Shown in pieces: positions 1 to 64,000 of a stretch of 64,000 nt of DNA. Positions within the stretch are counted from its first letter, which is position 1; each line of letters begins with the position of its first letter. The DNA lies in the IMG/VR virus record IMGVR_UViG_3300023181_000002, positions 1-64,000 of that record. The stretch is one strand, 5' to 3'. This stretch comes from a virus. A program made the position numbers and the translations under genes. The notes under the pieces were generated by a model, which saw only the letters and a list, made by a program, of their open reading frames with translations, ran no database searches and was not told where the DNA came from.

Positions 1-34
1 TTTCTCTTATTTCCTTTGCTCTTTTTGCTGTCAT
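1..34 (-). CDS. Partial small CDS (N-terminus only)
   Basis: An ATG at 34-32 on the minus strand opens a reading frame of 11 codons (MTAKRAKEIRE) that runs off the left edge. It starts 10 nt beyond the stop of the next minus-strand gene, the usual spacing in this genome, so it is probably the following gene of the same operon. Nothing can be said about function. Confidence 0.4.
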   Translation of the reverse strand, partial: MTAKRAKEIRE

Positions 35-44
35 GTAATTAACA

Positions 45-404
45 CTATTTAATATCTTTCTTAAAATCATACATAGTCTGGTCAACTTGTATGTATTTTC
101 CGTCAACCGCATTTAACCTGTCTATCTCAGCAGCTATTAAAGCACCCGCTTTTATTAAATTTTTAACATGATCTTCCGATGGCTTGAAGTTACTTTCCTT
201 CCAAGGCCAATACTTAGCGGCAACATCTTTTTCCTGTGCATACACATAAGCAAGTGCCGCATTTATTAGAGTTGATCCATTATGCTTAATGTCATCAACC
301 AAAGAGTATCTTTTAACCTGTATTTGTCTGGCGCGTTCTTTTAAAATAAGTTTAGCTCCTGAATCTGTAATGCTAATTAGTTCAACTTTCTTTTTCATGA
401 TCAT
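45..404 (-). CDS. Small conserved phage protein ending AGALIAAEIDR
   Basis: About 119 residues from ATG 404. The frame is open upstream to 461, but that would overlap the C-terminus of the preceding gene by about 50 bp, so ATG 404 (or 398) is preferred. The layout, an ERARQIQ-like N-terminal segment, a central WPW and a C-terminal AGALIAAEIDRL, is the widespread phage family sometimes annotated as resembling the N-terminal domain of dATP/dGTP diphosphohydrolases; biochemical function is not established. A diverged paralogue lies at 4750-5037 with the same AGALIAAEIDR ending. Confidence 0.75.
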   Translation of the reverse strand: MIMKKKVELISITDSGAKLILKERARQIQVKRYSLVDDIKHNGSTLINAALAYVYAQEKDVAAKYWPWKESNFKPSEDHVKNLIKAGALIAAEIDRLNAVDGKYIQVDQTMYDFKKDIK

Positions 405-411
405 ACAAGGT

Positions 412-921
412 TTATTTTTTAAAATTCTTTTTCTTTCTCGCTCCGCTATCAATCGTAACATCTAAATTATCAGGATACTTCGCCACGCGGCTTCCTCGAA
501 AGAAGTATTGAGGATTAATGAAGTAAACATCCTTTACGATCGTATAGGAAATAATACCCATCGAGATAAGATCCATAACAGCGCCTTTCAATGTATTCAA
601 TGATACATTATTTTCTTTCATGAACCTGTTACGGTTTAGCCACATATTATCCTCTCCGGAAGCTATTTCATAAACAAACCACAAGTATAACTCCTTAGCC
701 CTGGAAGACATGCTATAAAGTTTATCCTTGCAAACAACAGAAGCATACAGCTTACTAAAAGGGGTATCTTCTAAATCCATCTCGTCATTAATAAGAACGT
801 CCTCGTCACGTTTATACCTATCTGTTAGCGTTACTCTGTTAATAGGAATGATCAATTTATCTATATGAGGATTAACTCCAATATCTGTTTCTGTATATTT
901 TGGTTTTAAAAGGCGTTTCAT
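412..921 (-). CDS. RepL-like winged-helix replication/maintenance protein
   Basis: About 169 residues. The frame can be read from a TTG at 942, but ATG 921 (MKRLLKPKY) is the better start. The segment from SRAKELYLWFVYEI to YFINPQYFFRGSR is a winged-helix pattern ending in the INPxxFFxG motif typical of RepL-type plasmid replication initiators and phage maintenance proteins. The C-terminus is very basic (ARKKKNFKK). A related protein with YYINPLFAWTG lies at 2020-2487 in the same orientation, and the two flank a repeat-rich non-coding region. TTTTGACA motifs lie directly upstream and may be its own operator. The role as origin-binding protein or regulator is inferred. Confidence 0.6.
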   Translation of the reverse strand: MKRLLKPKYTETDIGVNPHIDKLIIPINRVTLTDRYKRDEDVLINDEMDLEDTPFSKLYASVVCKDKLYSMSSRAKELYLWFVYEIASGEDNMWLNRNRFMKENNVSLNTLKGAVMDLISMGIISYTIVKDVYFINPQYFFRGSRVAKYPDNLDVTIDSGARKKKNFKK

Positions 922-933
922 ATCAAAATCATA

Positions 934-1028
934 TTTTGACAAAGTTAAGCTAAAACTGTCAACAAACCTACAAAATGACCAAATTTTGACAGTGTCATTT
1001 TTTGATTTTCAAAATCAGATTTTGACAG
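934..1028. promoter_or_regulatory. TTTTGACA operator-like repeats upstream of the RepL-like gene
   Basis: TTTTGACA occurs at 934-941, 984-992 (with trailing G) and 1020-1028 (with trailing G), and its inverse CTGTCAA at 956-962. Related TTTGACA copies recur at about 1348 and 1861. Clustered direct and inverted copies just 5' of a DNA-binding protein gene suggest autoregulation or initiator binding; no binding protein is demonstrated. Confidence 0.45.
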
Positions 1029-1332
1029 TTTATAAATATCTGTATATAAGTATTTTAAGTGGTTACATAGCGGTTACTTTATCAAAACTCGATTTGCTAT
1101 ACTATTATAACAAATCGAACTATTCGAGTTTTCCCTATTTTGAGGAAAATCCTGTTATATAGAAAACATGTCTAGGTATATGTAGTAGCTACCCCCATAT
1201 AAGACCCCTATTAGAAAACAACCCCTCCCCAATTACAACTTTTTCCAGCAGAATTTTAACTAGGTGTCATTTCTTTCATGTAAGACACTTTTAATAGTTT
1301 AAACTTACAATAGTACCATTTTAAAGAGAAAG

Positions 1333-1495
1333 CCTGTTAGGAGTTAAATTTGACATCAACCAACGCGTGTAAGCTATCCTGTAAGGAGTTAACTTGAAAT
1401 AGTAATGAAATATCCTAAGGATTGAATCGAAAAAGGTTAGTATATATATATACTACGCCCACAATACGGCAACATGCGTAAAGTATATATACTTT
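1333..1495. other. AT-rich palindromes and CCTnnAAGGA repeats (origin-like)
   Basis: Two perfect AT palindromes, AGTATATATATATACT (1439-1454) and AAAGTATATATACTTT (1480-1495), follow three related copies of a CCTgTwAGGAGTTAA-like element starting at 1333, 1378 and 1414 (the last shortened to CCTAAGGATTGAA). The first two copies are 45 bp apart, three times the 15-bp period of the adjoining array. The 1077 bp between the two RepL-like genes contain no convincing gene. Palindromes plus iteron-like repeats beside initiator-like genes are compatible with a replication origin; this is inference. Confidence 0.4.
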
Positions 1496-1500
1496 AACGG

Positions 1501-1592
1501 GGTTGCTCCGAAAAAGAAAACTTTGAAAGAGGTGCGCTTGAAAAGAATATTCCGAAAGAAGTAGCACGCGAAAGAGGTGAACCCCGAAAAGG
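1501..1592. repeat. Degenerate tandem array, block 1 (GAAA every 15-16 bp)
   Basis: GAAA cores start at 1510, 1525, 1540, 1554, 1570 and 1586, giving spacings of 15, 15, 14, 16 and 16 bp. Units look like nTTGAAAGAGGTG with variable flanks; the last, CCCCGAAAAGGGG, forms a small hairpin. Periodicity is conserved more strongly than sequence. Confidence 0.6.
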
Positions 1593-1668
1593 GGAAATAA
1601 ACTTATATATTGAGAACGCTGAACTGTGTGTTAAAAAACCGCGTCCCTGGAAGAATTTTTCCTAGCCC

Positions 1669-1835
1669 GGCACCTTCTTCAAAATCAACCCCCAAAGGAA
1701 TCTATTACCCTTTCGAAGTTCACCTTTCCAGAGCAACAACCTTTCAAATCACACACCCAAAAGCTATAAACACCCAAAGAAATCCTTCAAAAGATCAACC
1801 CTTTGAAGGGATCAACCCTCAAAAGGGTCTTTTTT
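1669..1835. repeat. Degenerate tandem array, block 2 (AACCCTTTSAAAGG units)
   Basis: Ten unit centres (CAAA, CGAA, CCAG or TGAA) fall at 1680, 1693, 1714, 1729, 1745, 1758, 1775, 1788, 1805 and 1820, a mean spacing of about 15.6 bp. The best-preserved unit, AACCCTTTGAAGGG, is quasi-palindromic. A 75-codon open frame crosses this block, but its five-residue pattern is explained by the 15-bp period, so it is not called as a gene. Confidence 0.6.
1815..1835 (+). terminator. Terminator-like hairpin ending array block 2
   Basis: ACCCT at 1815-1819 pairs with AGGGT at 1824-1828 around the loop CAAA and is followed by CTTTTTT. It is the last unit of array block 2 and the only one with a T-run, so the array may be transcribed rightward as a short RNA ending here. 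Confidence 0.4.
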
Positions 1836-1883
1836 AGGGGATTACGTTTGGATGTACCAATTTGACAGAAATATTCGTCAAGG

Positions 1884-1996
1884 CGTTTAACCCTTGAAGA
1901 GGATAACTATGAAGGGTTAACCTTTTCAGAGGTTTTCTTTGAGAGGAAACCCCAAAAAGAAAACCCTTCCAACGGTGAACGATGAAAGGGTACATG
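1884..1996. repeat. Degenerate tandem array, block 3
   Basis: Unit centres at about 1896, 1911, 1927, 1941, 1953, 1970 and 1984 (spacing 12-17, mean about 15). Includes GTTAACCTTTTCAGAGG at 1916-1932; the 12-mer GTTAACCTTTTC recurs exactly at 2603-2614 and 2649-2660 on the other side of the 2020-2487 gene. Confidence 0.55.
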
Positions 1997-2019
1997 CTGC
2001 AAGATTAAATCTGACAAAG

Positions 2020-2487
2020 TTAATCCTCGTCAAGTTCAATTAAAGGAAGTGTACTAGGATCGAAATACCTTGTACGGTCTCCCGTCCAAGCGAATAAGGG
2101 GTTGATGTAGTACGTTGTAAGGTGTCCAACCTGACGAAGGATCATCTTTTCTCGTTCAAGCTCTTGCAAAGCGACATTGGCTTTTTTACTCTTTTTAAAA
2201 TCTCCAATCTCATCACGGAAATAACTTGCATAGCATTTGACAGGAACATCATTAGAGATCATACGCTTTAAAAGTGCCATATAAACCCTCATCGCAACAG
2301 GAGTAATACAAAGACTCATCTCAAAGAGCAAAGTCCTTTCAAAATGAATATTTGAAGGCATTAAATCGATCAGAGAACCCTTAGAGGTTATCCCTATGAA
2401 GGGTTTATCGAAAGAATCGCGCTTTAAAAGGTTGTAATCATAACCTTTCTCCCCTAAAATGGGTTGCTTTAATGAGAATTGACTCAT
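2020..2487 (-). CDS. Second RepL-like winged-helix protein
   Basis: 155 residues from ATG 2487. The region ITPVAMRVYMALLKRM...LQELEREKMI followed by YYINPLFAWTG matches the helix-turn-helix plus wing plus INP(L/Q)F pattern of the RepL-like protein at 412-921, so these are diverged paralogues. The C-terminus is acidic (LIELDED), unlike the basic tail of its paralogue. The 15-16 bp repeat pattern seems to continue into its first about 140 bp (2340-2480), implying that DNA-level selection overlaps coding sequence. Likely an initiator or regulator acting on the flanking repeats (inference). Confidence 0.55.
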   Translation of the reverse strand: MSQFSLKQPILGEKGYDYNLLKRDSFDKPFIGITSKGSLIDLMPSNIHFERTLLFEMSLCITPVAMRVYMALLKRMISNDVPVKCYASYFRDEIGDFKKSKKANVALQELEREKMILRQVGHLTTYYINPLFAWTGDRTRYFDPSTLPLIELDED

Positions 2488-2559
2488 ATTTGTGACATTT
2501 TATATATTTTGTGTGCTAAAAGACTACCTACCCTTAGCCAATGTTTCTTATATAACACA

Positions 2560-2815
2560 AATCTATGACAATTAACCCTTTAATGTTACACTTAGGGTAT
2601 GGGTTAACCTTTTCGGGGTTTATTTTTTAGAGTAATTCTTGTTTATGTGTTAACCTTTTCAGGTATACTTTGGGTATGGTCTTTACTCTTTCACGTTTCA
2701 CCTTCTCAATAGCACTAATCAACGCTCAATCCTTTCAAAGTGCCACTTTGTCGGGGTTAATACTCTTTTTAGTGGTACTAATCAAAGATACACCGGTTTT
2801 GAATGTACCTCAATT
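2560..2815. repeat. Degenerate tandem array, block 4
   Basis: The intergenic DNA upstream of both the minus-strand RepL-like gene and the plus-strand operon carries further units such as GTTAACCTTTTCGGGG (2603-2618), GTTAACCTTTTCAGG (2649-2663) and TCCTTTCAAAG near 2729-2740, again about 15-16 bp apart and more diverged. Apart from this array and the promoter at 2869, the 449 bp from 2488 to 2936 hold nothing else I can identify. Confidence 0.45.
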
Positions 2816-2868
2816 ATTAATACACTTTCTAAATAAGTAAATAAATGAATATTATTTTACATAAAGTA

Positions 2869-2899
2869 TTGCGTATTAATTATATTCTTTATACCTTTA
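2869..2899 (+). promoter_or_regulatory. Bacteroidota-type promoter, copy 1 of a duplicated element
   Basis: TTG at 2869-2871 and TACCTTTA at 2892-2899 match the TTG/TAnnTTTG consensus with 23 nt between element starts. Some 55 bp of surrounding sequence (2829-2885) is nearly identical to 6402-6457 upstream of the ADP-ribosyltransferase-like gene, so the whole promoter is duplicated. It should start transcription about 2905, giving a short leader before ATG 2937. Confidence 0.7.
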
Positions 2900-2920
2900 A
2901 CCTATCAATCAGAAACAGTT

Positions 2921-2934
2921 AAACAAACTTACTC
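2921..2934 (+). promoter_or_regulatory. AAACAAACTTACTC leader motif
   Basis: This 14-mer sits immediately before the start codon and recurs exactly at 3187-3200 and 8727-8740, with a variant (AATACTTACTC) at 6499-6509. All copies end 0-2 nt before ATG. It is not complementary to the 16S anti-Shine-Dalgarno sequence and may be a translation or mRNA-stability element. Confidence 0.5.
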
Positions 2935-2936
2935 AA

Positions 2937-3170
2937 ATGGAAGCTAGATTTAAAATAGGCACTCAATTTACACCTGTCGGAAACAAAAGAAAAGATGTGT
3001 ACACTGTAACAGATATCCTTACTACAAGGAAAAGTAATGGAGATGTATTTAGAATTGAGTATGCTTGTACTCATCTGTTTTGTGGACAACCTGTTTCAAG
3101 TATTGAAATAGGTACGACTATTGCTAGAGGGTTGCTTGACAAATCAATATTAGCTGAACTTATTAAATAA
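2937..3170 (+). CDS. Small conserved phage protein (GTxF...HLFxGQ...TIARG)
   Basis: 77 residues, first gene after the duplicated promoter and leader motif, hence probably among the earliest expressed. The pattern KIGTQFTP...KDVYTVTDI...YACTHLFCGQPV...GTTIARGLL resembles a small family found in many phages; its role is unknown to me. No signal peptide or membrane segment. Confidence 0.75.
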   Translation: MEARFKIGTQFTPVGNKRKDVYTVTDILTTRKSNGDVFRIEYACTHLFCGQPVSSIEIGTTIARGLLDKSILAELIK

Positions 3171-3200
3171 CAAACCAAACCTTTCAAAACAAACTTACTC

Positions 3201-3647
3201 ATGAACTACGCGATCAGAAACAAATCGAACGGGCTTTACCTTGGCACGACACAAACACAGGAAGGTTATTATCAATCGTGGAACCTTCAGGGTGATGCCG
3301 TGATCAGTTTTAACACTGAACACGATGCGTCTACATTCAGTAACTTCCAAGGGTATGACATGTTATCGGGTGTTCCCTTTGAGATAGTGCCTTTCCCGGT
3401 TGCTTCTTCAAAGTTAAACATTGTGCGTAATATTTCAATAAGCGGTGTATTTGTGTTGCTACTTTTGTCGGGTTTCGCTGAAAAGAATTACACCAATGCG
3501 TTAAACGCTTCAGCGTTATCTTTTGGCAGTGACAGCGATATAATAGACACGATGAAGGTGTATGGCTTTGAAGGGGTTGATCCTTTATCGGATGTTGAAC
3601 CGACCATGTACGATAAAGTAGTAGCTTTGTTTGGTTCTAAATTTTAA
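3201..3647 (+). CDS. Hypothetical protein with one hydrophobic segment
   Basis: 148 residues beginning directly at the AAACAAACTTACTC leader. The N-terminal 70 residues (NYAIRNKSNGLYLGTTQ...GYYQSWNLQGDAVISF) look like a small beta-rich domain. A hydrophobic stretch at about residues 74-92 could be a transmembrane helix, followed by a Ser/Asn-rich tail. Family not recognised; may act at the inner membrane early in infection (inference). Confidence 0.65.
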   Translation: MNYAIRNKSNGLYLGTTQTQEGYYQSWNLQGDAVISFNTEHDASTFSNFQGYDMLSGVPFEIVPFPVASSKLNIVRNISISGVFVLLLLSGFAEKNYTNALNASALSFGSDSDIIDTMKVYGFEGVDPLSDVEPTMYDKVVALFGSKF

Positions 3648-3659
3648 ACGATAATAATT

Positions 3660-3809
3660 ATGGTTGATCTATTATTCACTGACTTATTAACAGGAGAGAT
3701 ATTTGAAATAAGGTGCTATGTAGGAGAAAAGCATATTATTGAAAACTTAAATACTCACCTTAAAGAATGGTGTGAAGGAAGAACTTTTAAAAAAGAAGAG
3801 ATTTATTAA
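3660..3809 (+). CDS. Small hypothetical protein, 49 aa
   Basis: ATG at 3660, 12 nt after the previous stop, encodes MVDLLFTDLLTGEIF... ending KKEEIY, with the next start codon 2 nt after its stop. The spacing and even coding density support a real gene. No motif recognised. Confidence 0.55.
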   Translation: MVDLLFTDLLTGEIFEIRCYVGEKHIIENLNTHLKEWCEGRTFKKEEIY

Positions 3810-3811
3810 TC

Positions 3812-3958
3812 ATGATAACGATCCTTTTAACAGTAGCATCCATTACAGGTTTCCTCCTCTGGGTGCGCTATGAATATAACAACGCCATTGAGATGGATGC
3901 TTTCGGGGAGTTTGTGACGCGTAAAGAAATTGATAGTGATCAAACCTTTAAAAGATAA
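3812..3958 (+). CDS. Small single-pass membrane protein, 48 aa
   Basis: ATG 3812. Residues 2-18 (ITILLTVASITGFLLWV) form one hydrophobic helix followed by a hydrophilic tail, so an N-terminally anchored inner-membrane peptide is likely. It ends directly before the next ATG at 3959. Function unknown. Confidence 0.55.
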   Translation: MITILLTVASITGFLLWVRYEYNNAIEMDAFGEFVTRKEIDSDQTFKR

Positions 3959-4159
3959 ATGATTATGAAACTTTATAAATTTATTGAACTGTCAGAAGAG
4001 GCACAACAGCACGCATTAGAATTGTTCAGAGCGCAAGATTGGAGTGATTCTACTGCTACAGATGAAGAGATAAGAGATGACTTATCTTATGATAATGATG
4101 ATATGTACACAGAAAGAGGGGTATTTATCCCAGAGCCATTTAAACAAAATTACCTATGA
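3959..4159 (+). CDS. Small acidic phage protein (YKFIELSEEAQQHALELFR)
   Basis: 66 residues. The N-terminus (YKFIELSEEAQQHALE) is the recurring ELSxEAxxxAL motif at the start of many small phage proteins, followed by an Asp/Glu-rich segment. Overlaps the next gene by an ATGA junction at 4156-4159. Probably cytosolic; function unknown. Confidence 0.65.
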   Translation: MIMKLYKFIELSEEAQQHALELFRAQDWSDSTATDEEIRDDLSYDNDDMYTERGVFIPEPFKQNYL

Positions 4160-4389
4160 GCAACCTTCAACAAATATTAACCCTTCACGGGAAAACCTTT
4201 ACCATGTTAACCCCTTGCACCGCGCGCGTGAACGGGAACGCGGTTGTGGTTGGTTTGGGCGCGTGGCTTGATCAGGTGGTTTCTCTGGATGATTCTGGAC
4301 GCTGTGAGGTGCGCACGTTTGAAGAGGGTAGCGATGTTGAGGTAGACTTTGAGGAGTATGATTCTTTGACGGATTGGTTGGGATATTAA
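4156..4389 (+). CDS. Small hypothetical protein, 77 aa
   Basis: Starts in the ATGA overlap with the preceding gene. Beta-rich sequence with an acidic C-terminus (EEGSDVEVDFEEYDSLTDW). A terminator-like hairpin (4403-4436) follows the stop. Family not recognised. Confidence 0.6.
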   Translation: MSNLQQILTLHGKTFTMLTPCTARVNGNAVVVGLGAWLDQVVSLDDSGRCEVRTFEEGSDVEVDFEEYDSLTDWLGY

Positions 4390-4402
4390 TATTAAATAAA
4401 CA

Positions 4403-4436
4403 TTTGTCCAGTTTATTTCAAAATTTACTGGACAAA
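4403..4436 (+). terminator. Inverted repeat between genes, terminator-like
   Basis: TTTGTCCAG at 4403-4411 is perfectly complementary to CTGGACAAA at 4428-4436, with a 16-nt AT-rich loop and TAAAACCTT after it. There is no strong T-run, so it could be an mRNA-processing or operator site instead. Confidence 0.5.
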
Positions 4437-4451
4437 TAAAACCTTAAAAAG

Positions 4452-4733
4452 ATGCAAGATTTAAAATTTACTACACATATGGGCGAAACCGTAACAGGGG
4501 ACCGGCTCAACAGTGCCATTAATCAGGTGGCTGATGATATGGTTCGCATGTATAAAGGCATTAGAAATGGATATTACGCGCCCCACGTAACAGAGGCGCA
4601 GAAAGATTACATTCTTTTAAAAGATCTTCTTTATGTGGATCAAATTAGAGCCGGAGAAGGTTTGAATAACTTCACAATTTGGCAGCGTATCAATAATGTT
4701 TTAACTGGGGAATGCGTAGCGTTATTATCTTAA
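4452..4733 (+). CDS. Hypothetical protein, 93 aa
   Basis: Mostly helical sequence (SAINQVADDMVRMYKG...) with no recognised motif. Starts 15 nt after the hairpin at 4403-4436. Confidence 0.6.
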   Translation: MQDLKFTTHMGETVTGDRLNSAINQVADDMVRMYKGIRNGYYAPHVTEAQKDYILLKDLLYVDQIRAGEGLNNFTIWQRINNVLTGECVALLS

Positions 4734-4749
4734 AATAAATTAAAAAAAA

Positions 4750-5037
4750 ATGAAAACAGGAATTGAACTAATATCTGAAGAAAGAAAAGAGCAAATAAAT
4801 AAACATGGATTCAACTCTTTACATGACACCTTAAATTCATGCGGAGAATTGGGGCAAGCAGCTATTTATTGCTTAACAGGCAAAGAAGAAGATTATCCAG
4901 AAGGTTGGTCTTTGGAGTATCAGTATAAAATAGATAGAGCAAATCTAAAGAAAAGACTTACGGTTGCGGGTGCATTAATTGCAGCAGAGATTGATAGAAT
5001 AAATAATATAGAAATTTCACAAATACCAACCCTATGA
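4750..5037 (+). CDS. Small conserved phage protein ending AGALIAAEIDR (paralogue)
   Basis: 95 residues with the same plan as the minus-strand gene at 45-404: an N-terminal ISEERKEQINKHGF segment, a central GWSLEYQY in place of WPW, and the C-terminal AGALIAAEIDRINN. The two copies therefore arose by duplication or separate acquisition. A link to nucleotide metabolism is only suggested by annotation habits for this family. Confidence 0.75.
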   Translation: MKTGIELISEERKEQINKHGFNSLHDTLNSCGELGQAAIYCLTGKEEDYPEGWSLEYQYKIDRANLKKRLTVAGALIAAEIDRINNIEISQIPTL

Positions 5038-5360
5038 AACAACAATTTTTGAGTCTCATCTTAGTAGCGGTCGGCTTTATCGGGATGACCGTATACGATT
5101 ACTTTACAGACAAACACTTTCCAAAACCCATTAAGAGCATCTTCGAAGCAGGCGACGGTTTGCATGTGCTGTACAAAGATAATAACACCGTCGAAGATAT
5201 TCTCATAGAACTATTAGACGAACAGGATACGTATTCTATCGATATCAACGGCAAAGTGTACACTATAAAGATGTTTCGTCATTGCACTATTGGCACATGT
5301 GATGTTGTAGACATTGCCGTTGACGGAGATCTTTTTGAAGTGAGTAGTTTTATCCGGTAA
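5034..5360 (+). CDS. Membrane-anchored hypothetical protein
   Basis: 108 residues with an ATGA-type overlap to the previous gene. Residues 5-20 (FLSLILVAVGFIGMTV) are an N-terminal membrane anchor; the rest is a small hydrophilic domain probably in the periplasm. No family recognised. Confidence 0.6.
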   Translation: MKQQFLSLILVAVGFIGMTVYDYFTDKHFPKPIKSIFEAGDGLHVLYKDNNTVEDILIELLDEQDTYSIDINGKVYTIKMFRHCTIGTCDVVDIAVDGDLFEVSSFIR

Positions 5361-5370
5361 ATAATCAATC

Positions 5371-5559
5371 ATGGAAAATCAAATAAAAGAATTTGCTATC
5401 GATGTCGTGGAAGACTGCATACTGGCAGCGTTTAAAAAAGTTCATGACAAATTTAATGTCAAAAGAGGCGACAGTACAGAACTGCAGGAAGAAGAAGTGG
5501 AAAGAATTCATCTTGCCTTGGTTGATTTAATCACAGCGCATACTTTACAAAACTTATGA
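5371..5559 (+). CDS. Small helical hypothetical protein, 62 aa
   Basis: Highly charged helical sequence (IDVVEDCILAAFKKVHDKF... ELQEEEVERIHLALVDLI). Its last codons overlap the start of the methyltransferase gene at 5556 (ATGA), so the two are probably translationally coupled. Confidence 0.6.
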   Translation: MENQIKEFAIDVVEDCILAAFKKVHDKFNVKRGDSTELQEEEVERIHLALVDLITAHTLQNL

Positions 5560-6164
5560 AAATATTAATAGCGTGCGAAGAAAGTCAAGCCGTTTGTAAA
5601 GCTTTCAGAGAAAAAGGTCATGAAGCGTATAGTTGTGATATACTACCCTGTTCGGGCGGACATCCTGAATGGCATATTCAAAAGGATGTATTTGAAGTAA
5701 TTGCCTCTGAAAAGTGGGATATGATGATTGCATTCCCACCATGCACATTTTTAACAGTGACAGCCAACAGGGTATTTTTAAACAACCCTAAACGTTGGCA
5801 ATCCCGTTTGGATGCTGTAAATTTCGTGTATAAGCTTATGAATTGCGGTATTGAAAGAATATGTATCGAAAACCCTAAAGGCGTTCTTTCTTCGCATATC
5901 CGCAAACCGGACCAGTACATACAGCCTTATGAACACGGACACGCAGAGAGTAAAATGACAGGCTTGTGGCTTAAGAATTTACCTTTAATTGTGCCTACTG
6001 AAATAGTAAAACCTGTTTGGGTAATTGCTAAAACGAGCGGCAAAAGACATTCACCTACCCACTTTCACAATCCTTCAACGGGGAACCCTGAAAATGCAAA
6101 ACTAAGATCTAAAACCTATGAAGGCATTGCAAAAGCATTCGCGAATCAATGGTCAAACTTATAA
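5556..6164 (+). CDS. Phage DNA cytosine-C5 methyltransferase-like protein
   Basis: 202 residues. The AFPPCTFLT segment (PPC at 61-63) is motif IV of C5-cytosine methyltransferases with Cys63 as the predicted nucleophile, and ICIENPKG (ENP at 105-107) is motif VI. The N-terminus ILIACEESQAVCKAFREKG is a motif I-like SAM site. At about 200 aa it lacks room for a normal target-recognition domain, as do many phage homologues, so specificity or even DNA as substrate is uncertain. Likely protects phage DNA from restriction or modifies cytosine bases. A second, adenine-type methyltransferase is encoded at 27706-28224. Confidence 0.8.
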   Translation: MKILIACEESQAVCKAFREKGHEAYSCDILPCSGGHPEWHIQKDVFEVIASEKWDMMIAFPPCTFLTVTANRVFLNNPKRWQSRLDAVNFVYKLMNCGIERICIENPKGVLSSHIRKPDQYIQPYEHGHAESKMTGLWLKNLPLIVPTEIVKPVWVIAKTSGKRHSPTHFHNPSTGNPENAKLRSKTYEGIAKAFANQWSNL

Positions 6165-6176
6165 AGTCAATAACTT

Positions 6177-6404
6177 ATGAATAACCCACAAAAACCCAAA
6201 CTAGGCAGACCTTTCGGAATTCTCAAAGGAACTGCCAAAGGAAAGATGACCGTATCAATCGATTTAACCATCATAGAGGCATTCCAGAAGATTAACGAGG
6301 AACTACAAGCTGAAGGGGGAAAACTTAGCCCTAGTGCCCTTGTAAACAACTATTTCAAAAGTTACCTGCTAAAAGAATACCCTTCTTATTTGGAATCGGA
6401 ATAA
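6177..6404 (+). CDS. Ribbon-helix-helix-like DNA-binding protein
   Basis: 75 residues. A basic N-terminus with an AT-hook-like GRPFG precedes KMTVSIDLTIIEAFQKINEELQAEGGKLSPSALVNNYF, which fits a short beta strand plus two helices as in Arc/CopG-type regulators. It sits directly upstream of the duplicated promoter at 6441 and could repress it (inference). Confidence 0.55.
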   Translation: MNNPQKPKLGRPFGILKGTAKGKMTVSIDLTIIEAFQKINEELQAEGGKLSPSALVNNYFKSYLLKEYPSYLESE

Positions 6405-6440
6405 ATAAGTAAATTTGTGAATATTATTTTACATAAAGTA

Positions 6441-6471
6441 TTGCGTATTAATTAAATTATTCCGACCTTTG
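6441..6471 (+). promoter_or_regulatory. Bacteroidota-type promoter, copy 2 of the duplicated element
   Basis: TTG at 6441-6443 and GACCTTTG at 6464-6471 have exactly the spacing of the copy at 2869. The upstream 6402-6457 is almost identical to 2829-2885. It should drive the ADP-ribosyltransferase-like gene at 6512. Confidence 0.7.
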
Positions 6472-6511
6472 AAATACCAATAACGGCAAACAAATTTAAA
6501 TACTTACTCAC

Positions 6512-7069
6512 ATGAAAACTACATATTATCACGGAACCAGTGCAGATAACTTACCTTACATCCTTAAACACGGTTTATCTGTAAGCGAAAGTAAATTATG
6601 GAACTGCTCCTTAGATGCCGTTTACCTTTGGGAATCTGAAGCCTTGGCAGCGGTTAACGGTATGGAAGATGAGGATGAAGAGTATAAGTTGCAAATGGCT
6701 TTCAATAGCGCATCCGAATCAGGACAAATAGCCTGCGCAACATCCAAAGATTGCCGTATAGTTGTATTTAAAATAGAACTTGATAGCGAAGAGGTAGGCG
6801 TAGATAATAGCTGTGAAAACATGGATCACGCACGTTGTATTCACAGGGATATTAATGTAAGTGAAATTGTAGAATATTCAATTTCTAATGATCTTTCCTT
6901 GATTAAGGGTTATTTTATCAATAATCTGTGTAATAATGACTATTGCGGTATTGATTTCGATTCTATGGAATTAAAAGTGGCTGAATTATTTTCTAAGTCT
7001 GAAATTTACCCTGAAGATATAGAAGAGATGATTACTTGGGAGACAGTTTCAATATCTGAATTAGTTTAA
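6512..7069 (+). CDS. Putative ADP-ribosyltransferase-fold protein
   Basis: 185 residues. The N-terminus YYHGTSADNLPYILKHGL is the His-Gly-Thr...Ile-Leu-xx-Gly-Leu signature of the KptA/PARP-like ADP-ribosyltransferase superfamily, in which the His-Gly-Thr (residues 7-9) contacts NAD. DAVYLWESEALAAV fits the following strand, and VFKIELD...ARCIHRDINVSEIVEY fits the core end; a catalytic Glu cannot be assigned with certainty. It has its own copy of the early promoter, which fits an early modifier of host proteins or RNA, as T4 Alt/Mod enzymes are (analogy only). It could alternatively be an inactive fold relative. Confidence 0.55.
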   Translation: MKTTYYHGTSADNLPYILKHGLSVSESKLWNCSLDAVYLWESEALAAVNGMEDEDEEYKLQMAFNSASESGQIACATSKDCRIVVFKIELDSEEVGVDNSCENMDHARCIHRDINVSEIVEYSISNDLSLIKGYFINNLCNNDYCGIDFDSMELKVAELFSKSEIYPEDIEEMITWETVSISELV

Positions 7070-7090
7070 ATTGTTCAATTAATATTATTT

Positions 7091-7363
7091 ATGGAGAAGA
7101 TAGCAAAACAACTGATCGAAACAAGCAAAGTTCATTATACCTCTATTCCTTACGATACGAAAATAAACTTTGAGGACAAAAAACAAGCGTTCAAACTTGG
7201 TGCTCACGACTTCTATAACAATACATCTTTCAAGGTAAAACCCGATGAAGAAACTCTTTCTAAATTTGCCTCACTTCTTGAACCTTACTACGGCAGGTTG
7301 ACAAAATATCAGATGTGGTTCGAGCCGGTTATTAATATGTGGAGAGTAGTAATTGGAAATTGA
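7091..7363 (+). CDS. Hypothetical protein, 90 aa
   Basis: Starts 21 nt after the ADP-ribosyltransferase-like gene. Mixed helical/beta sequence ending MWFEPVINMWRVVIGN; no motif recognised. Possibly a partner of the upstream protein given its co-transcription. Confidence 0.6.
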   Translation: MEKIAKQLIETSKVHYTSIPYDTKINFEDKKQAFKLGAHDFYNNTSFKVKPDEETLSKFASLLEPYYGRLTKYQMWFEPVINMWRVVIGN

Positions 7364-7368
7364 AATTT

Positions 7369-7632
7369 ATGATACTCATGAAACAAAAAGAACCCAACAA
7401 AGCACTAACCCGTCTGTATGCCATGATACAAGAGCTGTTAAGGCATCCACACTTTGACAGGGAGGAATTCTACAAGTGGATTGATACCGTGGCTAAGGTG
7501 GAGTTTCAAAGCATATACTTTAGCAGCGTAGCCTTTGAGAAGTTAACCAAAGAAAATCTATCCATTGCCAAGGAACTTAATGGAAGGTATAAATTTATCA
7601 ATACTGAACTTGTAAAAGAGATTGTATTATGA
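7369..7632 (+). CDS. Hypothetical helical protein, first of a paralogous pair
   Basis: About 87 residues from ATG 7369 (or 7378); an earlier in-frame ATG at 7339 would overlap the previous gene. ALTRLYAMIQELL...EEFYKWIDTVAKVEFQ...ELNGRYKF aligns along its length with the protein at 7811-8074, showing a local gene duplication. Family and role unknown. Confidence 0.65.
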   Translation: MILMKQKEPNKALTRLYAMIQELLRHPHFDREEFYKWIDTVAKVEFQSIYFSSVAFEKLTKENLSIAKELNGRYKFINTELVKEIVL

Positions 7633-7805
7633 GCACTGAGAAAATAGTAAGCGCGGCAACTATGGAAAGATTACAAGTACTTATCAATAGGTACTTCTAT
7701 TCAGATTACTTTGTGATTGATAACGAACAGGCAGTTAACACGAAGACCGGACAAAAGATCGGTCAGGTAACACACAAAAAGAGCCGTTATACTTTTTACT
7801 GCTAA
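7629..7805 (+). CDS. Small hypothetical protein, 58 aa
   Basis: ATG 7629 overlaps the preceding stop (ATGA). Encodes MSTEKIVSAATMERLQVLIN... ending SRYTFYC. It fills the gap between the two paralogues at 7369 and 7811 with normal spacing. Confidence 0.55.
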   Translation: MSTEKIVSAATMERLQVLINRYFYSDYFVIDNEQAVNTKTGQKIGQVTHKKSRYTFYC

Positions 7806-7810
7806 TAGCC

Positions 7811-8074
7811 ATGCAAAGCCGAAACCCAAACCAGTTAATCAAAAGGCTTTATGCCATGATTGAACAGGTTAGAGAAGATCAGCACGTAGAATACGAAGAT
7901 TTCATAATCTGGATCGGAACGACTGCTGAACAGGAATTTAAACGGATATATTACAATAGTGACCGTTTACAGAAGTTCACTAAAAAGAGTCTTCTTTTAG
8001 CGATCGAGTTAAACAACCGATACCGATTCATTCAACCCGAAATGTTCGGTGCAGAACTTCAATTTAAAAAATAG
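7811..8074 (+). CDS. Hypothetical helical protein, second of a paralogous pair
   Basis: 87 residues, RLYAMIEQVREDQ...YEDFIIWIGTTAEQEFKRIYY...ELNNRYRFIQPE, colinear with the protein at 7369-7632. Both copies are intact, suggesting functional divergence or dosage. Unknown function. Confidence 0.65.
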   Translation: MQSRNPNQLIKRLYAMIEQVREDQHVEYEDFIIWIGTTAEQEFKRIYYNSDRLQKFTKKSLLLAIELNNRYRFIQPEMFGAELQFKK

Positions 8075-8082
8075 CAATCATC

Positions 8083-8307
8083 ATGAACCATCTAGCAAAC
8101 ACCATCCTTCAAAACGACGATCTTTTAGAGGAAATCGTTTTAAAATCCAAAGACAAAGATGATGAGTTTTTATACGCCTATGAGGACTTTAGTAGCGTTA
8201 AAATTAAGCGCAGGTCAATTAAATATCCTCCGGGCATGGATTTGATTAACCTAGGTTCAAAGTGCCTTAAAAAGGATGAATTAATACGCTTACTCTCTAA
8301 ACTTTAA
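8083..8307 (+). CDS. Hypothetical protein, 74 aa
   Basis: Charged, no membrane segments; VKIKRRSIKYPPGM is a basic patch in the middle. Followed after 4 nt by the next gene. Not recognised. Confidence 0.6.
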   Translation: MNHLANTILQNDDLLEEIVLKSKDKDDEFLYAYEDFSSVKIKRRSIKYPPGMDLINLGSKCLKKDELIRLLSKL

Positions 8308-8311
8308 GGCT

Positions 8312-8575
8312 ATGAACGAAGAACAAATTAGAATCGATCAGAACAATGTCATGCTGGCACGGCTTTGCATGTTGAAATATAAGTCAATCGAAATAGCTAA
8401 GTCTGACAGCGTTTTCTTAAAACAGATCACCTATGTAGATTACGGGCAAATAACCGCTTTAATCGGGCACTTTGAAAGCGAGAAAACAAGGCATTACAAC
8501 TCTAAAGGATTTCGCCTAAGAACAAGTTCCACACAAAACCACCAGGCGTTTCCTCTTTCGCGCTTCACCCCGTAA
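8312..8575 (+). CDS. Hypothetical protein, 87 aa
   Basis: Helical N-terminal part; the last 25 residues (KGFRLRTSSTQNHQAFPLSRFTP) are low in structure and run into the repeat block at 8592, so the end of the gene may have been extended by repeat DNA. Confidence 0.55.
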   Translation: MNEEQIRIDQNNVMLARLCMLKYKSIEIAKSDSVFLKQITYVDYGQITALIGHFESEKTRHYNSKGFRLRTSSTQNHQAFPLSRFTP

Positions 8576-8591
8576 AAGATACAACCTGAAA

Positions 8592-8716
8592 TAATTCTAA
8601 CCCTTCAAAGGAATTACCCTGACAGAGGGCATTTTTTAAAAGCTCTGTGACGGTTTTGGATTGAATTTGATAGAATACACATCTTTTGAAAGTTAACGCG
8701 TCAGAAGTGATTTTTT
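8592..8716. repeat. Outlying block of the 15-16 bp degenerate array
   Basis: Units such as CTAACCCTTCAAAGG (about 8598-8612), TTACCCTGACAGAGGG and CTTTTGAAAGTTAA resemble the array at 1.5-2.8 kb, and this block is also followed by an exact AAACAAACTTACTC leader (8727-8740). The 165 bp between genes contain nothing else recognised. Confidence 0.45.
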
Positions 8717-8740
8717 AAAAACCTTAAAACAAACTTACTC

Positions 8741-9085
8741 ATGATAGCTAAATCTCCTGAAGAAAAACAAGCTTTGAAACTGGCAAAGCAAAAACATAAC
8801 GCTGCGGTAAAGGAATACGAAGCAAAGAAAATTCAACCCAAAGAATCCCCTAAGTTTACATTTCAGAAAGATGGGATTCTTCAATGTGAACATTTACTGC
8901 CGGATGATTACCCTGTTCACGCTGATTTCCTTTACGTGATCGATGATGAAGGTGGTAAAGTGATCAGATCCGATGTTTTTGGCACGGTAAAGAAGCTTAA
9001 ACAAGATTTAAGGAACTTCTATAAATACAAAGCTTTGAATGTTTACAGTTGCGATTATTACGCAAGAAGAAAACCAATAGAATAA
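8741..9085 (+). CDS. Hypothetical protein, 114 aa, with leader motif
   Basis: The start codon directly follows the AAACAAACTTACTC motif. The N-terminal 40 residues are Lys/Glu/Ala-rich helix; the rest (FTFQKDGILQCEHLLPDDYPVH...) is a small globular domain. A strong hairpin follows at 9101-9125. Not recognised. Confidence 0.65.
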   Translation: MIAKSPEEKQALKLAKQKHNAAVKEYEAKKIQPKESPKFTFQKDGILQCEHLLPDDYPVHADFLYVIDDEGGKVIRSDVFGTVKKLKQDLRNFYKYKALNVYSCDYYARRKPIE

Positions 9086-9100
9086 TCCGCTTCAAGTTTC

Positions 9101-9125
9101 AACTGTTCGAAAATCCTGAACAGTT
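9101..9125 (+). terminator. Hairpin after the 8741 gene
   Basis: AACTGTTC (9101-9108) pairs perfectly with GAACAGTT (9118-9125); GCCAATTTTTCCCC follows. Probable terminator closing the upstream operon and separating it from the non-coding region at 9150-9405. Confidence 0.6.
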
Positions 9126-9149
9126 GCCAATTTTTCCCCGTTCTTTCTC

Positions 9150-9405
9150 ATACTGAATTTCCCTGGTATCTGTAAGTCGCGCGAACCGTGCCGCTGCTCA
9201 GGGATGGTCAAATAATATATTTCTGCTTCTTTTGGGCACTGCTCAATATATTTGGAAGGTATAAAACTTCCGCGCTCTCTAAGGGCGTTTTAGTGACTGT
9301 AAACACTAATAATATCACCCGGTATAAAACGGATGGGAAAGTAGAATTCTGCCTGTGATCTAGCGTAAAGATCGGGAGCTGAGCACGCATGCTTGGGCAG
9401 GCGCT
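9150..9405 (+). ncRNA. Candidate structured non-coding RNA upstream of the viperin operon
   Basis: No credible frame lies between 9086 and 9414 on the plus strand, and base composition is visibly less AT-rich than nearby intergenic DNA. Pairings visible by eye: TCCCTG 9160-9165 with CAGGGA 9199-9204; GTGCC 9188-9192 (inside that loop) with GGCAC 9235-9239, a pseudoknot; GGAAG/CTTCC (9254-9271) and CCG/CGG (9319-9332), both with the identical loop GTATAAAA; TTAGTG/CACTAA (9290-9309) between them; GATCT/AGATC (9357-9373) enclosed by GCCTG/CAGGC (9351-9355 with 9398-9402). A 60-codon minus-strand frame crosses it but looks spurious. Could be a trans-acting RNA or a long leader for the gene at 9415; strand is inferred from neighbours. 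Confidence 0.5.
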
Positions 9406-9414
9406 AAACTTTAA

Positions 9415-9762
9415 ATGACTGATACAATGGAATTGTTGCTGTTAAAAATGCACCTGACACAAAATGGTTGGGAGAAAACAAAAAGAGTATATGAGGTTAT
9501 AGAAAAGCCTTCTACCTACATCTTCAGAAATTCCCGGGTTAATAAAAACAAAATAATGAAACCTGATAATATTTTTCGAAAGACGCATCATGTTTTTAGG
9601 CTCGAATGTTATTGTTTGCCGGATCAGGAAGTTGAATGTTTTGATGAGATGTACAAGATTATTAAACAAGATTTGGATCAGGTAATTTCTGAAGTTGAGG
9701 CGATAAAAATTTTTCAACAGGTTCAAATAAAAGATATCCCTGTAATTGTAAAAGAAATATAA
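9415..9762 (+). CDS. Hypothetical protein, 115 aa
   Basis: First gene after the putative structured RNA. Helical C-terminal half (FDEMYKIIKQDLDQVISEVEAIKIF) and a basic middle (NSRVNKNKIMKPDNIFRK). The start could also be ATG 9427. Followed by three overlapping or abutting genes leading into the viperin homologue. Not recognised. Confidence 0.6.
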   Translation: MTDTMELLLLKMHLTQNGWEKTKRVYEVIEKPSTYIFRNSRVNKNKIMKPDNIFRKTHHVFRLECYCLPDQEVECFDEMYKIIKQDLDQVISEVEAIKIFQQVQIKDIPVIVKEI

Positions 9763-9765
9763 CTC

Positions 9766-9927
9766 ATGTACCTCTTAATCATCCACTACCGGGGAAAATA
9801 TCCAACCTTAGGGATGTTCCCCAAAAAGAAGCTCAATGGGGCGATTGATCACGCTTACAAGAATGCTTCGAGAAACAAACGCTTTATTACTGGTTTCAGT
9901 TTTCATCTTTTAAATGATATTTTATGA
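9766..9927 (+). CDS. Small hypothetical protein, 53 aa
   Basis: ATG 9766, 3 nt after the previous stop, ending in an ATGA overlap with the next gene at 9924. Sequence MYLLIIHYRGKYPTLGMF... basic, cytosolic. Arrangement supports a real gene. Confidence 0.55.
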   Translation: MYLLIIHYRGKYPTLGMFPKKKLNGAIDHAYKNASRNKRFITGFSFHLLNDIL

Positions 9928-10100
9928 GCAACGCACTCGAAAATAAACTCCTACTGGAACAACACCTCTGGGATGAATCCCTTAAAGACGACTCCTCACG
10001 CGTGATCAAAACGGACACCGTGGAAGGATTCATTCAAGACAATGAAATCCGTATACGGGAACTTTTAAAGGTAAATGAAATCGCTAAATTGTATGTTTGA
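9924..10100 (+). CDS. Small hypothetical protein, 58 aa
   Basis: MSNALENKLLLEQHLWDESL... acidic helical peptide translated from the ATGA overlap and itself overlapping the start of the viperin gene by 8-26 nt, so the two are likely translationally coupled. No motif recognised. Confidence 0.55.
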   Translation: MSNALENKLLLEQHLWDESLKDDSSRVIKTDTVEGFIQDNEIRIRELLKVNEIAKLYV

Positions 10101-10908
10101 AACAGCCTCTTTCCATATTGTCAAACCTTGCAACATGTCTTGTAAGTTTTGTTACGCCACCTTTCAGGATATGCGCCTTGATAGTCAAATCTCTTACCGG
10201 GATGCCTGTGTAATTTTAGATAAATTAAAACGGGCAGGACTCAAAAAGATCACCTTTGCAGGAGGAGAACCGATGCTGTATAAACCTATTATAAGTGTTA
10301 TAGAGCACGCCAAATCTATCGGGCTTACCACTTCTATCATCACAAACGGATCAATGCTTAATTTTGATAAGCTAACCCGTTTAAAGAAAACGCTTGACTG
10401 GATAGGGATTTCCATTGACAGCCTAGATAAAGAGACAAATCGTAAGATAGGCCGAAATTCAAAAAGACCTGTTAATTATTACAAACTGATTGAAGCGTTG
10501 CATGATTTCGATTTTAAGTTAAAGATTAATACCGTGGTAAATATCCACAACGAAAATGAAGACATGAACACTTTTATCAACTGGGCTAAACCTAACAGGT
10601 GGAAGATTTTCGATACACTGCGTGTAGAAGGGCAAAATGAGCTTCAATTTGAAGCGATAAAATCTTCAGAAGGTGCTTTTGACAGATTTATTGCCAGGCA
10701 CAATCACCCTTCAATCGTCCCTGAAAACAATGAAGCGATGACAGGCAGTTATTTACTAATTGACCCTCAAGGAAGACTTTTTGAGAACTCAAATGGCAAA
10801 CATACGTACTCAAGTAAATTACAGGATAACACTGTAGAAAAGTGTCTTTCAGAGATTAACCTGAACAGGGAAATGTTTGTAAAACGTGGCGGAATTTATA
10901 ACTGGTGA
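10075..10908 (+). CDS. Viperin-family radical SAM enzyme (phage-encoded)
   Basis: 277 residues from ATG 10075; ATG 10093 is an equally good start that reduces overlap. C19-N-M-S-C23-K-F-C26 binds the [4Fe-4S] cluster and GGEP is at 63-66. Three features point to viperin rather than other radical SAM enzymes: the LKINTVVN...PNRWKIFDTLRVEGQNE stretch matches viperin KINSVIN...RWKVFQCLLIEGEN; SYLLIDPQGRLFEN (225-238) matches SYLILDEYMRFLN; and the protein ends FVKRGGIYNW, matching FLKRGGKYIW. Prokaryotic and animal viperins convert NTPs to 3'-deoxy-3',4'-didehydro-NTPs that terminate viral transcription. In a phage it may act against competing phages or the host, or its product may be tolerated by the phage. 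Which nucleotide it uses cannot be read from sequence, and no adjacent nucleotide kinase is visible. Confidence 0.93.
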   Translation: MKSLNCMFETASFHIVKPCNMSCKFCYATFQDMRLDSQISYRDACVILDKLKRAGLKKITFAGGEPMLYKPIISVIEHAKSIGLTTSIITNGSMLNFDKLTRLKKTLDWIGISIDSLDKETNRKIGRNSKRPVNYYKLIEALHDFDFKLKINTVVNIHNENEDMNTFINWAKPNRWKIFDTLRVEGQNELQFEAIKSSEGAFDRFIARHNHPSIVPENNEAMTGSYLLIDPQGRLFENSNGKHTYSSKLQDNTVEKCLSEINLNREMFVKRGGIYNW

Positions 10909-10912
10909 AAAT

Positions 10913-11050
10913 ATGACAACTATCTTACTGGAATCTACCGAGATTCTGCGCGATTCACTCGCTTTCGCAGCTTCTATCATACTGCTTTCTTTAGCGGTAG
11001 CACTTATTGTAGAAAATCGCAAACACGTCAGGCTATGGAAGAGGAAATAA
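10913..11050 (+). CDS. Small single-pass membrane protein, 45 aa
   Basis: ATG 10913, 4 nt after the viperin stop. Residues 14-33 (SLAFAASIILLSLAVALIVE) form one transmembrane helix, followed by a basic tail (NRKHVRLWKRK). Its end overlaps the next gene by 16 nt. The position invites a link with viperin, which in animals is membrane-associated, but this is speculation. Confidence 0.55.
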   Translation: MTTILLESTEILRDSLAFAASIILLSLAVALIVENRKHVRLWKRK

Positions 11051-11220
11051 GAGATACGATTAACCAATTGAAATCTGAAGGATTGTACCGCTACGCGAAG
11101 GCACTTGAGCACGATAACAGCAGCCTCGAGGAATTCCTTTTAATACTTAAACACGAAAGGAGTAAGATTGATAAAGCTATTGAAATAACAAGTAAGCAAA
11201 TTGAAAACTCTGTAAAATAA
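11035..11220 (+). CDS. Small helical hypothetical protein, 61 aa
   Basis: Amphipathic helices (EEEIRDTINQLKSEGLYRYAKAL...) with high Glu/Lys content, possible coiled coil. Overlaps the small membrane gene upstream. Not recognised. Confidence 0.55.
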   Translation: MEEEIRDTINQLKSEGLYRYAKALEHDNSSLEEFLLILKHERSKIDKAIEITSKQIENSVK

Positions 11221-11226
11221 TTAAAA

Positions 11227-11436
11227 ATGGACATAGCATTAAAATGTAACGACATACAAATAGTGCCTGATGGGGTTTATTACATCATTGCCTCTCTGAA
11301 CATCGATGAAGCGCATTTCTTTGAAGCGTTAGACCTTGAAGAGGTTTTAAACTTTCACGGAGATGGTAAATTTCTGGACCTGATCGGAGAAGACCGCGTA
11401 AGGGAATATTTCAATCTTAAAGGAATAGACGAATGA
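11227..11436 (+). CDS. Hypothetical protein, 69 aa
   Basis: Acidic protein (NIDEAHFFEALDLEEVLNFHGDG...) ending in an ATGA overlap with the next gene. Not recognised. Confidence 0.6.
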   Translation: MDIALKCNDIQIVPDGVYYIIASLNIDEAHFFEALDLEEVLNFHGDGKFLDLIGEDRVREYFNLKGIDE

Positions 11437-11597
11437 AACCTCTATTCCGCACCCTGCGCCTATTATCGCTCCTTCTAACCCTGTGCACCCTCTGCGGAAT
11501 AATACTCTTCCCAGAGCACCAAAAAGGGCTTACAATCGGGATGATATTATTCTCCGCAGGAATGGTACTCTCGGACTTTGGGGTTCGGGAGGATTGA
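11433..11597 (+). CDS. Small two-helix membrane protein, 54 aa
   Basis: ATG 11433 in an ATGA overlap. MKPLFRTLRLLSLLLTLCTLCGIILF is one hydrophobic helix and LTIGMILFSAGMVLSDF a second, with a basic N-terminus: a holin-like hairpin topology, although no lysis genes are close. Last gene before the RNA element at 11643. Confidence 0.55.
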   Translation: MKPLFRTLRLLSLLLTLCTLCGIILFPEHQKGLTIGMILFSAGMVLSDFGVRED

Positions 11598-11630
11598 ATA
11601 ATTATATTTTTAAATATTAGAAAGCTGTAT

Positions 11631-11638
11631 TATATTTG
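11631..11638 (+). promoter_or_regulatory. Promoter -7 element of the 11.65-kb RNA
   Basis: TATATTTG is a perfect TAnnTTTG element. No TTG lies at the expected upstream distance (the sequence there is TTTTAAA), so activity may be weak or need an activator. Predicted start is about 11644, just before the first pairing strand of the RNA. Confidence 0.45.
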
Positions 11639-11643
11639 ATTAA

Positions 11644-11748
11644 TCATTCGTGTTGCGGCGTTATGATAAAAATAGTCAAATAAAGATATTCATAGCTTTG
11701 TCCGAGTACTGCCCGCAACCAGGAAAGGACAAAGCTATTTTGCTTTTT
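11644..11748 (+). ncRNA. Pseudoknotted RNA with terminator-like stem, upstream of HNH gene
   Basis: ATAGCTTTGTCC (11692-11703) pairs perfectly with GGACAAAGCTAT (11727-11738), a 12-bp stem with a 23-nt loop. CCGCAAC in that loop (11713-11719) is perfectly complementary to GTTGCGG at 11652-11658, forming an H-type pseudoknot. TTTTGCTTTTT follows the stem. The element ends 15 nt before the ATG of the HNH nuclease. Either a short regulatory RNA with its own terminator or a leader controlling the nuclease. The same architecture recurs at 29425-29556. Confidence 0.6.
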
Positions 11749-11753
11749 AAATC

Positions 11754-12776
11754 ATGAAAGAAACAGTTTCAAAAGAGAATTGGGAGATTTACATTAAACA
11801 CTTATTTTCTCATCTCGAAGAGAGGCTTGATCAAGTCGTTAGTAATAATTATGCAGCAGCCAGATTTATTGAATTCTTAAACGAAAACATCGAATGTGTT
11901 GAAGTATTAAATGATCGGTATTTGCAAATCAATACAGAGAGTTTCTTTTACGAAACAGATGTAGAGATAGGCGATTTGTACAGAGCATTGACTAACAAGG
12001 AGCTGTCTGACACATTTAACCTTGTTAATTTTAATAATTACAAAATACTGATTCATAGATACGAATCTTTTGAATCTGCATTTGAGGCTGAAACTAAGAG
12101 AAAATATCAATTGTCCTTAAGATATACACAGCAACTATATGAACCAGAATGGCATGAAAAAAGGCTAGAGGTTTTTGCTTTATATGGTCGAAAATGTACT
12201 ACTTGTGGAACCGAAGACAAAATACAGGTTCATCACAAAACTTACATTGACGGACATCTTCCATGGGAATATGACCTAGACAATTTCACTCCTTTATGCC
12301 AGCGGTGCCACTCAGTTGTCCACAATAAATTAAGAGAGGAAAAACAAAAGGAGGCTAGGGAGTTAGAACCAAAAGAAATCAACTATAACACACCTGTTCA
12401 AAATAGAATAGTTAATGAAAAGTCGCGGTCAAAAGCTGAAATGTTTTTTGACATAATGTTTTTAGTCAAAGCACTTAAGGTTGAATTCTTAATATGTCTT
12501 TTCCCTTGTTTTTCCGAATGGAAGAGAGAAAATAAATGCTATGTGATAACAATAAAGGGCACATGGGAGAGATTTGAAGTAAGTAGGAAATCATTAGCTA
12601 ATTCAGCCTCTAGGATTAGAGATCACAGATGGGCAATGAGACATGGCGACCTTTACATTTTACATAAGAAAGAGTGGGATAGCAGAAAGATAGACGAGTT
12701 TTTGCCTAAAGAAGAGCCTTTTATTCCTTCACATTACAAAAAACCTAAACAAAATACGTATGGTAGATTTAAGTAA
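11754..12776 (+). CDS. HNH endonuclease with unusual N- and C-terminal domains
   Basis: 340 residues. The central HNH/zinc module has C148-x2-C151, H160-H161, N177 of DLDNFTPLC, C182-x2-C185 and H190, the standard beta-beta-alpha-metal nuclease. The EPEWHEKRLEVFALYGRKC lead-in is typical of the family. About 130 residues precede it and about 140 follow (TWERFEVSRKSLANSASRIRD...), both unrecognised and possibly DNA-binding. No RuvC domain or bridge helix exists, so it is not IscB- or Cas9-like. Probably a free-standing homing-type nuclease; the pseudoknotted RNA directly upstream is notable. Confidence 0.8.
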   Translation: MKETVSKENWEIYIKHLFSHLEERLDQVVSNNYAAARFIEFLNENIECVEVLNDRYLQINTESFFYETDVEIGDLYRALTNKELSDTFNLVNFNNYKILIHRYESFESAFEAETKRKYQLSLRYTQQLYEPEWHEKRLEVFALYGRKCTTCGTEDKIQVHHKTYIDGHLPWEYDLDNFTPLCQRCHSVVHNKLREEKQKEARELEPKEINYNTPVQNRIVNEKSRSKAEMFFDIMFLVKALKVEFLICLFPCFSEWKRENKCYVITIKGTWERFEVSRKSLANSASRIRDHRWAMRHGDLYILHKKEWDSRKIDEFLPKEEPFIPSHYKKPKQNTYGRFK

Positions 12777-13134
12777 GAAATACGAAACCGTAGACGGAAT
12801 CTCCGTTCGATTGTCCTTTATCGATGATAATATCGTATATGGCTATATCGGGAATGCCGGTTATTACATTCCTGTTCAATGGCACCTTCTTACAGGGATA
12901 CCCTTATGGAGCGCAAGCGAAGAGATAGATGAAGATTGGTTTGAAAGAAAAGCCCTCAAACAAATCCTCGAAAAGAAACAACTCTCCATCGCCATCTCTG
13001 TAGATCAATTCGGTAAATGTTACCTCCGTGGAGCGGAAACTTTTGGGCAAGACTTTGCCAGGTTTACTGTGAATGTGGAGGTTGAAGAGGGTGGCTTTGA
13101 TAAAGTTTATTACATCAAACCGGAAGAGAAATGA
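12760..13134 (+). CDS. Hypothetical protein, 124 aa
   Basis: Starts within the last codons of the HNH gene (17-nt overlap). Beta-rich N-terminal half (VYGYIGNAGYYIPVQWHL) and a helical segment; the last residues overlap the next ATG. Not recognised. Confidence 0.6.
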   Translation: MVDLSKKYETVDGISVRLSFIDDNIVYGYIGNAGYYIPVQWHLLTGIPLWSASEEIDEDWFERKALKQILEKKQLSIAISVDQFGKCYLRGAETFGQDFARFTVNVEVEEGGFDKVYYIKPEEK

Positions 13135-13277
13135 ATATCAAGCAAAACCCCTACAAGTTCATCCTCCGAAGAGGAAACACTCTGCCAAAGTGCCTTGCGA
13201 AGCTGAAGCCTGTCGAGAATTACGTTTTGATTACCTGTGACGGGAATTTACACACTTTTGAATTGAGATTAAATTGA
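13131..13277 (+). CDS. Small hypothetical protein, 48 aa
   Basis: ATG 13131 overlaps the preceding stop. MNIKQNPYKFILRRGNTLPK... basic beta-type peptide. Supported by overlap and spacing only. Confidence 0.5.
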   Translation: MNIKQNPYKFILRRGNTLPKCLAKLKPVENYVLITCDGNLHTFELRLN

Positions 13278-13284
13278 TATAATT

Positions 13285-13749
13285 ATGAAACAATTAGAAA
13301 TGAAACATTTATCGCCGTATTTGCCTTATGGATTACAACTTTATGATTCCTATGACGATATGAATGTGAGCCTTAGAGGTCTTATTTTAGATGACACGGA
13401 ACCAGTAAAAGTATCTAAATTCTTTCATCTAATTAAAAGCAGGAAAATGGATGAAATAAAGCCAATCCTCCGCCCATTATCTGACTTAATAAAGGAAATT
13501 AATATAAATGGTGAAACAATGGCGCCATGTGACTATTTCGAATATGGAGATGAAAATCAGGATGAGATATTCCGAAACGCCAGCCGAGACTTAGAAACAA
13601 TTGGCAAGTATAATCTGCATCATGATATTCAATTTCAACCTAACGGAGTAATAGAAAAATTATTCGAATGGAAATTTGATATATTCGGTCTTATTGATCA
13701 CAACCTTGCAATAGATGTTAATACTTTACAAGAAAATCCTTACGCTTAA
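13285..13749 (+). CDS. Conserved Bacteroidota phage protein (LSPYLPYGL)
   Basis: 154 residues. The N-terminal MKHLSPYLPYGLQL, the middle KPILRPLSDLIKEI and the C-terminal VIEKLFEWKFDIFGLI...LAIDVNTL are the conserved blocks of a family I know from phages and prophages of Bacteroidota. Function unknown; commonly found near replication or recombination genes. Confidence 0.8.
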   Translation: MKQLEMKHLSPYLPYGLQLYDSYDDMNVSLRGLILDDTEPVKVSKFFHLIKSRKMDEIKPILRPLSDLIKEININGETMAPCDYFEYGDENQDEIFRNASRDLETIGKYNLHHDIQFQPNGVIEKLFEWKFDIFGLIDHNLAIDVNTLQENPYA

Positions 13750-13761
13750 ATAAAAAAAAAC

Positions 13762-14103
13762 ATGAATATAAACCAATTTGTGCGCGGAGATTTAATCACG
13801 CGTGTGGAATCAAATAGTGCCGGTTGGCGAGGATATCTAGGAAGCAAACTGATCTTCTTAGGAATTATGAATAATCAAATTCACTTTAAGGATATAAGTG
13901 AAGACAGATTTATTCCTATTGTTAGTAAAGAGCCTGAAATGCTTAGCTTGGATATGGATATGTGGAGCGAAGGTTGGGCTAAATGGCAAGATCCATCAAT
14001 TTTGCTTGAAGGGTTAGACTTAAACCTGTACCTCTCAAAAGAAGAGCTTAACAGGAGGATTATAGCTGCGGTCGCGGCAGAGGATTATACATTAGCAGAT
14101 TAA
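13762..14103 (+). CDS. Conserved Bacteroidota phage protein (LDMDMWSEGW)
   Basis: 113 residues with RGDLITRVE...IHFKDIS...LSLDMDMWSEGWAKW; co-occurs with the LSPYLPYGL protein in related elements as far as I recall. Cytosolic; unknown role. Confidence 0.65.
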   Translation: MNINQFVRGDLITRVESNSAGWRGYLGSKLIFLGIMNNQIHFKDISEDRFIPIVSKEPEMLSLDMDMWSEGWAKWQDPSILLEGLDLNLYLSKEELNRRIIAAVAAEDYTLAD

Positions 14104-14123
14104 CTTAAAAAATATTTATAACC

Positions 14124-14372
14124 ATGCAAAGAATTTTGATGATATTAAGCTCTATCGCTATCGAGGACACTGTAAAACAGCACGCCGGCAATGTGTTCTT
14201 CCGCTCAAGTGTCATTCTCAATGAAGCCGGCGAACGGGTGGAGAATGCGTTAATAAAAGTTCCTACCAAAGCACTTTGTGAAGTGATTGAGAAGTACGGT
14301 CAGGATATGGAAGCCATACCTTTTGTGATGCCTCTTTTAACGATTGTTTCACCGAAATCAGCTCAGTCATGA
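14124..14372 (+). CDS. Hypothetical protein, 82 aa
   Basis: Short protein with a hydrophobic start (RILMILSSIAIED) that is not clearly a signal peptide. ATGA overlap with the next gene. Not recognised. Confidence 0.55.
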   Translation: MQRILMILSSIAIEDTVKQHAGNVFFRSSVILNEAGERVENALIKVPTKALCEVIEKYGQDMEAIPFVMPLLTIVSPKSAQS

Positions 14373-14638
14373 CCGTACTCGAAATAACCCTCTCAGGGGC
14401 AACCACCATCCTTGCAGTGATCACGATTATTCAGTCGCGGATGGCAACGAAGGCTCATCTTGAAAACATTGCAGAGCGCAAAAGGGAATCCGCTGAGTAT
14501 AATGATCTCCTCGATACAGCACTCACTCAAAAAGGCGTAATTGATGGCCTTGTAAAGATTGTTTATCAATGTCATCCGAACAGGGAGCAGTCTGCCAAGG
14601 TTAGGAGTTTAATATCAAACAAGAAAGCTAAAGTTTAA
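14369..14638 (+). CDS. Membrane-anchored hypothetical protein, 89 aa
   Basis: Residues 5-23 (EITLSGATTILAVITIIQS) form an N-terminal membrane helix followed by a charged helical cytosolic domain (ENIAERKRESAEYNDLLDTAL). Overlaps the previous gene by 4 nt. Not recognised. Confidence 0.6.
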   Translation: MTVLEITLSGATTILAVITIIQSRMATKAHLENIAERKRESAEYNDLLDTALTQKGVIDGLVKIVYQCHPNREQSAKVRSLISNKKAKV

Positions 14639-14646
14639 ACCAAAAT

Positions 14647-15924
14647 ATGAAATACTTAAAACTCCAAAACAAAGGATTGCTCGATTTAAGATTACTCTCT
14701 TTAATGGGAGGCACAACTAAATCGAAGGATGAGTTTAAAATCGGCCAATGGGGAAGCGGATTGAAATACACCTTGGCGTACCTTCTCAAAAACAACGTTG
14801 ATTTTAAGGTATTCATCGGAGAACAAGAGGTAAATATTACCACGCACACAGAAATCATCCGTGACGAAGAGTTTGAAATTATCCTTGTAAACGGAGAGAA
14901 GACTTCAATCACAACCCAGATGGGCGGTAAAGCTTGGGAACCTTGGATGATTATTCGGGAGCTTTGGTGCAATTGCCTTGATGAAGGTGAACCTTTTAAG
15001 GAAGTTACACAGGAAGTAACCGGCAAAGAAGACACTACAACGTTTTTTATTCAGGTAATCCCCGAAATCAGGGAGGTTCTTGATAATTGGGATCATTACT
15101 TTATCCATGAATTGGAGCCAATGTCAGAAACGCCTGCTCATAAAATCTACAAAGGCGGCAATGCTTTAAGATTGTACAAGCAAGGGGTGCTCATTTATGA
15201 AGACAAAAAGCAAAAAAGTTTATTCTCCTATGATATCCGTAATGCGGAAATAAATGAGCTACGAGAGTTTAAGGGAACTATTTCTTATAGCATGGTACAG
15301 GCGTTGGCATATGCCAATGAGAAGGTAATTTCTTATTTCCTTGAAAACATCACAGATCAGTTTTACGAAGGATTAATGGATTACGATTGGTATGTGTCTT
15401 TTTCTGATAACTGGAAGAAAGTAATAGGTAGCGCAAAGCTAATCCACCCGAAAGCGATTGAGACCATACAGGCGCGCGGTTTGGAATTCGACTACGCGGA
15501 GTGTATTACAGTTCCTGAGAAGGTGTTTAAATTTCTAACAGCACAATTCAACGGGGTAGGCGCTTTAAGGACTGCCGACAAAGTGAATGAGTTTTATGAG
15601 ATATATGATCAGGGACTAGAAACGAAGGTTAAGCAGGCTCAGTTAATTCTTGAAGAGTGCGGCTATTTTATTCACCCTGAATTGAAGTTCGTCTTTGGAG
15701 CTTTCGGCGATAAAAGAGTACTCGCTAAAGTGAATCTTGATTCGAAAGAGGTTCTGATCAGTGAAGCGATGAAAAATAAATCGATGTTCTGTTTCATAGG
15801 AATGCTCATTGAAGAAAATGAGCACTTTAATACGGGTTTCTCAGATCACACCCGTGAGTTCCAACAGCATTTTATCGATCTGTACACAAAATCACTTCTT
15901 GATAGTCAAAGCGTATTTTTATAA
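14647..15924 (+). CDS. GHKL-ATPase-like phage protein with C-terminal His/Glu motif
   Basis: 425 residues. The N-terminal LLSLMGGTTKSKDEFKIGQWGSGLKYTLAYLL (IGQWGSGLK at 32-40) resembles the second ATP-binding motif of Hsp90/GyrB/MutL-type (GHKL) ATPases, and LLDLRLLSLMG precedes it as helix 1. The C-terminus IEENEHFNTGFSDHTREFQ resembles the EExxH...G..D.sRxxQ element seen in large phage GHKL proteins. The central part is unrecognised. Such proteins are common in phages, with no assigned role; remodelling of protein or DNA complexes is possible. Confidence 0.55.
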   Translation: MKYLKLQNKGLLDLRLLSLMGGTTKSKDEFKIGQWGSGLKYTLAYLLKNNVDFKVFIGEQEVNITTHTEIIRDEEFEIILVNGEKTSITTQMGGKAWEPWMIIRELWCNCLDEGEPFKEVTQEVTGKEDTTTFFIQVIPEIREVLDNWDHYFIHELEPMSETPAHKIYKGGNALRLYKQGVLIYEDKKQKSLFSYDIRNAEINELREFKGTISYSMVQALAYANEKVISYFLENITDQFYEGLMDYDWYVSFSDNWKKVIGSAKLIHPKAIETIQARGLEFDYAECITVPEKVFKFLTAQFNGVGALRTADKVNEFYEIYDQGLETKVKQAQLILEECGYFIHPELKFVFGAFGDKRVLAKVNLDSKEVLISEAMKNKSMFCFIGMLIEENEHFNTGFSDHTREFQQHFIDLYTKSLLDSQSVFL

Positions 15925-15943
15925 AATTTAAACCAAAACAATC

Positions 15944-16987
15944 ATGAAACACATCTTGTTAACATCCCTTTTAAGCGCACTTTTATTCGCATCCTGCCAA
16001 CATAATGACCCTGTTGTGAAATCCTCCGAGGTGGGTTATATCCGCATGGCGTTTAACTATAAAGACGGCACCTCTGAATATTCCCGGATTGTGGACATTG
16101 AAAAGAATTCTTCTTTAAGAACAAACCTTGAGAATAGAACCATTTCAGGGGTGGTAACTTTACCGGATGGCGAGTATGGAGTGATCACAATGGAGGAAGG
16201 AAGCTGGCTTAAAGTTGAAGGGAAAGTGACAATACAGAATCTAAACACGAACAAACCTTGCGTGATTAACATCTATAAGACAGCAGATTTCGAACTGAAG
16301 GGTAGTCTGAATCTTAATGGCGGGATAACTTTCGTGAACGAGTCTCCCAACTTTAAAATCGGCAATGCGATAGAACTTCAAAATAGTAAAAGCCAGAGCA
16401 CGGGCAATTCTTTTGAATCTTATTATTCGTTCTCCTGCCAGGAGATGCAAATCAATGATCCTTATTCGATATTCATCCTTCGCGGATGTGGCACCGTAAT
16501 GACAGTAAGCAACGCGGTCAACTTTAACGGGAATGCTGAAGATAAGTTTGTACTGGTTGAAGGTGCCTCTTTGGTGACGGGGATTTTAAATGTCAACAAT
16601 AAAAATGTATTCTCCGGAGAAGGACTTGTCAAAGTGCTGAATAACGTCAATCTCAACAATAACCTCACAACTTCAAGCAAGATTAAATTCTGCTACGTAG
16701 ACGGCTCAGGAAATCCCCGTTCGCTGAATAACCCTGAGAAGTTGGGTAGTGCGGTCAGAAGCTGCGAAACAGGGTGTAAACCTTTGGCTGTTCACATCGA
16801 GAGTATTTCTGCAAAGAGTGCCGGTGAGAATAGTGTCTTTGTCAGTTTCAAAGTAACAGAGAACACCAATCTATCCTCGTGGACAGTAGAGTTCTCTAAA
16901 GGTGCCAAATCGTGGAAGAAAGTGTATAGCGGGTCCGCTTCGGAGTTAAATGTTGGAAAGGTGTTTTCTAAAGAGGTAAACTTTTGA
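15944..16987 (+). CDS. Phage-encoded outer-membrane lipoprotein, beta-helix-like
   Basis: 347 residues. A lipoprotein signal peptide ends LLFASC with Cys18 as lipidation site; QHNDP follows. The body (about 40-230) has irregular 20-25 residue beta repeats rich in Asn/Gly (GVVTLPDGEYGVITMEEGSWLKVEGKV...), suggesting a solenoid, and about 270-345 looks like a fibronectin/Ig-type domain. It lies within the plus-strand early/replication arm, so it is probably made by the infected cell and displayed on its envelope, where superinfection exclusion is a natural hypothesis. It could alternatively be a captured host surface gene. Confidence 0.6.
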   Translation: MKHILLTSLLSALLFASCQHNDPVVKSSEVGYIRMAFNYKDGTSEYSRIVDIEKNSSLRTNLENRTISGVVTLPDGEYGVITMEEGSWLKVEGKVTIQNLNTNKPCVINIYKTADFELKGSLNLNGGITFVNESPNFKIGNAIELQNSKSQSTGNSFESYYSFSCQEMQINDPYSIFILRGCGTVMTVSNAVNFNGNAEDKFVLVEGASLVTGILNVNNKNVFSGEGLVKVLNNVNLNNNLTTSSKIKFCYVDGSGNPRSLNNPEKLGSAVRSCETGCKPLAVHIESISAKSAGENSVFVSFKVTENTNLSSWTVEFSKGAKSWKKVYSGSASELNVGKVFSKEVNF

Positions 16988-16990
16988 GGT

Positions 16991-17467
16991 ATGAAACCAG
17001 AGTTAACACTTGAATTGAAAAAACGTTTCTATGCTCAATACTATGGGCAAAAAGTAATGGCAGATAAACAAATGCCGGATAAAACTTTTGACGTGGATTT
17101 AACTTATGCTGAAAGGGAAAGAAGTTATTTAAAACTTCGTTCGGTTTCGAAAATTACCGACGAAGAAGCGATTGAGGTTGCTAAGATAATTTTACCTCGC
17201 TTTGATGTATCATCAGTCGAACGTGGCGATGAAGTGGGAGTTTGGCTAGGTGATCATAGAGTTAGTATTTACAATGATTCATCTGGATTTTGCTTGGAAT
17301 ATAGAGAACACCCTAAGCAGATAGAGAGTTGTTACATAACTATGAACATCTTTAACGAACTTCATGCCTATCAATATCTTCAATCGATCGGAGTAATAAC
17401 CGATTTCATGGGCTACTCCGTAGAAGAACTTGTAAATGCCGGTTGGGTTAGACTTATTGAATCATGA
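16991..17467 (+). CDS. Hypothetical protein, 158 aa
   Basis: Soluble mixed alpha/beta sequence; VGVWLGDHRVSIYNDSSGFCLEYRE is a beta-rich middle and EELVNAGWVRLIES the end. Starts 3 nt after the lipoprotein stop and overlaps the next gene. Not recognised. Confidence 0.6.
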   Translation: MKPELTLELKKRFYAQYYGQKVMADKQMPDKTFDVDLTYAERERSYLKLRSVSKITDEEAIEVAKIILPRFDVSSVERGDEVGVWLGDHRVSIYNDSSGFCLEYREHPKQIESCYITMNIFNELHAYQYLQSIGVITDFMGYSVEELVNAGWVRLIES

Positions 17468-17688
17468 AGCAACACACCTTCAAGCCCCACCCTTCGCCGA
17501 TGGACATCCCTCACAGTTATAATCCCGAAAGGTGTACCACTTGCGGGATGGATAAATACCCGATAAAGCTGAGAGTTGACGGAGAATACATTTACTATAA
17601 TTTATACTGGGGAAACAACAGATACCTCGGGGAGAATCTCCCTGAGTGTGTAAACTGGGAAGAGGAAAACTTTAAACGGATCGATTGA
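17464..17688 (+). CDS. Small protein with CxxC motif, 74 aa
   Basis: Contains ERCTTCGMDKYP, a single CxxC; a full zinc ribbon would need a second pair, and only one more Cys (in PECVNW) is present. Function unknown. Confidence 0.55.
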   Translation: MKQHTFKPHPSPMDIPHSYNPERCTTCGMDKYPIKLRVDGEYIYYNLYWGNNRYLGENLPECVNWEEENFKRID

Positions 17689-17689
17689 T

Positions 17690-17947
17690 ATGAAAAGAGA
17701 TAAAATAGCGAGGTGTAATATTGTCTGCCAGGATTATGAAACAGCAAAAGATGTTGTAGAAAAACTACTTGAGAAAGGATTTACATGGAGATACCCTGAA
17801 GAGGTTACTTCCTACGGATGGGACTTGGTAAAATCTCCTGCTGTGTATTCTATCGAAGGAGGCTTTATTGTCATATCGGATATGGAAATGCAATCCCGGT
17901 CAAAGTTGCAGATTACAGGGAAGTATTTCTTGGTGAATAATTATTGA
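17690..17947 (+). CDS. Hypothetical protein, 85 aa
   Basis: NIVCQDYETAKDVVEKLLEKGFTWRYP is a strand-helix unit typical of small ferredoxin-like phage proteins. Last gene before the promoter at 17965. Not recognised further. Confidence 0.6.
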   Translation: MKRDKIARCNIVCQDYETAKDVVEKLLEKGFTWRYPEEVTSYGWDLVKSPAVYSIEGGFIVISDMEMQSRSKLQITGKYFLVNNY

Positions 17948-17964
17948 AAAATAATTGGTAATAT

Positions 17965-17997
17965 TTGGTATATTTAAAAACATTTTAGTTAACTTTG
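17965..17997 (+). promoter_or_regulatory. Promoter upstream of the MerR-like gene
   Basis: TTG at 17965-17967 and TAACTTTG at 17990-17997 (25 nt between starts, two more than in the other promoters). Its transcript would start only a few nt before ATG 18002, giving a nearly leaderless mRNA. Confidence 0.5.
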
Positions 17998-18001
17998 GTG
18001 T

Positions 18002-18151
18002 ATGGAATACAAAATGAAAGAGTATGCGGCGCTGAAGCGTGTGTCATATCAAACCATAAAGATGTGGGTAAAAAAAGGATTGGTTAAGACGATAGCTCTG
18101 CCAAGTGGTCGCGTCCGGATTATCGACGAGAATTTAGAAGTGCCATCTTAA
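18002..18151 (+). CDS. MerR/excisionase-like DNA-binding protein, 49 aa
   Basis: MKEYAALKRVSYQTIKMWVKKGLV is a compact MerR-type helix-turn-helix with a following beta turn (IALPSGRVRII). The size matches excisionase/AlpA-like regulators. Directly upstream of an antirepressor gene and with its own promoter, it is likely part of a small control circuit. No integrase is visible, so a role in excision cannot be claimed. Confidence 0.7.
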   Translation: MEYKMKEYAALKRVSYQTIKMWVKKGLVKTIALPSGRVRIIDENLEVPS

Positions 18152-18162
18152 ATAATTGATAT

Positions 18163-18966
18163 ATGAATAATTTGATTCACAGAGAACAAAAGGTAGTGAC
18201 TACTTCGATTTTAGCTAATAAGCTGGGAGCTGATGAAAACCAATTGAAGAATAATTTCGCCAGGAATAAAGAGCGATATATGGAAGGGGTTCATTTCTTC
18301 CTTCTTAAAGGTTCTGAATTAAAGGAGTTTAAAGGCGAAGTCACAAATAGTGACCTTGCGGAAATACCTTCAAATGTGAATCAAATTTATCTATGGACAG
18401 AAAAAGGAGCTTTCAATCATGTTAAAAGTTTAGGCACTGATGAAGCGTGGGATGCGTATCAGACTCTCGTAAATACTTACTTCCGGCTGAAAGAAATCGT
18501 AACGAGTGATCAACCGAGACTTCCTCAAACTTATTTAGAGGCACTTAAAGAGCTTGTTACCGTAAAGGAATCTGAAGAGAGACTTCTTGCTGAAAATGCC
18601 ATCTTAACACCAAAAGCGGAATTCGTTGACGCGGTACTTGCTTCAAAGAGCACATTCACAGTGACGGAGATTGCTAATGAACTTGGATTAACCGGAGCCG
18701 CTCTGAATAAGATTCTTGTTAGCAGGAATATCCAATACAAAAATGGTAAAGGCTATTTACTTTATGCCAACTACAACGGGAAGGGTTATACCGAGACAAG
18801 AACGCACCCTTACGTAGTAAAAGAAACCGGCGCGACCTTTACAGAGCACTATACGGTATGGACGGAGCGAGGCAGAGTCTTTATTCACCACCTTGTCAAT
18901 GAAAGACTATCTTGGTCTATACCCGGAAAGAAAAAAGCTGAAGAGGCAATTCAAAAAATAGGATAA
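18163..18966 (+). CDS. Phage antirepressor (ORF6N plus KilAC domains)
   Basis: 267 residues. Residues 5-110 (REQKVVTTSILANKLGADENQLKNNFARNK...YLWTEKGAFNHVKSLGTDEAWDAY) are an ORF6N/KilA-N type DNA-binding domain; a coiled linker (about 125-150) leads to a C-terminal KilAC domain (STFTVTEIANELGLTGAALNKIL...TEHYTVWTERGRVFIHHL). Such proteins relieve repression of lytic genes in temperate phages, here hinting at a lysogenic history. Confidence 0.85.
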   Translation: MNNLIHREQKVVTTSILANKLGADENQLKNNFARNKERYMEGVHFFLLKGSELKEFKGEVTNSDLAEIPSNVNQIYLWTEKGAFNHVKSLGTDEAWDAYQTLVNTYFRLKEIVTSDQPRLPQTYLEALKELVTVKESEERLLAENAILTPKAEFVDAVLASKSTFTVTEIANELGLTGAALNKILVSRNIQYKNGKGYLLYANYNGKGYTETRTHPYVVKETGATFTEHYTVWTERGRVFIHHLVNERLSWSIPGKKKAEEAIQKIG

Positions 18967-18984
18967 TAAACTAAATAAAACTTC

Positions 18985-19308
18985 ATGGAACAACCATATT
19001 ACGCAAGCGTTGACTTTGACAAGGATTACCTCAGAGAGTGTGATTTGATTAAAAAATTCACAGGACTTGATCAATATTCAATAGGATCAAATGATTTGCT
19101 CGATGCTATTCTTGAAATAGAATCATCGGGAGAGTTTTGTTTTACGAGGACTAAATGGAATTGCAGTATAGATTACTGTGATCTTTCTAGGCGAGGTGAA
19201 TGTGCTTTGTCTTTTGGTATTACACAATGGTTCACCGCTGAAGAAAATTGCATTCACTTTGTTTTGGTTCAATTTGTTGAATGGTATTTTAAAGCAACAC
19301 GATCATGA
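18985..19308 (+). CDS. Hypothetical protein, 107 aa
   Basis: Soluble protein with several Cys (FCFTRTKWNCSIDYCDLSRRGEC) and an aromatic C-terminus. ATGA-type overlap with the next gene. Not recognised. Confidence 0.55.
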   Translation: MEQPYYASVDFDKDYLRECDLIKKFTGLDQYSIGSNDLLDAILEIESSGEFCFTRTKWNCSIDYCDLSRRGECALSFGITQWFTAEENCIHFVLVQFVEWYFKATRS

Positions 19309-19529
19309 CAGATCCAAATCACGCAGCATTTCCATTTCAATATGTAGAGAAAGATACACTGATAATTCATCCGGGTCTTTCTATTAGGCACTACTTTGCA
19401 GCGTTAGCCATGCAGGGGATGCTAGCAGATCAAACATATGTACAACCCAATCAATCTAACATAATAGCCGAGGAGGCTGTAAAATTAGCAGATGCATTAA
19501 TTGAGGAATTAAACAAAGAGAAATCATGA
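19305..19529 (+). CDS. Small conserved phage protein (GLSIRHYFAALAMQG)
   Basis: 74 residues. HPGLSIRHYFAALAMQGMLA and a C-terminal AEEAVKLADALIEEL are the two conserved blocks of a family very common in phages and prophages of many hosts; no function is established. Confidence 0.75.
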   Translation: MTDPNHAAFPFQYVEKDTLIIHPGLSIRHYFAALAMQGMLADQTYVQPNQSNIIAEEAVKLADALIEELNKEKS

Positions 19530-19825
19530 AGATAAAGGAGGCTCAGGTATATCAGTGGCTTGATCAGGTAAAGGCTGAAGAAATATCATTTAGCAGGATG
19601 GTCGAGCTGATTAATGAAGAGGCAAATAAAGTTGAATGGTTTAAACCTTCTGAGAAAATGCCTAAAGAAGATGACGAACTTGTAATTATCATTTCGGTAG
19701 GTAATTACAAGTTTCAACAAAACATGCTTTACTTTAAGCACAGAAAAACGTGGTTTAAGAAACTTGTTCACGCTTGGCGACTACGAAGAGCCCCAGTTCC
19801 AATTCCATCAGAATTTCAAAATTAG
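19526..19825 (+). CDS. DUF551-like small protein
   Basis: 99 residues. A helical N-terminus is followed by WFKPSEKMPKEDDELVIIIS, resembling the W-P-S-E-x-x-P...VL(V) start of DUF551; the usual WxPLP ending is degenerate here. A clearer DUF551 member is at 28221-28565. Confidence 0.5.
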   Translation: MKIKEAQVYQWLDQVKAEEISFSRMVELINEEANKVEWFKPSEKMPKEDDELVIIISVGNYKFQQNMLYFKHRKTWFKKLVHAWRLRRAPVPIPSEFQN

Positions 19826-19837
19826 ATATTAAGCATT

Positions 19838-20191
19838 ATGAAACCTTGGCAAGAAGTATTCAAACCGCCATTCGTCCAATGGGAAGGCATCTCTTATGTG
19901 TTCGATTCTCAGGACACCTTCGTCTTTCAGTTTATCACCACCAATGAAGATTATCAGAAGATATGCCTGGAAATAATCAACGGCACGAGCAGCAAGAGGA
20001 TTCAAACTCCTTTGGAGTATAAATCCGGATATATACAAGACCTTGAAGGGAGGAAGTTGATACTTCTGCGCGGCTGGGGTCACCTCACTGGAGTAGGCGG
20101 ATTGAATTTACCCGATGAAGAGGCGCGATCTATTCAGGATGGATTTGCGAAGTATTTGCTTGAAAAGTTGAATGGAAATGAAAACGTATAA
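19838..20191 (+). CDS. Conserved phage protein (RGWGHLTGVGGLNL)
   Basis: 117 residues. LLRGWGHLTGVGGLNLPDEEARSIQDGFAKYLLEKL resembles a family of small proteins in Bacteroidota phages and prophages. Cytosolic; unknown role. Confidence 0.65.
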   Translation: MKPWQEVFKPPFVQWEGISYVFDSQDTFVFQFITTNEDYQKICLEIINGTSSKRIQTPLEYKSGYIQDLEGRKLILLRGWGHLTGVGGLNLPDEEARSIQDGFAKYLLEKLNGNENV

Positions 20192-20209
20192 CCAACCCCG
20201 GCAATCATT

Positions 20210-20455
20210 ATGTGTAACTGTATAAAAACAATAAGAGAACGATTTATTCAACAGTCTGGCATCAAATATATGAAATTTGATTTGGACGATGTCAGAAGTT
20301 ATTCTCCAGAAGGGAAGCAAATTGGAGGCAATAAAACAGGGCAACGGGTTTTCATTGGAGAGGAGAAATTAAAGAAAGATGGCTCTAAAGAGCTAAAGGA
20401 GCGGAAAAGTTTTATAGCCCATACTTACTGCCCGTTTTGTGGCAAAAAATATTAA
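20210..20455 (+). CDS. Small zinc-ribbon-like protein, 81 aa
   Basis: An N-terminal CNC and a C-terminal CPFCGKKY provide a possible four-Cys metal site bracketing the chain. Basic middle segment. Possibly nucleic-acid binding. Confidence 0.6.
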   Translation: MCNCIKTIRERFIQQSGIKYMKFDLDDVRSYSPEGKQIGGNKTGQRVFIGEEKLKKDGSKELKERKSFIAHTYCPFCGKKY

Positions 20456-20460
20456 TCATC

Positions 20461-20805
20461 ATGACAAAAGAAACCAACCTCGAAGACATCAGCTTCGATA
20501 CGATCTACGACACCGTCAAAGAAATCTCTACAGCTACAATCACGACAAAATCATCTTTGGGATATTTTTCTTCAGACATTTTCCTATATGGAGAACTAGG
20601 ACAGAGTCAGGTTTCGATGCGAAACGACTCCGGAATGGTAGAGATGTTGATCACAGATCCCGATGGGAAGTTTATCTATTTGGGTAAACTCTCTTTAATG
20701 CTCCCGATGGGGTTTATCGCTGGAGAGTTTTATGGCGTATTTAAAGCGGTTTCGGCTTATGTTAAGGGTGGATTTGACGAGGTTAAACTTGAAGAGAGAT
20801 CATGA
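20461..20805 (+). CDS. Hypothetical protein, 114 aa
   Basis: ATG 20461 (MTKETNLED) is chosen over an earlier ATG at 20437 that overlaps the previous gene. Beta-rich centre and a hydrophobic stretch (LSLMLPMGFIAGEFYGVF) too short to be a sure membrane helix. Overlaps the next gene by 4 nt. Confidence 0.6.
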   Translation: MTKETNLEDISFDTIYDTVKEISTATITTKSSLGYFSSDIFLYGELGQSQVSMRNDSGMVEMLITDPDGKFIYLGKLSLMLPMGFIAGEFYGVFKAVSAYVKGGFDEVKLEERS

Positions 20806-21050
20806 GAGACGGTAGCAATAATAATTGGGTTTATTTAGATCCAGATAATAGAAAGAATCCGCCTGAAACTCTTCATTGCTGTCGTTGTATGCGTACTTTG
20901 AAGGATACACCATCTTTCACCAGTTTCATATCGGTAGAAGTTCATCGTGAGCATCCATGGGTAAGAAAAAGTATACTTGGCAGGCAATTGATAGGATCTG
21001 ATTGTTGGAATAAAATTAAGGGGAATATTGTAGAAGATGATGATATATGA
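20802..21050 (+). CDS. Small protein with CCRC motif, 82 aa
   Basis: HCCRCMRTLKD provides one Cys cluster, with a single later Cys (GSDCW). Acidic tail VEDDDI. ATGA overlap with the next gene. Not recognised. Confidence 0.55.
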   Translation: MRDGSNNNWVYLDPDNRKNPPETLHCCRCMRTLKDTPSFTSFISVEVHREHPWVRKSILGRQLIGSDCWNKIKGNIVEDDDI

Positions 21051-21223
21051 GAATCTACACCGTAAAATTCTACCAGGACGAGAAATTAAAATCCACAAAG
21101 ACCTTTTCAAAAGACTCCCTTGAAGAGGTGTACTGCGAAGCGGATAACGTGCTCAGGAAGCATCCGAAGTGGGACTGGGAAGTAATAGTGCCGAGAAAAG
21201 AAAATGAAAATATTTCTCACTAA
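21047..21223 (+). CDS. Small hypothetical protein, 58 aa
   Basis: ATG 21047 in the overlap with the previous stop; MRIYTVKFYQDEKLKSTKTF... has the beta-hairpin-plus-helix look of small phage accessory proteins. Ends just before the promoter at 21227. Confidence 0.55.
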   Translation: MRIYTVKFYQDEKLKSTKTFSKDSLEEVYCEADNVLRKHPKWDWEVIVPRKENENISH

Positions 21224-21226
21224 AGT

Positions 21227-21257
21227 TTGCATTGTAATTACCAATTATATATCTTTG
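21227..21257 (+). promoter_or_regulatory. Bacteroidota-type promoter upstream of the RHH gene
   Basis: TTG at 21227-21229 and a perfect TATCTTTG at 21250-21257, 23 nt between starts as in the promoters at 2869, 6441 and 29387. Drives the small DNA-binding protein at 21281 and probably the SSB operon by read-through. Confidence 0.7.
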
Positions 21258-21280
21258 ATGCTAACAATATAGATATATTT

Positions 21281-21454
21281 ATGGAAATCAATATCGAAAG
21301 AAAATCAGACGAAAGAGCATCCTTTATGGTGCGCATGTCAAAAGAATTCCACGAAGAGGCAAAGAAAAGAGCAGCATCCCTGGGGTTAACTCTGAACGCG
21401 TATGTGATCATGAGAATCCGGTTGGATATGCCTGCTAAAGAAATTACTCCTTAA
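21281..21454 (+). CDS. Ribbon-helix-helix-like protein, 57 aa
   Basis: ATG 21281 is preferred to 21227, which lies inside the promoter. RASFMVRMSKEFHEEAKKRAASLGLTLNAYVIMRI is a strand followed by two helices, typical of Arc/CopG regulators. Gene is flanked by its own promoter and terminator, so it may be an independently expressed regulator. Confidence 0.65.
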   Translation: MEINIERKSDERASFMVRMSKEFHEEAKKRAASLGLTLNAYVIMRIRLDMPAKEITP

Positions 21455-21487
21455 TCAGACGGGGAGTGATATGGAGGGTAATCAGGT

Positions 21488-21522
21488 CTACTGCCTGACG
21501 GGAGTGTTGGGCAGTAGCTTTT
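21488..21522 (+). terminator. Terminator after the RHH gene
   Basis: CTACTGCC (21488-21495) pairs with GGCAGTAG (21510-21517) and is followed by CTTTTT. The upstream sequence TAATCAGACGGGGAGTG is echoed around the stem (TAATCAG...ACGGGAGTG), so alternative pairings of GGAGT with ACTCC (21446-21450) are possible. Confidence 0.65.
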
Positions 21523-21577
21523 TAAACCTTCTGTTAAAGTGTAAACTAATCATTAACTTTTATAATATACAATAATC

Positions 21578-22315
21578 ATGGGACGTTCAGACGAATTTAA
21601 AGCATCAAACCCTAATCCTGCAAAGTATTTCCTTGAATGGCGCAGCAATGAGAAATCATTCAGCTTCTACAATAAGGAAACAAAATTAAACGTGAAAGTA
21701 CCGCTTCCTTTTAGCTTCCTGGTATTGAAGCAACTACATACCGTCCGTGGCTGGAGTGATAAAGATTCTTGCGGAATATATTCTAACGAAGTTGCCAAGA
21801 TATCAGAAGAACCTTTAACGGTAAAATCCTTCAAGGGCGGTCTTCTTGGATCAGGACTTTACAGTAATATTAAACACCAGATTGGTGCAGCCGGAGCTGA
21901 ATATAATCGTAGCATTTACGCACTCTCTTCAAGGGGGGAACTTATCAATATCGCGTTTAAAGCCTCCAGTGTGAAAAGTTGGGGCGATTTCACAAAAAAT
22001 ATGAACGATAAACTAGAGCATCAGTGGGTAATAATCAAAAGCGCATCCGATGAAAAGAAAGGTGCTGTGAATTATTCCGTACCGGTGTTTGAGTTCGGAG
22101 ATAAAGTAACTGCGGAAATTTCTGCTATCGCCGATGCTAAGTATGACGAACTTGTCGCTTACTTGAAAGGGCACAAAGCTTCTCAAACTGCGGAAGAAGA
22201 AAAAGAAATTGTTGAAGAGACTGTTTCAAGAACTTCTGCTGTGAGTATGCCTCCCGTGAGTGAGCCGCCTATTGCTGATTTCTCAGAAGACGAAAGTGAC
22301 GACCTCCCCTTCTGA
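21578..22315 (+). CDS. Single-stranded DNA-binding protein
   Basis: 245 residues. The C-terminal about 40 residues are Pro/Ser/Glu-rich and end in DDLPF, the conserved acidic tip by which SSBs recruit replication partners. The N-terminal 200 residues are beta-rich (FSFYNKETKLNVKVPLPFSFLVL) and resemble the larger SSB-like proteins of Bacteroidota phages more than the classic 110-aa OB fold. It opens the recombination/replication cluster. Alternative: another DNA-binding protein with an SSB-type tail. Confidence 0.75.
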   Translation: MGRSDEFKASNPNPAKYFLEWRSNEKSFSFYNKETKLNVKVPLPFSFLVLKQLHTVRGWSDKDSCGIYSNEVAKISEEPLTVKSFKGGLLGSGLYSNIKHQIGAAGAEYNRSIYALSSRGELINIAFKASSVKSWGDFTKNMNDKLEHQWVIIKSASDEKKGAVNYSVPVFEFGDKVTAEISAIADAKYDELVAYLKGHKASQTAEEEKEIVEETVSRTSAVSMPPVSEPPIADFSEDESDDLPF

Positions 22316-22349
22316 TAACTACTTGATAATCAGTAACTTAAATGATAAA

Positions 22350-22664
22350 ATGAGAAACTTCCCTGATATCAAAAGTGCACACCATGCCGAGACGTATTTA
22401 TCCCTTAAAAGGCGCGACCCTGAAACTGTAAACGCTTTGATTAAGTATGTGGCAACACTGGGCATTATTCGGTATCAGGGAAAGTTCCATCAATACTACG
22501 AGTTCGACCCTATTACCGGAGCTTTGAATAGAGCTGTAGTAAGGTTAGATGGATTTATCTCAGAGGCTTCGATTGTAAAGAGGCGCGGTTATCAGTACGC
22601 TAGCGCATGGAATGATGAAAAAGCATTGGAATATTTTAAACAATTAAATCAGAACCACCAATGA
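22350..22664 (+). CDS. Hypothetical protein, 104 aa
   Basis: ATG 22350 (MRNFPDIKSAHHAE) avoids overlap with the SSB gene. Soluble alpha/beta sequence; VKRRGYQYASAWNDEKAL at the end. Overlaps the next gene by 4 nt. Confidence 0.6.
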   Translation: MRNFPDIKSAHHAETYLSLKRRDPETVNALIKYVATLGIIRYQGKFHQYYEFDPITGALNRAVVRLDGFISEASIVKRRGYQYASAWNDEKALEYFKQLNQNHQ

Positions 22665-22927
22665 AAGCTAAATTTTATCAAAAATTCTTCAACAACTTGA
22701 CCAAGGAGGAATTAGAAAAAGAAGTATTATTTATCTCGGAAGAGTATAGTTTATCGGGATATGTCAAGAAAATTAAAAAAGCTCCTCATAATCTACTTTG
22801 GGATGGAGAAGATGATCCGAGTCCACTACACACCAAGGCATACTTCTTAAAAGAAGGCCATGACGCAGAAGATGTAGAATCTTATGTGGTAGAAATTCAC
22901 AAAGGAGATATTGTAATTGAAATATGA
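22661..22927 (+). CDS. Hypothetical protein, 88 aa
   Basis: Lys-rich, no membrane segment (FNNLTKEELEKEVLFISEEYSLSGYVKKIKKAP). Lies between the SSB and DUF1351-like genes with ATGA overlaps on both sides, so probably part of the recombination module. Confidence 0.6.
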   Translation: MKAKFYQKFFNNLTKEELEKEVLFISEEYSLSGYVKKIKKAPHNLLWDGEDDPSPLHTKAYFLKEGHDAEDVESYVVEIHKGDIVIEI

Positions 22928-24021
22928 AAACAGAACCACAAATAGAAATCACACCTAACGAGGTTAAACTTATCCCGATCACCAAGATCGAGTCGGACAT
23001 TTTAGCGATAAAAGAGAAATGCAAATCGCTAAAGATTGAAAGTCCGACAGATAAAACCGGATTCAACAAGGTCGTCGAAAACCGTAAGGCGTTAAAAGCT
23101 TTGAATGTTCTTATCGAGAAGAATCGCAAAAGTCTTGTTGAAGAGTCAGTTTCCTGGCAGAAACAAGTAAACTCAGCTGCCCGTAAGTTGTCCGCTATGG
23201 TGGATGAAATCAAGACCCCTCTCGAGTTTATGGAGAGCGAGTTCATCCTTGCGGGGGAACATGAGAAGATGCGTGTCGAAGCAGAGAAGCAAGCCAAGGT
23301 GCAACAACGCGCTGAAAAAATACTCGCTCTCAACGCACGCTACAACGGCACCCACTTCATCCTTGGGCAGGTACAAATCAGCCAGGCTGCGATAGAAAAG
23401 TTGAGCGATGAGGATTTTGAAGGAGAATTAGCTTTAATGACGCAAGAGTCAGAAGCAATCCTTGAAGCGGATCGCCTTGAGAAGGAGCGACAACTCGCAG
23501 AGAAGACCCGGTTAGAAGAGGAGCGTAAAGAGTTGGAAGCTTTACGGGCTAAACTTGAAGAGAAGGAGAAAGCGTTGAATGAAAAAGAAGCAGCGAAAGG
23601 TGAGACTGCCGCTAAATTACTTGTTAATGGCACAGACTCCGAAGCGGAAGCTATAAAAGAAGAGTTTGACGCTAAGAGAGAATCCGTAGAAAGTTCTTTT
23701 GTGAATAACTTATTTCCGAAGTCTGTCATGGATCAGATTGATACAATTATTAATAATGAGAGTCCGCAAGCAGAGAAGAAATTAGCGGATATGAGCGAAG
23801 ATTCAATATTCACACTTTTAAACGAAACTACAGGCAGGAGAGACTTTATAAATCAACCCGCAGAAATCATCGGAGAAGCCATCACCGAACCGGAAGACAT
23901 GAATATATTATTCGCCTTGGAGCAGTACGCAGCAGAGTTGTACGGCAGTAAACCCTCTTTGGCGAAAGCCTTTAAAGAAGGTGCACTCTGGATGCAGGAG
24001 AAATTGAAAATTGTTGAGTAA
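22924..24021 (+). CDS. DUF1351-like coiled-coil protein of the recombination cluster
   Basis: 365 residues. The N-terminal third (IKEKCKSLKIESPTDKTGFNKVVENRKALKALNVLIEKNRKSL...) matches the DUF1351 plan, followed by a long Glu/Lys/Arg/Ala coiled coil (about 175-225) and a C-terminal helical domain. DUF1351 genes commonly sit beside SSAP/SSB recombination genes. A 9-bp hairpin terminator follows. Confidence 0.65.
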   Translation: MKTEPQIEITPNEVKLIPITKIESDILAIKEKCKSLKIESPTDKTGFNKVVENRKALKALNVLIEKNRKSLVEESVSWQKQVNSAARKLSAMVDEIKTPLEFMESEFILAGEHEKMRVEAEKQAKVQQRAEKILALNARYNGTHFILGQVQISQAAIEKLSDEDFEGELALMTQESEAILEADRLEKERQLAEKTRLEEERKELEALRAKLEEKEKALNEKEAAKGETAAKLLVNGTDSEAEAIKEEFDAKRESVESSFVNNLFPKSVMDQIDTIINNESPQAEKKLADMSEDSIFTLLNETTGRRDFINQPAEIIGEAITEPEDMNILFALEQYAAELYGSKPSLAKAFKEGALWMQEKLKIVE

Positions 24022-24031
24022 GATAGTTTTT

Positions 24032-24063
24032 ACTTGTAGAGGGATATTCCTTCTACAAGTTTT
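24032..24063 (+). terminator. Terminator after the DUF1351-like gene
   Basis: ACTTGTAGA (24032-24040) is perfectly complementary to TCTACAAGT (24052-24060), followed by TTTCT. Confidence 0.75.
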
Positions 24064-24099
24064 CTAAAAGAAATTCCACTTTAAAACCAGAACCACAAC

Positions 24100-24549
24100 A
24101 TGTTTTACAAAGCAACCATCAAATACCAAGAGCAAACCCCTAAAGGGAAGATTAAAACGATTTCTGAACAGTATCTGTTCGATTCGGTCTCATTTACTGA
24201 AGTTGAAGCAAGACTGGCGCAGATGCAACTTGACGGAGAAATTCATTTGGATATCGCTGTCGAAGCGATTGCTAAATACAACGCTGGTGAGATCATATTT
24301 CATGCAGATCCCGAAAAAGATGACCTTAAATGGTATCGATTGAAATATTATTATCTCGACGGAGTTGAAGAAGAGCAGCCTAAACGCGTCACCGGTTACA
24401 TGATGATCCAAGATGTAGATTCGAAGAGTGCACTTTGGACAGCAGCTACCCGTTTTCAGACGTGGCTTGTGACGGTTTTTGCAGGAAGTTTATCCGAGAC
24501 GAAAATCTTAAGAATCTTTCCCTATAAAAAGGACAACGATAAAGGTTAA
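24100..24549 (+). CDS. DUF4494 family protein
   Basis: 149 residues. FYKATIKYQE...KTISEQYLFDSVSFTEVEARLAQM is the N-terminal signature of DUF4494, a family I know almost only from Bacteroidota and their phages. Preceded by the AGAACCAC motif (24089-24096) and bracketed by hairpins at 24032 and 24566, so it may be a monocistronic unit. Function unknown. Confidence 0.85.
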   Translation: MFYKATIKYQEQTPKGKIKTISEQYLFDSVSFTEVEARLAQMQLDGEIHLDIAVEAIAKYNAGEIIFHADPEKDDLKWYRLKYYYLDGVEEEQPKRVTGYMMIQDVDSKSALWTAATRFQTWLVTVFAGSLSETKILRIFPYKKDNDKG

Positions 24550-24565
24550 GGGTTAGGAGTTCAAT

Positions 24566-24596
24566 TCTTCCGGGGATATTCTCCGGAAGATATTTT
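24566..24596 (+). terminator. Terminator after the DUF4494 gene
   Basis: TCTTCCGG (24566-24573) pairs with CCGGAAGA (24583-24590) and is followed by TATTTT. Confidence 0.7.
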
Positions 24597-24613
24597 AAAC
24601 AAGAAAAATAATC

Positions 24614-24889
24614 ATGCAAAATATCGACAGAATAAACAGCATAATAGAATCATTCTCTTCGCTGGATGATGCAGAGAAAAACAGCCTACTGATCTCTTTG
24701 ATGGAACGTACGCAGGCAAGTAGACTCCTGACAGTTACGGAAGCTGAGAAGGTTAAATCTGACACGGAGAAAGCGATGCTTGATCTTGAGAAGGCGATCA
24801 GGAAGATGAAATTCTCTCAATATCCTGTTTCGGAAAGTGAACATCTATCATCCGGCAACGCAACGACGAGATTGAATGGACATGCCTGA
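24614..24889 (+). CDS. Helical hypothetical protein, 91 aa
   Basis: Charged helices (EKVKSDTEKAMLDLEKAIRKMKF) suggest a short coiled coil. The C-terminus overlaps the next gene. Not recognised. Confidence 0.6.
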   Translation: MQNIDRINSIIESFSSLDDAEKNSLLISLMERTQASRLLTVTEAEKVKSDTEKAMLDLEKAIRKMKFSQYPVSESEHLSSGNATTRLNGHA

Positions 24890-25100
24890 AATTGAAATTA
24901 CAGACACCTTCAGATATCCGGAGGGTAAATACAAAGGAGTCCGCATCGGGCTTATCCCTGAAGCATTATTGAGGGCAGAGCTGGATTTCGGAAAGACTCT
25001 TCGTAAAAGGCAAAACAAACCACTCAGAGAATACTTGATTAAAAAACTTTATGGAAACGAAGAGGGAAGTGTTAATCCGGCAGATACAAGCATTGAATAG
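24876..25100 (+). CDS. Hypothetical protein, 74 aa
   Basis: FRYPEGKYKGVRIGLIPEALLRAELDF... with a basic centre (KTLRKRQNKPLREYLIKKLYG). Start at 24876 or 24882. A nested small gene begins at 25051 in another frame. Not recognised. Confidence 0.55.
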   Translation: MDMPEIEITDTFRYPEGKYKGVRIGLIPEALLRAELDFGKTLRKRQNKPLREYLIKKLYGNEEGSVNPADTSIE

Positions 25101-25194
25101 TCAGCTCTTGACAACGAAGACGGAGGTGATCATTCGGAATTGTAACAGAACCATTAAAATTTTACAGGAACAACTTAAAAATTTACCGAGATGA
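25051..25194 (+). CDS. Small helical protein, 47 aa
   Basis: ATG 25051 lies inside the 3' end of the previous gene, and the stop overlaps the next start as ATGA. METKREVLIRQIQALNSQLL...ILQEQLKNL is a single amphipathic helix, likely coiled coil. Filling the gap so neatly supports it as a real gene. Confidence 0.55.
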   Translation: METKREVLIRQIQALNSQLLTTKTEVIIRNCNRTIKILQEQLKNLPR

Positions 25195-25463
25195 AATTTA
25201 AAATTCCAACAGATGTATATGTAGATGTAATATCGATAAACAACGTATTGGTAAATACATCTTCTGGAAAGAAAAAAGTAAAAAGATTAATTGAGCTTGA
25301 TTTCGTAGAGTTTGTGATATTACAAGACCCGAAAGTTAGATACCAATCTTTGGATGATTTTTCAGGAGTATCTGCAATAAAATGTAAACAAACTGACGAA
25401 TGGTATCTTTCAGAGAATATAAAAAATAAGGCGTTAATGTTTAGACCAATAGATAGATCATGA
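25191..25463 (+). CDS. Hypothetical protein, 90 aa
   Basis: Beta-rich start (FKIPTDVYVDVISINNVLV) and Lys-rich loop. ATGA overlaps on both sides. Not recognised. Confidence 0.6.
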   Translation: MKFKIPTDVYVDVISINNVLVNTSSGKKKVKRLIELDFVEFVILQDPKVRYQSLDDFSGVSAIKCKQTDEWYLSENIKNKALMFRPIDRS

Positions 25464-25744
25464 AATCATACAAAGAAATAGTACATGGATTACTGATCAC
25501 CGAGCTTGCTAATCACATAATATCTGAAGAAGAGGTTGCCAAGAGGCTTTCTAAAGGTTATGTCACTTACACTCTTGAATTACAAGAAAAAGCAGCCGGC
25601 ATGTATGCTCAACAAGTGGCGGAAAGTATTAAAGAACAAATTAAAGAGAATGTTTTCGAAATGCTTAAAGAGGAAGAACTCAATCCATTATTCGTTCAGA
25701 AGATTTTATCAAGCATTATTAACCCTCAGACCATACTCCCATGA
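25460..25744 (+). CDS. Helical hypothetical protein, 94 aa
   Basis: Almost wholly helical, with VAESIKEQIKENVFEMLKEEEL in the middle; probably a small adaptor. Overlaps both neighbours by 4 nt. Not recognised. Confidence 0.6.
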   Translation: MKSYKEIVHGLLITELANHIISEEEVAKRLSKGYVTYTLELQEKAAGMYAQQVAESIKEQIKENVFEMLKEEELNPLFVQKILSSIINPQTILP

Positions 25745-25995
25745 CAACCGACAAAGAATGGCTATTCACAGCCGACAGCTCTTATTTCTCGTGCACCGAG
25801 AAAGTATACACCGAAAAACGCCTCAACCACTTATGCAAATTCGTCAAGAAAGCACATGACAGGAATTTCTTGAAGGAGAACATCAAGCCAAGCTACATCC
25901 ACGACAGGGTTAAATATAGAGCGTGGCAGAAGTTAGAAAGAACCGCACGATTAAAAGTAACTATAGAACCTTATACTTATGCCAATGCACAATGA
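25741..25995 (+). CDS. Hypothetical protein, 84 aa
   Basis: Basic C-terminal half (HDRVKYRAWQKLERTARLKV). Overlaps the following gene by 17 nt. Not recognised. Confidence 0.6.
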   Translation: MTTDKEWLFTADSSYFSCTEKVYTEKRLNHLCKFVKKAHDRNFLKENIKPSYIHDRVKYRAWQKLERTARLKVTIEPYTYANAQ

Positions 25996-26341
25996 TTGGG
26001 CACGAGAAGCCCTGAATTACACCATCAAAGCGATTACCCATATCGAAAGCGGCGAACAAGGTTTAACTCAGCGTCACCGCCTCAGAAAGCTCCTTGAAAG
26101 GCCATTACTCTACATGGAGCATCACCAGGATACCGCTGAATTCGAATCTTCTGACAAAGTACTCTTTCACAAGATACTCCTGAGCGCGACTATCCTGTCG
26201 GAGAACACCTACACGCCAGAGGAAACCTTGAGAAGGTTGAAAATCCAAGAGGTTGACCTTTGGGAATATTTAGGCGAATCGCCTGCTATACATGATCAGA
26301 ACCAGCTTAAAATTGACTTTGATGGAACAGATAAAAATTGA
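25979..26341 (+). CDS. Helical protein with a clamp-binding-like peptide
   Basis: 120 residues, helical (HNDWAREALNYTIKAITHIE...). Near the end it carries QLKIDF at 109-114, close to the QLxLxF beta-clamp-binding consensus, and its gene overlaps the start of the phage clamp gene by 20 nt. It may tether to or regulate the clamp; the overall fold is unrecognised. Confidence 0.55.
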   Translation: MPMHNDWAREALNYTIKAITHIESGEQGLTQRHRLRKLLERPLLYMEHHQDTAEFESSDKVLFHKILLSATILSENTYTPEETLRRLKIQEVDLWEYLGESPAIHDQNQLKIDFDGTDKN

Positions 26342-27494
26342 GTTAAGGTCTAAGGACTTACTGAAAGCCTTCGCCGTTTTGTCAGCAGCTATACCGGCAA
26401 ATCCACTCGTTCCATTATATGCCTACGTGAAATTCGAAGTGTACAACGGCTCAAAAAGGATATTCCTGACAGCGACTGACAGCAAGATTACCGTAAAGGC
26501 GTTTCTTGAAGCATCCTCTGTTGAAATATTCACTTCAGAGAAGAGTTTTTGTCTAACATATACTGATAGCAAGGCTCTGTTGGGATCGCTTCCTGACGCG
26601 CCTATTTCGCTGGTTTACTCCAGTGAAGGGGTTAACTTCGACGTGAATATCATCAGCCAGACGCATGATTACAAATTAACAGGGGAAGATGCGAAGCTGT
26701 TTCCTGAAACGAAGCAAACCGGGACGGATCATTTTGTGATCGATGCCGCGCAATTGAAAGAAGGGATCGGGTATTTACAACCAATTATACCTCCTTCAAA
26801 GGATACTGAGTTCAGACCTTATCTTGCGGGGATATACTTTGATTTCAAACCTGATTACGTTACCCTTGTCGCTTTCGACGGGAATATGTCTTTAGCAATC
26901 TTTGAGACGGATATCGAATCGCCAGGGTTCGCTTCTTTTACGCTTCCTTCAAGAGCGGTGAAACTTTTATGGGATATTCTCTCGAACGGGTCCGATCCTG
27001 TAGGGTTTACCCTCTCAGAGAAGCAGGTTTCGATTGAGTACGGGAATGTGTACTTAACAGCTACACTTATGGAAGGGAATTTTCCTCCTTACAAGGCCGT
27101 AGTTACACCCGACCCTATGTTAACCGCAACTGTTGACATAGACCTGTGGAAGCCTGCTTTAACCCGAGCGATGATTTTCTCAGACAGTAACCGCGAAGCA
27201 TTGCACGCTTTTCAGGAAGACCTTTTGTTCATTACCTCTGAAGATGTCTACCTGTCAAAAAAATCCTCTCAGGACATTTCTTTGGAAGACCGCACCGGAG
27301 ATTCACTGGAGATATGCTTGAATGGAGATAAACTGTTGAAGTTGCTTTCGTCAGTGGGTGGCCCCGGGCAGGTGGAGATTAAAAAAGCGCACGAGAAAGC
27401 GGTAGTCCCTTCAATGTACATCTCGACGAAGGTGAATCATGGGAGATCGGCTTCATTCTTTATTATGCCTATTGTTAGAAATAATCAGTTGTAA
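26322..27494 (+). CDS. dnaN-like: DNA polymerase III beta-subunit-like sliding clamp
   Basis: 390 residues from ATG 26322 (MEQIKIELRSKDLL), chosen over 26292 inside the previous gene. Length and plan match bacterial clamps: three similar domains, with YLAGIYFDFKPDYVTLVAFDGNMSLAIFE as the domain-2 signature, EGNFPPYKAV, and a C-terminal SFFIMPI corresponding to the YLIMPM ending. It encircles DNA and tethers polymerase. A phage clamp of this bacterial type is unusual and no polymerase is seen nearby, so it may capture the host polymerase. Confidence 0.85.
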   Translation: MEQIKIELRSKDLLKAFAVLSAAIPANPLVPLYAYVKFEVYNGSKRIFLTATDSKITVKAFLEASSVEIFTSEKSFCLTYTDSKALLGSLPDAPISLVYSSEGVNFDVNIISQTHDYKLTGEDAKLFPETKQTGTDHFVIDAAQLKEGIGYLQPIIPPSKDTEFRPYLAGIYFDFKPDYVTLVAFDGNMSLAIFETDIESPGFASFTLPSRAVKLLWDILSNGSDPVGFTLSEKQVSIEYGNVYLTATLMEGNFPPYKAVVTPDPMLTATVDIDLWKPALTRAMIFSDSNREALHAFQEDLLFITSEDVYLSKKSSQDISLEDRTGDSLEICLNGDKLLKLLSSVGGPGQVEIKKAHEKAVVPSMYISTKVNHGRSASFFIMPIVRNNQL

Positions 27495-27496
27495 AT

Positions 27497-27706
27497 ATGG
27501 ATTTCATTGTTAATTGCCAAGCTAATTATCGGGATGAATTTAAAAATATTGTTACCAAAGAATATGCTATCAATGTGAAAACTCCTTCATTTGAACCATA
27601 TCTTAAAAATAACAATACGCTTAAATTATTCCTCTTGAACTCGATATTTAAGAATCCAGATTCAAGTAAAGTTAATTTAATTATTACAGGTATAATCAAA
27701 CGATAA
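27497..27706 (+). CDS. Small hypothetical protein, 69 aa
   Basis: MDFIVNCQANYRDEFKNIV... small soluble protein; its last base overlaps the next start. Not recognised. Confidence 0.55.
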   Translation: MDFIVNCQANYRDEFKNIVTKEYAINVKTPSFEPYLKNNNTLKLFLLNSIFKNPDSSKVNLIITGIIKR

Positions 27707-28224
27707 TGTCAAACTGGGAAGGAAAAACTAAAAAGCCAAAAACGGATGAGTGGTACACACCCAAGTATATATTCGATGCTTTGGGATGTAAATTCGACAC
27801 TGACGTAGCAGCGCCAGAAGATAAGAGATTCGTTCACACTCCAACAAAATATTTTATAACGAAGAATTCAAAAGGAGATGATCGTTCTTGGTGTGGCATG
27901 GTTTGGTGCAACCCTCCTTTTTCGGGTAGATCCGGTAAAAGCTGGTGGTTGAATGAGATGTATGAATACGGGAACGGTATTGCGCTAACCCCCGATAGGA
28001 CATCCGCTCCATGGTGGCCTATCGCTGCCAAGCAGTGTGACGCTTTAATGTTTGTTACGGGTAAAATTAAATTCATTCAGCCTGACGGAACTACCGCTAA
28101 TTCGCCAGGAAATGGAACAACTTTATTTGCCTATGGCGCACGAGCTGTTGAGGCTTTATACACTGCACAGGAAAGAGGATTAGGTATAGTAATGATATAT
28201 TCACAAATAATATCCGAACCATGA
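27706..28224 (+). CDS. dam-like: Phage N6-adenine DNA methyltransferase (Dam-type)
   Basis: 172 residues. DEWYTPKYIFDALG (14-27) and WCNPPFSG (NPPF at 69-72) are the conserved start and catalytic motif of the phage DNA N-6-adenine-methyltransferase family (PF05869). SAM-dependent methylation of adenine probably protects phage DNA. Within the replication cluster, with 4-nt overlaps to the next gene. Confidence 0.9.
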   Translation: MSNWEGKTKKPKTDEWYTPKYIFDALGCKFDTDVAAPEDKRFVHTPTKYFITKNSKGDDRSWCGMVWCNPPFSGRSGKSWWLNEMYEYGNGIALTPDRTSAPWWPIAAKQCDALMFVTGKIKFIQPDGTTANSPGNGTTLFAYGARAVEALYTAQERGLGIVMIYSQIISEP

Positions 28225-28565
28225 GCAAATACCTAAAAGGCGACATCCACTTCCTGCTCAACAACCTCATCAAGCAAGCCGATGAAAATAAACCCTGGCA
28301 GGATGCAACCATTTACAATAACCATCTCAGGGATTTAAAAGAATACATCACCTATCTTGAAGGGAATCAGCAGCAGGAGTGGTTGCCGATAGCATTAGCC
28401 AATCCGGAGGATACTATTTTAGGGTACTATCCAGAAGGACAATTAGAAGACAGTCCTATGCAGGTAATGCGCATGAGTCATGGCATGTGGAGCGATGCGG
28501 TTTATCATGAGTGGCATGCAGAACCGACTCATTTTCTTCCATTGCCTAAACCGCCAAGAGTATGA
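28221..28565 (+). CDS. DUF551-containing protein
   Basis: 114 residues. A helical N-terminus, then EWLPIALANPED...VYHEWHAEPTHFLPLPKPP, the W...P and THxxPLPxPP hallmarks of DUF551. Common in phages; unknown function. A weaker relative is at 19526. Confidence 0.8.
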   Translation: MSKYLKGDIHFLLNNLIKQADENKPWQDATIYNNHLRDLKEYITYLEGNQQQEWLPIALANPEDTILGYYPEGQLEDSPMQVMRMSHGMWSDAVYHEWHAEPTHFLPLPKPPRV

Positions 28566-28828
28566 GCACAGAACCGAAAAAGATAAAATCAGCATCAGAA
28601 TTTAGCGCGAAAGTTTTTATTGAATTAACTGAAGTGGAAGCAAGAGCATTAGAAGCTATTGCCGGATATTCAGTAAAAGACTTCCTGAGAATATTTTACG
28701 AACACTTAGGCAAGTCTTATTTGCAACCACACGAAAAAGGAGTCGCTTCTTTATTCAGCACTATAAAAGGCGAAATTCCAAAGCATCTATCCCGAATAGA
28801 TAAAACTCGTAAAATATGGAACGAATGA
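28562..28828 (+). CDS. Conserved Bacteroidota phage protein (ALEAIAGYSVKDFL)
   Basis: 88 residues. ELTEVEARALEAIAGYSVKDFLRIFYEHLGKSYLQPHEKGVASLF matches a recurring family in Bacteroidota phages. Unknown role; overlaps both neighbours by 4 nt. Confidence 0.7.
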   Translation: MSTEPKKIKSASEFSAKVFIELTEVEARALEAIAGYSVKDFLRIFYEHLGKSYLQPHEKGVASLFSTIKGEIPKHLSRIDKTRKIWNE

Positions 28829-28980
28829 GCAAATCACCTCCCGAAGATATCCTCTCCAAAGCCAGGCAATACGCGGCTTCTGTGAGCAAGAATGAATCCT
28901 ATCAGCAGCACCTGATTAAGGCTTATCTGGAAGGGTATCTCGGAAGATATTTGGTTAAACAAAACCCCAAAAAAACATGA
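28825..28980 (+). CDS. Small hypothetical protein, 51 aa
   Basis: ATG 28825 forms an ATGA overlap with the previous stop (ATG 28816 is also in frame). MSKSPPEDILSKARQYAASV... helical, ends KQNPKKT; its stop overlaps the next ATG. Confidence 0.55.
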   Translation: MSKSPPEDILSKARQYAASVSKNESYQQHLIKAYLEGYLGRYLVKQNPKKT

Positions 28981-29219
28981 TAAGCACAGCAGAATACTAC
29001 ATAGCACAGTGTGATAACTGTGGAGAGGCTTGGGTGAATGATCATTATGGATGGTCTGCAATGAATGACAAAGACGGACTTATCGAAATAATGAAAAACG
29101 ATGAGTGGCACTTTGGAGATGGTATCGACGGAGAAGAAGGTAAGTGTTACTGCCCCAAATGTTATAGCTTTAATGATGAAGATGTTTTCAAGTTAGTTAC
29201 ACCAATAAACGAAAAATAG
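28977..29219 (+). CDS. Zinc-ribbon protein, 80 aa
   Basis: Two Cys pairs, CDNCGEAW near residue 12 and CYCPKC near residue 58, form a plausible zinc ribbon around an acidic middle. Nucleic-acid or protein binding is likely. Confidence 0.65.
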   Translation: MISTAEYYIAQCDNCGEAWVNDHYGWSAMNDKDGLIEIMKNDEWHFGDGIDGEEGKCYCPKCYSFNDEDVFKLVTPINEK

Positions 29220-29221
29220 AC

Positions 29222-29386
29222 ATGTTATACTGCATCAGAATTGAAAGAGAACTCGAAGAAGTAATGATTCAACATGAGCACTTCGATACGCCACCTACAG
29301 ATGAAGATATTCTCGATTATATCGACACGCTCGATATTAATTATCAGCCCGATTATGGAAAGTTTGAATATTATCCGGTTGGATAG
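29222..29386 (+). CDS. Small acidic hypothetical protein, 54 aa
   Basis: ATG 29222, 2 nt after the previous stop. MLYCIRIERELEEVMIQHEHF... strongly acidic. Its stop codon abuts the promoter at 29387. Confidence 0.5.
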   Translation: MLYCIRIERELEEVMIQHEHFDTPPTDEDILDYIDTLDINYQPDYGKFEYYPVG

Positions 29387-29417
29387 TTGACTTTGTAAAG
29401 ATTTCTTTCGAAGTTTG
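29387..29417 (+). promoter_or_regulatory. Promoter of the 29.4-kb RNA element
   Basis: TTG at 29387-29389 and GAAGTTTG at 29410-29417, again 23 nt between starts (compare GACCTTTG at 6464). Predicted start about 29424, immediately before the structured RNA. Confidence 0.55.
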
Positions 29418-29424
29418 TGTTGGT

Positions 29425-29556
29425 CAAAAGAGGCCCATCCCTTGAGAAAGGATGTATACTAGACAAGTATTAATTTACCCAAAAGGGTTCGGTATTGAGG
29501 GTTGTCTAGGCTCTCTACTTGGTTACTCAAACCGCCGAAGCCTTTTGGGATTTTTT
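29425..29556 (+). ncRNA. Pseudoknotted RNA with terminator-like stem, upstream of a PD-(D/E)XK nuclease gene
   Basis: CATCC/GGATG forms a small hairpin (29436-29440 with 29450-29454). CTAGACAA (29459-29466) pairs with TTGTCTAG (29502-29509). Within that loop CCCAAAAGGGTTCGG (29478-29492) pairs, with one bulge, with CCGAAGCCTTTTGGG (29535-29549), followed by ATTTTTTAT. The two long stems interleave as an H-type pseudoknot or exclude each other as antiterminator and terminator. The element ends 15-22 nt before the nuclease ATG, exactly like the element at 11644-11748. No known riboswitch class recognised. Confidence 0.65.
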
Positions 29557-29570
29557 ATGACTAAATTTTT

Positions 29571-30290
29571 ATGTATTACGACAATGAGAATCAACTAGAA
29601 AATGCAATCTATTTCTCTAAGCCAGGAGAAATGTTCAGGGCGGGATTAAGCCATTTTATGCATGACCATGTTTTAAAGCAATTTGATATGGGAGTTTACG
29701 GAGTGCCTGATCTTGTTGGACTTTCCTTTTACGAAAAAACTAGTACGAGTTCCCGCGAAGTAGATATTACGATTTACGAATTGAAAGTTGGAGAAATTAA
29801 TATAGACACAATCGTTCAGGCTTCTAAGTATCGACATGGTATGTATAGATTTCTAGTACAGAATAAGAATAGATTTAGGCATGTCGTTGTTTCTTTTAAA
29901 ATCGTTTTGGTGGGGTATACTATTCAAAATCATCAACATTTTCATTATTTGGCAGATGCAGCTAGGGTGTCTTCTTATACTTACAACTTAAAATCAGATA
30001 ACCTCACCTTTCAGCATTACAATCACAGAAATTACGATCATATGCCTTGGGTGGCAGATCCTTATAAAGAATTAGGAACTTTTAATTTTGAATCTTTATA
30101 TGTAGACATATATAAAAAATCTGCCGAAGCTAGAGCTTTATCAAGGCGAGAAGACCGGCTTAATAGTGGTTCACTAGATGAAATTGATAAACTTTTTGAA
30201 AGAAGATCGTTCGAAGAAGAGGCTAGATTTTCTTCATTTAGTGAAGCTGAAATTGAAGAAGATGATGAGGAGTTCTGGAGGAATTTTTAA
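29571..30290 (+). CDS. PD-(D/E)XK nuclease-like protein
   Basis: 239 residues. GVYGVPDLVG (Asp47) followed by EVDITIYELKVGE (Glu70-x-Lys72) is the D-xn-ExK active site, and INIDTIVQASKYRHGM is the usual following helix with a Gln. The C-terminal about 60 residues are charged and acidic. It may be a homing or host-DNA-degrading nuclease, or a recombination nuclease, as it sits at the head of the DnaD-like/DnaB cluster. Spaced from its promoter by the pseudoknotted RNA. Confidence 0.7.
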   Translation: MYYDNENQLENAIYFSKPGEMFRAGLSHFMHDHVLKQFDMGVYGVPDLVGLSFYEKTSTSSREVDITIYELKVGEINIDTIVQASKYRHGMYRFLVQNKNRFRHVVVSFKIVLVGYTIQNHQHFHYLADAARVSSYTYNLKSDNLTFQHYNHRNYDHMPWVADPYKELGTFNFESLYVDIYKKSAEARALSRREDRLNSGSLDEIDKLFERRSFEEEARFSSFSEAEIEEDDEEFWRNF

Positions 30291-30300
30291 TTAATTTGTT

Positions 30301-30918
30301 ATGAAATCGAAAAAAATATCCATTGATAGATTTCCTCATGTAGCGAATCTTCGCAATAACGGCAAAGTCAAAGTGCTTCGCAAAAAGTACGGAGAACTCG
30401 AGGGATACGCTTTCTGGTGTATGATGTTAGAGATTCTCATTGACAGCCCTACGCTTGAGTGGAATTTTAACCCGGTTCAGATAGAGGTATTCGCTGACGA
30501 GTTGGGTATTGAAGAAGTAAAGCTACAAGCAATGATTGAAACGGCAATCTCATTAGAGATGCTCTCCGAAGATGAAGAAGGCTTGATAAGTTGCCAAAGT
30601 CTTAACGATAAAGTTAAATACGAAAAACGCAAGCCAACAGTATTCAAAGAGCAGGCTCCAAAGTTCGTAGCGCCTGAGCTGATTGATGTTGTATCGTATT
30701 TTCAGTACAAGCACAACTGTTCAGAAGCTGCTGCCTTAGATTTTGCTGAGAAGTTCTGGAATCATTACAACAGTAAAGGATGGACTGTAGGCAAAGCGCC
30801 TATGAAAAGTTGGAAGTCCGCAGTAGATGGCACATGGAAAGAAACAGGATTAAAATCAATCGCTGCTTATCCAAATAATCAAGCGCCGATTCAACAGCGA
30901 ACATACCTGAATGTGTAA
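30301..30918 (+). CDS. DnaD/Lin1244-like replication protein
   Basis: 205 residues. The N-terminus RFPHVANLRNNGKVKVLRKKYGELEGYAFWCMMLEILIDS matches the Lin1244/Lin1753-like (DUF4373) domain found on phage replication initiators, and AEKFWNHYNSKGWTVGKAPMKSWKSAV is the DnaD-type C-terminal segment. Located just upstream of DnaB, it is the best candidate for origin recognition or helicase loading. Confidence 0.8.
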   Translation: MKSKKISIDRFPHVANLRNNGKVKVLRKKYGELEGYAFWCMMLEILIDSPTLEWNFNPVQIEVFADELGIEEVKLQAMIETAISLEMLSEDEEGLISCQSLNDKVKYEKRKPTVFKEQAPKFVAPELIDVVSYFQYKHNCSEAAALDFAEKFWNHYNSKGWTVGKAPMKSWKSAVDGTWKETGLKSIAAYPNNQAPIQQRTYLNV

Positions 30919-31295
30919 TGGATAAAGTGTCTTGCTTAAAGTGCGGTCAACCGTTATTTATTACTGATAAAGTTTATATCGGAACGCTGTATGTCGTTAG
31001 ATGTGCTAATTGCGAAAGAGATCATTACTTCTCTGTACGTGTACCAGGGCGAAGAAAATGGGTGCAGCCGGACGATGTAGAGAGATTAGGATCGAAGGTT
31101 ACTTTAGAAGTAAAATGTGAGCCACTATTTAAGCATTTACAGCCTGACTACAAAGGTTCATTACAATCCAGTCACAGTTTTCTTCCTGAAAAAAATGTAA
31201 TTGATCAGGATCAAAAAACAATGATACTCTACGAAGCATTGGCTGACGGAGAGATCACAGAAGATTTATTTAACAAGTTTATCATGAGGATGTAA
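30918..31295 (+). CDS. Zinc-ribbon replication-module protein, 125 aa
   Basis: CLKCGQPLF and CANCERDHYF give a four-Cys ribbon in the first 40 residues; the C-terminus (TMILYEALADGEITEDLFNKFI) is helical. Overlaps the DnaD-like stop by one base and ends 1 nt before DnaB, suggesting a role in primosome assembly. Confidence 0.65.
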   Translation: MDKVSCLKCGQPLFITDKVYIGTLYVVRCANCERDHYFSVRVPGRRKWVQPDDVERLGSKVTLEVKCEPLFKHLQPDYKGSLQSSHSFLPEKNVIDQDQKTMILYEALADGEITEDLFNKFIMRM

Positions 31296-31296
31296 T

Positions 31297-32709
31297 ATGT
31301 TTAGCGTAGCGCCGCCAGTAGCACTTGAAATTGAAAAAGACGTTCTCTCAACGATTGTAAATTATCCGGAACTGCTTGTCAACGTTGAGCAGATACTAAA
31401 TTCAGACTGTTTTTATGAAGCCGAAAATAGAGTTCTATATGACATCATTATGGAGATTCATCTTGAAGGGCAAAAAGTTGATGCTTCTCACGTATTACAG
31501 AAACTATTTGGAGCGGGTAAAAAAGATTTGCTAAGCCATTATCAATCTCTTAAAAAGAATATAGGTTCATCAAATACCCTTTGGAAGAATGCAACCACGC
31601 TATTAGAATATTCTACCAAGAGAAGCATTTTAGAAAACTCTCTTCAAGCGTTGTCTCTTATCGAGCAAGATGCCAACATTGAAGATATTGACAGAGTAGT
31701 TTCTAAAGGTGTTGAAATCGTTACAGGTCGAAGCAATAATATTGATAGCGTGACTTTTAAGGAGTCTATTGAGAAGATGAAAGCCCTGATGAATAAACCC
31801 TTGACGGATGGTATTTCAGGGCTTACAACTGGACTGCCTTCGCTTAATAAGTTCAATTCAGGATGGCAGAGTACAGACCGGATATTAGTGGCGGGCAGAC
31901 CCGGGATGGCAAAATCGATTCTCGCAGCGTTCCACGCTTATGAAGTGGCTGTTAAAGGAGATCCGGTAGCTGTTATCTCTTTAGAGATGGAGGATTCGCA
32001 GTTGACTGGTCGGATGATCTCCAATATATCAAATGTTAACTCGAGCGACATACTAAAAGGAAGGCTTGTCGAGAATCAAAAGCGGCATGTAGATAAAGTA
32101 GCTTCTTCTGTTGCTAATCTTCCTATCTACTATTACGGGAATACCCAATCAGCAGACATAAATGACATTTTCCTTGCTATGAGAAACTGGAAAAGAAGAT
32201 TCGGGATTAAAATGATCATCCTTGATTTTGTTCAGCTTTGTAAGGATCGTACCGTTAAAAATCAAGAAGCAACACCAGTGCTTGATAGTGTAATAGGGAA
32301 GTTAACAGATATGTCAAACCAATTAGGAGTTGCCTTAATGATTTTATCCCAATTAAACAGGGGCAGTGAAAGTTTGGCAGATAAAAGACCATCTTTATCA
32401 AATCTAAAAAATTCAGGTCGCCTTGAAGAGTTTGGCACGACGATCATATTCCCATACCGCCAGGATTATTACGATGAAAGAGCGGCCACTGAAAAGGGAT
32501 TAACCTTTGTACCTAGCAATCGTATCGAATATATTATTGCAAAGAATAGATCAGACGCAACCGGGACATTATTATTTATGTGCAACCCAGCTTTAAATAG
32601 AATTTACGAATTCCCCAAGAATGATTTATATCCACCACAAGCACCACCTGTTGATCCATTTGCCGGAAACCAAGTTTTAAACGAAATAAAACCAATATCT
32701 TTTTTATGA
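31297..32709 (+). CDS. dnaB-like: Replicative DNA helicase (DnaB family)
   Basis: 470 residues. N-terminal domain (EKDVLSTIVNYPELL...FYEAENRVLYDIIMEI) followed by a RecA-like motor with Walker A GRPGMAKS at 200-207 and Walker B MIILDFVQL (Asp310), then the LSQLNRGSE and NLKNSGRLEE motifs. It unwinds the fork ahead of the polymerase. Walker A has Ala where Gly is usual (GMGKT to GMAKS); Lys and Ser remain, so activity is still expected. Confidence 0.95.
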   Translation: MFSVAPPVALEIEKDVLSTIVNYPELLVNVEQILNSDCFYEAENRVLYDIIMEIHLEGQKVDASHVLQKLFGAGKKDLLSHYQSLKKNIGSSNTLWKNATTLLEYSTKRSILENSLQALSLIEQDANIEDIDRVVSKGVEIVTGRSNNIDSVTFKESIEKMKALMNKPLTDGISGLTTGLPSLNKFNSGWQSTDRILVAGRPGMAKSILAAFHAYEVAVKGDPVAVISLEMEDSQLTGRMISNISNVNSSDILKGRLVENQKRHVDKVASSVANLPIYYYGNTQSADINDIFLAMRNWKRRFGIKMIILDFVQLCKDRTVKNQEATPVLDSVIGKLTDMSNQLGVALMILSQLNRGSESLADKRPSLSNLKNSGRLEEFGTTIIFPYRQDYYDERAATEKGLTFVPSNRIEYIIAKNRSDATGTLLFMCNPALNRIYEFPKNDLYPPQAPPVDPFAGNQVLNEIKPISFL

Positions 32710-33086
32710 ACACCGAACTACCAATCCCCATTAACACTGTATTATACACAAAAGACGGACGCAACGTCGGCAACGCCTTTATCGTGGCACACGAGAAAGG
32801 GAGATACGTTGTCAAGACCGACTACGGAGCTTATGCGCATTTCACCCCGGAGAAGGTGGAAGCATTGTTTTACCTCGACAAAGGATATTCCGAAGAAGAG
32901 CGCCTTGAAAGAGCGAAATCTCACAAGAATTACCGTGCGCATGGGAGGCGCAAGGAGAGTCCTGAAGAGGTTGCTCCTGCTAAGGAGGATATCATCGAGC
33001 GTGTGGCTCCTGTGATCCTTGTAAAGGAAGAACCCGTAAAGAAGAAACGTGCTAGGATTGCTGCGAAACCTGTAAAAGTTAATTGA
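32706..33086 (+). CDS. Hypothetical basic protein, 126 aa
   Basis: A small beta domain (LYTKDGRNVGNAFIVAHEKGRYVVKTDYG), a helical stretch, and a Lys/Arg/Pro-rich tail (VKKKRARIAAKPVKVN) likely to contact nucleic acid. Overlaps the DnaB stop by 4 nt. Confidence 0.6.
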   Translation: MNTELPIPINTVLYTKDGRNVGNAFIVAHEKGRYVVKTDYGAYAHFTPEKVEALFYLDKGYSEEERLERAKSHKNYRAHGRRKESPEEVAPAKEDIIERVAPVILVKEEPVKKKRARIAAKPVKVN

Positions 33087-33087
33087 T

Positions 33088-33315
33088 ATGGAGCACTTAA
33101 GAATAAAATCTGTAGTAGTACATCGCCCTAGCGAAATCTCTATAGATACCGGGACTTTAATACAATCTTGGCTTGGGCAGTATGCTACTGGACTTAATAC
33201 AAAATTTCTCTGCCGGGAATATAAAAAGGCAATCGGATGGAAAAAATACCGTGTTAGATTCTCTGAGTTTGATTGCCGTGTAGGAAAAATTGTTTTACGG
33301 GTAACTAAAATTTAA
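33088..33315 (+). CDS. Small basic hypothetical protein, 75 aa
   Basis: Basic protein (FLCREYKKAIGWKKYRVRFSEF) without recognised motif; starts 1 nt after the previous stop. Confidence 0.55.
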   Translation: MEHLRIKSVVVHRPSEISIDTGTLIQSWLGQYATGLNTKFLCREYKKAIGWKKYRVRFSEFDCRVGKIVLRVTKI

Positions 33316-33323
33316 AAGAAATT

Positions 33324-33626
33324 ATGAACAAGTTAGAATTTAAAGGAACAGATGGTAAATGGACTCTTACCACAAATCCATTAGAAATAGGCAATTTTAA
33401 GTCTAGTGTCTGGAGTACAAATAAATTTGGAGAAGAGATAGGATCTGAATTGATAGCCGATGTTGAGAAAAATGAAAATGCCCACTTAATCGCAGCAGCT
33501 CCAGACCTATTGAAAGCCGCAATAGATTTCCTTGAAAAGGTTGAGTCTGGAAGAGCACGCTCTACCGATAGTTATAATAAGTTCAAATCTGCCGTGTATA
33601 AGGCACTAAATCTTCAGGAAGAATGA
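33324..33626 (+). CDS. Small conserved phage protein (NAHLIAAAPDLL)
   Basis: 100 residues. NENAHLIAAAPDLLKAAIDFLEKVE is the hallmark of a very common phage family of unknown function. Overlaps the next gene by 4 nt. Confidence 0.75.
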   Translation: MNKLEFKGTDGKWTLTTNPLEIGNFKSSVWSTNKFGEEIGSELIADVEKNENAHLIAAAPDLLKAAIDFLEKVESGRARSTDSYNKFKSAVYKALNLQEE

Positions 33627-33931
33627 AAAATCAATTTAAAAATGGTTTGGAGTTTGTATGTGCCGCATTCACGGCACTGGTTGCTCCATGCGTATTATTT
33701 GTAATATTAGTGACAGCATTTATCTCAATAGTAACTCCCAATGAGATAAGAGCCAATCCAGAAGCATCCCGCTCCATCAAGATCGCCCATTACAGTTCCT
33801 TTGACGCGTTTCAGACGGAAGGGTATTGGCTTTTTAAGAACAATTGGGAGGTGAAAGAGGTTTCGCACGCGATCCATCCGGGCGGTCAAAATGATACAGA
33901 TATTATTGTTGTTTATACTAAAAATCAGTAG
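33623..33931 (+). CDS. Single-pass membrane protein, 102 aa
   Basis: Residues 11-37 (FVCAAFTALVAPCVLFVILVTAF...) form a transmembrane helix; the remainder (RSIKIAHYSSFDAFQTEGYW...) is a small extracytoplasmic domain. Not recognised. Confidence 0.6.
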   Translation: MKNQFKNGLEFVCAAFTALVAPCVLFVILVTAFISIVTPNEIRANPEASRSIKIAHYSSFDAFQTEGYWLFKNNWEVKEVSHAIHPGGQNDTDIIVVYTKNQ

Positions 33932-33934
33932 AGT

Positions 33935-34501
33935 GTGGAGACAGAAGAAGAAATATGGAAACTAATTCCAGGATACACAAAATACGAGGCAAGTAGTTTT
34001 GGTAGATTTAGATCTTTACATTTTTTCGATAGGCCGTCATCGTCGGGTCCTAAGAATTTTAGAAATGGAGAAAAGGTAATTATGAAGCAAACTATGGCTA
34101 CTAAATATCTAAGTGTTATGTTTTGCGAAGAGGGGGTACGAAAAAGGCTTATTTCGCATAGATTAATCGCTCTTACTTTTATCGAAAATCCGCACAATAA
34201 AGGGTATGTTCATCACAAAGATTCTAACCGTCTAAATAATCACATTTCGAATTTAGAATGGGTGACTCAAAGTGAAAACATAAAACATGCTTACGATCAG
34301 AATAGAATGAATACAAAAAGATCAAAGAAAGTTATAAATACAGAAACGGGAAAAATATTCAATTCCGCTATTTTAGCAAATCAATCACTAGAAAATCCCT
34401 TTTGTAAAAAGTATTTTCAAAAGTTAATGAGGACTCCATGTATTAATTTAACGCCATTTAAGTGGTATACACCCGAAGAAGATGAAAATATTAGCGCTTG
34501 A
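33935..34501 (+). CDS. NUMOD4/HNH homing endonuclease
   Basis: 188 residues from GTG 33935 (no ATG until residue 50). EEIWKLIPGYTKYEASSFGRFRS is a NUMOD4 motif, RLISHRLIALTFIENP...GYVHHKDSNRLNNHISNLEWVT is the HNH_3 core, and SKKVINTETGKIFNSAILA is a NUMOD1-like tail. A mobile, free-standing endonuclease. Its last 20 bp overlap the RuvC start, so the insertion has become part of the operon. Confidence 0.9.
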   Translation: METEEEIWKLIPGYTKYEASSFGRFRSLHFFDRPSSSGPKNFRNGEKVIMKQTMATKYLSVMFCEEGVRKRLISHRLIALTFIENPHNKGYVHHKDSNRLNNHISNLEWVTQSENIKHAYDQNRMNTKRSKKVINTETGKIFNSAILANQSLENPFCKKYFQKLMRTPCINLTPFKWYTPEEDENISA

Positions 34502-34922
34502 CCAAGCATCAAATTGTGGCTTCTGCTGCGGCCCCAATAATTATGGATTATGGAATTTAAATACGCTCAAGGACGAAAGCTCTGGAATGAAAATGATCCG
34601 CTTCAAGTCGAAACTTAAATTTATGATTGAAGCAGAAGGTATTGAATTAGTCGCATACGAGAGAGTCGCTGGTAGGCACGCAAATTCTATCATACATGCC
34701 TCTAAAATGGTTGCTATGATAGAAACATTGTGCGAGGAGCTTGGAGTCGCTTATATGGCATTTTCAGCGACAGAAATAAAATTATTTGCTACAGGAAAAG
34801 GAAATGCTGGGAAACCTGCTATGATCAAGGCTGCAAAGGATCGCTTTGGCTACACAGGTAATGACGACAATGAAGCTGATGCAATTTGTATTTATCAATT
34901 AGCCAAAACACATTATCAATGA
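34482..34922 (+). CDS. ruvC-like: RuvC-like Holliday junction resolvase
   Basis: 146 residues. ILALDQASNCGF (Asp7), VAYERV (Glu60) and NDDNEADAICIYQLA (Asp133) are the RNase H-fold catalytic acids in RuvC spacing, with ATEIKLFATGKGNAGKPAM as the conserved lead to the last motif. Resolves branched DNA before packaging. The start is within the HNH gene, so translation may be coupled to it. Confidence 0.9.
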   Translation: MKILALDQASNCGFCCGPNNYGLWNLNTLKDESSGMKMIRFKSKLKFMIEAEGIELVAYERVAGRHANSIIHASKMVAMIETLCEELGVAYMAFSATEIKLFATGKGNAGKPAMIKAAKDRFGYTGNDDNEADAICIYQLAKTHYQ

Positions 34923-35380
34923 TAACATCAATCGTGACCGGATTTTTAGTGACCGCTGCCGGATTATACATCTACGACAAACTTCGCGTAGTACCTGTTA
35001 AAAAGCAATACCCCAAAGAGCAATCTTGGGCAGAGGCGCAAATTGAACGAGATAAATTAAGGCAAGTTTGGGAAGATGAGATGCTTAATAATAGATATCG
35101 AAGAGATATAGAGTTTGCCGCACAAGACGATTATGATTGGTGGCTAAACAGAAAACCATTCGATATATTGAAACCTTTTAGAGGAGGTAGAATGATCACA
35201 GTGGGACATAATCATCGGGAAGTATTCCCTAAGTCTTTCGAAGAGTATGTCCAAGAAGAATTTGAAAGAATTAAATCTGAAAGACATACCCTTGAAGAGA
35301 TCAAACAGATAGAGCACAATCAAAAGAAAGCATTTTATGATGCAATGCACATGGAAATGCCGGAAGAAGAATCCATTTAA
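34919..35380 (+). CDS. Membrane-anchored hypothetical protein, 153 aa
   Basis: ATG 34919 overlaps the RuvC stop. Residues 2-20 (ITSIVTGFLVTAAGLYIYD) form a membrane anchor; the rest is highly charged and helical (FEEYVQEEFERIKSERHTLEEIKQIE). Not recognised. Confidence 0.6.
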   Translation: MITSIVTGFLVTAAGLYIYDKLRVVPVKKQYPKEQSWAEAQIERDKLRQVWEDEMLNNRYRRDIEFAAQDDYDWWLNRKPFDILKPFRGGRMITVGHNHREVFPKSFEEYVQEEFERIKSERHTLEEIKQIEHNQKKAFYDAMHMEMPEEESI

Positions 35381-35395
35381 CCAATCCGAACCACC

Positions 35396-35851
35396 ATGCC
35401 AACCCAGAAACTAATCAAACCCCGTAAGCGAACAGAACCTCGCGCTGGGAAACCTGCCAAGTTAATCCCTATCGATCATGGGAAGAGTGTACTATTGAAA
35501 AAAGTTCAATATTCAGATGAAGAGGTGGAAAAGATGTTTCATTTGTTTTCACATTGCCAGGCAATCCATGACATACTGATCACCTTTAAAGGGACAGAAT
35601 TTTACACAGCTTCCCTTGAGAAGGAACTTGATAAAGGCGCTTCTAAATTCAATAAATTGTTTGTGCAAAATTCGCCGGGGTATATCTCTGACAGGATCTT
35701 CGAAGGAACGAAACTCTTTTCAAGGTTTTGCAAGTTCTCGTATGATCTTTCGCTTCAGCCGCAGCCTGTACTGGACCGCTTTGAGAGAAAGTATACTGAT
35801 CTGTTGATCGAGGCAGGCATAGACGTGATTAACCCGATGATGAGGATATGA
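35396..35851 (+). CDS. Hypothetical protein, 151 aa
   Basis: Preceded by a GAACCAC motif (35388-35394). Basic N-terminus (KLIKPRKRTEPRAGKPAK), then helical domain. Overlaps the next gene by 4 nt. Not recognised. Confidence 0.6.
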   Translation: MPTQKLIKPRKRTEPRAGKPAKLIPIDHGKSVLLKKVQYSDEEVEKMFHLFSHCQAIHDILITFKGTEFYTASLEKELDKGASKFNKLFVQNSPGYISDRIFEGTKLFSRFCKFSYDLSLQPQPVLDRFERKYTDLLIEAGIDVINPMMRI

Positions 35852-36126
35852 AAAAAATATTCAGACTAATTATAGCCGGTATAATGATAATATTTTGGCT
35901 CCCAATTTCAATAGGTATAATGATTTTACCTCCATTTTGCTTATTTATTGTAATGGGGATTATACTATTTATAGGTAAATCTTTTGAGTACTTAATGTTT
36001 GATCAAAGTGATAAACAAAAGAAGGAGTGTAAAGAAGATATTCAAGCTGCCTGCGAAATGATGTTAAGTAGTTTTATTTTAACATGGAGTCCTATCAGCT
36101 ACGTTCTTAAAGGCAAATCTAAATGA
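35848..36126 (+). CDS. Two-helix membrane protein, 92 aa
   Basis: Two adjacent hydrophobic helices (about 5-25 and 29-48) followed by a charged segment. Topology is compatible with a holin or membrane-remodelling protein, but it is far from the endolysin. Not recognised. Confidence 0.6.
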   Translation: MKKIFRLIIAGIMIIFWLPISIGIMILPPFCLFIVMGIILFIGKSFEYLMFDQSDKQKKECKEDIQAACEMMLSSFILTWSPISYVLKGKSK

Positions 36127-36320
36127 CCGGCATCTATAAACTCTCAGACGGTTCCGTTTACGAGATCACCAAAGAAGATAAGCCCTCTGACAGATCGAAG
36201 GGCTTGCAGTATATTGCCAAATGTCTCTATTCTGAGACAAAATCAAATGAGCCTTTCTTTGTGTCGAAGGAGAATTTGCATAGGAATACCCTCTACGGGT
36301 TATGGGTGTTACAAGAATGA
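36123..36320 (+). CDS. Small hypothetical protein, 65 aa
   Basis: TGIYKLSDGSVYEITKEDKPSD... small beta-rich soluble protein, 4-nt overlap with the membrane gene. Not recognised. Confidence 0.6.
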   Translation: MTGIYKLSDGSVYEITKEDKPSDRSKGLQYIAKCLYSETKSNEPFFVSKENLHRNTLYGLWVLQE

Positions 36321-36357
36321 ATTTAAAAACAATTATAAACAATAAATAATCAGAACC

Positions 36358-36660
36358 ATGTACGGAGAAAAATCAACTTATTCGGGAGAAGCAATGCAAT
36401 CTACTGAGGCTTTAAATCCTCGCTTAGTAAGAATCCTTGAAACGATTCGCCAGTGCAATCGCCGGTATTCAGAAAACGTTCAGCGCATAGCGGTTTCCGC
36501 TAACAATATTATGCCGATTATGTCCAACCCGAAAGGTCCCATGAAGGACGAAAAGCCCCAAGGGATTTTAGCGGACATAGAAGTTGAATTGTCATTATTT
36601 ACAGAGAGAAACAACGACCTTTCATTGATCGCAGAACATCTTATTGAAATTGCTGGATAA
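36358..36660 (+). CDS. Hypothetical helical protein, 100 aa
   Basis: The start codon directly follows CAGAACC. PRLVRILETIRQCNRRYSENVQRIA and ADIEVELSLFTERNNDLSLIAEHLIEI are two helical blocks, common in small Bacteroidota phage proteins. Function unknown. Confidence 0.6.
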   Translation: MYGEKSTYSGEAMQSTEALNPRLVRILETIRQCNRRYSENVQRIAVSANNIMPIMSNPKGPMKDEKPQGILADIEVELSLFTERNNDLSLIAEHLIEIAG

Positions 36661-36668
36661 ATTCACTA

Positions 36669-36694
36669 TGGCACCTGATTAAGTTTGGGTGCCA
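36669..36694 (+). terminator. Hairpin between genes
   Basis: TGGCACC (36669-36675) pairs with GGTGCCA (36688-36694). TTAATTAAAAT follows; possible weak terminator. Confidence 0.5.
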
Positions 36695-36709
36695 TTAATT
36701 AAAATAATT

Positions 36710-36970
36710 ATGAAACCAAAAGAAAAGAAGCCAGAAACTGTTTTCAGAATTATCAGCAAACAATCCGGAGAAGCGGTTGGTTCTTATAGCAGAGCATACT
36801 GCGATGAGTTTGATTTTAATTCTGTCTCAGAAGCAAGACGCGCTAACTGTCACGGCGTGTTCGAGGACAAGGATAAATATAAGATCGTCAAATACAAAGT
36901 TACGTACGAGCTTATAGAGGACGATTGTCAGGAAGAAGAGTCCAGTAAGAAATGGATTTTACAAAAATGA
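36710..36970 (+). CDS. Hypothetical protein, 86 aa
   Basis: ATG 36710 (MKPKEKKPE) preferred to 36689, which lies in the hairpin. FRIISKQSGEAVGSYSRAYCDEFDFNSVSEARRANCHGVF resembles short phage proteins; role unknown. Confidence 0.6.
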   Translation: MKPKEKKPETVFRIISKQSGEAVGSYSRAYCDEFDFNSVSEARRANCHGVFEDKDKYKIVKYKVTYELIEDDCQEEESSKKWILQK

Positions 36971-36987
36971 CCTTTAAAAAATAAATC

Positions 36988-37158
36988 ATGGATCAGGAAG
37001 ATTTCAATAGAAAAAGGCGTGCTTTAAAAATGCTGTCTCATTCACTTTTCATTCAGGACACTGAAGGCGAAGAAGCGGCTATGAAATTTTTAGAGCAATT
37101 TAAAAAAGAGGAAGAATTAAGCGTTCTGAATAAAAATACAAAACCCGATGGCATTTGA
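36988..37158 (+). CDS. Small helical protein, 56 aa
   Basis: ATG 36988; MDQEDFNRKRRALKMLSHSL... charged helix. The end overlaps the next start by 11 nt. Supported by arrangement. Confidence 0.5.
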   Translation: MDQEDFNRKRRALKMLSHSLFIQDTEGEEAAMKFLEQFKKEEELSVLNKNTKPDGI

Positions 37159-37600
37159 ATCCCGCATGAAAATTTCCGATGTGAAAGTATTTGACATGAT
37201 CGCAGAGATCATCGAGTGGTATTTTCATAATGCGAAAACACCCGACATCGAGAAGATACTCGCTGCGAGGGATCGCCTGGCGACGTTGAGCTATAACCTG
37301 GCATCGATCAGCGCTGATCTAAAAGAGCGCTATAACGGACAATACTACATCAGAAAGATCGAAACAGCGAAGTCTAAACAAGGTTTCATCTCGAAAGGGA
37401 AGAACATGTCTCAGAGTGAAACTGAAAGCATCATCTCCTCAGCGGAATTCCTGAAAGGGGAGATTGAAGCGGAAGCGGACAGCTACAAGGTAGATTTGCT
37501 CTTAAAGCAGGTTAATAAGATTTTGGATGCCATGGGTCAACGCATCGCGTTTGCGCGTGCTGAGGAGGTTAATTCGAGAAGGCAGGGGAACAATATGTGA
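37148..37600 (+). CDS. Helical hypothetical protein, 150 aa
   Basis: Long helices (DIEKILAARDRLATLSYNLASISADLKERY..., LKGEIEAEADSYKVDLLLKQVNKIL) suggest a helical bundle. Not recognised. Confidence 0.6.
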   Translation: MAFESRMKISDVKVFDMIAEIIEWYFHNAKTPDIEKILAARDRLATLSYNLASISADLKERYNGQYYIRKIETAKSKQGFISKGKNMSQSETESIISSAEFLKGEIEAEADSYKVDLLLKQVNKILDAMGQRIAFARAEEVNSRRQGNNM

Positions 37601-37619
37601 AACTTTTTAAACGAACCAT

Positions 37620-38051
37620 ATGATGACAGATCACGATATAAGAATATGTCTAATTGTAAGTATTCAAATGTTTTTCTTGTATGTTTATTTTTCAATAACC
37701 GTCGCTTCTTTCAAAGCTTATCTCAAAAAAGAGTTTGTAGATTGCAGTTTTTTAATAATGACTTTATTCTTTGTATTTACAGCAAATGCCTACTCTGTTA
37801 AAGAAGTAATTGAGTGGGATAAGGAATATTTGAAGGTAGAATCTGAAAGGGTGGCGCTAGAAATTAAGTTGCAAAAAGAAAAACAACAAAGAGACAAGCT
37901 TAAGAAAGAAGCCACTGAAGCGGTTGAAAAAGTGGAGAAGGAGTTTGCAAGAAGAATGGAGCTTCAGGAAGACCTGCTTAAAGAATATAACGATCAGTTA
38001 GCTAGGAATATGCAGTTAAGAAAACATCTAAAAAAGAGATACAATTTATGA
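37620..38051 (+). CDS. Membrane protein with cytosolic or periplasmic coiled coil
   Basis: 143 residues (ATG 37620 or 37623). Two hydrophobic helices (about 8-30, 43-60) precede a long Lys/Glu coiled coil (about 68-130). Resembles holin- or spanin-like proteins in layout only. Last plus-strand gene before the convergent junction, where its stop overlaps the stop of the DUF1508 gene. Confidence 0.6.
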   Translation: MMTDHDIRICLIVSIQMFFLYVYFSITVASFKAYLKKEFVDCSFLIMTLFFVFTANAYSVKEVIEWDKEYLKVESERVALEIKLQKEKQQRDKLKKEATEAVEKVEKEFARRMELQEDLLKEYNDQLARNMQLRKHLKKRYNL

Positions 38052-38219
38052 CGTCTTCTCAATAGTAAAACCATTGCGAACTGCATTTTTCACCGCATCT
38101 CTTTTACGCTTGTAACTCTCGGAGCTACTACCCACGATCTCAGAATTCGGAGCAATCCTCTTCCACCGCCACTCTTTAGCGGCATCTTTATAGAATATCC
38201 AGGTGTCTTTTTCGCCCAT
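38046..38219 (-). CDS. DUF1508 (YegP-like) family protein
   Basis: 57 residues from ATG 38219: FYKDAAKEWRWKRIAPNSEIVGSSSESYKRKRDAVKNAVRNG matches the W-R-x-RIAxNGxIVxxSSExYxxKxxAxxxI plan of DUF1508. Function of the family is unknown. Its stop and that of the plus-strand gene at 37620 overlap, marking the junction of the two arms. Confidence 0.8.
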   Translation of the reverse strand: MGEKDTWIFYKDAAKEWRWKRIAPNSEIVGSSSESYKRKRDAVKNAVRNGFTIEKTS

Positions 38220-38264
38220 GGTTGTAGTTTTTTCTTAAAACGCATTTCCATGGGCGAAAGTTCT

Positions 38265-39551
38265 TTAATATATACTTTCCTGACCGTAACTCCATGCACT
38301 TGAACCTCCACCAGAGGTAACCCCTCTCAAGCGTACATAATATCCAGCGGGTACTTCGCATTGAAGGTTAAATAAATTACTCTCGTTAAGTCCGACGGAA
38401 ATCGAAACAGCCAATGTTTTTGTACTGCCTGCGCCATTGATCGTGATCCATGTTGAATTATTCGCGCTGATCTCCAAGAATACCTGAGCGCTACTGTTAA
38501 GATTTAACAGAGATAAAGCTGTTGTACATGTCACCGTATAAGACACCCTGGCAGGACGCGTCGTTGAAATCTGAAATGAAGTACCTATTGTCCTCGCTGG
38601 AGCATTATTAAAAGTAACCGCGCTTGAAGAGGCAGAGATTACACCTGCCGTTATATCAACACCCGTCCCGGCAGTATAATTTACCGGCGTAGGCACGTTT
38701 AAAGCGCCAGTGGTTGAATTGTACGTTGAAACGCCCGATCCTGTCGTAGTGAGCGAAATAGACCCTCTTGCTCGGGTGTTGGTGTAATATTGATTTGTCG
38801 TGCCTTCTGACAATCCGTCTGTAGTCTTGGCGGCGAAGGCTGTATTGAATCGAGCCGCTGTATAATATAGATTTACTCCTTCAGATAAGTCTGCCGTAGA
38901 TTTTCCTGAAAAAGCGGTATTAAACCGCGCAGTAGTCCAATAAAGATTACTACCTTCCGAAAGACCTCCTGTATTTTTCGCAGCAAATTTTGAATCGAAA
39001 AGTGGGTCAGATTCTGACGAGATGAACGCGCTGGGGTTGGTACTTGGATAAGGAACGAACCCTAAAGCGAGTGCTATCTGCCCGGAATTTATTGAGGTCA
39101 AATAGTTAGCAGGATTAGTTGATAAAGGATACGCATCTACAATCCCATAGCCAGATAAAGTCGTTGGCCTGCCTGTTAACGAAGTAAAGCTTTGCGCTGG
39201 TACACTCGTCAAGAATCCTAAAGGATTGGAAGTTCCATTATAAGGAGTGTATCCTATAGCTGAAATTATCTGAGCATTTGTCGGCACATAGCTTATGGGT
39301 TTATACAAAGGCGCTGTAAATAAAGAAACACTATCTTTTAAGTGTCGTATCTGTTTCGTGTTAAAGCGTAAAGAAGAGGTGCGAGCGACCCATGTCCTAT
39401 TCATAGAGCCGGCAACCGTATCTACCCACATGATATTTGGAGCGGCGGTATCGGCAGGAATTGCCTGACTGGCAATTAATCTACTGGCAACCTGACCCCA
39501 AGAAACAAAAGAACATAGGCAAATAAAAAATATACTAACAAAACGTTTCAT
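38265..39551 (-). CDS. Fibre-like repeat protein with N-terminal signal peptide
   Basis: 428 residues. MKRFVSIFFICLCSFVSWGQ is a classic Sec signal peptide, odd for a tail fibre. The centre carries three copies of a fibre repeat (GLSEGSNLYWTTARFNTAFSG, DLSEGVNLYYTAARFNTAF, GLSEGTTNQYYTNTRARG) found in phage tail fibres, preceded by IGYTPYNGTSNPLGFLTS-type linkers; the C-terminal 110 residues are a beta-rich, possibly binding domain. Perhaps a fibre gene derived from a host secreted protein, or a protein exported and attached to phage or cell from outside. Confidence 0.7.
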   Translation of the reverse strand: MKRFVSIFFICLCSFVSWGQVASRLIASQAIPADTAAPNIMWVDTVAGSMNRTWVARTSSLRFNTKQIRHLKDSVSLFTAPLYKPISYVPTNAQIISAIGYTPYNGTSNPLGFLTSVPAQSFTSLTGRPTTLSGYGIVDAYPLSTNPANYLTSINSGQIALALGFVPYPSTNPSAFISSESDPLFDSKFAAKNTGGLSEGSNLYWTTARFNTAFSGKSTADLSEGVNLYYTAARFNTAFAAKTTDGLSEGTTNQYYTNTRARGSISLTTTGSGVSTYNSTTGALNVPTPVNYTAGTGVDITAGVISASSSAVTFNNAPARTIGTSFQISTTRPARVSYTVTCTTALSLLNLNSSAQVFLEISANNSTWITINGAGSTKTLAVSISVGLNESNLFNLQCEVPAGYYVRLRGVTSGGGSSAWSYGQESIY

Positions 39552-39615
39552 TTTAAAGAATCTGATTAGGTTTAATAATTTAAAGTCCTAAATCAGTGGG
39601 TTGGGCATCAATATA

Positions 39616-40119
39616 CTACTGCAAAGAAGTATACTTCAAAGAATTATTATAAAAAATGTACCGCTCACCAGGAGCAAGTGAAATTGTATTGACTATAGTA
39701 CCTGAATCATCTATATCCATCGATCCGGCAGTTGTATTCACTGTAAGGTTTCCTGTTCCTTGGTTGATCAAGGTTAAACGATATCCAGAGAATACTCCCA
39801 AAGGAGGTAATGTCCAAACAGCAGTTGTCCCTGTAAAAGTATAATATGAAGTATAGGAGTTTATCTGAAGTGTTGCCGCAGAAGAAACAATGTTTATAGC
39901 AGACATCTTTCTAACCCATCTTCCAGTAGGCTGACCCGTGACTTGTATTACATTGAAGCCATCAGGAGTCGCTGTATTGGAAGCTCTAAACATGTAGATA
40001 TCTCCAAATCCATCGTTTATAGAGTCTTTTCCGTTGACAGTTACGGCTATACCATCAGATCCTGCCTGAGAACTTAGGTCAGAAATTAACGCGAAAGAAG
40101 TTGGTCCTAATTGTCCCAT
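39616..40119 (-). CDS. Small tail-fibre-associated beta protein
   Basis: 167 residues from ATG 40119 (MGQLGPTSFALISDL); a GTG at 40152 is less likely. Beta-rich, with VNTTAGSMDIDDSGTIVNTISLAPGERYIFY near the end, a pattern seen in fibre head or particle-binding domains. Lies between fibre and tailspike genes. Confidence 0.6.
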   Translation of the reverse strand: MGQLGPTSFALISDLSSQAGSDGIAVTVNGKDSINDGFGDIYMFRASNTATPDGFNVIQVTGQPTGRWVRKMSAINIVSSAATLQINSYTSYYTFTGTTAVWTLPPLGVFSGYRLTLINQGTGNLTVNTTAGSMDIDDSGTIVNTISLAPGERYIFYNNSLKYTSLQ

Positions 40120-40200
40120 TGTTAATAAAAATAAAGTTTGAATTATATACACTTAAAGTAACATACATAATTCAAACTTTTATAAAAACTTATTTAACGG

Positions 40201-42486
40201 TTATTTTTTATAAGAAATATTGTAACTCAAATTGTTTGTGCCAGATGCGGGAGCTACTGCATAGGTTAAAATGAAATTCGTCGCGTCTGCGGTTATTAAG
40301 GGGTTTACATTGGAAGCGACATTATTTGCAATAAGCGAAACTATGACAGGTACGTAAGAAAGTCCATGAGCAATATTAATAGTCGTTGCAGCTCCTGTTC
40401 CAGATGCTGTTTTTACCTGCGTTATAATGGCCGATGGATTGGACACTAAAGGCACTCCGATCCATGTATTTGTACCTATACAAAAATAAATTCCATCTAC
40501 TGTAAATTTTATTTCACCAGTAGTACCCGTATCTGTAGCAGAGCTAGGTGTTACATTTGGCGCGTTTAATCTGTATTGATTCTGATATAAGCGACCAGAT
40601 GAATCTACGTAAATTAAATTTGTATTCCCGGTTGCTTGTATAGCAAATCCGTTGGAAGTTCCCGCTCCAGTACCTTGAATTCTTAATCTAGGGATATCTG
40701 AAAAATAATCCAAGGCAAAACTAGCTGCTGAGTTATTTGCATTTACTACAGTTTTAGTTGAATTATATGGAATAGTTTTTATTTCTTTAGTAGTATTATC
40801 ATAAACAACAAAAGCGTCGGTAGTAGCACCAGCAATTAATGAATTAACTATTAATTTATTAACAGTTAATTTCCCAGAACTATCCACTAAAAGCATATTT
40901 GCATTTGCTACCGTTTGTATAGCAAAACTTGCTGAACTATTTTGAAGTCTAATTCTAGCAATTCCACTAAGCCAATTCATTATAAATGATTCGTTGACAT
41001 TTAATGGGTTTATATTTTCATACAGGTTGCGAACATTGGTAGATGTTAATTCGACTCCAGTAGTTACTTGATTTGTAATTGCTACATTGTAATATATATT
41101 ACTACAAGAATCAAAATACCTATCAGCATATTGAGAAGGAGCTGAAACGCTATAGTTAGAAGCCTGCCCCGTAATAAGTGTATCTTTTGCTCTGTAGGCT
41201 TTAAATCCATAGCTATTGCTCAATGTGAACGCACCACCTGTGATAGTGGTAACACCCGCACGCGAGTTAGCATTATTGCCGTCTGAAAGTACTCCTATAA
41301 GTTCATTTTGTTCTGAATTTGATAAAAAGAAACCATGATAATAATTATCCTGACATTCCACTCCTACAATTATACACCTATTGCTACTTTCTAAGTGAAC
41401 ACCAGAATAATTAACATCAAGCCCTGACTTCCCGTTAGATATTATTTTACCTCCAATTATTCTAGTGTTTGCGCCTCCAAAATTATAAAATCCATCAAAT
41501 CCACAATTGGATATGTCATTATTATAAAAAGCGTTATCAGTAGTAGAGTTGTAAATTCCATACTCATCACAAAATTGAATATAATTATTTCGAACTGTAA
41601 ATATCCAAGCAACAGCTTCTGCTCTTATGCCTGATTTTTTAAAGTCAGTAATAAAAAGATTATCTATAGCAGATGCGGTACTCTTAGCGCCGTCATTATC
41701 TATATCTGCTGCTATAAGGATTGCATTACCTATTGCTCCATTCGACTTATTACCTTCCAGTCGTAAGTTATATAAGCCACCTCTTGCATAGTTATAAAGT
41801 TTAAACAAATCTCCTGTATAGTTAGCTTTTAACCTAAATACAGACTTCTCTTTACTTTCTCCAATCAATGTGATACCTTTTCTTACGGTTATCGTTTCGG
41901 AGATATATGTTCCTATAGGAACTTTTATACTACCTCCAAGTAGGGTGTTGGGATAATATAGCGCTTTTTGAATGCCTATTGTATCATCTTGTGTCCCATC
42001 TCCCACCGTAAACCACTTTAAGTTGGCAGCTTGCTGGTTTGAGGCTACATTTCCCGCTCCAGTAAATAGTAGCTGATTACCCTCGTCTATAGGAGATAAA
42101 ATAGTTAATACAACTGAAGATGATATATTTAAAGTAGACCCAGGAAGCCAATTTAGTTTAATATTGGATGGTATTGATATATTTGATGTGATCGCTAGTG
42201 TCTTGTCAATTAAAATAGTTGCAGGCGAATTTCCAAAATCATTTATCAACTTCTGGAAATTAGCCTGATTAACAGTTGTCAATCTACTTACCGGCCAAGG
42301 TCCTGCGGCATTCCACTTGAAATATTTATTAGGACCCGTTATTGTAACATCTCTATTGTATAAACCCCCACAAAGCGCATCCGTCATAGGAGACCCATCT
42401 CGCCAAGTTGTAACAATGGTAGGTGCTAAATATTCACCGGTAATCGGGTGTAATTTATTAGGAAGTAAATTTGGTACCGTAGCCAT
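40201..42486 (-). CDS. Tailspike, pectate-lyase-like beta-helix (depolymerase)
   Basis: 761 residues. VGDGTQDDTIGIQKAL (about 170-185) is the pectate lyase 3 signature, followed by right-handed beta-helix rungs (IDNLFITDFKKSGIRAEA...NYIQFCDEYGIYNSTTDNAFYNNDISNCGFDGFYN). The N-terminus is a virion-attachment domain and the C-terminal 250 residues hold repeats of (I/L)RLQN.S.ASFAIQ and a terminal beta domain. Predicted to bind and cleave surface polysaccharide. Confidence 0.85.
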   Translation of the reverse strand: MATVPNLLPNKLHPITGEYLAPTIVTTWRDGSPMTDALCGGLYNRDVTITGPNKYFKWNAAGPWPVSRLTTVNQANFQKLINDFGNSPATILIDKTLAITSNISIPSNIKLNWLPGSTLNISSSVVLTILSPIDEGNQLLFTGAGNVASNQQAANLKWFTVGDGTQDDTIGIQKALYYPNTLLGGSIKVPIGTYISETITVRKGITLIGESKEKSVFRLKANYTGDLFKLYNYARGGLYNLRLEGNKSNGAIGNAILIAADIDNDGAKSTASAIDNLFITDFKKSGIRAEAVAWIFTVRNNYIQFCDEYGIYNSTTDNAFYNNDISNCGFDGFYNFGGANTRIIGGKIISNGKSGLDVNYSGVHLESSNRCIIVGVECQDNYYHGFFLSNSEQNELIGVLSDGNNANSRAGVTTITGGAFTLSNSYGFKAYRAKDTLITGQASNYSVSAPSQYADRYFDSCSNIYYNVAITNQVTTGVELTSTNVRNLYENINPLNVNESFIMNWLSGIARIRLQNSSASFAIQTVANANMLLVDSSGKLTVNKLIVNSLIAGATTDAFVVYDNTTKEIKTIPYNSTKTVVNANNSAASFALDYFSDIPRLRIQGTGAGTSNGFAIQATGNTNLIYVDSSGRLYQNQYRLNAPNVTPSSATDTGTTGEIKFTVDGIYFCIGTNTWIGVPLVSNPSAIITQVKTASGTGAATTINIAHGLSYVPVIVSLIANNVASNVNPLITADATNFILTYAVAPASGTNNLSYNISYKK

Positions 42487-42488
42487 AA

Positions 42489-42710
42489 TTAAAAATCAGC
42501 GTTATTATTGTAAACAGATGCATCTCCTGAAGGTCCTTGCGGTCCAATCAGACTCATTAACCATTCTTCTTCAGTTCCTTGGAAGCCATTATCGACAGCT
42601 ACTTGATAAGCAGATTCCCCATTAAGTTCACCTGACTCTACTTTATTCTCAATAGTACAAACTTTACAGTTCACCTTTCGGAGTCCATCTTCCAAGTCCC
42701 AATTAGCCAT
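42489..42710 (-). CDS. Small collagen-like/attachment protein, 73 aa
   Basis: GESAYQVAVDNGFQGTEEEWLMSLIGPQGPSG is the SAYxxAVxxGFxGTExEWLxSL motif that precedes collagen-like trimerisation in phage fibres, here with a minimal GPQGPSG. Probably a tail appendage adaptor for the adjacent tailspike. Confidence 0.75.
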   Translation of the reverse strand: MANWDLEDGLRKVNCKVCTIENKVESGELNGESAYQVAVDNGFQGTEEEWLMSLIGPQGPSGDASVYNNNADF

Positions 42711-42716
42711 AGTTTT

Positions 42717-43367
42717 TTATGATAATAATTTTTCAATTTTCTTATAATAAAATGTTACGTCTCCAAGCCCTATTAACCCACCGTTAATCTTCTTACGAGC
42801 TGCTCCAATATCTTTCCTGTCGGAGGGAACATTTAAAGCGTTTATCTTCCAGAACCATGCTGCTGTTTCAATGCCCACTTCAGGAAGAAGAACTTTTTCC
42901 GGATGCTGTGTAATGTTGTATTTATTATTGGTGTCGTGATCAAACTGAAAATAATTATCATGGAAAGTTAACATCATTGGACCCTTGCCTGAGTACTTCC
43001 ATCCATCACCTGACTCAATATTTCCATTTCCATACCTATTGGCATAAACTGTATTTGATATCAGCTCAGGATTCCTGGCAATATTTTTCGCCAACTCATT
43101 CGGCACTTTAACCTTTGCCTGTGGATTTATAGAAAACCTGTTGGGCCAAGTATCCGCTAACCCCTGTGCACTGTAATTTAAATTCTCCTGAAAGCGTGTG
43201 AACCCTTGACATTCATGCCCAACCTGCGCAAGAAACATCGTAGCGCGTGCATTGGAATTTATATCAGCATACGCAAAAGCATCTTCCCAAAAAGGATCAA
43301 ACTCAGCGATCCTGCTTTTAGGGAATACCTGTTTGGAGACTGATATAAATTTTGCCAGATCAAGCAT
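42717..43367 (-). CDS. GH19 endolysin (chitinase/lysozyme-like)
   Basis: 216 residues. FLAQVGHECQGFTRFQENLNYSAQGL (Glu52 and Glu61) and YANRYGNGNIESGDGWKYSGKGPMMLT are glycoside hydrolase 19 motifs, with catalytic Glu pair retained. Cleaves peptidoglycan. No signal peptide, so release needs a holin; the adjacent membrane proteins are candidates. Confidence 0.9.
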   Translation of the reverse strand: MLDLAKFISVSKQVFPKSRIAEFDPFWEDAFAYADINSNARATMFLAQVGHECQGFTRFQENLNYSAQGLADTWPNRFSINPQAKVKVPNELAKNIARNPELISNTVYANRYGNGNIESGDGWKYSGKGPMMLTFHDNYFQFDHDTNNKYNITQHPEKVLLPEVGIETAAWFWKINALNVPSDRKDIGAARKKINGGLIGLGDVTFYYKKIEKLLS

Positions 43368-43855
43368 TATTTCTTACGTTTTCTAAAGAATACCTTATCA
43401 AAAAATGTACGCTTGGTTTCAGGCACTATAAGACTGTCCAGTGTTTTAGGTTTGATATCCACAGGTAATACAGCATCCTTTTTACGGGGTGCCACTACAA
43501 AGGTCATCGGTATCTTCTGAGTCTTGTAAACGGCCACTTTTAAAGTTTGATCCGCAAGTCTTTTAACAGCGATATGTTTATCCTTATTAATCAAAAGATC
43601 CTGCGTAAGCTGCTTGCTTTCTTCGGTTATCGCTTCGGTTTCTGCAACGATAACCTTTGTCTTCTCAGTCTCACTACGAAGGCTATCTTGTGCACGCACA
43701 AGTCTCATGCTGTCTACATTAGCAATCACTTTCGCCTTGCTAAGCTCAGCCGCTTTGGGAGCTTGCTGCGAAAAGCTATTCTGACTTTTGTCGTTGAATG
43801 CGACAAGTAGAACTGCTGACGATAAAAGTATGATTACATGTTTCATTTTGGTCAT
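43367..43855 (-). CDS. Exported coiled-coil protein, lysis-cassette candidate
   Basis: 162 residues. MTKMKHVIILLSSAVLLVAF is a signal peptide or anchor without lipobox Cys; residues 35-100 are coiled coil; the C-terminus is basic (FFDKVFFRKRKK). Next to the endolysin, a spanin-like role is possible. Overlaps the endolysin start by 1 nt. Confidence 0.55.
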   Translation of the reverse strand: MTKMKHVIILLSSAVLLVAFNDKSQNSFSQQAPKAAELSKAKVIANVDSMRLVRAQDSLRSETEKTKVIVAETEAITEESKQLTQDLLINKDKHIAVKRLADQTLKVAVYKTQKIPMTFVVAPRKKDAVLPVDIKPKTLDSLIVPETKRTFFDKVFFRKRKK

Positions 43856-43859
43856 TATT

Positions 43860-44261
43860 TCAATCGGTTATAACCGTTTTGATCTGCTGTATGGTATTCT
43901 TCGTACTTTCAGTTGTCTGACGGTTTTGCAAATTAATCTGCTGTTGCCTTGCATTTTCTTCGCGTTGCTTATCATTAATCTCAACTTGTTTTTGATTTAA
44001 CGCTTTCTGTTCTTCGTAGAGTTTTTGCACCATGTCATATTTCTCACGGCCACAGTTTACTTCAGCATATCTAAGTTTAACCTCTAAAGAATCAAGCTTG
44101 TCATCTTTCTTCTCAAGTTTGGCTTCGTATTCTGTTCGCACTTTATTTGTTTCAATATACTGATAGGGAACTAAACCTGATAATGTAATAATTATACCAA
44201 AGCATCCCATCACTAATCTCCTGGTATCATCAGGAAGTCCGTTCCACCAATTAAGGTCCAT
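43860..44261 (-). CDS. Membrane-anchored coiled-coil protein (spanin/holin candidate)
   Basis: 133 residues. A transmembrane helix at about 17-33 (VMGCFGIIITLSGLVPY) and a Gln/Asn/Lys/Glu coiled coil (40-130). This i-spanin-like layout (N-terminal anchor, periplasmic coil) and position in the cassette suggest a lysis role. Confidence 0.55.
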   Translation of the reverse strand: MDLNWWNGLPDDTRRLVMGCFGIIITLSGLVPYQYIETNKVRTEYEAKLEKKDDKLDSLEVKLRYAEVNCGREKYDMVQKLYEEQKALNQKQVEINDKQREENARQQQINLQNRQTTESTKNTIQQIKTVITD

Positions 44262-44285
44262 GTCTTCATGTTAACGTTGCGTGAG

Positions 44286-44633
44286 TTATTTCTTTATTAG
44301 GAGTGCGAGCGTTGCCGTGAGTATTATTCCTGCGGTGGTTCCGGTTAAAAAATATACTACTTTATTGCCTTCTTTTTTATCGTGTACAATCTTATCAACA
44401 TAAACAACTTTTGGGGCCTTTTCTATCCCTGAATTGACCGTATTTTGTATACCTTTTAACGCGTACGTTCGGAAGAAAAAATTATATTGAGCTTCAGAAA
44501 TAGAAACCCCTGTCTCGAAAGGGAAAGGTTGCCCTAAGGTTTGATAAATAATCTCCTTTTTAACGCCAGTACTATCCTGAGAGAATACCCATAAAGGGGT
44601 CAATATAAAAATCAATGTCAGTATAGCTCTCAT
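44286..44633 (-). CDS. Exported protein with C-terminal membrane helix
   Basis: 115 residues. Signal peptide (RAILTLIFILTPLWVFSQ) and a C-terminal helix (VVYFLTGTTAGIILTATLALLI). Overlaps the next gene by 4 nt. Possible envelope or lysis protein. Confidence 0.55.
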   Translation of the reverse strand: MRAILTLIFILTPLWVFSQDSTGVKKEIIYQTLGQPFPFETGVSISEAQYNFFFRTYALKGIQNTVNSGIEKAPKVVYVDKIVHDKKEGNKVVYFLTGTTAGIILTATLALLIKK

Positions 44634-44980
44634 TTCTTTGGTGGTTTCAAGGTGTTTATATCAGGGAATTCTTCTAACAAGTTTGGGTTATTCTTTTTGT
44701 CATACGCTTTAAAAGCTTTCAATTGAACAGAGGCGTCTCTCAACTTCGATAGGTAAAAAGCCGTGTCAGAACGTAATTGATAAACATCTCTTCCCCTTGC
44801 CGTAGTATCCTTTTGGAATTCTGTAATCTGAATCTCCAAAAAAGTTATCTGCTTCTTCTTATTCTGGTAAGAGACGATAAACCCGATCAATATCCCACCT
44901 AAAACAATAGCAATAATCAAGCCGGGATTCTTTTTGATAAATCCCCATATTTTCGATAATATTAAAATGAATGCTGTCAT
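44630..44980 (-). CDS. Membrane-anchored protein, 116 aa
   Basis: Residues 19-42 (PGLIIAIVLGGILIGFIVSY) form a transmembrane helix followed by a helical domain, a layout like holin/spanin components. ATGA overlap with the tailspike upstream. Not recognised. Confidence 0.55.
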   Translation of the reverse strand: MTAFILILSKIWGFIKKNPGLIIAIVLGGILIGFIVSYQNKKKQITFLEIQITEFQKDTTARGRDVYQLRSDTAFYLSKLRDASVQLKAFKAYDKKNNPNLLEEFPDINTLKPPKK

Positions 44981-47016
44981 AATGCAGTTATGATTACGTC
45001 ATCAATATATAATGTCCCAACACCCCAGCCATACATATCTATATACAGGCAAATATGAGTATCTGCCGATGTTGTCTTCTGGCTGATATAGATAACCTCT
45101 CCCTTTTGCCACTGTGTAGTAGGTGTAAATGGAGCACTGTAGTCTACACCTCCATTAGAAATAAGAAATAAATTATCCCCTTTGGTTATAATCTTTCCCG
45201 ATTGCAATCCCCCCAGGAACATACCGGAACTGCTGCCTAATTGTTTATATGCGAAAGAAACTTTATACAAAGTGTCCGGTTTGCACTTAACACCGATATC
45301 CACACGGGCAGCGCTATTTAAAACACCCGTCTTTGCTATTTTTAACGACCTCAACCCTCCGGTATAAGAAGTCTCAAGTGTATCACTAAGCGTTAAATTA
45401 CCTCCGTTAAACCTGAATATAGGTGGATAGGAGACATCACGTGCGATATAAACATCATCCACAGTAAGGTCTTCATTCTCAAAAGAGCCATTAGATAATA
45501 AATTATTGAATCGGTTTGTAATAGGAGGCATATTCGTCTGCCAGTAAGACTGCATACGCGTAGTCTCAAACCTTGAAGCATTTGCATTACAGCCACCACA
45601 AAGCTCTCCTGAAGAAGTTAATAGATTATTAATAAAACAATTGTCCATTCTTATAGACCTTGTCTGTTCCGTACTGGGTTCTATGTAGAAATAGTAGTCC
45701 GGCTTAACAGTCACATCAGTGCATACAAGATTACAGTCGTTAAAATTAAGAACAGTCTGTCCATCTGTAATATCAAAAGCTCTTCCTGTATAATTTCTTC
45801 CTTCGATATGACACTTATCGAAATAGCATATCCCCGCAGAGGCAGTCACATTCTTGAGATTGTAATCTATAGAGCATCCAAAGAATCTGATATTGGCATC
45901 CTGCTGAATATCCAAAAAAAGATCAGAGTTGAAAAAAGCACAGTTTACAAAGCGGTGGTTCTCTCCGGAGTCCTCCGCACCTTCAGGGAGTGATAAATCT
46001 ATACCACACTCATATACATTCACATTATACCAACTTGTAATATAAGTTCTGTTATTTAAAGCAATGCCTACTCCGAAGTGATGAATAGAAATATCAGAGA
46101 AAGAGGCGTTCGCTAAGGCAAAAGCGGCAGCAGAATCACAGTTGATACCTGTCACACTACTCGATTTCCCTTGCCCTATCAACTCAAATCCTTCAAATTT
46201 AACTCTTGACTGCGGATAAGAAGGTTGCAATACACCCGAAATAGTGATAGCAGAACCTGAGCTTAAACTGGTAAAATCCAAAGTAGACCCTGCCCCTTTT
46301 ATAGAGTAATTGCCGTATTTTAAATTCAAACCTGTATTGATCTTGTAAGAATTCCCGCCAAGATGAACCTGCATTCTATTTGGCTCTGCATTCAGATAGA
46401 TAATCATTTTGGACCACGCAGTATAATCATTTGTAACACCATCTGCTTTAGCGCCAAACTCTTCTGGAGTTACAATATTATTTTTCCATACACGTTTTCC
46501 GAAGTTCCCGTCCTGAAATTTGAAGAATATGATATTGTCAACATCGCTATTAACAATAGGCGACCCGTTTAATTTTGTTGTAGTAATATTCGCTGTAATC
46601 TCGCTGCCAGTAAACTGAGAAATTAACCCATAATAAGTAGTGCCGCTTTTTCTGTAGTTTGAAATAACAAGCTGGGATTCACTGACAGGCTTAAAATAGG
46701 GAGCTTCGCCAAATCCCTTACGAATATATCTTTTATTATTTTTAACAAGTACATTAATGCCATCATCAGCAGAAGTGGTGTCATCGGGATCGTAAACAAA
46801 TAACCCCTGAAGCCCTTCGTCTGTTACGATAAAGGAATCCTTTACAAAAGTGTCCGCATCACGAAACTCCTGTACTGTAAGCTGCCCGTAAACAGGAGCC
46901 GTATAACCGGCTATTAAAGCCTTAAGATCATTATACAGGCAGTATAACTTATTAACTAAGCTCCAGATGGTTCCCAAAGGCGGGGTGCTGTTTTGATTTC
47001 TCGACCAAGTGCTCAT
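44977..47016 (-). CDS. Second tailspike, beta-helix with C-terminal carbohydrate-binding-like domain
   Basis: 679 residues. TPEEFGAKADGVTNDYTAW (about 190) is again the pectate lyase 3 signature, with beta-helix rungs to about 480 (FVNCAFFNSDLFLDIQQDANIRFFGCSIDYN...). From about 510 NLLSNGSFENEDLTVDDVYIARD...GLRSLKIAKT...YKVSFAYKQ resembles carbohydrate-binding modules of the CBM4/9 type. The N-terminal 100 residues are an attachment domain. Differs from the first spike, so the phage may recognise two glycans. Confidence 0.8.
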   Translation of the reverse strand: MSTWSRNQNSTPPLGTIWSLVNKLYCLYNDLKALIAGYTAPVYGQLTVQEFRDADTFVKDSFIVTDEGLQGLFVYDPDDTTSADDGINVLVKNNKRYIRKGFGEAPYFKPVSESQLVISNYRKSGTTYYGLISQFTGSEITANITTTKLNGSPIVNSDVDNIIFFKFQDGNFGKRVWKNNIVTPEEFGAKADGVTNDYTAWSKMIIYLNAEPNRMQVHLGGNSYKINTGLNLKYGNYSIKGAGSTLDFTSLSSGSAITISGVLQPSYPQSRVKFEGFELIGQGKSSSVTGINCDSAAAFALANASFSDISIHHFGVGIALNNRTYITSWYNVNVYECGIDLSLPEGAEDSGENHRFVNCAFFNSDLFLDIQQDANIRFFGCSIDYNLKNVTASAGICYFDKCHIEGRNYTGRAFDITDGQTVLNFNDCNLVCTDVTVKPDYYFYIEPSTEQTRSIRMDNCFINNLLTSSGELCGGCNANASRFETTRMQSYWQTNMPPITNRFNNLLSNGSFENEDLTVDDVYIARDVSYPPIFRFNGGNLTLSDTLETSYTGGLRSLKIAKTGVLNSAARVDIGVKCKPDTLYKVSFAYKQLGSSSGMFLGGLQSGKIITKGDNLFLISNGGVDYSAPFTPTTQWQKGEVIYISQKTTSADTHICLYIDMYGWGVGTLYIDDVIITAL

Positions 47017-47041
47017 TTACATTCTTTTTAAAAGTTTTTTA

Positions 47042-48664
47042 TTAGCTTGGGGTACAATATTGGGTCATTTCACACAGGTTCGTACAAGGATTATAAGTGT
47101 ACCCATCAGGACATCCATACCCGTATTGAACGCCATTTTGCAATCCTCCTATATCAAACTTGCCGTTTATCTTACTCACTGAAGAAAAGATAATATTCAA
47201 ATCTCCTACCGTAGAAGCGGCTGCAATGGCTACCGCTGTATTGTCGTATATCTCACAACCAAACCCTGCTGCATATTCTGTATTGATTGCCTGCATTGCA
47301 ATAAGCATGTTGGCTTTTTTAGCAACAACCGGTATAATTTTCCATGTCCTGAAATGCGTATCACTGCCAAGCTTCTCAAAAATAATCTCCCCGTCAACGA
47401 TCAACCTGAAAGCGTTATCCGCTTCAAGACCTACATAATACTGTTTTCCCGGCGTTAATCCCGTTAAACATTTGGAAAACCCGATCCACATATTCAGTGG
47501 TTTGTAATTGACAGGAAATCCTGTGTCTGTCTGATCCGTCCACACCGCACACCTGTTCATAGGTCCATTTGTCGCTGTAGTAGCTTTCCATACCGGCACC
47601 GCGGATAATGTGGTGAATGTTGTCAGATCGCTATTATAAAGCTGCGATCCATCAATAGCGTAATATTTGTTAGGTTTCGCCACAACAAGATACCCTGAAG
47701 GGACGGCTGTTGAAGCAGTGGTTGTCGTTTTATAATAATCCCCATCAAGATTCATTGTCCATGTTCCATCAGGAGGACATGTAACAGGGGTTGTACAAAC
47801 GGCTGTCTTGTCGCGGCCATTGTAGTCCGTATAAAGAAGACAGGCGCCGCTCATGCCATTGTAAACCCTGATCGTATAATACTGCTCTACGCCGGGAGTT
47901 CCTGGCGTAATGCTTATAATTGTATCACCTGAACTATTTACAGTACCATCGCTGGTTGTACAATCGCCTCCACAGGAAAAAACCGGTTGATAGCATATCC
48001 TGTAATGAGTGGCATTCGTCACGCCAAACAATCTTACCGTTGCAGGGTTAATTGTAGACCCTGTACAGGTAGAAGGTGACACATCCAGATTAAAAGTAGG
48101 CCATGCGCAGCTTAATGCAATATCATCGAAAGAGGTGCAATTATCAGCGCCTTGAAGCGATATTCTATAAGTGCCATCTAAACGGTGCAAAGATCCCGCA
48201 GGCGCATCGAACGTGAATAGATTACCACTACGCTCATTAAAAAGATTGCCGGTTAATCCCGGTATAGATATACTAATATTGCTTGCCGGCTCATTAAGTC
48301 CCGTAATATTGGTGCCTAATACGCCGTTGCACTGAATAAAAGTAGCATCTACAACCAGTGTACAAGCCGGTGAATTATTAAGGTCAAAATTCGCCACACC
48401 AAAACAGCAATCGGAATTAGTATTCGCGAATAATTTAAGCGTAATACCTGGTATACTGTAAGTAGCATCTGTAATAGGTACATTCACAACAAAATTTGTC
48501 GTTGTTGTTGTTACAGTAGCTACATAAGGGTTGGGCAGATTTGGATTGCTGATTGCAACACCAGAGCTGTTGAAAAAACGCGCAACCAAATGATACGTGT
48601 TCGTGCTAACCGCAGTAAGCCGGGTTAGAGAGTCAATCGTAATATTGATGCGTAGATTATTCAA
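47042..48664 (-). CDS. Surface adhesin-like structural protein with SprB-like repeats
   Basis: 540 residues from TTG 48664; the start is supported by homology of MNNLRINITIDSLTRL to MNTIRIIVSVDTLTGL at 50549-51307. Both share the NIPITDATYSIP-type N-terminal domain. A Cys-rich SprB-like Ig repeat (TFNLDVSPSTCTGS...YTIRVYNGMSGACLLY) and a PA14-like part (WIGFSKCLTGLTPGKQYYVGLEADNAFRLIVDGEIIFE) follow, ending with a Cys-rich tail. Probably a virion surface or tail protein for adhesion. Confidence 0.6.
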   Translation of the reverse strand: MNNLRINITIDSLTRLTAVSTNTYHLVARFFNSSGVAISNPNLPNPYVATVTTTTTNFVVNVPITDATYSIPGITLKLFANTNSDCCFGVANFDLNNSPACTLVVDATFIQCNGVLGTNITGLNEPASNISISIPGLTGNLFNERSGNLFTFDAPAGSLHRLDGTYRISLQGADNCTSFDDIALSCAWPTFNLDVSPSTCTGSTINPATVRLFGVTNATHYRICYQPVFSCGGDCTTSDGTVNSSGDTIISITPGTPGVEQYYTIRVYNGMSGACLLYTDYNGRDKTAVCTTPVTCPPDGTWTMNLDGDYYKTTTTASTAVPSGYLVVAKPNKYYAIDGSQLYNSDLTTFTTLSAVPVWKATTATNGPMNRCAVWTDQTDTGFPVNYKPLNMWIGFSKCLTGLTPGKQYYVGLEADNAFRLIVDGEIIFEKLGSDTHFRTWKIIPVVAKKANMLIAMQAINTEYAAGFGCEIYDNTAVAIAAASTVGDLNIIFSSVSKINGKFDIGGLQNGVQYGYGCPDGYTYNPCTNLCEMTQYCTPS

Positions 48665-48667
48665 AAG

Positions 48668-49003
48668 TTATTCAGTGATATTTTTAACAAAAATTGTCTG
48701 CACTTTTAATCCAAACTTTTCGCTGTTGGGATCAGAATCTACATCAATGTCTACACGAACAATCTCTTTCTCTCCATACCATCCTCTCCATCCGGTATTA
48801 GAGCCATCTTCTGATTCGATCCAAGTACCCGCGCGAAATTTGGACACCGAATGATTTTTAAAGTCACTCATAGTGATCCTGTCACCTTCCTTGAAAAGAT
48901 TACCATCTTTCGAAGATATCTCATTCAAGCGTAAATAAGGACCTTCCCACTGCTTTTCAACAGGGACTATATAAGTTCTTTCCGGATAATTTATCTCTGC
49001 CAT
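48668..49003 (-). CDS. Small structural candidate, 111 aa
   Basis: ATG 49003 (MAEINYPERTY), preceded by GGAACCAC; longer in-frame starts to 49171 lie inside the neighbouring gene. Beta-rich sequence with IESEDGSNTGWRGWYG and VDIDVDSDPNSEKFGL. Cotranscribed with tail proteins. Not recognised. Confidence 0.6.
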   Translation of the reverse strand: MAEINYPERTYIVPVEKQWEGPYLRLNEISSKDGNLFKEGDRITMSDFKNHSVSKFRAGTWIESEDGSNTGWRGWYGEKEIVRVDIDVDSDPNSEKFGLKVQTIFVKNITE

Positions 49004-49013
49004 AATGTGGTTC

Positions 49014-50552
49014 CTAGAACGTGAAAATATGCATACTGCTGCCTGTAGTGGTAAATGTGTAAGGGCCGCCATATTCATTGATTGTCCAAACCGTATTATT
49101 TGTTGGAGCACAGTCGAAATCCTGCAAGAAGACAACTCTTTTAGAAGTATCCGCTTGACCACGCCCTGCAAAACATATCGTATTAATGCCGTTGAAGAAT
49201 TTCTTCACAACATTGTTTTGTCCGATGTTAGCCTTACCATATCTACTTACCTGATTACCTAAAGTACCCGTTACGGGGGCATTACCATTATAATATCCTG
49301 TTTTAGATACGCCGTTACGGATAAAGGAGTAATTAGGATAGATCAAGTCGCCATCGCAATACTGCCAGATTTGACTGTAGATATAATGAGCAGCGTAACC
49401 CGCGTTCTCTCTTGGTGCTGCTGGTAAAGCGAATTGCGGTTGACCGGAACTACAAGTACGTGGATGCTGAGACCCATCCGATGGATTCCAGTCTACTTCA
49501 GAGCCTCCAGCAGGTTTCCATCTCACTGTACTGTCAGGAGGTGTAAATCCATAGGGCAAGCCAAAGCAATTAGGGTCTAGCCCGTAATCTCCTCTTGTAT
49601 TCCACACCACCTCGCCATCGGCAATTAAAAGAGACAATGTTGCTTGGGTAAAGAATAAGTCGAAAGAAGATTCACAGAATCCTCTTCTGATAATCTCTCC
49701 GTCAGGACTTTGCAATGGAAGTGCCCCGAAGTTATTGATCGCTTCAATCTTTGAATTAACCCCTTCAAGCTGTCCCCATGCGAATGTTATCACACGGCGG
49801 TCGCTTCTGGCAATGTATTGTCTTTCGAGGTTGAATATCTGATTAAATATACCTTCAGCGTTCGCCTGTGCAGCAACACCATCCTGATAACCCGTGCACA
49901 TGCGGTGACGGTAGTCAAACCCGTTGAAGCGGTAATAGTACCCCTGCTCGTTTGCAGTAAAACCATTGCCCGAATTTGGCTCATGATAAATTATTTTCTG
50001 CGCTTCAGTAGCCGAACTCATGGCAAGCTCCGACATCGTCTGCCCGATACCCATATTAGAGTCCGTTCCCCAGCCGTAGTTATTCATGAAATAATCTCCA
50101 TGAATATGCGTGTTATCTATCGTGCCTCCCTGATTATCTCTGTAATACTCAAACATTTTACGGAAAGCCGCTTCTACAACTTCTCCGAAGCCGGTAGCGC
50201 ATTGGCAGTCTTCCTGAAACTGTGCAAAGATGATGGTGTCTTTATCGTTTTGACCGTAGACGCTTGACGCGACTGTATTAGGGTCTGTTGACTTACTTTC
50301 GTTACGGCCCAGTATCCATTTCTTCTTATTACGCGCAAGCACATTCGGATCGCCAGACACTTGTAGTCCACTCACCAAACCCGTATCATCAGGTGTCGCC
50401 CCTACAATCCTGTCAAAAGATACTGTAGAAGTTGTCTGCGTAACCATGTATGGCTTGTTACTCTTTACGGGCACACCAAACCCTGGCAGTTGATATTCAG
50501 GATACCATACAACCGAATGTATATTAGCAGGTGCTTTAATTTCTGTTATCAT
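49014..50552 (-). CDS. Large structural protein, 512 aa
   Basis: Soluble beta-rich protein with Gly/Asn/Tyr-rich loops (YYYRFNGFDYRHRMCTGYQDG) and no membrane segment or signal peptide. Position between paralogous adhesin-like genes implies a tail or capsid-surface role. Family not recognised. Confidence 0.6.
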   Translation of the reverse strand: MITEIKAPANIHSVVWYPEYQLPGFGVPVKSNKPYMVTQTTSTVSFDRIVGATPDDTGLVSGLQVSGDPNVLARNKKKWILGRNESKSTDPNTVASSVYGQNDKDTIIFAQFQEDCQCATGFGEVVEAAFRKMFEYYRDNQGGTIDNTHIHGDYFMNNYGWGTDSNMGIGQTMSELAMSSATEAQKIIYHEPNSGNGFTANEQGYYYRFNGFDYRHRMCTGYQDGVAAQANAEGIFNQIFNLERQYIARSDRRVITFAWGQLEGVNSKIEAINNFGALPLQSPDGEIIRRGFCESSFDLFFTQATLSLLIADGEVVWNTRGDYGLDPNCFGLPYGFTPPDSTVRWKPAGGSEVDWNPSDGSQHPRTCSSGQPQFALPAAPRENAGYAAHYIYSQIWQYCDGDLIYPNYSFIRNGVSKTGYYNGNAPVTGTLGNQVSRYGKANIGQNNVVKKFFNGINTICFAGRGQADTSKRVVFLQDFDCAPTNNTVWTINEYGGPYTFTTTGSSMHIFTF

Positions 50553-51307
50553 TGCTCAAATTCGATCATACAGTGGTCCGTTCTATAACTATTCGAAGCG
50601 AACGTTGCCGGGTTTCCCCATACCGTCCAAAAGTTGCTTCTTACTTGTGCAAGCGTGGTGCCGTAAGCAGGATTTGCATAATAGCAATACACCCAGAATC
50701 GTTTCGTGCCTACAGGGAAATTGACCCCGGCAGCAGATTTAAATGCCGTTAAGAAAGCAGCAAAATCTCCTTGCGTTAAATCTTTCATATTACCATCCAT
50801 CAGAATCGCATTCACTGTATTAGCCCCGTTAAAAGAAGACTTTGTGGCGGCGTACTCTAAACGGAAATTTCCTGGCGTAGTACCCGGAACGATGCGCGTT
50901 GTCTGCCCATTGATAATACGTGCCTTTCTGTTGTTGCGAACCACAACGCGAACGCCTCTGTCTAATGTATCAGAATCAGGTAAGCTACCTCCTGAAGCAA
51001 CATTCGTAATAGGGAAATTCTGATAAATAGCATAGTAAGCACTAGCCGGATGAATAGCCGGATCAGTTTCTATCTCTACTTTGAAACGCGCATCAGGGAT
51101 ACTATAAGTCGCATCCGTAATCGGGATATTCAAAATAAAAGTAAGCCCCGAAGGAGGTATCGTGAAACTGCTGCTTACAGGGATATTCAAGTCACCCAAA
51201 GGTGAACCATCCGTCTTAAGTGCCGTGGCAATTAAATGATAATTACCTCCCGTCGATTTAAGTCCCGTTAGCGTGTCTACCGATACAATGATTCTTATAG
51301 TATTCAT
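50549..51307 (-). CDS. Structural protein sharing an N-terminal domain with the 47-kb protein
   Basis: 252 residues. N-terminal about 85 residues (IRIIVSVDTLTGLKSTGGNYHLIATALKTDGS...ILNIPITDATYSIP) align with the 47042-48664 protein. The remainder (RIINGQTTRIVPGTTPGNFRLEYAA...FWVYCYYANPAYG) is unrecognised. ATGA overlaps with both neighbours. Confidence 0.6.
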   Translation of the reverse strand: MNTIRIIVSVDTLTGLKSTGGNYHLIATALKTDGSPLGDLNIPVSSSFTIPPSGLTFILNIPITDATYSIPDARFKVEIETDPAIHPASAYYAIYQNFPITNVASGGSLPDSDTLDRGVRVVVRNNRKARIINGQTTRIVPGTTPGNFRLEYAATKSSFNGANTVNAILMDGNMKDLTQGDFAAFLTAFKSAAGVNFPVGTKRFWVYCYYANPAYGTTLAQVRSNFWTVWGNPATFASNSYRTDHCMIEFEQ

Positions 51308-51774
51308 GACTTGTTCGTAAGTTCAATCGATGAGATTGATATGCTGCCAGATTTTGCAGGCACTAATACATTTATACTCCCAACCCCGTCACAACTAACA
51401 CCTGTCAAGGTTACGACATACGTAGATCCGGCAGCAGCCACCTTCGAAAGATTAAGCGTTAAATGCGCCTGCATCTCGACAGTAGGTTTTATAGTACCCT
51501 GTCCAATCACTTCATCTGTATTGGCAAAGTTGGCAATACGCCATGAAAGCTCCCTAACATCGTCGCCATCCCATAACACATCCCAAACCTTGTCACTTAC
51601 TATCGTGACCTTCGAAGGTTTTGGACCTCTCTTGCATTTTTTAAGTGCAGGATTAGGCTCTACAGGGGTTATACCTCCTGCGTCAACGATCTTCTGGATC
51701 GCATCGCTCATCGCCTCTGTCAGGATCACTCCTTCAGGCAATGTAATTGTCGTGGTCACTTTAATTGCTTCCAT
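51304..51774 (-). CDS. Hypothetical structural protein, 156 aa
   Basis: Preceded by AGAACCAC (51776-51783). TITLPEGVILTEAMSDAIQKI at the start, then Lys-rich and beta-rich segments (MQAHLTLNLSKVAAAGSTYVVTLTGVSC) resembling an Ig-like domain. Not recognised. Confidence 0.6.
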   Translation of the reverse strand: MEAIKVTTTITLPEGVILTEAMSDAIQKIVDAGGITPVEPNPALKKCKRGPKPSKVTIVSDKVWDVLWDGDDVRELSWRIANFANTDEVIGQGTIKPTVEMQAHLTLNLSKVAAAGSTYVVTLTGVSCDGVGSINVLVPAKSGSISISSIELTNKS

Positions 51775-51782
51775 CGTGGTTC

Positions 51783-53843
51783 TTATGTATTAGTAAGCGT
51801 AATACTGTTGATCGCTAATCCGCAGCACACGTAGCATGGGTTATTTATTCTTAAAGTATGCGTGTTAAAGCAGGTTTCAGAACCATTGTAAACACGTACA
51901 GTAAAGTCTTTGTATTCTTGTCCCGGATCAAAACCAAGCGTGTTGAATACGACAATTGGGCCAGCTCCTGAGATAGTAGGCGAACCAACATAATTAGGCG
52001 TACAGGTGAATGTGCTGTCCAGACAGATTTGATACTTCGTACCATTGGTAATCGAAGTAATACTTACTGTGCCGTTACTGTTGGCATTCCCATCTGTACA
52101 GGTAGGCGGTGTGCTTGTAATCGTAAACGCCGGTGTATCGCAAGGCACCACACAGTTTACACCCGGCACTGTAACAGCTACGTCAATGAAGCAGTTATTT
52201 CTGCCATTGAACATGCGAATCACGTAAGGGCTATCCGTAGATGACCCGTTAAGGTTTGCTATGGTGATCGTACTGCCTGAATCAAATGCCGTTGAGTAAG
52301 TCGGACCCGAATATACTGTCCCTGAAGAGTAGCCATACTTGGTTGTATTGCCTACACCTGGAATAGAAATGATTGCATTGTTATTGATTGTCCCGCTGCT
52401 ACTCGCGCATGTTGCCGGTGTCACACTGACTGTGCCATGTGTCGGATTGATACAAGGAGTCTGATAGCACTGGTTATAGAAACGAAGCGGTGTTGTTGTG
52501 TAACACGTAGAGGAGTTATTGAATACCCTTACATTGAAATCGCGATACTCTTGTGAAGAAGTAAACCCGATATTCGATGCCATCGTAATAGGACCTGCGC
52601 CGGAGAACACCGTTGCATTGTCATAATCCGATGGGCACTGGAACGTATTACCTTCACAAAGCTGGAATCGTGTGCCGTTAACGATATTAGTCAACCGCAG
52701 AATACCATTGCTTAATGTTGCTGTCCCGTTACAAGTGGCATCCGTTTTAACGAAATTAAACGTAGGGGTCACACAAGTGATTGTGCATGTCACTAACCCG
52801 AAATTGGCTATTCTTTCAATGAAACACTCTGTAGTGCCATTGAAAACGATCAGACGGTAAGACTTATCAGTCGAAGCGCCTGGTATACCTGTGACTTCAA
52901 TTAAACCATTTTCAGGAACGGTTAATGCATCTGCATAAACAGGACGCGTTTGTGTTCCTGGAAGATAATAAGCGTAACGATCTGCGTTGTAAACAGGACC
53001 ATATTCAAAGTGTCCATTATTCAGGTAATTTCCTGCGTTGTCACAGGTAGAAGAAACAGTTTGAATACTATTAGGTCCGACAGGATACACACAGCCAGAG
53101 CCTCCACAAGTCGCGCTTGTTACACGCCACCCGAAAGAGCACCCGTCTGTTGTTTTGATATTAACAAAACCGTTAATACATTCTGTTACCTGCGGACTCA
53201 CATCTACTGTTTGTCCGGGCACACATCCTGAAGCAGATACCTGTACCTGAATCTGCGCCCTTGGACCTTCACAGCCATTAAGCGTTTGGCTCACATAGTA
53301 AGAAGTCAATCCTACTGCAGTCGTAGAAGGAACAGGAACAACCGTTGAAGCAGTGCCTCCTGTTGCGGTAGTATACCACTTTAAAGCAACCCCTGTAGCT
53401 TGTAAAGGCGAAGCGGTAGTATTCTGAACATAATTAACAGGCGTAACCACAGACGGAGCAGGTGTTGCGCAGCCGGGAACGGTAACATAATTTGCCGCGA
53501 CGCAAGCTTGGTTGCCTGCTTCACGGATATAGTATTTTCTTGGTCCTGGTAGCTGATTGGTGAACGTGGCGCTATCCTGCCAAAGGACACCATCATTACT
53601 GAACTGAACCGCGTTATTGCTATTTGCAGGGATAATTGTTATTGTAGTGCCTTGAATAATAGATCCGCCAAAGGTTAACTTGCAAGCAGGCTTTGCTCCA
53701 AGCGCATCCTTGATCACGTTAGCAACGTCATCACATAGACTTGGCGAGGAGACATATCTTACAACCATTAAATCCGGATCGATGCAGTCTGTGCATGGAG
53801 CCGGCGAGCAGTTGCAATCATCAAATTCAGGGCATTCGCACAT
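51783..53843 (-). CDS. Large Cys-rich structural protein with repeated SprB-like Ig domains
   Basis: 686 residues. The N-terminus MCECPEFDDCNCSPAPCTDC holds six Cys in 19 residues. Three or four repeats of about 105 residues follow, each with T.ATC.G.....G.I.I..I.NGT.(Y/F)Q.C ... FTVRVYN.S.TC, resembling the SprB repeats of Bacteroidota gliding adhesins. No signal peptide. Likely decorates the tail or capsid and binds host surface, mimicking host adhesins. Confidence 0.6.
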   Translation of the reverse strand: MCECPEFDDCNCSPAPCTDCIDPDLMVVRYVSSPSLCDDVANVIKDALGAKPACKLTFGGSIIQGTTITIIPANSNNAVQFSNDGVLWQDSATFTNQLPGPRKYYIREAGNQACVAANYVTVPGCATPAPSVVTPVNYVQNTTASPLQATGVALKWYTTATGGTASTVVPVPSTTAVGLTSYYVSQTLNGCEGPRAQIQVQVSASGCVPGQTVDVSPQVTECINGFVNIKTTDGCSFGWRVTSATCGGSGCVYPVGPNSIQTVSSTCDNAGNYLNNGHFEYGPVYNADRYAYYLPGTQTRPVYADALTVPENGLIEVTGIPGASTDKSYRLIVFNGTTECFIERIANFGLVTCTITCVTPTFNFVKTDATCNGTATLSNGILRLTNIVNGTRFQLCEGNTFQCPSDYDNATVFSGAGPITMASNIGFTSSQEYRDFNVRVFNNSSTCYTTTPLRFYNQCYQTPCINPTHGTVSVTPATCASSSGTINNNAIISIPGVGNTTKYGYSSGTVYSGPTYSTAFDSGSTITIANLNGSSTDSPYVIRMFNGRNNCFIDVAVTVPGVNCVVPCDTPAFTITSTPPTCTDGNANSNGTVSITSITNGTKYQICLDSTFTCTPNYVGSPTISGAGPIVVFNTLGFDPGQEYKDFTVRVYNGSETCFNTHTLRINNPCYVCCGLAINSITLTNT

Positions 53844-53846
53844 ATT

Positions 53847-54065
53847 TTATACGTTGTATTTCTCGTTTAAAAGGCATTCTTTCTGCCTGACTTGTCCTGT
53901 ATTCCAGTAAGGAAGAAACTCGTGGATGAACATCATCTCGAATAGATCATTTGCGATTTCATCGGAAGCCTTACCCTGCTTTGCGAGTTGGATATTTTTA
54001 CAATCCAGTTCGCCTGCCACCTTGATGATCCGTTCTTGCAAATCATTCGCTGAAGTGATTTTCAT
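53847..54065 (-). CDS. Small helical structural-operon protein, 72 aa
   Basis: ANDLQERIIKVAGELDCKNIQLAKQGKASDEIANDLFEMMFIHEFL: a helical protein overlapping the upstream gene by 4 nt. Not recognised; perhaps a chaperone or tail-assembly protein. Confidence 0.55.
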   Translation of the reverse strand: MKITSANDLQERIIKVAGELDCKNIQLAKQGKASDEIANDLFEMMFIHEFLPYWNTGQVRQKECLLNEKYNV

Positions 54066-54742
54066 AATTTAATTCCATCGAGATAAACTTTAATCTGCTT
54101 CACGCTGGAAGCGACACACTCGCAATCACAATTACTACCCACTTCCGCTAATAGCTTTAATTTCGTCCATGCAAACATCAGGTCACGCATGGCATCCAAA
54201 CGTTTTTCCTTTGTTTTATGGAAGCTGTAACGGCAATCATCGCCAAGGGTCAACTTGTCAGCGATATCAAGTAGTTTCTTATCCTGATAACAGGTACTGA
54301 TGATACGTTTGATCTTTGTGCCTTCCAATACAAAAGTGTTATCTGTCTCGCCGGCACTGAAAACTTCCATCTTTACAGTGATACACCCTTCAGGGAAGCC
54401 TGATAAAAATCCTCCACAGTTAGGATCAAGATCAGGAACATCCGAGCAACCTTCACAATCACAAGGAACACCGCAGTCGCTGCATCCACTCGAAACAGGC
54501 ACATAAGGAATATCATAGGCATTGATTACCCATTCACCGTTTGTCTGATTAACAGTTCTCTCGAAAGAGTAATATCCGTTAATGCCTAAATCAAGGCTTA
54601 CCTTTGTCTTTACAATTCTGTCAGCGTCCACATTTAAACCGCCATATCCTCCGGGATAATCTACGCTGTACGGCGATGTCACATCTTTAAATATTAAAGC
54701 GTCACACTGCTGCTGCGTAATCTGAAAATCGGGGATAAGCAT
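54062..54742 (-). CDS. Cys-rich structural protein, 226 aa
   Basis: CSDCGVPCDCEGCSDVPDLDPNCGG in the middle carries six Cys in 23 residues, and SNCDCECVASS near the end adds three more. The first 90 residues are beta-rich. First gene of the tail segment after the terminase, preceded by a candidate late promoter. The CxC-rich motif is shared in style with the 51783-53843 N-terminus. Confidence 0.6.
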   Translation of the reverse strand: MLIPDFQITQQQCDALIFKDVTSPYSVDYPGGYGGLNVDADRIVKTKVSLDLGINGYYSFERTVNQTNGEWVINAYDIPYVPVSSGCSDCGVPCDCEGCSDVPDLDPNCGGFLSGFPEGCITVKMEVFSAGETDNTFVLEGTKIKRIISTCYQDKKLLDIADKLTLGDDCRYSFHKTKEKRLDAMRDLMFAWTKLKLLAEVGSNCDCECVASSVKQIKVYLDGIKL

Positions 54743-54884
54743 CGTTTAAAGCGGGATTTCTGATTGATTAGTGAAAGTACTTTAATGAGAATTATACAAT
54801 CGTCTCACAAAAGTTTTTTCCGACTTTTAAAAGTAGTTTATTCTATTTAGTCCATGCGAGGTAGTGCCGACTTTTCAGTGACAC
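54743..54884 (-). promoter_or_regulatory. Intergenic region with candidate late promoter motif
   Basis: 142 bp without a gene. On the minus strand TTGTGAGACGA (complement of 54800-54810) is identical to a site upstream of the scaffold gene (complement of 63135-63145), followed here by AT-rich sequence and TACTTTC. The shared 11-mer ahead of two minus-strand gene groups suggests a late promoter or activator site. Confidence 0.4.
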
Positions 54885-56873
54885 TCAATAAGCACGCATA
54901 GCCGGACCTAACCTGATCATAGGATAATCAGAAGATTCCTCCCTTTCGCGCTTGCCATTAGAAGGACCTAACTGTATCACGTAACTCTCTTTTTCGTATT
55001 CTTTATTCATGATCGTTACCGCGAGAGACTCTGTCAAGTTAAGCAAATGAAGCACCAAATGGAATGCTGAGGCAACGTCGGTATTTCTACGCGTACCCCA
55101 TTTAATAAGTTCTTCCAAGATTAGAGGCAACGTAATATTCTTGTAGCGGCCTTCCATAAAGTATTTACTTCCAAGGTAAGTAAGTTCCTGCTTCTCTGTC
55201 TGGCTTACTTTGATACCGGGATTACCGTTAATGTAAAACAGACGGTCGCCTGCTTTTTTGTCGCGTAAGAAGTTTGGGAACCCGTCATGGTTCCACTCAT
55301 AAAGGGTTTTCTCTACACCGTAAAACAGCATGCCTTTATAAAACTCTTCATAGGCTACCATTAAATCCGGATGATTGCCATAATACACGCAGACAGGCAT
55401 ATCTGATTTAATATTCTGTATCGTAGGCTTCCTGTATATAATCATCGCATTACGCGAGTCTTCACCAGTATCCTTGTGATTCTCGCCTCTGGATTTATAT
55501 CTATCATCTATGGCTGCTACATGAAGGTTCTTATACGCCTCTGTAGGCATACCTTCCCTGTTTACATACCAGTCTCCATCAACACTCTCAACGAATTGCA
55601 CCTTACCGGTAGGCTTACCATAACCATCGAGTAAATACTCTAACCTGCCTTTGTACCAGTGACTGGCATGATTCATTTTAAGCCATGCGATATGTTCGTT
55701 GATTTGCGCGACATTATAAGCAGACTTTTTATTGTTTGGCAAGAACGCCTCTTCCCATGTAAGCGGGTTTTCGATCAGATCCTGGTTGTAAGCATCCTGA
55801 TCACCAACTTTCGATTCACGCGTTTCTTTGATCTGTCTGAGCGCTTTGTCTTCCAAAGACTTTCCAGTCATGTAATCAATACAACCAAACAGCACGCGCG
55901 TTTTAGGGGTGAAATGTCTTGTCGCATTGTAAGCAGAAGGACTTTCGAAGATTTCCCTATAAGCGGTAGATTTATTGATAATCGCATTGGAAGTTCCTCC
56001 GATCAGAAACATCCCCCACTGCTCCCCTCCGAGTTTTACAGAAGGTTCATTCTCTGTGATGTAGTTTTTCAAGGAATCCCCCACCCAAAGACCAGCTTCT
56101 GCCGCGATAGCCAAGTTCACCCGTTTTCCTTTATAAACCCCTGCTTTCGTTTCCTGCCCAATTACATCGAAGCGGCACTGGCTTACCGGCTGCGCGATCC
56201 GGCCAATCTTGTAACCTATCGAGAAAAGATTCTGGTTATCATGAAGCAGATAAATATCATGCACCTTATTACTTCCTACGGGCTTCTTTCTTTTGAAGAT
56301 CGGATGAAGATTGATCCATGTATTTTTAAACCAGTCACGCTCGGTATTTACGACTTCATCGTTAGGGTAGGCACACCCCATAATCAAATCGTCTTTGAAA
56401 ACGAAGAAGTACATGCCTACCCCTAAAAGCGTAAATGTGGTCCATGCAATCCCCCTTGGTTTTGCTTCGACATGATTCTTCGCCATCTTATGCTTCCCGT
56501 TAGGAAGTTTCATATAGCGGTTCGCCCATATCTGATTTAATATCTCTTCATCATTATCCCGATAATAAGGATAATCATAATCGAATGTAGAGCTGTCAGG
56601 TTTTTTTAATGGAATCTTGCAGAAGTTGAGATAGAAATAAAGGAACCCATTCAGGTAATGCCCATCAGGAGCTACCCATCCGAATTGACAGCGCTTGATT
56701 TGTTCCTGCCACCACTGATAACCCCAATCGTCTTTGTCGCGCTTGGGCATCGGAGGCACCTTATCCGTTTCATGCAGGGCTACAACCGGACGGTATAACA
56801 CCTGTACAGAATCCGGATGTGTAAATGGATTGCGCTCAAGCTCTTCTATGACGATATCTTCTGCATCTATCAT
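54885..56873 (-). CDS. terL: Terminase large subunit
   Basis: 662 residues. An N-terminal WWQEQIKRCQFGWVAPDGHYLNGFLYFYLNF block, the ATPase core with KPRGIAWTTFTLLG and the coupling/adenine region (MGCAYPNDEVVN...GMFLIGGTSN), and a C-terminal nuclease with LHVAAIDDRYKSRG...DSRNAMIIYRK are laid out as in large terminases of Bacteroidota and crAss-like phages. Translocates DNA into proheads and cuts concatemers. No small terminase is identifiable. Assignment of exact Walker residues is uncertain. Confidence 0.8.
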   Translation of the reverse strand: MIDAEDIVIEELERNPFTHPDSVQVLYRPVVALHETDKVPPMPKRDKDDWGYQWWQEQIKRCQFGWVAPDGHYLNGFLYFYLNFCKIPLKKPDSSTFDYDYPYYRDNDEEILNQIWANRYMKLPNGKHKMAKNHVEAKPRGIAWTTFTLLGVGMYFFVFKDDLIMGCAYPNDEVVNTERDWFKNTWINLHPIFKRKKPVGSNKVHDIYLLHDNQNLFSIGYKIGRIAQPVSQCRFDVIGQETKAGVYKGKRVNLAIAAEAGLWVGDSLKNYITENEPSVKLGGEQWGMFLIGGTSNAIINKSTAYREIFESPSAYNATRHFTPKTRVLFGCIDYMTGKSLEDKALRQIKETRESKVGDQDAYNQDLIENPLTWEEAFLPNNKKSAYNVAQINEHIAWLKMNHASHWYKGRLEYLLDGYGKPTGKVQFVESVDGDWYVNREGMPTEAYKNLHVAAIDDRYKSRGENHKDTGEDSRNAMIIYRKPTIQNIKSDMPVCVYYGNHPDLMVAYEEFYKGMLFYGVEKTLYEWNHDGFPNFLRDKKAGDRLFYINGNPGIKVSQTEKQELTYLGSKYFMEGRYKNITLPLILEELIKWGTRRNTDVASAFHLVLHLLNLTESLAVTIMNKEYEKESYVIQLGPSNGKREREESSDYPMIRLGPAMRAY

Positions 56874-57157
56874 TAACGCGTCAATGTACCTGTGATTAAT
56901 AGATTCTCTACGATACCATTTTCGAAATTCACAATGATGCGTTTGCTGATAGAAGCGGTATCAATTCCTTGAGCCAGGCTTTCTCCGGTGTAAGTGGTTT
57001 GCACTCTGTCGCCTAAATCTGTTGGGGATGTACAATGACAAGCGCCATTCGTACTGCGGATGCGCGGAGCATCTTCTACTTTAAAGAAATCTACTGTAAC
57101 AGGCTGTCCCGTCTTAACGGTGCCAAAATTCAGATGCTGGGTGGTGAAATAACTCAT
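56873..57157 (-). CDS. DUF1573-like small Ig protein
   Basis: 94 residues. LNFGTVKTGQPVTVDFFKVEDAPRIRSTNGACHCTSP mirrors DUF1573 (fG.v..G..v...f...N...ACGCT.P), an Ig-like domain common in Bacteroidota, but without signal peptide. Probably a structural or decoration protein. Stop overlaps the terminase start by one base; preceded by AGAACCAC. Confidence 0.65.
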   Translation of the reverse strand: MSYFTTQHLNFGTVKTGQPVTVDFFKVEDAPRIRSTNGACHCTSPTDLGDRVQTTYTGESLAQGIDTASISKRIIVNFENGIVENLLITGTLTR

Positions 57158-57166
57158 TTGTGGTTC

Positions 57167-57535
57167 TTATTTATTAGTTTGAAATTGTTTCCATTCTTTG
57201 CGGGACATCATTTTAGGGTAGCACTGCACCAGTCCCTGATCAAGGCACCATTGATCTTTACCTGCTTTACAGGCTTTGTCAGCGAACATTAAATCAGGTG
57301 TTTTACAGCCACAGCATAGACAACTCATATTAGGAGTCGCTACACAGGCTTTCGCAGGAGTTTCTTCTGTACGCCATTTGTATTGTTCTACAATATGCCG
57401 GCGCATAAAGTATCGGTAATTATGGTAGAGATAAATCCGGACGGTGCCTTGGATGTAATACCATGCATCTAGTGGATCTCGCCATACGTGCAGTATGTTT
57501 TGCTTTACTTTTAGGAATGCTGTTTTTAGTTTCAT
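57167..57535 (-). CDS. Hypothetical Cys-rich protein, 122 aa
   Basis: Basic helical N-terminus with aromatic residues (DAWYYIQGTVRIYLYHNYRYFMRRH), then a Cys cluster (MSCLCCGCKTP, later C's) that may bind metal. Not recognised; could act in packaging given its place before the terminase. Confidence 0.55.
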   Translation of the reverse strand: MKLKTAFLKVKQNILHVWRDPLDAWYYIQGTVRIYLYHNYRYFMRRHIVEQYKWRTEETPAKACVATPNMSCLCCGCKTPDLMFADKACKAGKDQWCLDQGLVQCYPKMMSRKEWKQFQTNK

Positions 57536-57551
57536 TTTCAGGTGGGTTATA

Positions 57552-57600
57552 AAAGCAGGAGAGCCTGCATTTTTAAGTGCAAGCTCCTACGAAAGTTTCC
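57552..57600 (-). terminator. Terminator downstream of the 57.7-kb structural gene
   Basis: On the minus strand GCAGG-CTCT-CCTGC is followed by TTTTATAA. A competing longer pairing of GAGCTTGCA with TGCAGGCTC overlaps it, as in antiterminator arrangements. The remaining DNA up to 57680 has no gene. Confidence 0.5.
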
Positions 57601-57680
57601 GAACCACCTAGAAACCTTTTTTCTTAAAGAGCACTCCACCCATCGTGAAGTGCCGTAATTCGGATACTATCGCGTGCTTG

Positions 57681-58847
57681 TTATGCTACGCTTTCGTCAT
57701 TCGCTGAGCAGTAACCTACTACTACTGTGTCGCCACCTACCGCTGTTGGCAAGGTTGCTGATTTAGACGTTACCGTGTAAAGGGATTTACCATTTACGTA
57801 AGAGTGTCTTACCACAGAGATTGTATTGCTGTTCGTATAATCAGTTTGCGCCGTTGTCAAGTTAGCACCAGAACCAGCATCAGTACGTGTTACGCAATAA
57901 CCGTAAACCGCGAAATCTGTTGGTGTTGTACCTGTTGTTTTCTTATCAAGAGCAGCGCTGTAAGCAGTCGGGTTAAGAAGAGCAACAGTTGCTGTATAAG
58001 CAGACTGACTATTCGTTACCGCAGGATCAAATACAAGCGTTGTTGTTTGCAATACACGACTGAAATGATTCGGATCGCTTGACGGACTCGAAGTACCTCC
58101 AAATTGACGGATCGGCTGATCCACATAATGGAATATTTCAATCGCTGACAAACAACGGTCTGTATCGCACTGTCCGAAGATCGCAGCGCCAAACCAGTCA
58201 ATCATCTTAAATGCCGTGTAACCTGTTTTAAAATTCGGCACGATCAAATCTGCTTCTGTAAGTCCTTGTGCTGACGCTACAAAGAAACCTACACCTGCCA
58301 CTTTCGCTTCAAGCTCCAGATAAGTATTACCTACATTAGAGGCTACAACCGGAGAATCAGGGTCTTTATTGAATTCCGCTACCAGCGCATTGATAATCTG
58401 CGTACAGCTCTCAATACAACCCGTTTGTACATAAGCTTCTTTAGGGCTTGACCATGTTTGCCATACCGGATACTCGCAAGCATCACTCACGCGGACATCA
58501 ACAGAAATTGTATCATTGAAAAGTGTACAGTCAGTACCAGCCTGGCACATCAAACGCACTTTCTGCTTCAGGTTAGCACCGCAGCTACGTAGCTTCACAC
58601 CAGAACCGCCATTGAGAATATTCTCAAAAGGAATCTTATGAAAATTACTTCCCGCAGCAAAGCCATCTCCTGTGCCAATACCTGTAGTTTTTGCAGTATA
58701 CAGAGACGTTCCCCCTTTGAATACAATGTTTCCAAACTCCAGCACCGGAACTTCCGTAGTTGCCCCGGAAAAATAAATAGCAAGCTGAGGAGACTGTCCG
58801 CAGTCGCCTTGCCTTCTTCTGTGAACACCAAAAGGTTTGTCTCTCAT
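57681..58847 (-). CDS. Structural protein, 388 aa
   Basis: 388 residues, N-terminus basic (MRDKPFGVHRRRQGDCG), then beta-rich with several Cys (RLMCQAGTDCTLFNDTISVDVRVSDACEYP). Position between connector-like genes and the terminase suggests a head-tail or tail protein; sequence gives no family. Confidence 0.6.
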   Translation of the reverse strand: MRDKPFGVHRRRQGDCGQSPQLAIYFSGATTEVPVLEFGNIVFKGGTSLYTAKTTGIGTGDGFAAGSNFHKIPFENILNGGSGVKLRSCGANLKQKVRLMCQAGTDCTLFNDTISVDVRVSDACEYPVWQTWSSPKEAYVQTGCIESCTQIINALVAEFNKDPDSPVVASNVGNTYLELEAKVAGVGFFVASAQGLTEADLIVPNFKTGYTAFKMIDWFGAAIFGQCDTDRCLSAIEIFHYVDQPIRQFGGTSSPSSDPNHFSRVLQTTTLVFDPAVTNSQSAYTATVALLNPTAYSAALDKKTTGTTPTDFAVYGYCVTRTDAGSGANLTTAQTDYTNSNTISVVRHSYVNGKSLYTVTSKSATLPTAVGGDTVVVGYCSANDESVA

Positions 58848-58866
58848 TTTATTTTAATTTATTAAA

Positions 58867-59514
58867 TTATCCATTGTTTTGAACTTCTTGTCCCGTAGCC
58901 TGCCACTTGTTATAGTCTTCAATGCTAAGGGAATATTTCATTACTACCATATCAATGATGTCGTACTGTTGCGCCTGATCCTCTTCGGTGAACCCGTTAG
59001 GCTCTGTCAGAAGCGCGTAAGGCTTTGGCTTTTTTACGTAATAAACACTCACACCTTTCGGGGTATTCGTACTTAATATGTCAAAGTATAAGCCGGCATC
59101 GTTACGTCTTTCTATGTACCTTGGAAACTCGTCGTCTGGTTGATTAAAAGGATCACTTAAAGATTCTATCCCTTCATCTACTGTAAACGGCACAATCGGT
59201 CTTGTATAGGTTGTAATCTGTGCCCCACACTGAAAATCGAAATCTGCCCAAACACCCAGCACAAACGCAATATTCAAATCATCTGTGATATTTACCTGGC
59301 GAACATCCCCGAAGTCCTTGTCCCTGATAAAAGCTCTTGCGTCGGAACGCTGAAGCTCTGTCACTTCGAAATCCTTCACTTTTAACCTCAACCATTCAAG
59401 TCTTGATTCTTCGTACATCCAGACAAAAGCCAACTTCTGAATATCAGGGGAGTTAGATTTGTCAAGCTTTTCTGAAGCATACCTGAATATTTCAAGGTTG
59501 GTTAATTTCGCCAT
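58867..59514 (-). CDS. Head-tail connector/neck candidate, 215 aa
   Basis: Helical N-terminus (LEIFRYASEKLDKSN...AFVWMYEESRLEWLRLKVKDFEV) followed by beta-rich C-terminal half. Its place next to the capsid genes and size suit an adaptor or head-completion protein; not recognised by motif. Confidence 0.5.
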   Translation of the reverse strand: MAKLTNLEIFRYASEKLDKSNSPDIQKLAFVWMYEESRLEWLRLKVKDFEVTELQRSDARAFIRDKDFGDVRQVNITDDLNIAFVLGVWADFDFQCGAQITTYTRPIVPFTVDEGIESLSDPFNQPDDEFPRYIERRNDAGLYFDILSTNTPKGVSVYYVKKPKPYALLTEPNGFTEEDQAQQYDIIDMVVMKYSLSIEDYNKWQATGQEVQNNG

Positions 59515-60533
59515 TATTTAATCAAGGATTGCTCCTTTAAACCATTGTACAAAGGTTGATTCGATGCGAAGAACTCTTTAAGTTTCTTCTTCGTGAAACG
59601 TTCGTCAGAAATCGTTGGAAGGAAATACTTTGTCATAGGTCCTTTACCTTCTTTCTCAATCAACTGCGCTTCAAGAAACTCATCGATCTTAATATCCATC
59701 ATCGCGTCATCGTCAATCGGAGCTGAATCATCGAGTGGTCTTGCCTCTAAAGGTTTACCTACTTCATTGAACAAGCTCACAAAGTCAGAATCTTCGAATT
59801 TAGGCTCGTAAGCTTCAACCTTTTTCACATACTTCGGATCAATACCGCGTTGCAAATACACTTTAAAATCTGCATCCGAACGAAGTTGGAAAGCAGCTTC
59901 CTCTTGTGTCTTGGCATAGATCGTATCACGGTCTTTGCGAATCTTTCCATCTGTATCTTTAAACACAACACCTTTCTCGATAGCCACATCCAAAAGTGCC
60001 ATCAATTCAAAGTCCTGTGTTTCGACGATCATCTCTTCACCGCGCATAAACTTCGCCGGCTCTGTACGTGCCAGGTTATCAAGCTTCGTAAAGATGGTCT
60101 TCGAAGGTAAACCTGCGGCAAGACCAATCAATCGGCGGTATATCTGTGCCAATAATGTTTCATCATTCTTATGCTTACGAAGATATTCTTGCACTTTGAA
60201 CGACTGCTCAGCGAAGTAAAGCTCTTTGTCAACAATCTCCTGTGGATTAACAAGTAAGATGTGCGAAGTGCTTTCAGGATTCATCTTGCAGAAAAGCTGC
60301 AAGGTCTTGAAGTTATGCGCTTCAATCTTGTTGTCAAGGTTGAACTGGATTGTGTTGTCAATCACTAAATCTACTTCATCTGTACCGTCCGAGGTAAAGA
60401 AACAACGTCTTGGTTCTGCACTGCCGAGACGAGCTGTAAAGCCCGACCCGATGATTTCTTGTCTAAGCACGCCGCCAGCTTCCTTTCGGAGTCCGTTGAC
60501 TTGTCTTAAAGAAGCTGATACAATATTTGACAT
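59514..60533 (-). CDS. Structural/head-associated protein, 339 aa
   Basis: Directly downstream of the major capsid gene and preceded by AGAACCAC (60547-60554). Mixed alpha/beta with a very acidic stretch (DDSAPIDDDAMMDIKIDEFLEAQLIEKEGKGP). No family recognised; could be a decoration, portal-adjacent or assembly protein. Confidence 0.5.
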   Translation of the reverse strand: MSNIVSASLRQVNGLRKEAGGVLRQEIIGSGFTARLGSAEPRRCFFTSDGTDEVDLVIDNTIQFNLDNKIEAHNFKTLQLFCKMNPESTSHILLVNPQEIVDKELYFAEQSFKVQEYLRKHKNDETLLAQIYRRLIGLAAGLPSKTIFTKLDNLARTEPAKFMRGEEMIVETQDFELMALLDVAIEKGVVFKDTDGKIRKDRDTIYAKTQEEAAFQLRSDADFKVYLQRGIDPKYVKKVEAYEPKFEDSDFVSLFNEVGKPLEARPLDDSAPIDDDAMMDIKIDEFLEAQLIEKEGKGPMTKYFLPTISDERFTKKKLKEFFASNQPLYNGLKEQSLIK

Positions 60534-60562
60534 GATATTTTTATTTGTGGTTCTAAAAAATA

Positions 60563-62131
60563 TTAATCCTGCAAAGTAAGCTTGATGATACCCATGATAT
60601 CGATGTAAGGCACACCTTCAAACAACAAGTGATGTTCGATACCATCGACAGTAGATCCGATATTGTAAGTATCTTGGTTGTTCATCATTTGCTGAAGTGC
60701 GGTATCCTGCATGTTCATCAATTGTGTACCGGTAGCGCCGTTGAATTGGCCTGTGATACCAGTTGTTTTACCATACACAAACCCACGGTCAATGCCGTTA
60801 CCGGATTTAGTATAATAAGTGAATGATTTTAAACGGGAACCATCATCTCCACGGCGAACCGGGATAAAGAAAATTTCGCGGCTACGATCTTTACCTTTGA
60901 TACCATTGTAGTTGAAAGTCTTATACTCTCCTGTGCTTTGGTAAGCGCCTGTCATGTCATACATGAAAAGATCGCCATGATCCGTTGTGTATTTATTGAT
61001 ACCAAAACCAATATCTACTTTACCCGAAGCAGGCACATCACGGAACAATGTTACAGGATATTTAGCGGCAGCTCCTTCACGGATCGTGTCGCGTAGCCAT
61101 TGCATACCTCCATCTTCACCTACGGCAAGAATGTCTGCGCCTGGGAATATTTGACGGATTTGCTGCATGATACTATCGATACGTCCAAGATTCGAACGGT
61201 ATGTGCCGCGAACAGGATGACGGTATTGAATGCGTGCCTGATCTAATTGCTGACGGATACCTGCGTAAGAAGGACGGTCCGGACGAGCTGTTAAACCTTT
61301 ATAGCCATTCACTTCAAGCGTCAACGGGTCGAAGTTTGAACGGGAGTCCATAATCTGTCCTTCTACACTCGCCAAAGCTTGACGGAAGAAGTTAACAGGA
61401 AGACTTGTTCTGAAACTTGTAGACGTTGAACCATCCATGGCTCTGTCAACACCGAATGTGAACACCTCATCTGACATAGCAGAACCTGTTTCAGGATAGC
61501 CATAACGAGTGATCATTGTCGGGTTAACAAATTCATTGCGCTTCATCGGGTTAAGCGCTAAACTGTTTGAAGTTTGAGAGCCTTCACCTTTCGTGTTACC
61601 AAATCCCCAGTTTACCGGCTTGCCGATCTGAAGAAGGCTACCTGATGCAGTTTCTCCTACTTGCCCTACAAGTACGAAAGTTACATCTACATAACCCTGA
61701 TTGGTGTTACGACGGGAAACAACGCGAAGAATCGTTCTGTCATCCCATAATTTTACTTGTTCATCCTCGTCAAGCACACCGAAATCAAGTGATACGTCAA
61801 AAGGAATCCCTGCTACCAATACGTCCGGCACTTGGCTGTTGTCAACCACGTAAGACAATTGGCGCGTTTCTGTTTCTTCGCGGATACGGATAAATTCTGA
61901 GCCAATGGTAGAAGTCTCAACTGTAAAGCCTTTGTCTTTCGCAGTAAGATCTACACCAGCGCCGAATAAATTGGTAAACACAAGATACGGCGATTTCCAG
62001 TTGGTGTAACTGATGATCTTGGTTAGGAACTCTTGAGGGTAGCGCGAAAGAAGATCATCGCGCAGGGCAAGATCGTTAACCATTCTGCGGCGACTGCCTT
62101 TATTAACACTTACTCTAAGTTGGTCTGCCAT
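60563..62131 (-). CDS. Major capsid protein (probable)
   Basis: 522 residues directly after a scaffold-like gene. Features expected of a HK97-fold capsid: an N-terminal basic arm (VNKGSRRRMVNDLALR), long central beta region and C-terminal P/A-domain-like segments; HHLLFEGVPYIDIMGIIKL at the end. Assigned by position, size and composition rather than a specific motif. Confidence 0.75.
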   Translation of the reverse strand: MADQLRVSVNKGSRRRMVNDLALRDDLLSRYPQEFLTKIISYTNWKSPYLVFTNLFGAGVDLTAKDKGFTVETSTIGSEFIRIREETETRQLSYVVDNSQVPDVLVAGIPFDVSLDFGVLDEDEQVKLWDDRTILRVVSRRNTNQGYVDVTFVLVGQVGETASGSLLQIGKPVNWGFGNTKGEGSQTSNSLALNPMKRNEFVNPTMITRYGYPETGSAMSDEVFTFGVDRAMDGSTSTSFRTSLPVNFFRQALASVEGQIMDSRSNFDPLTLEVNGYKGLTARPDRPSYAGIRQQLDQARIQYRHPVRGTYRSNLGRIDSIMQQIRQIFPGADILAVGEDGGMQWLRDTIREGAAAKYPVTLFRDVPASGKVDIGFGINKYTTDHGDLFMYDMTGAYQSTGEYKTFNYNGIKGKDRSREIFFIPVRRGDDGSRLKSFTYYTKSGNGIDRGFVYGKTTGITGQFNGATGTQLMNMQDTALQQMMNNQDTYNIGSTVDGIEHHLLFEGVPYIDIMGIIKLTLQD

Positions 62132-62136
62132 TGTTT

Positions 62137-63075
62137 TTAGATTTTACTTTTAAACTTTGAATTTTTCCCCGTTTCAAATCCGCGCTTATCTACGCCTCTC
62201 AAAAGACTTGCAAATAATTTCTTGTCCAAAGCGATTGCCTTGACAATTTCGTACTCGGCACGTTCCTCCGGCGTTTTTGGTTGAGGAGGGTTTGCCATAT
62301 TTCTTGTTACAACCTGCTTTAGATAAGACTTCATGTCTTCCGGGATTTCAACGCCCATTGGACTGAATGTATCTAAGGTCTGATGTAAAACATTTCTGTA
62401 TTGCTTTTCTGCTTGAAGGGAAGTATCTGCGTGGCTTCTGGCATCGCTAAGAATCTTTTCATATTCATTCTTATAATGACCTCTAAAAGAGTTCGCCATG
62501 CGCTTGCCGTCTTCTGTGAGCTTATTCTCTTCATCGAACAGTTCCGCGATGCGCTCATCATACATTCTCCGTGAGAAGGTAATTGGGTCACTATCCATGC
62601 GTTCTCTCAGTACTTTACGGATCAGCTCTGCATCAGGCATAGAATTGTTATCCAACGCTTGCTGTGCTTCCGCGAAACGAGGATTGCTGCGAAGAAACTC
62701 ATTGCCTTTCTCCAAGCGGAACGACTCATCGTAAACCGCTTCAGGTGAATTCAGGTGAGAATAGTTCTCTCCAAATTTCTGTACTGCAAGCTGAGAGTAA
62801 TTCGTTTTATCTTCTTCTACTTTAAAGCCTCCTGTGATCAGATCTTTATAAGGTGTCCAGTACTCAGGTAAATCATCAGGATCATTACCTTCATTCACCG
62901 GAGCAGTATCTACACCTTTAGGAACAGAGGTATTCACCTTGTTCTCTAAACTCTTAATAAGATCATCATCAAATCCCTGCGATTTCCCCGCTATAAAAGG
63001 CTCAGCCTGTTTGGAGAATCCCGCTTCGGAATTAAATTTCTCAAAAGCATCAACTGCTACTGACGTTCCTGTCAT
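62137..63075 (-). CDS. Capsid scaffold-like protein
   Basis: 312 residues, acidic and helical in the middle (ERIDSDP..., EYEKILSDARSHADTSLQAEKQYRNVL), with a disordered Pro/Asp-rich segment (KGVDTAPVNEGNDPDDLPEYW) and a basic C-terminus (RGFETGKNSKFKSKI) of the type used to bind capsid. First gene of the structural operon, just ahead of the major capsid gene. Preceded by AGAACCAC. Confidence 0.7.
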   Translation of the reverse strand: MTGTSVAVDAFEKFNSEAGFSKQAEPFIAGKSQGFDDDLIKSLENKVNTSVPKGVDTAPVNEGNDPDDLPEYWTPYKDLITGGFKVEEDKTNYSQLAVQKFGENYSHLNSPEAVYDESFRLEKGNEFLRSNPRFAEAQQALDNNSMPDAELIRKVLRERMDSDPITFSRRMYDERIAELFDEENKLTEDGKRMANSFRGHYKNEYEKILSDARSHADTSLQAEKQYRNVLHQTLDTFSPMGVEIPEDMKSYLKQVVTRNMANPPQPKTPEERAEYEIVKAIALDKKLFASLLRGVDKRGFETGKNSKFKSKI

Positions 63076-63202
63076 GGTATTTTATTGTTTTCGTGGTTCT
63101 TGGAATCAAATTTATATAGAGCGCAATAGATAATTCGTCTCACAACAATTCTTTTGGAATTGATTTTTTATTATATTTACAGACGTAAAAATCCACTATA
63201 AA
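63076..63202. promoter_or_regulatory. Divergent intergenic region with structural-operon promoter elements
   Basis: Minus strand: AGAACCAC (complement of 63093-63100), a perfect TAAATTTG (complement of 63107-63114) and TTGTGAGACGA (complement of 63135-63145). Plus strand: TTGGAATTGAT with TATATTTA at 63172-63179, before ATG 63203. Spacing differs from the 23-nt early promoters, so the late set may use another factor. Confidence 0.45.
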
Positions 63203-63712
63203 ATGTCATTAGAAGAAATCTACAAAATCGTAAATGACTTTAAAGAAGAGCAGAGATTAAGATGGCTCTCAAATGATAACACCATCGAAGATTTGTTCTA
63301 CGTATTGCTATCTGAAAGGGTTGACAAGAAATCTATACAAGAAGTTGTAGAGCTTGCTATCATTGAACACTTCGATGTGAATCGTATTGATTTTCACCGT
63401 GTGAAGATGGGTAAATATGGAGATGCTGAATCTATACCAGATAATATTAGACGTGTCGCTCATGCAAGAAAATGGCACGTTAGTATCTTAATGAATATGC
63501 TCCATGTATCAAATTTCACAATGAAGAGTAATTACGGTAATTGGTATCATCATAGAATAGCATTCGATCACAGGCCGGCTTATATGGGAGCTTTAATGCC
63601 TTGTTCTGTCGAAGATCAATCTAACAGAGATCACCTGCTTTCTATCGGTAACATTATAAAAAGAATGTGCAATGAAGAGGGGCTTTTAGATGAAAGATTG
63701 GATTTAATTTAA
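63203..63712 (+). CDS. DnaA domain IV-like DNA-binding candidate, 169 aa
   Basis: The middle (PDNIRRVAHARKWHVSILMNMLHVSNFTMKSNYGNWYHHRIAFDHRPAY) resembles the helix-turn-helix plus His-rich loop of DnaA domain IV, with HH at the position of the DHTTV motif. Helical N-terminus with EVVELAIIEHFDV. First gene of the next plus-strand operon; possible replication regulator. Weak evidence. Confidence 0.35.
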   Translation: MSLEEIYKIVNDFKEEQRLRWLSNDNTIEDLFYVLLSERVDKKSIQEVVELAIIEHFDVNRIDFHRVKMGKYGDAESIPDNIRRVAHARKWHVSILMNMLHVSNFTMKSNYGNWYHHRIAFDHRPAYMGALMPCSVEDQSNRDHLLSIGNIIKRMCNEEGLLDERLDLI

Positions 63713-63730
63713 ACTTTAAGAAAATACACA

Positions 63731-64000
63731 ATGAATGATCATTTGAAATTTCTACAGAACATTATCAACGAAGAAATTAAAGAAGTTAAGTTATGGCCGA
63801 ATCCTCAAAAAGATTTAATGGTAGAAGAGCTTCAATCTGCTGATGTATTAATCAATGAATGCACAGACACGAAAGAGTTTAAGTTCCCCTTTTACGCAGC
63901 TCTATGTTTTATGCGTAGAGGTATGAAAATTCAAGTAGATGAGTGGGATGGATTTATCCGGCTGGAAGGGAATTTACTCCCTACAGGGAAAGGAGATAAA
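63731..64000 (+). CDS. Partial CDS, possible DUF2829/Tad2-like C-terminus
   Basis: ATG 63731, 90 codons open to the right edge. KFPFYAALCFMRRGMKIQVDEWDGFIRLEGNLL resembles the f.aAl..lk.G.kv.r..W.G pattern of DUF2829, the family of the anti-Thoeris protein Tad2. The R-x-x-W hallmark is altered to D-x-W, so it could be a generic DUF2829-like phage protein or chance. Truncated by the window. Confidence 0.4.
   Translation, partial: MNDHLKFLQNIINEEIKEVKLWPNPQKDLMVEELQSADVLINECTDTKEFKFPFYAALCFMRRGMKIQVDEWDGFIRLEGNLLPTGKGDK

Follow-up and report, generated by a model that had tools for sequence, protein, structure and literature searches.

Our analysis suggests, with moderate confidence, that E1 and E2, two structured RNA regions located directly upstream of nuclease-like genes in this phage, are 5' leaders of the terminator/attenuator type that would act in cis on the transcription units behind them. 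Two further leaders (E3 and E4) are present in the same genome, and E4, which precedes a gene other than a nuclease gene, indicates that the link between leaders of this type and nuclease genes is, as judged from gene content, non-specific. The window, i.e. the whole stretch of DNA analyzed here, comprises bases 1-64,000 of a 99,882-base virus record. The phage genome map is probably complete, since a 127-bp direct repeat is present at both ends of the 99.9-kb record. The terminase large subunit matched 11 phage records at 22-24% identity, including Azobacteroides phage ProJPt-Bp1, cr4_1, cr118_1, cr114_1, cr115_1, and cr125_1, and the three matches for which lineage was read (ProJPt-Bp1, cr4_1, and cr115_1) are all Crassvirales. 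By this weak match (22-24% identity), the phage would be a distant relative of the Crassvirales, and it appears isolated because its other proteins have no close kin in IMG/VR; protein searches there returned no relatives of DnaB, a candidate capsid-region protein, the helix-turn-helix protein encoded behind E4, the HNH protein encoded behind E1, or the PD-(D/E)XK-like protein encoded behind E2. The exact E1 stem was absent from every other viral contig searched, and Rfam gave no match at the leaders.

E1 is preceded by a predicted Bacteroidota sigma-A-type promoter, the -7 box of which (TATATTTG, positions 11,631-11,638, + strand) fits the Bacteroidota -7 consensus TAnnTTTG (PMC9723704, PMC6847099) and places the predicted +1 at about 11,643. 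A 5'-terminal hairpin (ATCAT and ATGAT separated by a 15-nt loop; 11,643-11,667, + strand) begins exactly at this position. The candidate 5' partner of a loop-loop (pseudoknot) pairing, GTTGCGG (11,652-11,658, + strand), is complementary over 7 bp to CCGCAAC (11,713-11,719), which lies in the loop of a terminator-like hairpin identified by folding (12-bp stem, 23-nt loop; 11,692-11,738, + strand). TTTGCTTTTT follows the hairpin, with a T-rich tail at 11,736-11,748, and the ATG of a 340-aa ORF (11,754-12,776, + strand) is located 16 nt past the end of the stem. Residues 148-192 of the predicted protein match Pfam PF01844 (E 4.6e-5, above the Pfam cut-off), and the protein matches 18 PHROGs, mostly HNH endonucleases; these matches confirm the HNH assignment made in an earlier, sequence-only reading of this DNA. 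The following gene (12,760-13,134, + strand) overlaps the HNH gene by 17 nt (12,760-12,776) and would share its transcript.

E2 differs from E1 in sequence and shares its order, as the sequence-only reading had noted, including a terminator-like stem with a T-run and an ORF within about 22 nt of it. That reading had also placed a promoter at both elements, which is convincing for E1 only; at E2, the best -7 box found by direct sequence reading, TGACTTTG (29,388-29,395, + strand), is a weak candidate with one mismatch to TAnnTTTG. Further downstream are a motif that leader comparison showed to be common to E2 and E4 (AGAGGCCCATCCCTTGAGAA, 29,429-29,448, + strand; 89,586 in E4) and CTAGACAA (29,459-29,466, + strand), a candidate 5' partner that is complementary over 8 bp to TTGTCTAG (29,502-29,509) in the loop, about 40 nt in size, of a terminator-like hairpin predicted by folding (9 bp plus 6 bp with a bulge; 29,478-29,549, + strand). 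The hairpin is followed by ATTTTTT (T-run at 29,551-29,556), and its stem ends 22 nt before the ATG of a 239-aa ORF (29,571-30,290, + strand). The proposal that this ORF encodes a PD-(D/E)XK nuclease derives from a motif read by eye (PD...ELK...QxxxY), and profile searches, including Pfam, NCBIfam, and PADLOC, gave it no support; single-sequence fold prediction was of low confidence (pLDDT 37.6), and we refer to the protein as a putative nuclease. A 10-nt gap (30,290/30,301) separates the ORF from a Lin1244-like, replication-initiation-like gene (30,301-30,918, + strand), and the dnaB helicase gene is located downstream of the latter, at 31,297.

E3 and E4 were found by reading the remaining 35.9 kb of the record. 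E3 (95,690-95,804) is located upstream of a TnpB gene and contains the TATATTTG promoter followed by the hairpin GTGTT-TTGCAG-AACAC. The loop of this hairpin (TTGCAG) is complementary to the CTGCAA carried by the loop of a second, 8-bp hairpin with a T-run, and the TnpB gene begins 16 nt past the latter. E4 (89,506-89,693) contains TATATTTG and then a stem, CGCCAAGATT/AATCTTGGCG, that starts at the predicted start site, and AGAGGCCCATCTTGAG, inside this stem, pairs with CTCAGATTGGGCCTC, which makes up the 5' arm of a terminator-like hairpin together with its loop. The predicted helices of E4 are mutually exclusive, a textbook antiterminator competition. In both E1 and E4, the first strand to be paired begins exactly at the predicted +1. 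The gene downstream of E4 encodes a helix-turn-helix protein that resembles regulators and replication initiators and is not a nuclease.

Comparison of the leaders revealed that E2 and E4 share AGAGGCCCAT(CC)CTTGAGAA, with 18 identities in 20 columns, in a region that lies outside the hairpin, and that AGAGGCCCATC occurs only at E2 and E4 in the 99.9-kb genome. The alignment score was reached in 0.04% of shuffles (P 0.0004) and in 0.5% of windows drawn at random from the genome. Because this was the best among the 36 leader pairs compared, we consider the shared motif, after correction, suggestive and short of firm. A search of IMG/VR for the motif returned one match, within an unrelated coding gene, which we read as chance. 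The leader comparison found no common core across the leaders of the three nucleases (E1-E3). A fifth candidate leader, with TATATTTG at 9,247, folds ordinarily (z -0.73) and was dropped.

The hairpins of all four leaders are more stable than expected by chance. The whole E1 and E2 regions gave folding z values of -4.4 and -3.6, with none of 200 shuffles as stable, and their predicted transcripts gave -2.8 and -3.0 against a genome background for transcript folding with a mean of -0.26 and a standard deviation of 1.14. Loop pairing was evaluated as the best single helix between the upstream leader and the loop, for which shuffled loops, shuffled leaders, and random segments of the genome served as references; this test replaced a duplex-energy test that permitted internal loops and was uninformative. 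P values were 0.012-0.03 for E1, 0.10-0.23 for E2, 0.09-0.26 for E3, and 0.01-0.04 for E4, and combining the most conservative value for each leader gave P 0.014. The complementarity is thus modestly above chance for E1 and non-significant for E2 and E3. The loop-pairing pseudoknot of the sequence-only reading is therefore borne out as complementarity at both E1 and E2, but with P values such as these the pseudoknot itself is possible and short of established.

A nuclease-like gene is present behind three of the four leaders, with the helix-turn-helix gene behind E4, and three other nuclease-like genes of the genome have no such leader: a second TnpB gene (at 72,600) that lies immediately behind its promoter, an HNH-like ORF (78,640-79,782, - strand) recognized by a motif read by eye and unmatched in Pfam, and a DUF559 gene (at 90,790). 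Among the TnpB relatives fetched (52 viral and 75 genomic), an E3-type leader was absent from all 38 upstream regions read (37 viral loci and the closest genomic relative), and in the closest relatives (66-67% identity), likeness to the E3 gene starts at about the start codon. These data suggest that the leader belongs to the phage and that the nuclease is not its owner. For the other two proteins, the HNH protein had no relatives in GTDB genomes, comparison of both with 395 genomes from the phylum of the Cyclobacteriaceae TnpB match yielded one marginal partial match only, and no relatives carrying an empty homing site for either nuclease were found in these searches. Because E4 precedes a non-nuclease gene, and because other nuclease genes and the TnpB relatives lack the leader, the leader-nuclease link appears to be non-specific. 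Of the nuclease-control switch proposed earlier, control of the gene behind the leader is plausible, but specificity for nucleases is unsupported, E4 being an RNA of this kind without a nuclease within the same genome. The suggestion that the loci are mobile modules is also unsupported, since the 17-nt overlap and the 10-nt gap show that each nuclease ORF is joined closely to the gene that follows and does not form a closed module; a leader in this position would therefore act on the entire operon.

As controls, ProJPt-Bp1, cr4_1, cr115_1, crAss001, and phi14:2 were scanned in the same way over eight stretches totaling about 395 kb. The scan found 14 terminator-like hairpins located 8-40 nt ahead of ORFs of many functions, one of which precedes the annotated intron endonuclease of crAss001 (33,345-33,373). 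Since 14 such hairpins occur before varied genes in about 395 kb, a hairpin and T-run just ahead of a gene would be ordinary in these Crassvirales controls, and the phage studied here has four more gene-abutting terminator-like hairpins before other genes. Loop complementarity of at least 6 bp to the upstream 75 nt was found in 0 of the 14 control hairpins versus 2 of 6 here (E1 and E2). By this comparison, the only unusual part of the leaders is their large, complementary loops.

From the hairpins, T-runs, positions, complementarity, and tight coupling to the next gene that are observed in the sequence, we infer the following mechanism. Transcription would begin upstream, at a consensus promoter in E1, E3, and E4 and a weak one in E2, and the nascent leader would fold into a large-loop terminator hairpin just ahead of the first gene's start codon. 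In E1-E3, the upstream strand would pair with the loop of the terminator hairpin, and in E4 it would pair with the 5' arm as well as the loop, creating antiterminator competition. Some polymerases would stop at the hairpin; the upstream pairing, presumably in response to a switching signal, would alter that fraction, and the fraction that reads through would set how strongly the first gene and those following it are expressed. The predicted promoters, the stable hairpins, the mutually exclusive helices of E4, the motif shared by E2 and E4, the large complementary loops, and the coupled downstream genes are all consistent with attenuation. Several points count against it: the loop pairing is weak when each leader is taken singly, a good promoter is missing at E2, the analysis turned up no ligand, leader peptide, or antitermination factor, and plain terminators of a preceding operon would look much alike.

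This last point is the core of the main rival explanation, which we regard as doubtful yet the most serious of the alternatives: the hairpins could be intrinsic terminators of the preceding operons, with read-through or a promoter of its own serving the downstream gene and chance accounting for the loop complementarity. The 14 control hairpins, including the one at the crAss001 intron endonuclease, the four further hairpins in this phage, and the non-significant P values of loop pairing in E2 and E3 all argue for it. A terminator of this kind, however, has no need of the sigma-A-type promoter found upstream of the hairpin in E1, E3, and E4, nor would it be expected to have loops of 13-40 nt rather than the usual 4-8 nt, a motif shared by E2 and E4 outside the hairpin, or the explicit competing helix of E4. 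Next in order is translational control, in which a stable hairpin 16-22 nt upstream of the start codon and long-range pairing would tune ribosome entry in the manner of T4 homing endonuclease genes. The hairpins do adjoin start codons, upstream RNA structures control I-TevI-III, segB, and mobE in T4-like phages, with a very stable hairpin directly ahead of the RBS in seg43(25) (PMC2988022), and mRNA structure near the start tunes translation in Bacteroidota (PMC6847099). For such control, however, the T-run after each hairpin would be superfluous, and the start codons lie outside the hairpins; we consider it unlikely.

Two other explanations treat the leader as a separate RNA. If the leaders were independent genes for small regulatory RNAs, placed ahead of nuclease genes by coincidence, the promoter and terminator would delimit a self-contained unit of some 100-150 nt, as can be drawn for E1; four differing sequences, each positioned tightly against a gene start, and the lack of an Rfam match make this very improbable. 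The RNA-nuclease pairs of the sequence-only reading, in which a separate small RNA would bind the nuclease as an inhibitor (similar to type III toxin-antitoxin systems) or as a guide, seem to us the least probable of all. In favor of such pairs, toxIN loci show the same succession of promoter, pseudoknotted RNA, terminator, and nuclease gene (PMC5086642), and a TnpB is among the three nucleases. Tandem RNA repeats and a ToxN-type toxin are absent, the same architecture is found ahead of the helix-turn-helix gene, the leaders of the three nucleases share no common core, and the TnpB relatives examined have no leader. TnpB uses a 3' RNA, which is not an upstream leader.

We therefore return to attenuation as the preferred reading. 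If the leaders are attenuators, the phage would tame acquired nucleases, TnpB included, by means of a leader that we call home-made because it is absent from the TnpB relatives examined. A bolder extension, which we consider rather unlikely, would group the leaders as kissing-loop terminators used repeatedly throughout the phage. In each of them, the terminator's own large loop would be clasped by a 5' strand or hairpin, an arrangement that would gate newly acquired, potentially harmful genes (HNH, PD-(D/E)XK-like, and TnpB) and a regulator. The present value of the analysis is mainly negative, in that the apparent link with nucleases is explained by leaders of a type found before other genes as well, together with the general tendency of these phages to place terminators just before genes.

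Among known systems, HEARO, the omega RNA of IscB, similarly lies upstream of an HNH-containing nuclease. Rfam HEARO gave no match at the E1 or E2 leader, even at permissive E-values, and identity of the 340-aa protein with IscB was rejected (20.5 bits versus a cut-off of 175, with the match limited to the HNH domain). The order of elements also resembles that of the type III toxin-antitoxin systems toxIN, cptIN, and tenpIN, in which a promoter, a pseudoknotted RNA, a Rho-independent terminator, and a nuclease gene follow one another (PMC5086642), and a terminator-like hairpin is indeed placed between RNA and gene here, 16 nt (E1) and 22 nt (E2) ahead of the ORF. Unlike those systems, Tandem Repeats Finder (score 30) detected no tandem repeats at the E1 or E2 leader, neither protein is a ToxN/CptN/TenpN-family endoribonuclease according to Pfam, NCBIfam, and PADLOC (one matched as HNH only), and a leader also precedes the helix-turn-helix gene. 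Upstream RNA hairpins hold down expression of T4-type homing endonuclease genes (I-TevI, segB, mobE, and seg43(25); PMC2988022), and these hairpins, like the leaders described here, are stable RNA structures directly upstream of a phage nuclease gene; the leaders differ from them in ending with a T-run, in having a large loop complementary to upstream sequence, in also occurring before a non-nuclease gene, and in leaving the start codon outside. The put RNA of HK022 is likewise a nascent phage leader that folds close to an early promoter and influences termination (PMC9378689), a likeness by description and not by sequence, but put suppresses distant terminators whereas the leaders here end in their own terminator-like hairpin. 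Transcription attenuators can also be compared in arrangement: a predicted promoter lies upstream of a terminator-like hairpin ahead of the gene in E1, E3, and E4, whereas the promoter candidate of E2 is weak. In E1-E3, the upstream strand would contact the loop of the terminator only, whereas in E4, as in attenuators, it would pair with the 5' arm of the terminator as well as its loop.

A fourth structured leader, E4 (positions 6506-6693 of L003, a stretch beyond the window; genome 89506-89693), precedes a gene for a 277-aa helix-turn-helix protein. Its terminator and antiterminator helices are mutually exclusive, and it has AGAGGCCCAT-CTTGAGAA in common with E2, the 29.4-kb leader. At window 955-1001, the inverted repeats ACTGTCAA / TTGACAGT and AAAATGAC / GTCATTTT are interleaved, a potential H-type pseudoknot or else a palindrome to which a protein may bind. 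An intergenic structure of very high stability (z -5.7) lies on the minus strand at window 57536-57680, flanked by two genes in the structural region.

The repeat GAATATTATTTTACATAAAGTATTGCGTATTAATTA is found in two intergenic regions, window 2841-2936 and 6405-6511, and may represent a class of phage promoter distinct from TATATTTG; ACTTAC is common to the bases preceding the ATGs at window 2937, 6512 and 8741. Window 1163-2700 contains few genes and is rich in short motifs, resembling AGGGTTAACC/AAAGGTT or GAAAGAGGT, that recur along it. The phage also encodes a DNA polymerase III beta-clamp-like protein (window 26292-27494) and a Dam-type methyltransferase (27706-28224).

This single phage genome carries two TnpB-type genes, at L003 12690-13839 (genome 95690-96839) and at 8600-9766 of L002, another stretch beyond the window. 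At the first locus, GAAGGTTATTGGTTGA, which comes after GGATGTCAA, is a possible guide; no exact second copy of it is present in the genome, where its nearest matches (≤3 mismatches) are at 9604, 62575 and 67691. The preceding GGATGTCAA is the terminus of an IS605-like right-end sequence that this locus has retained.
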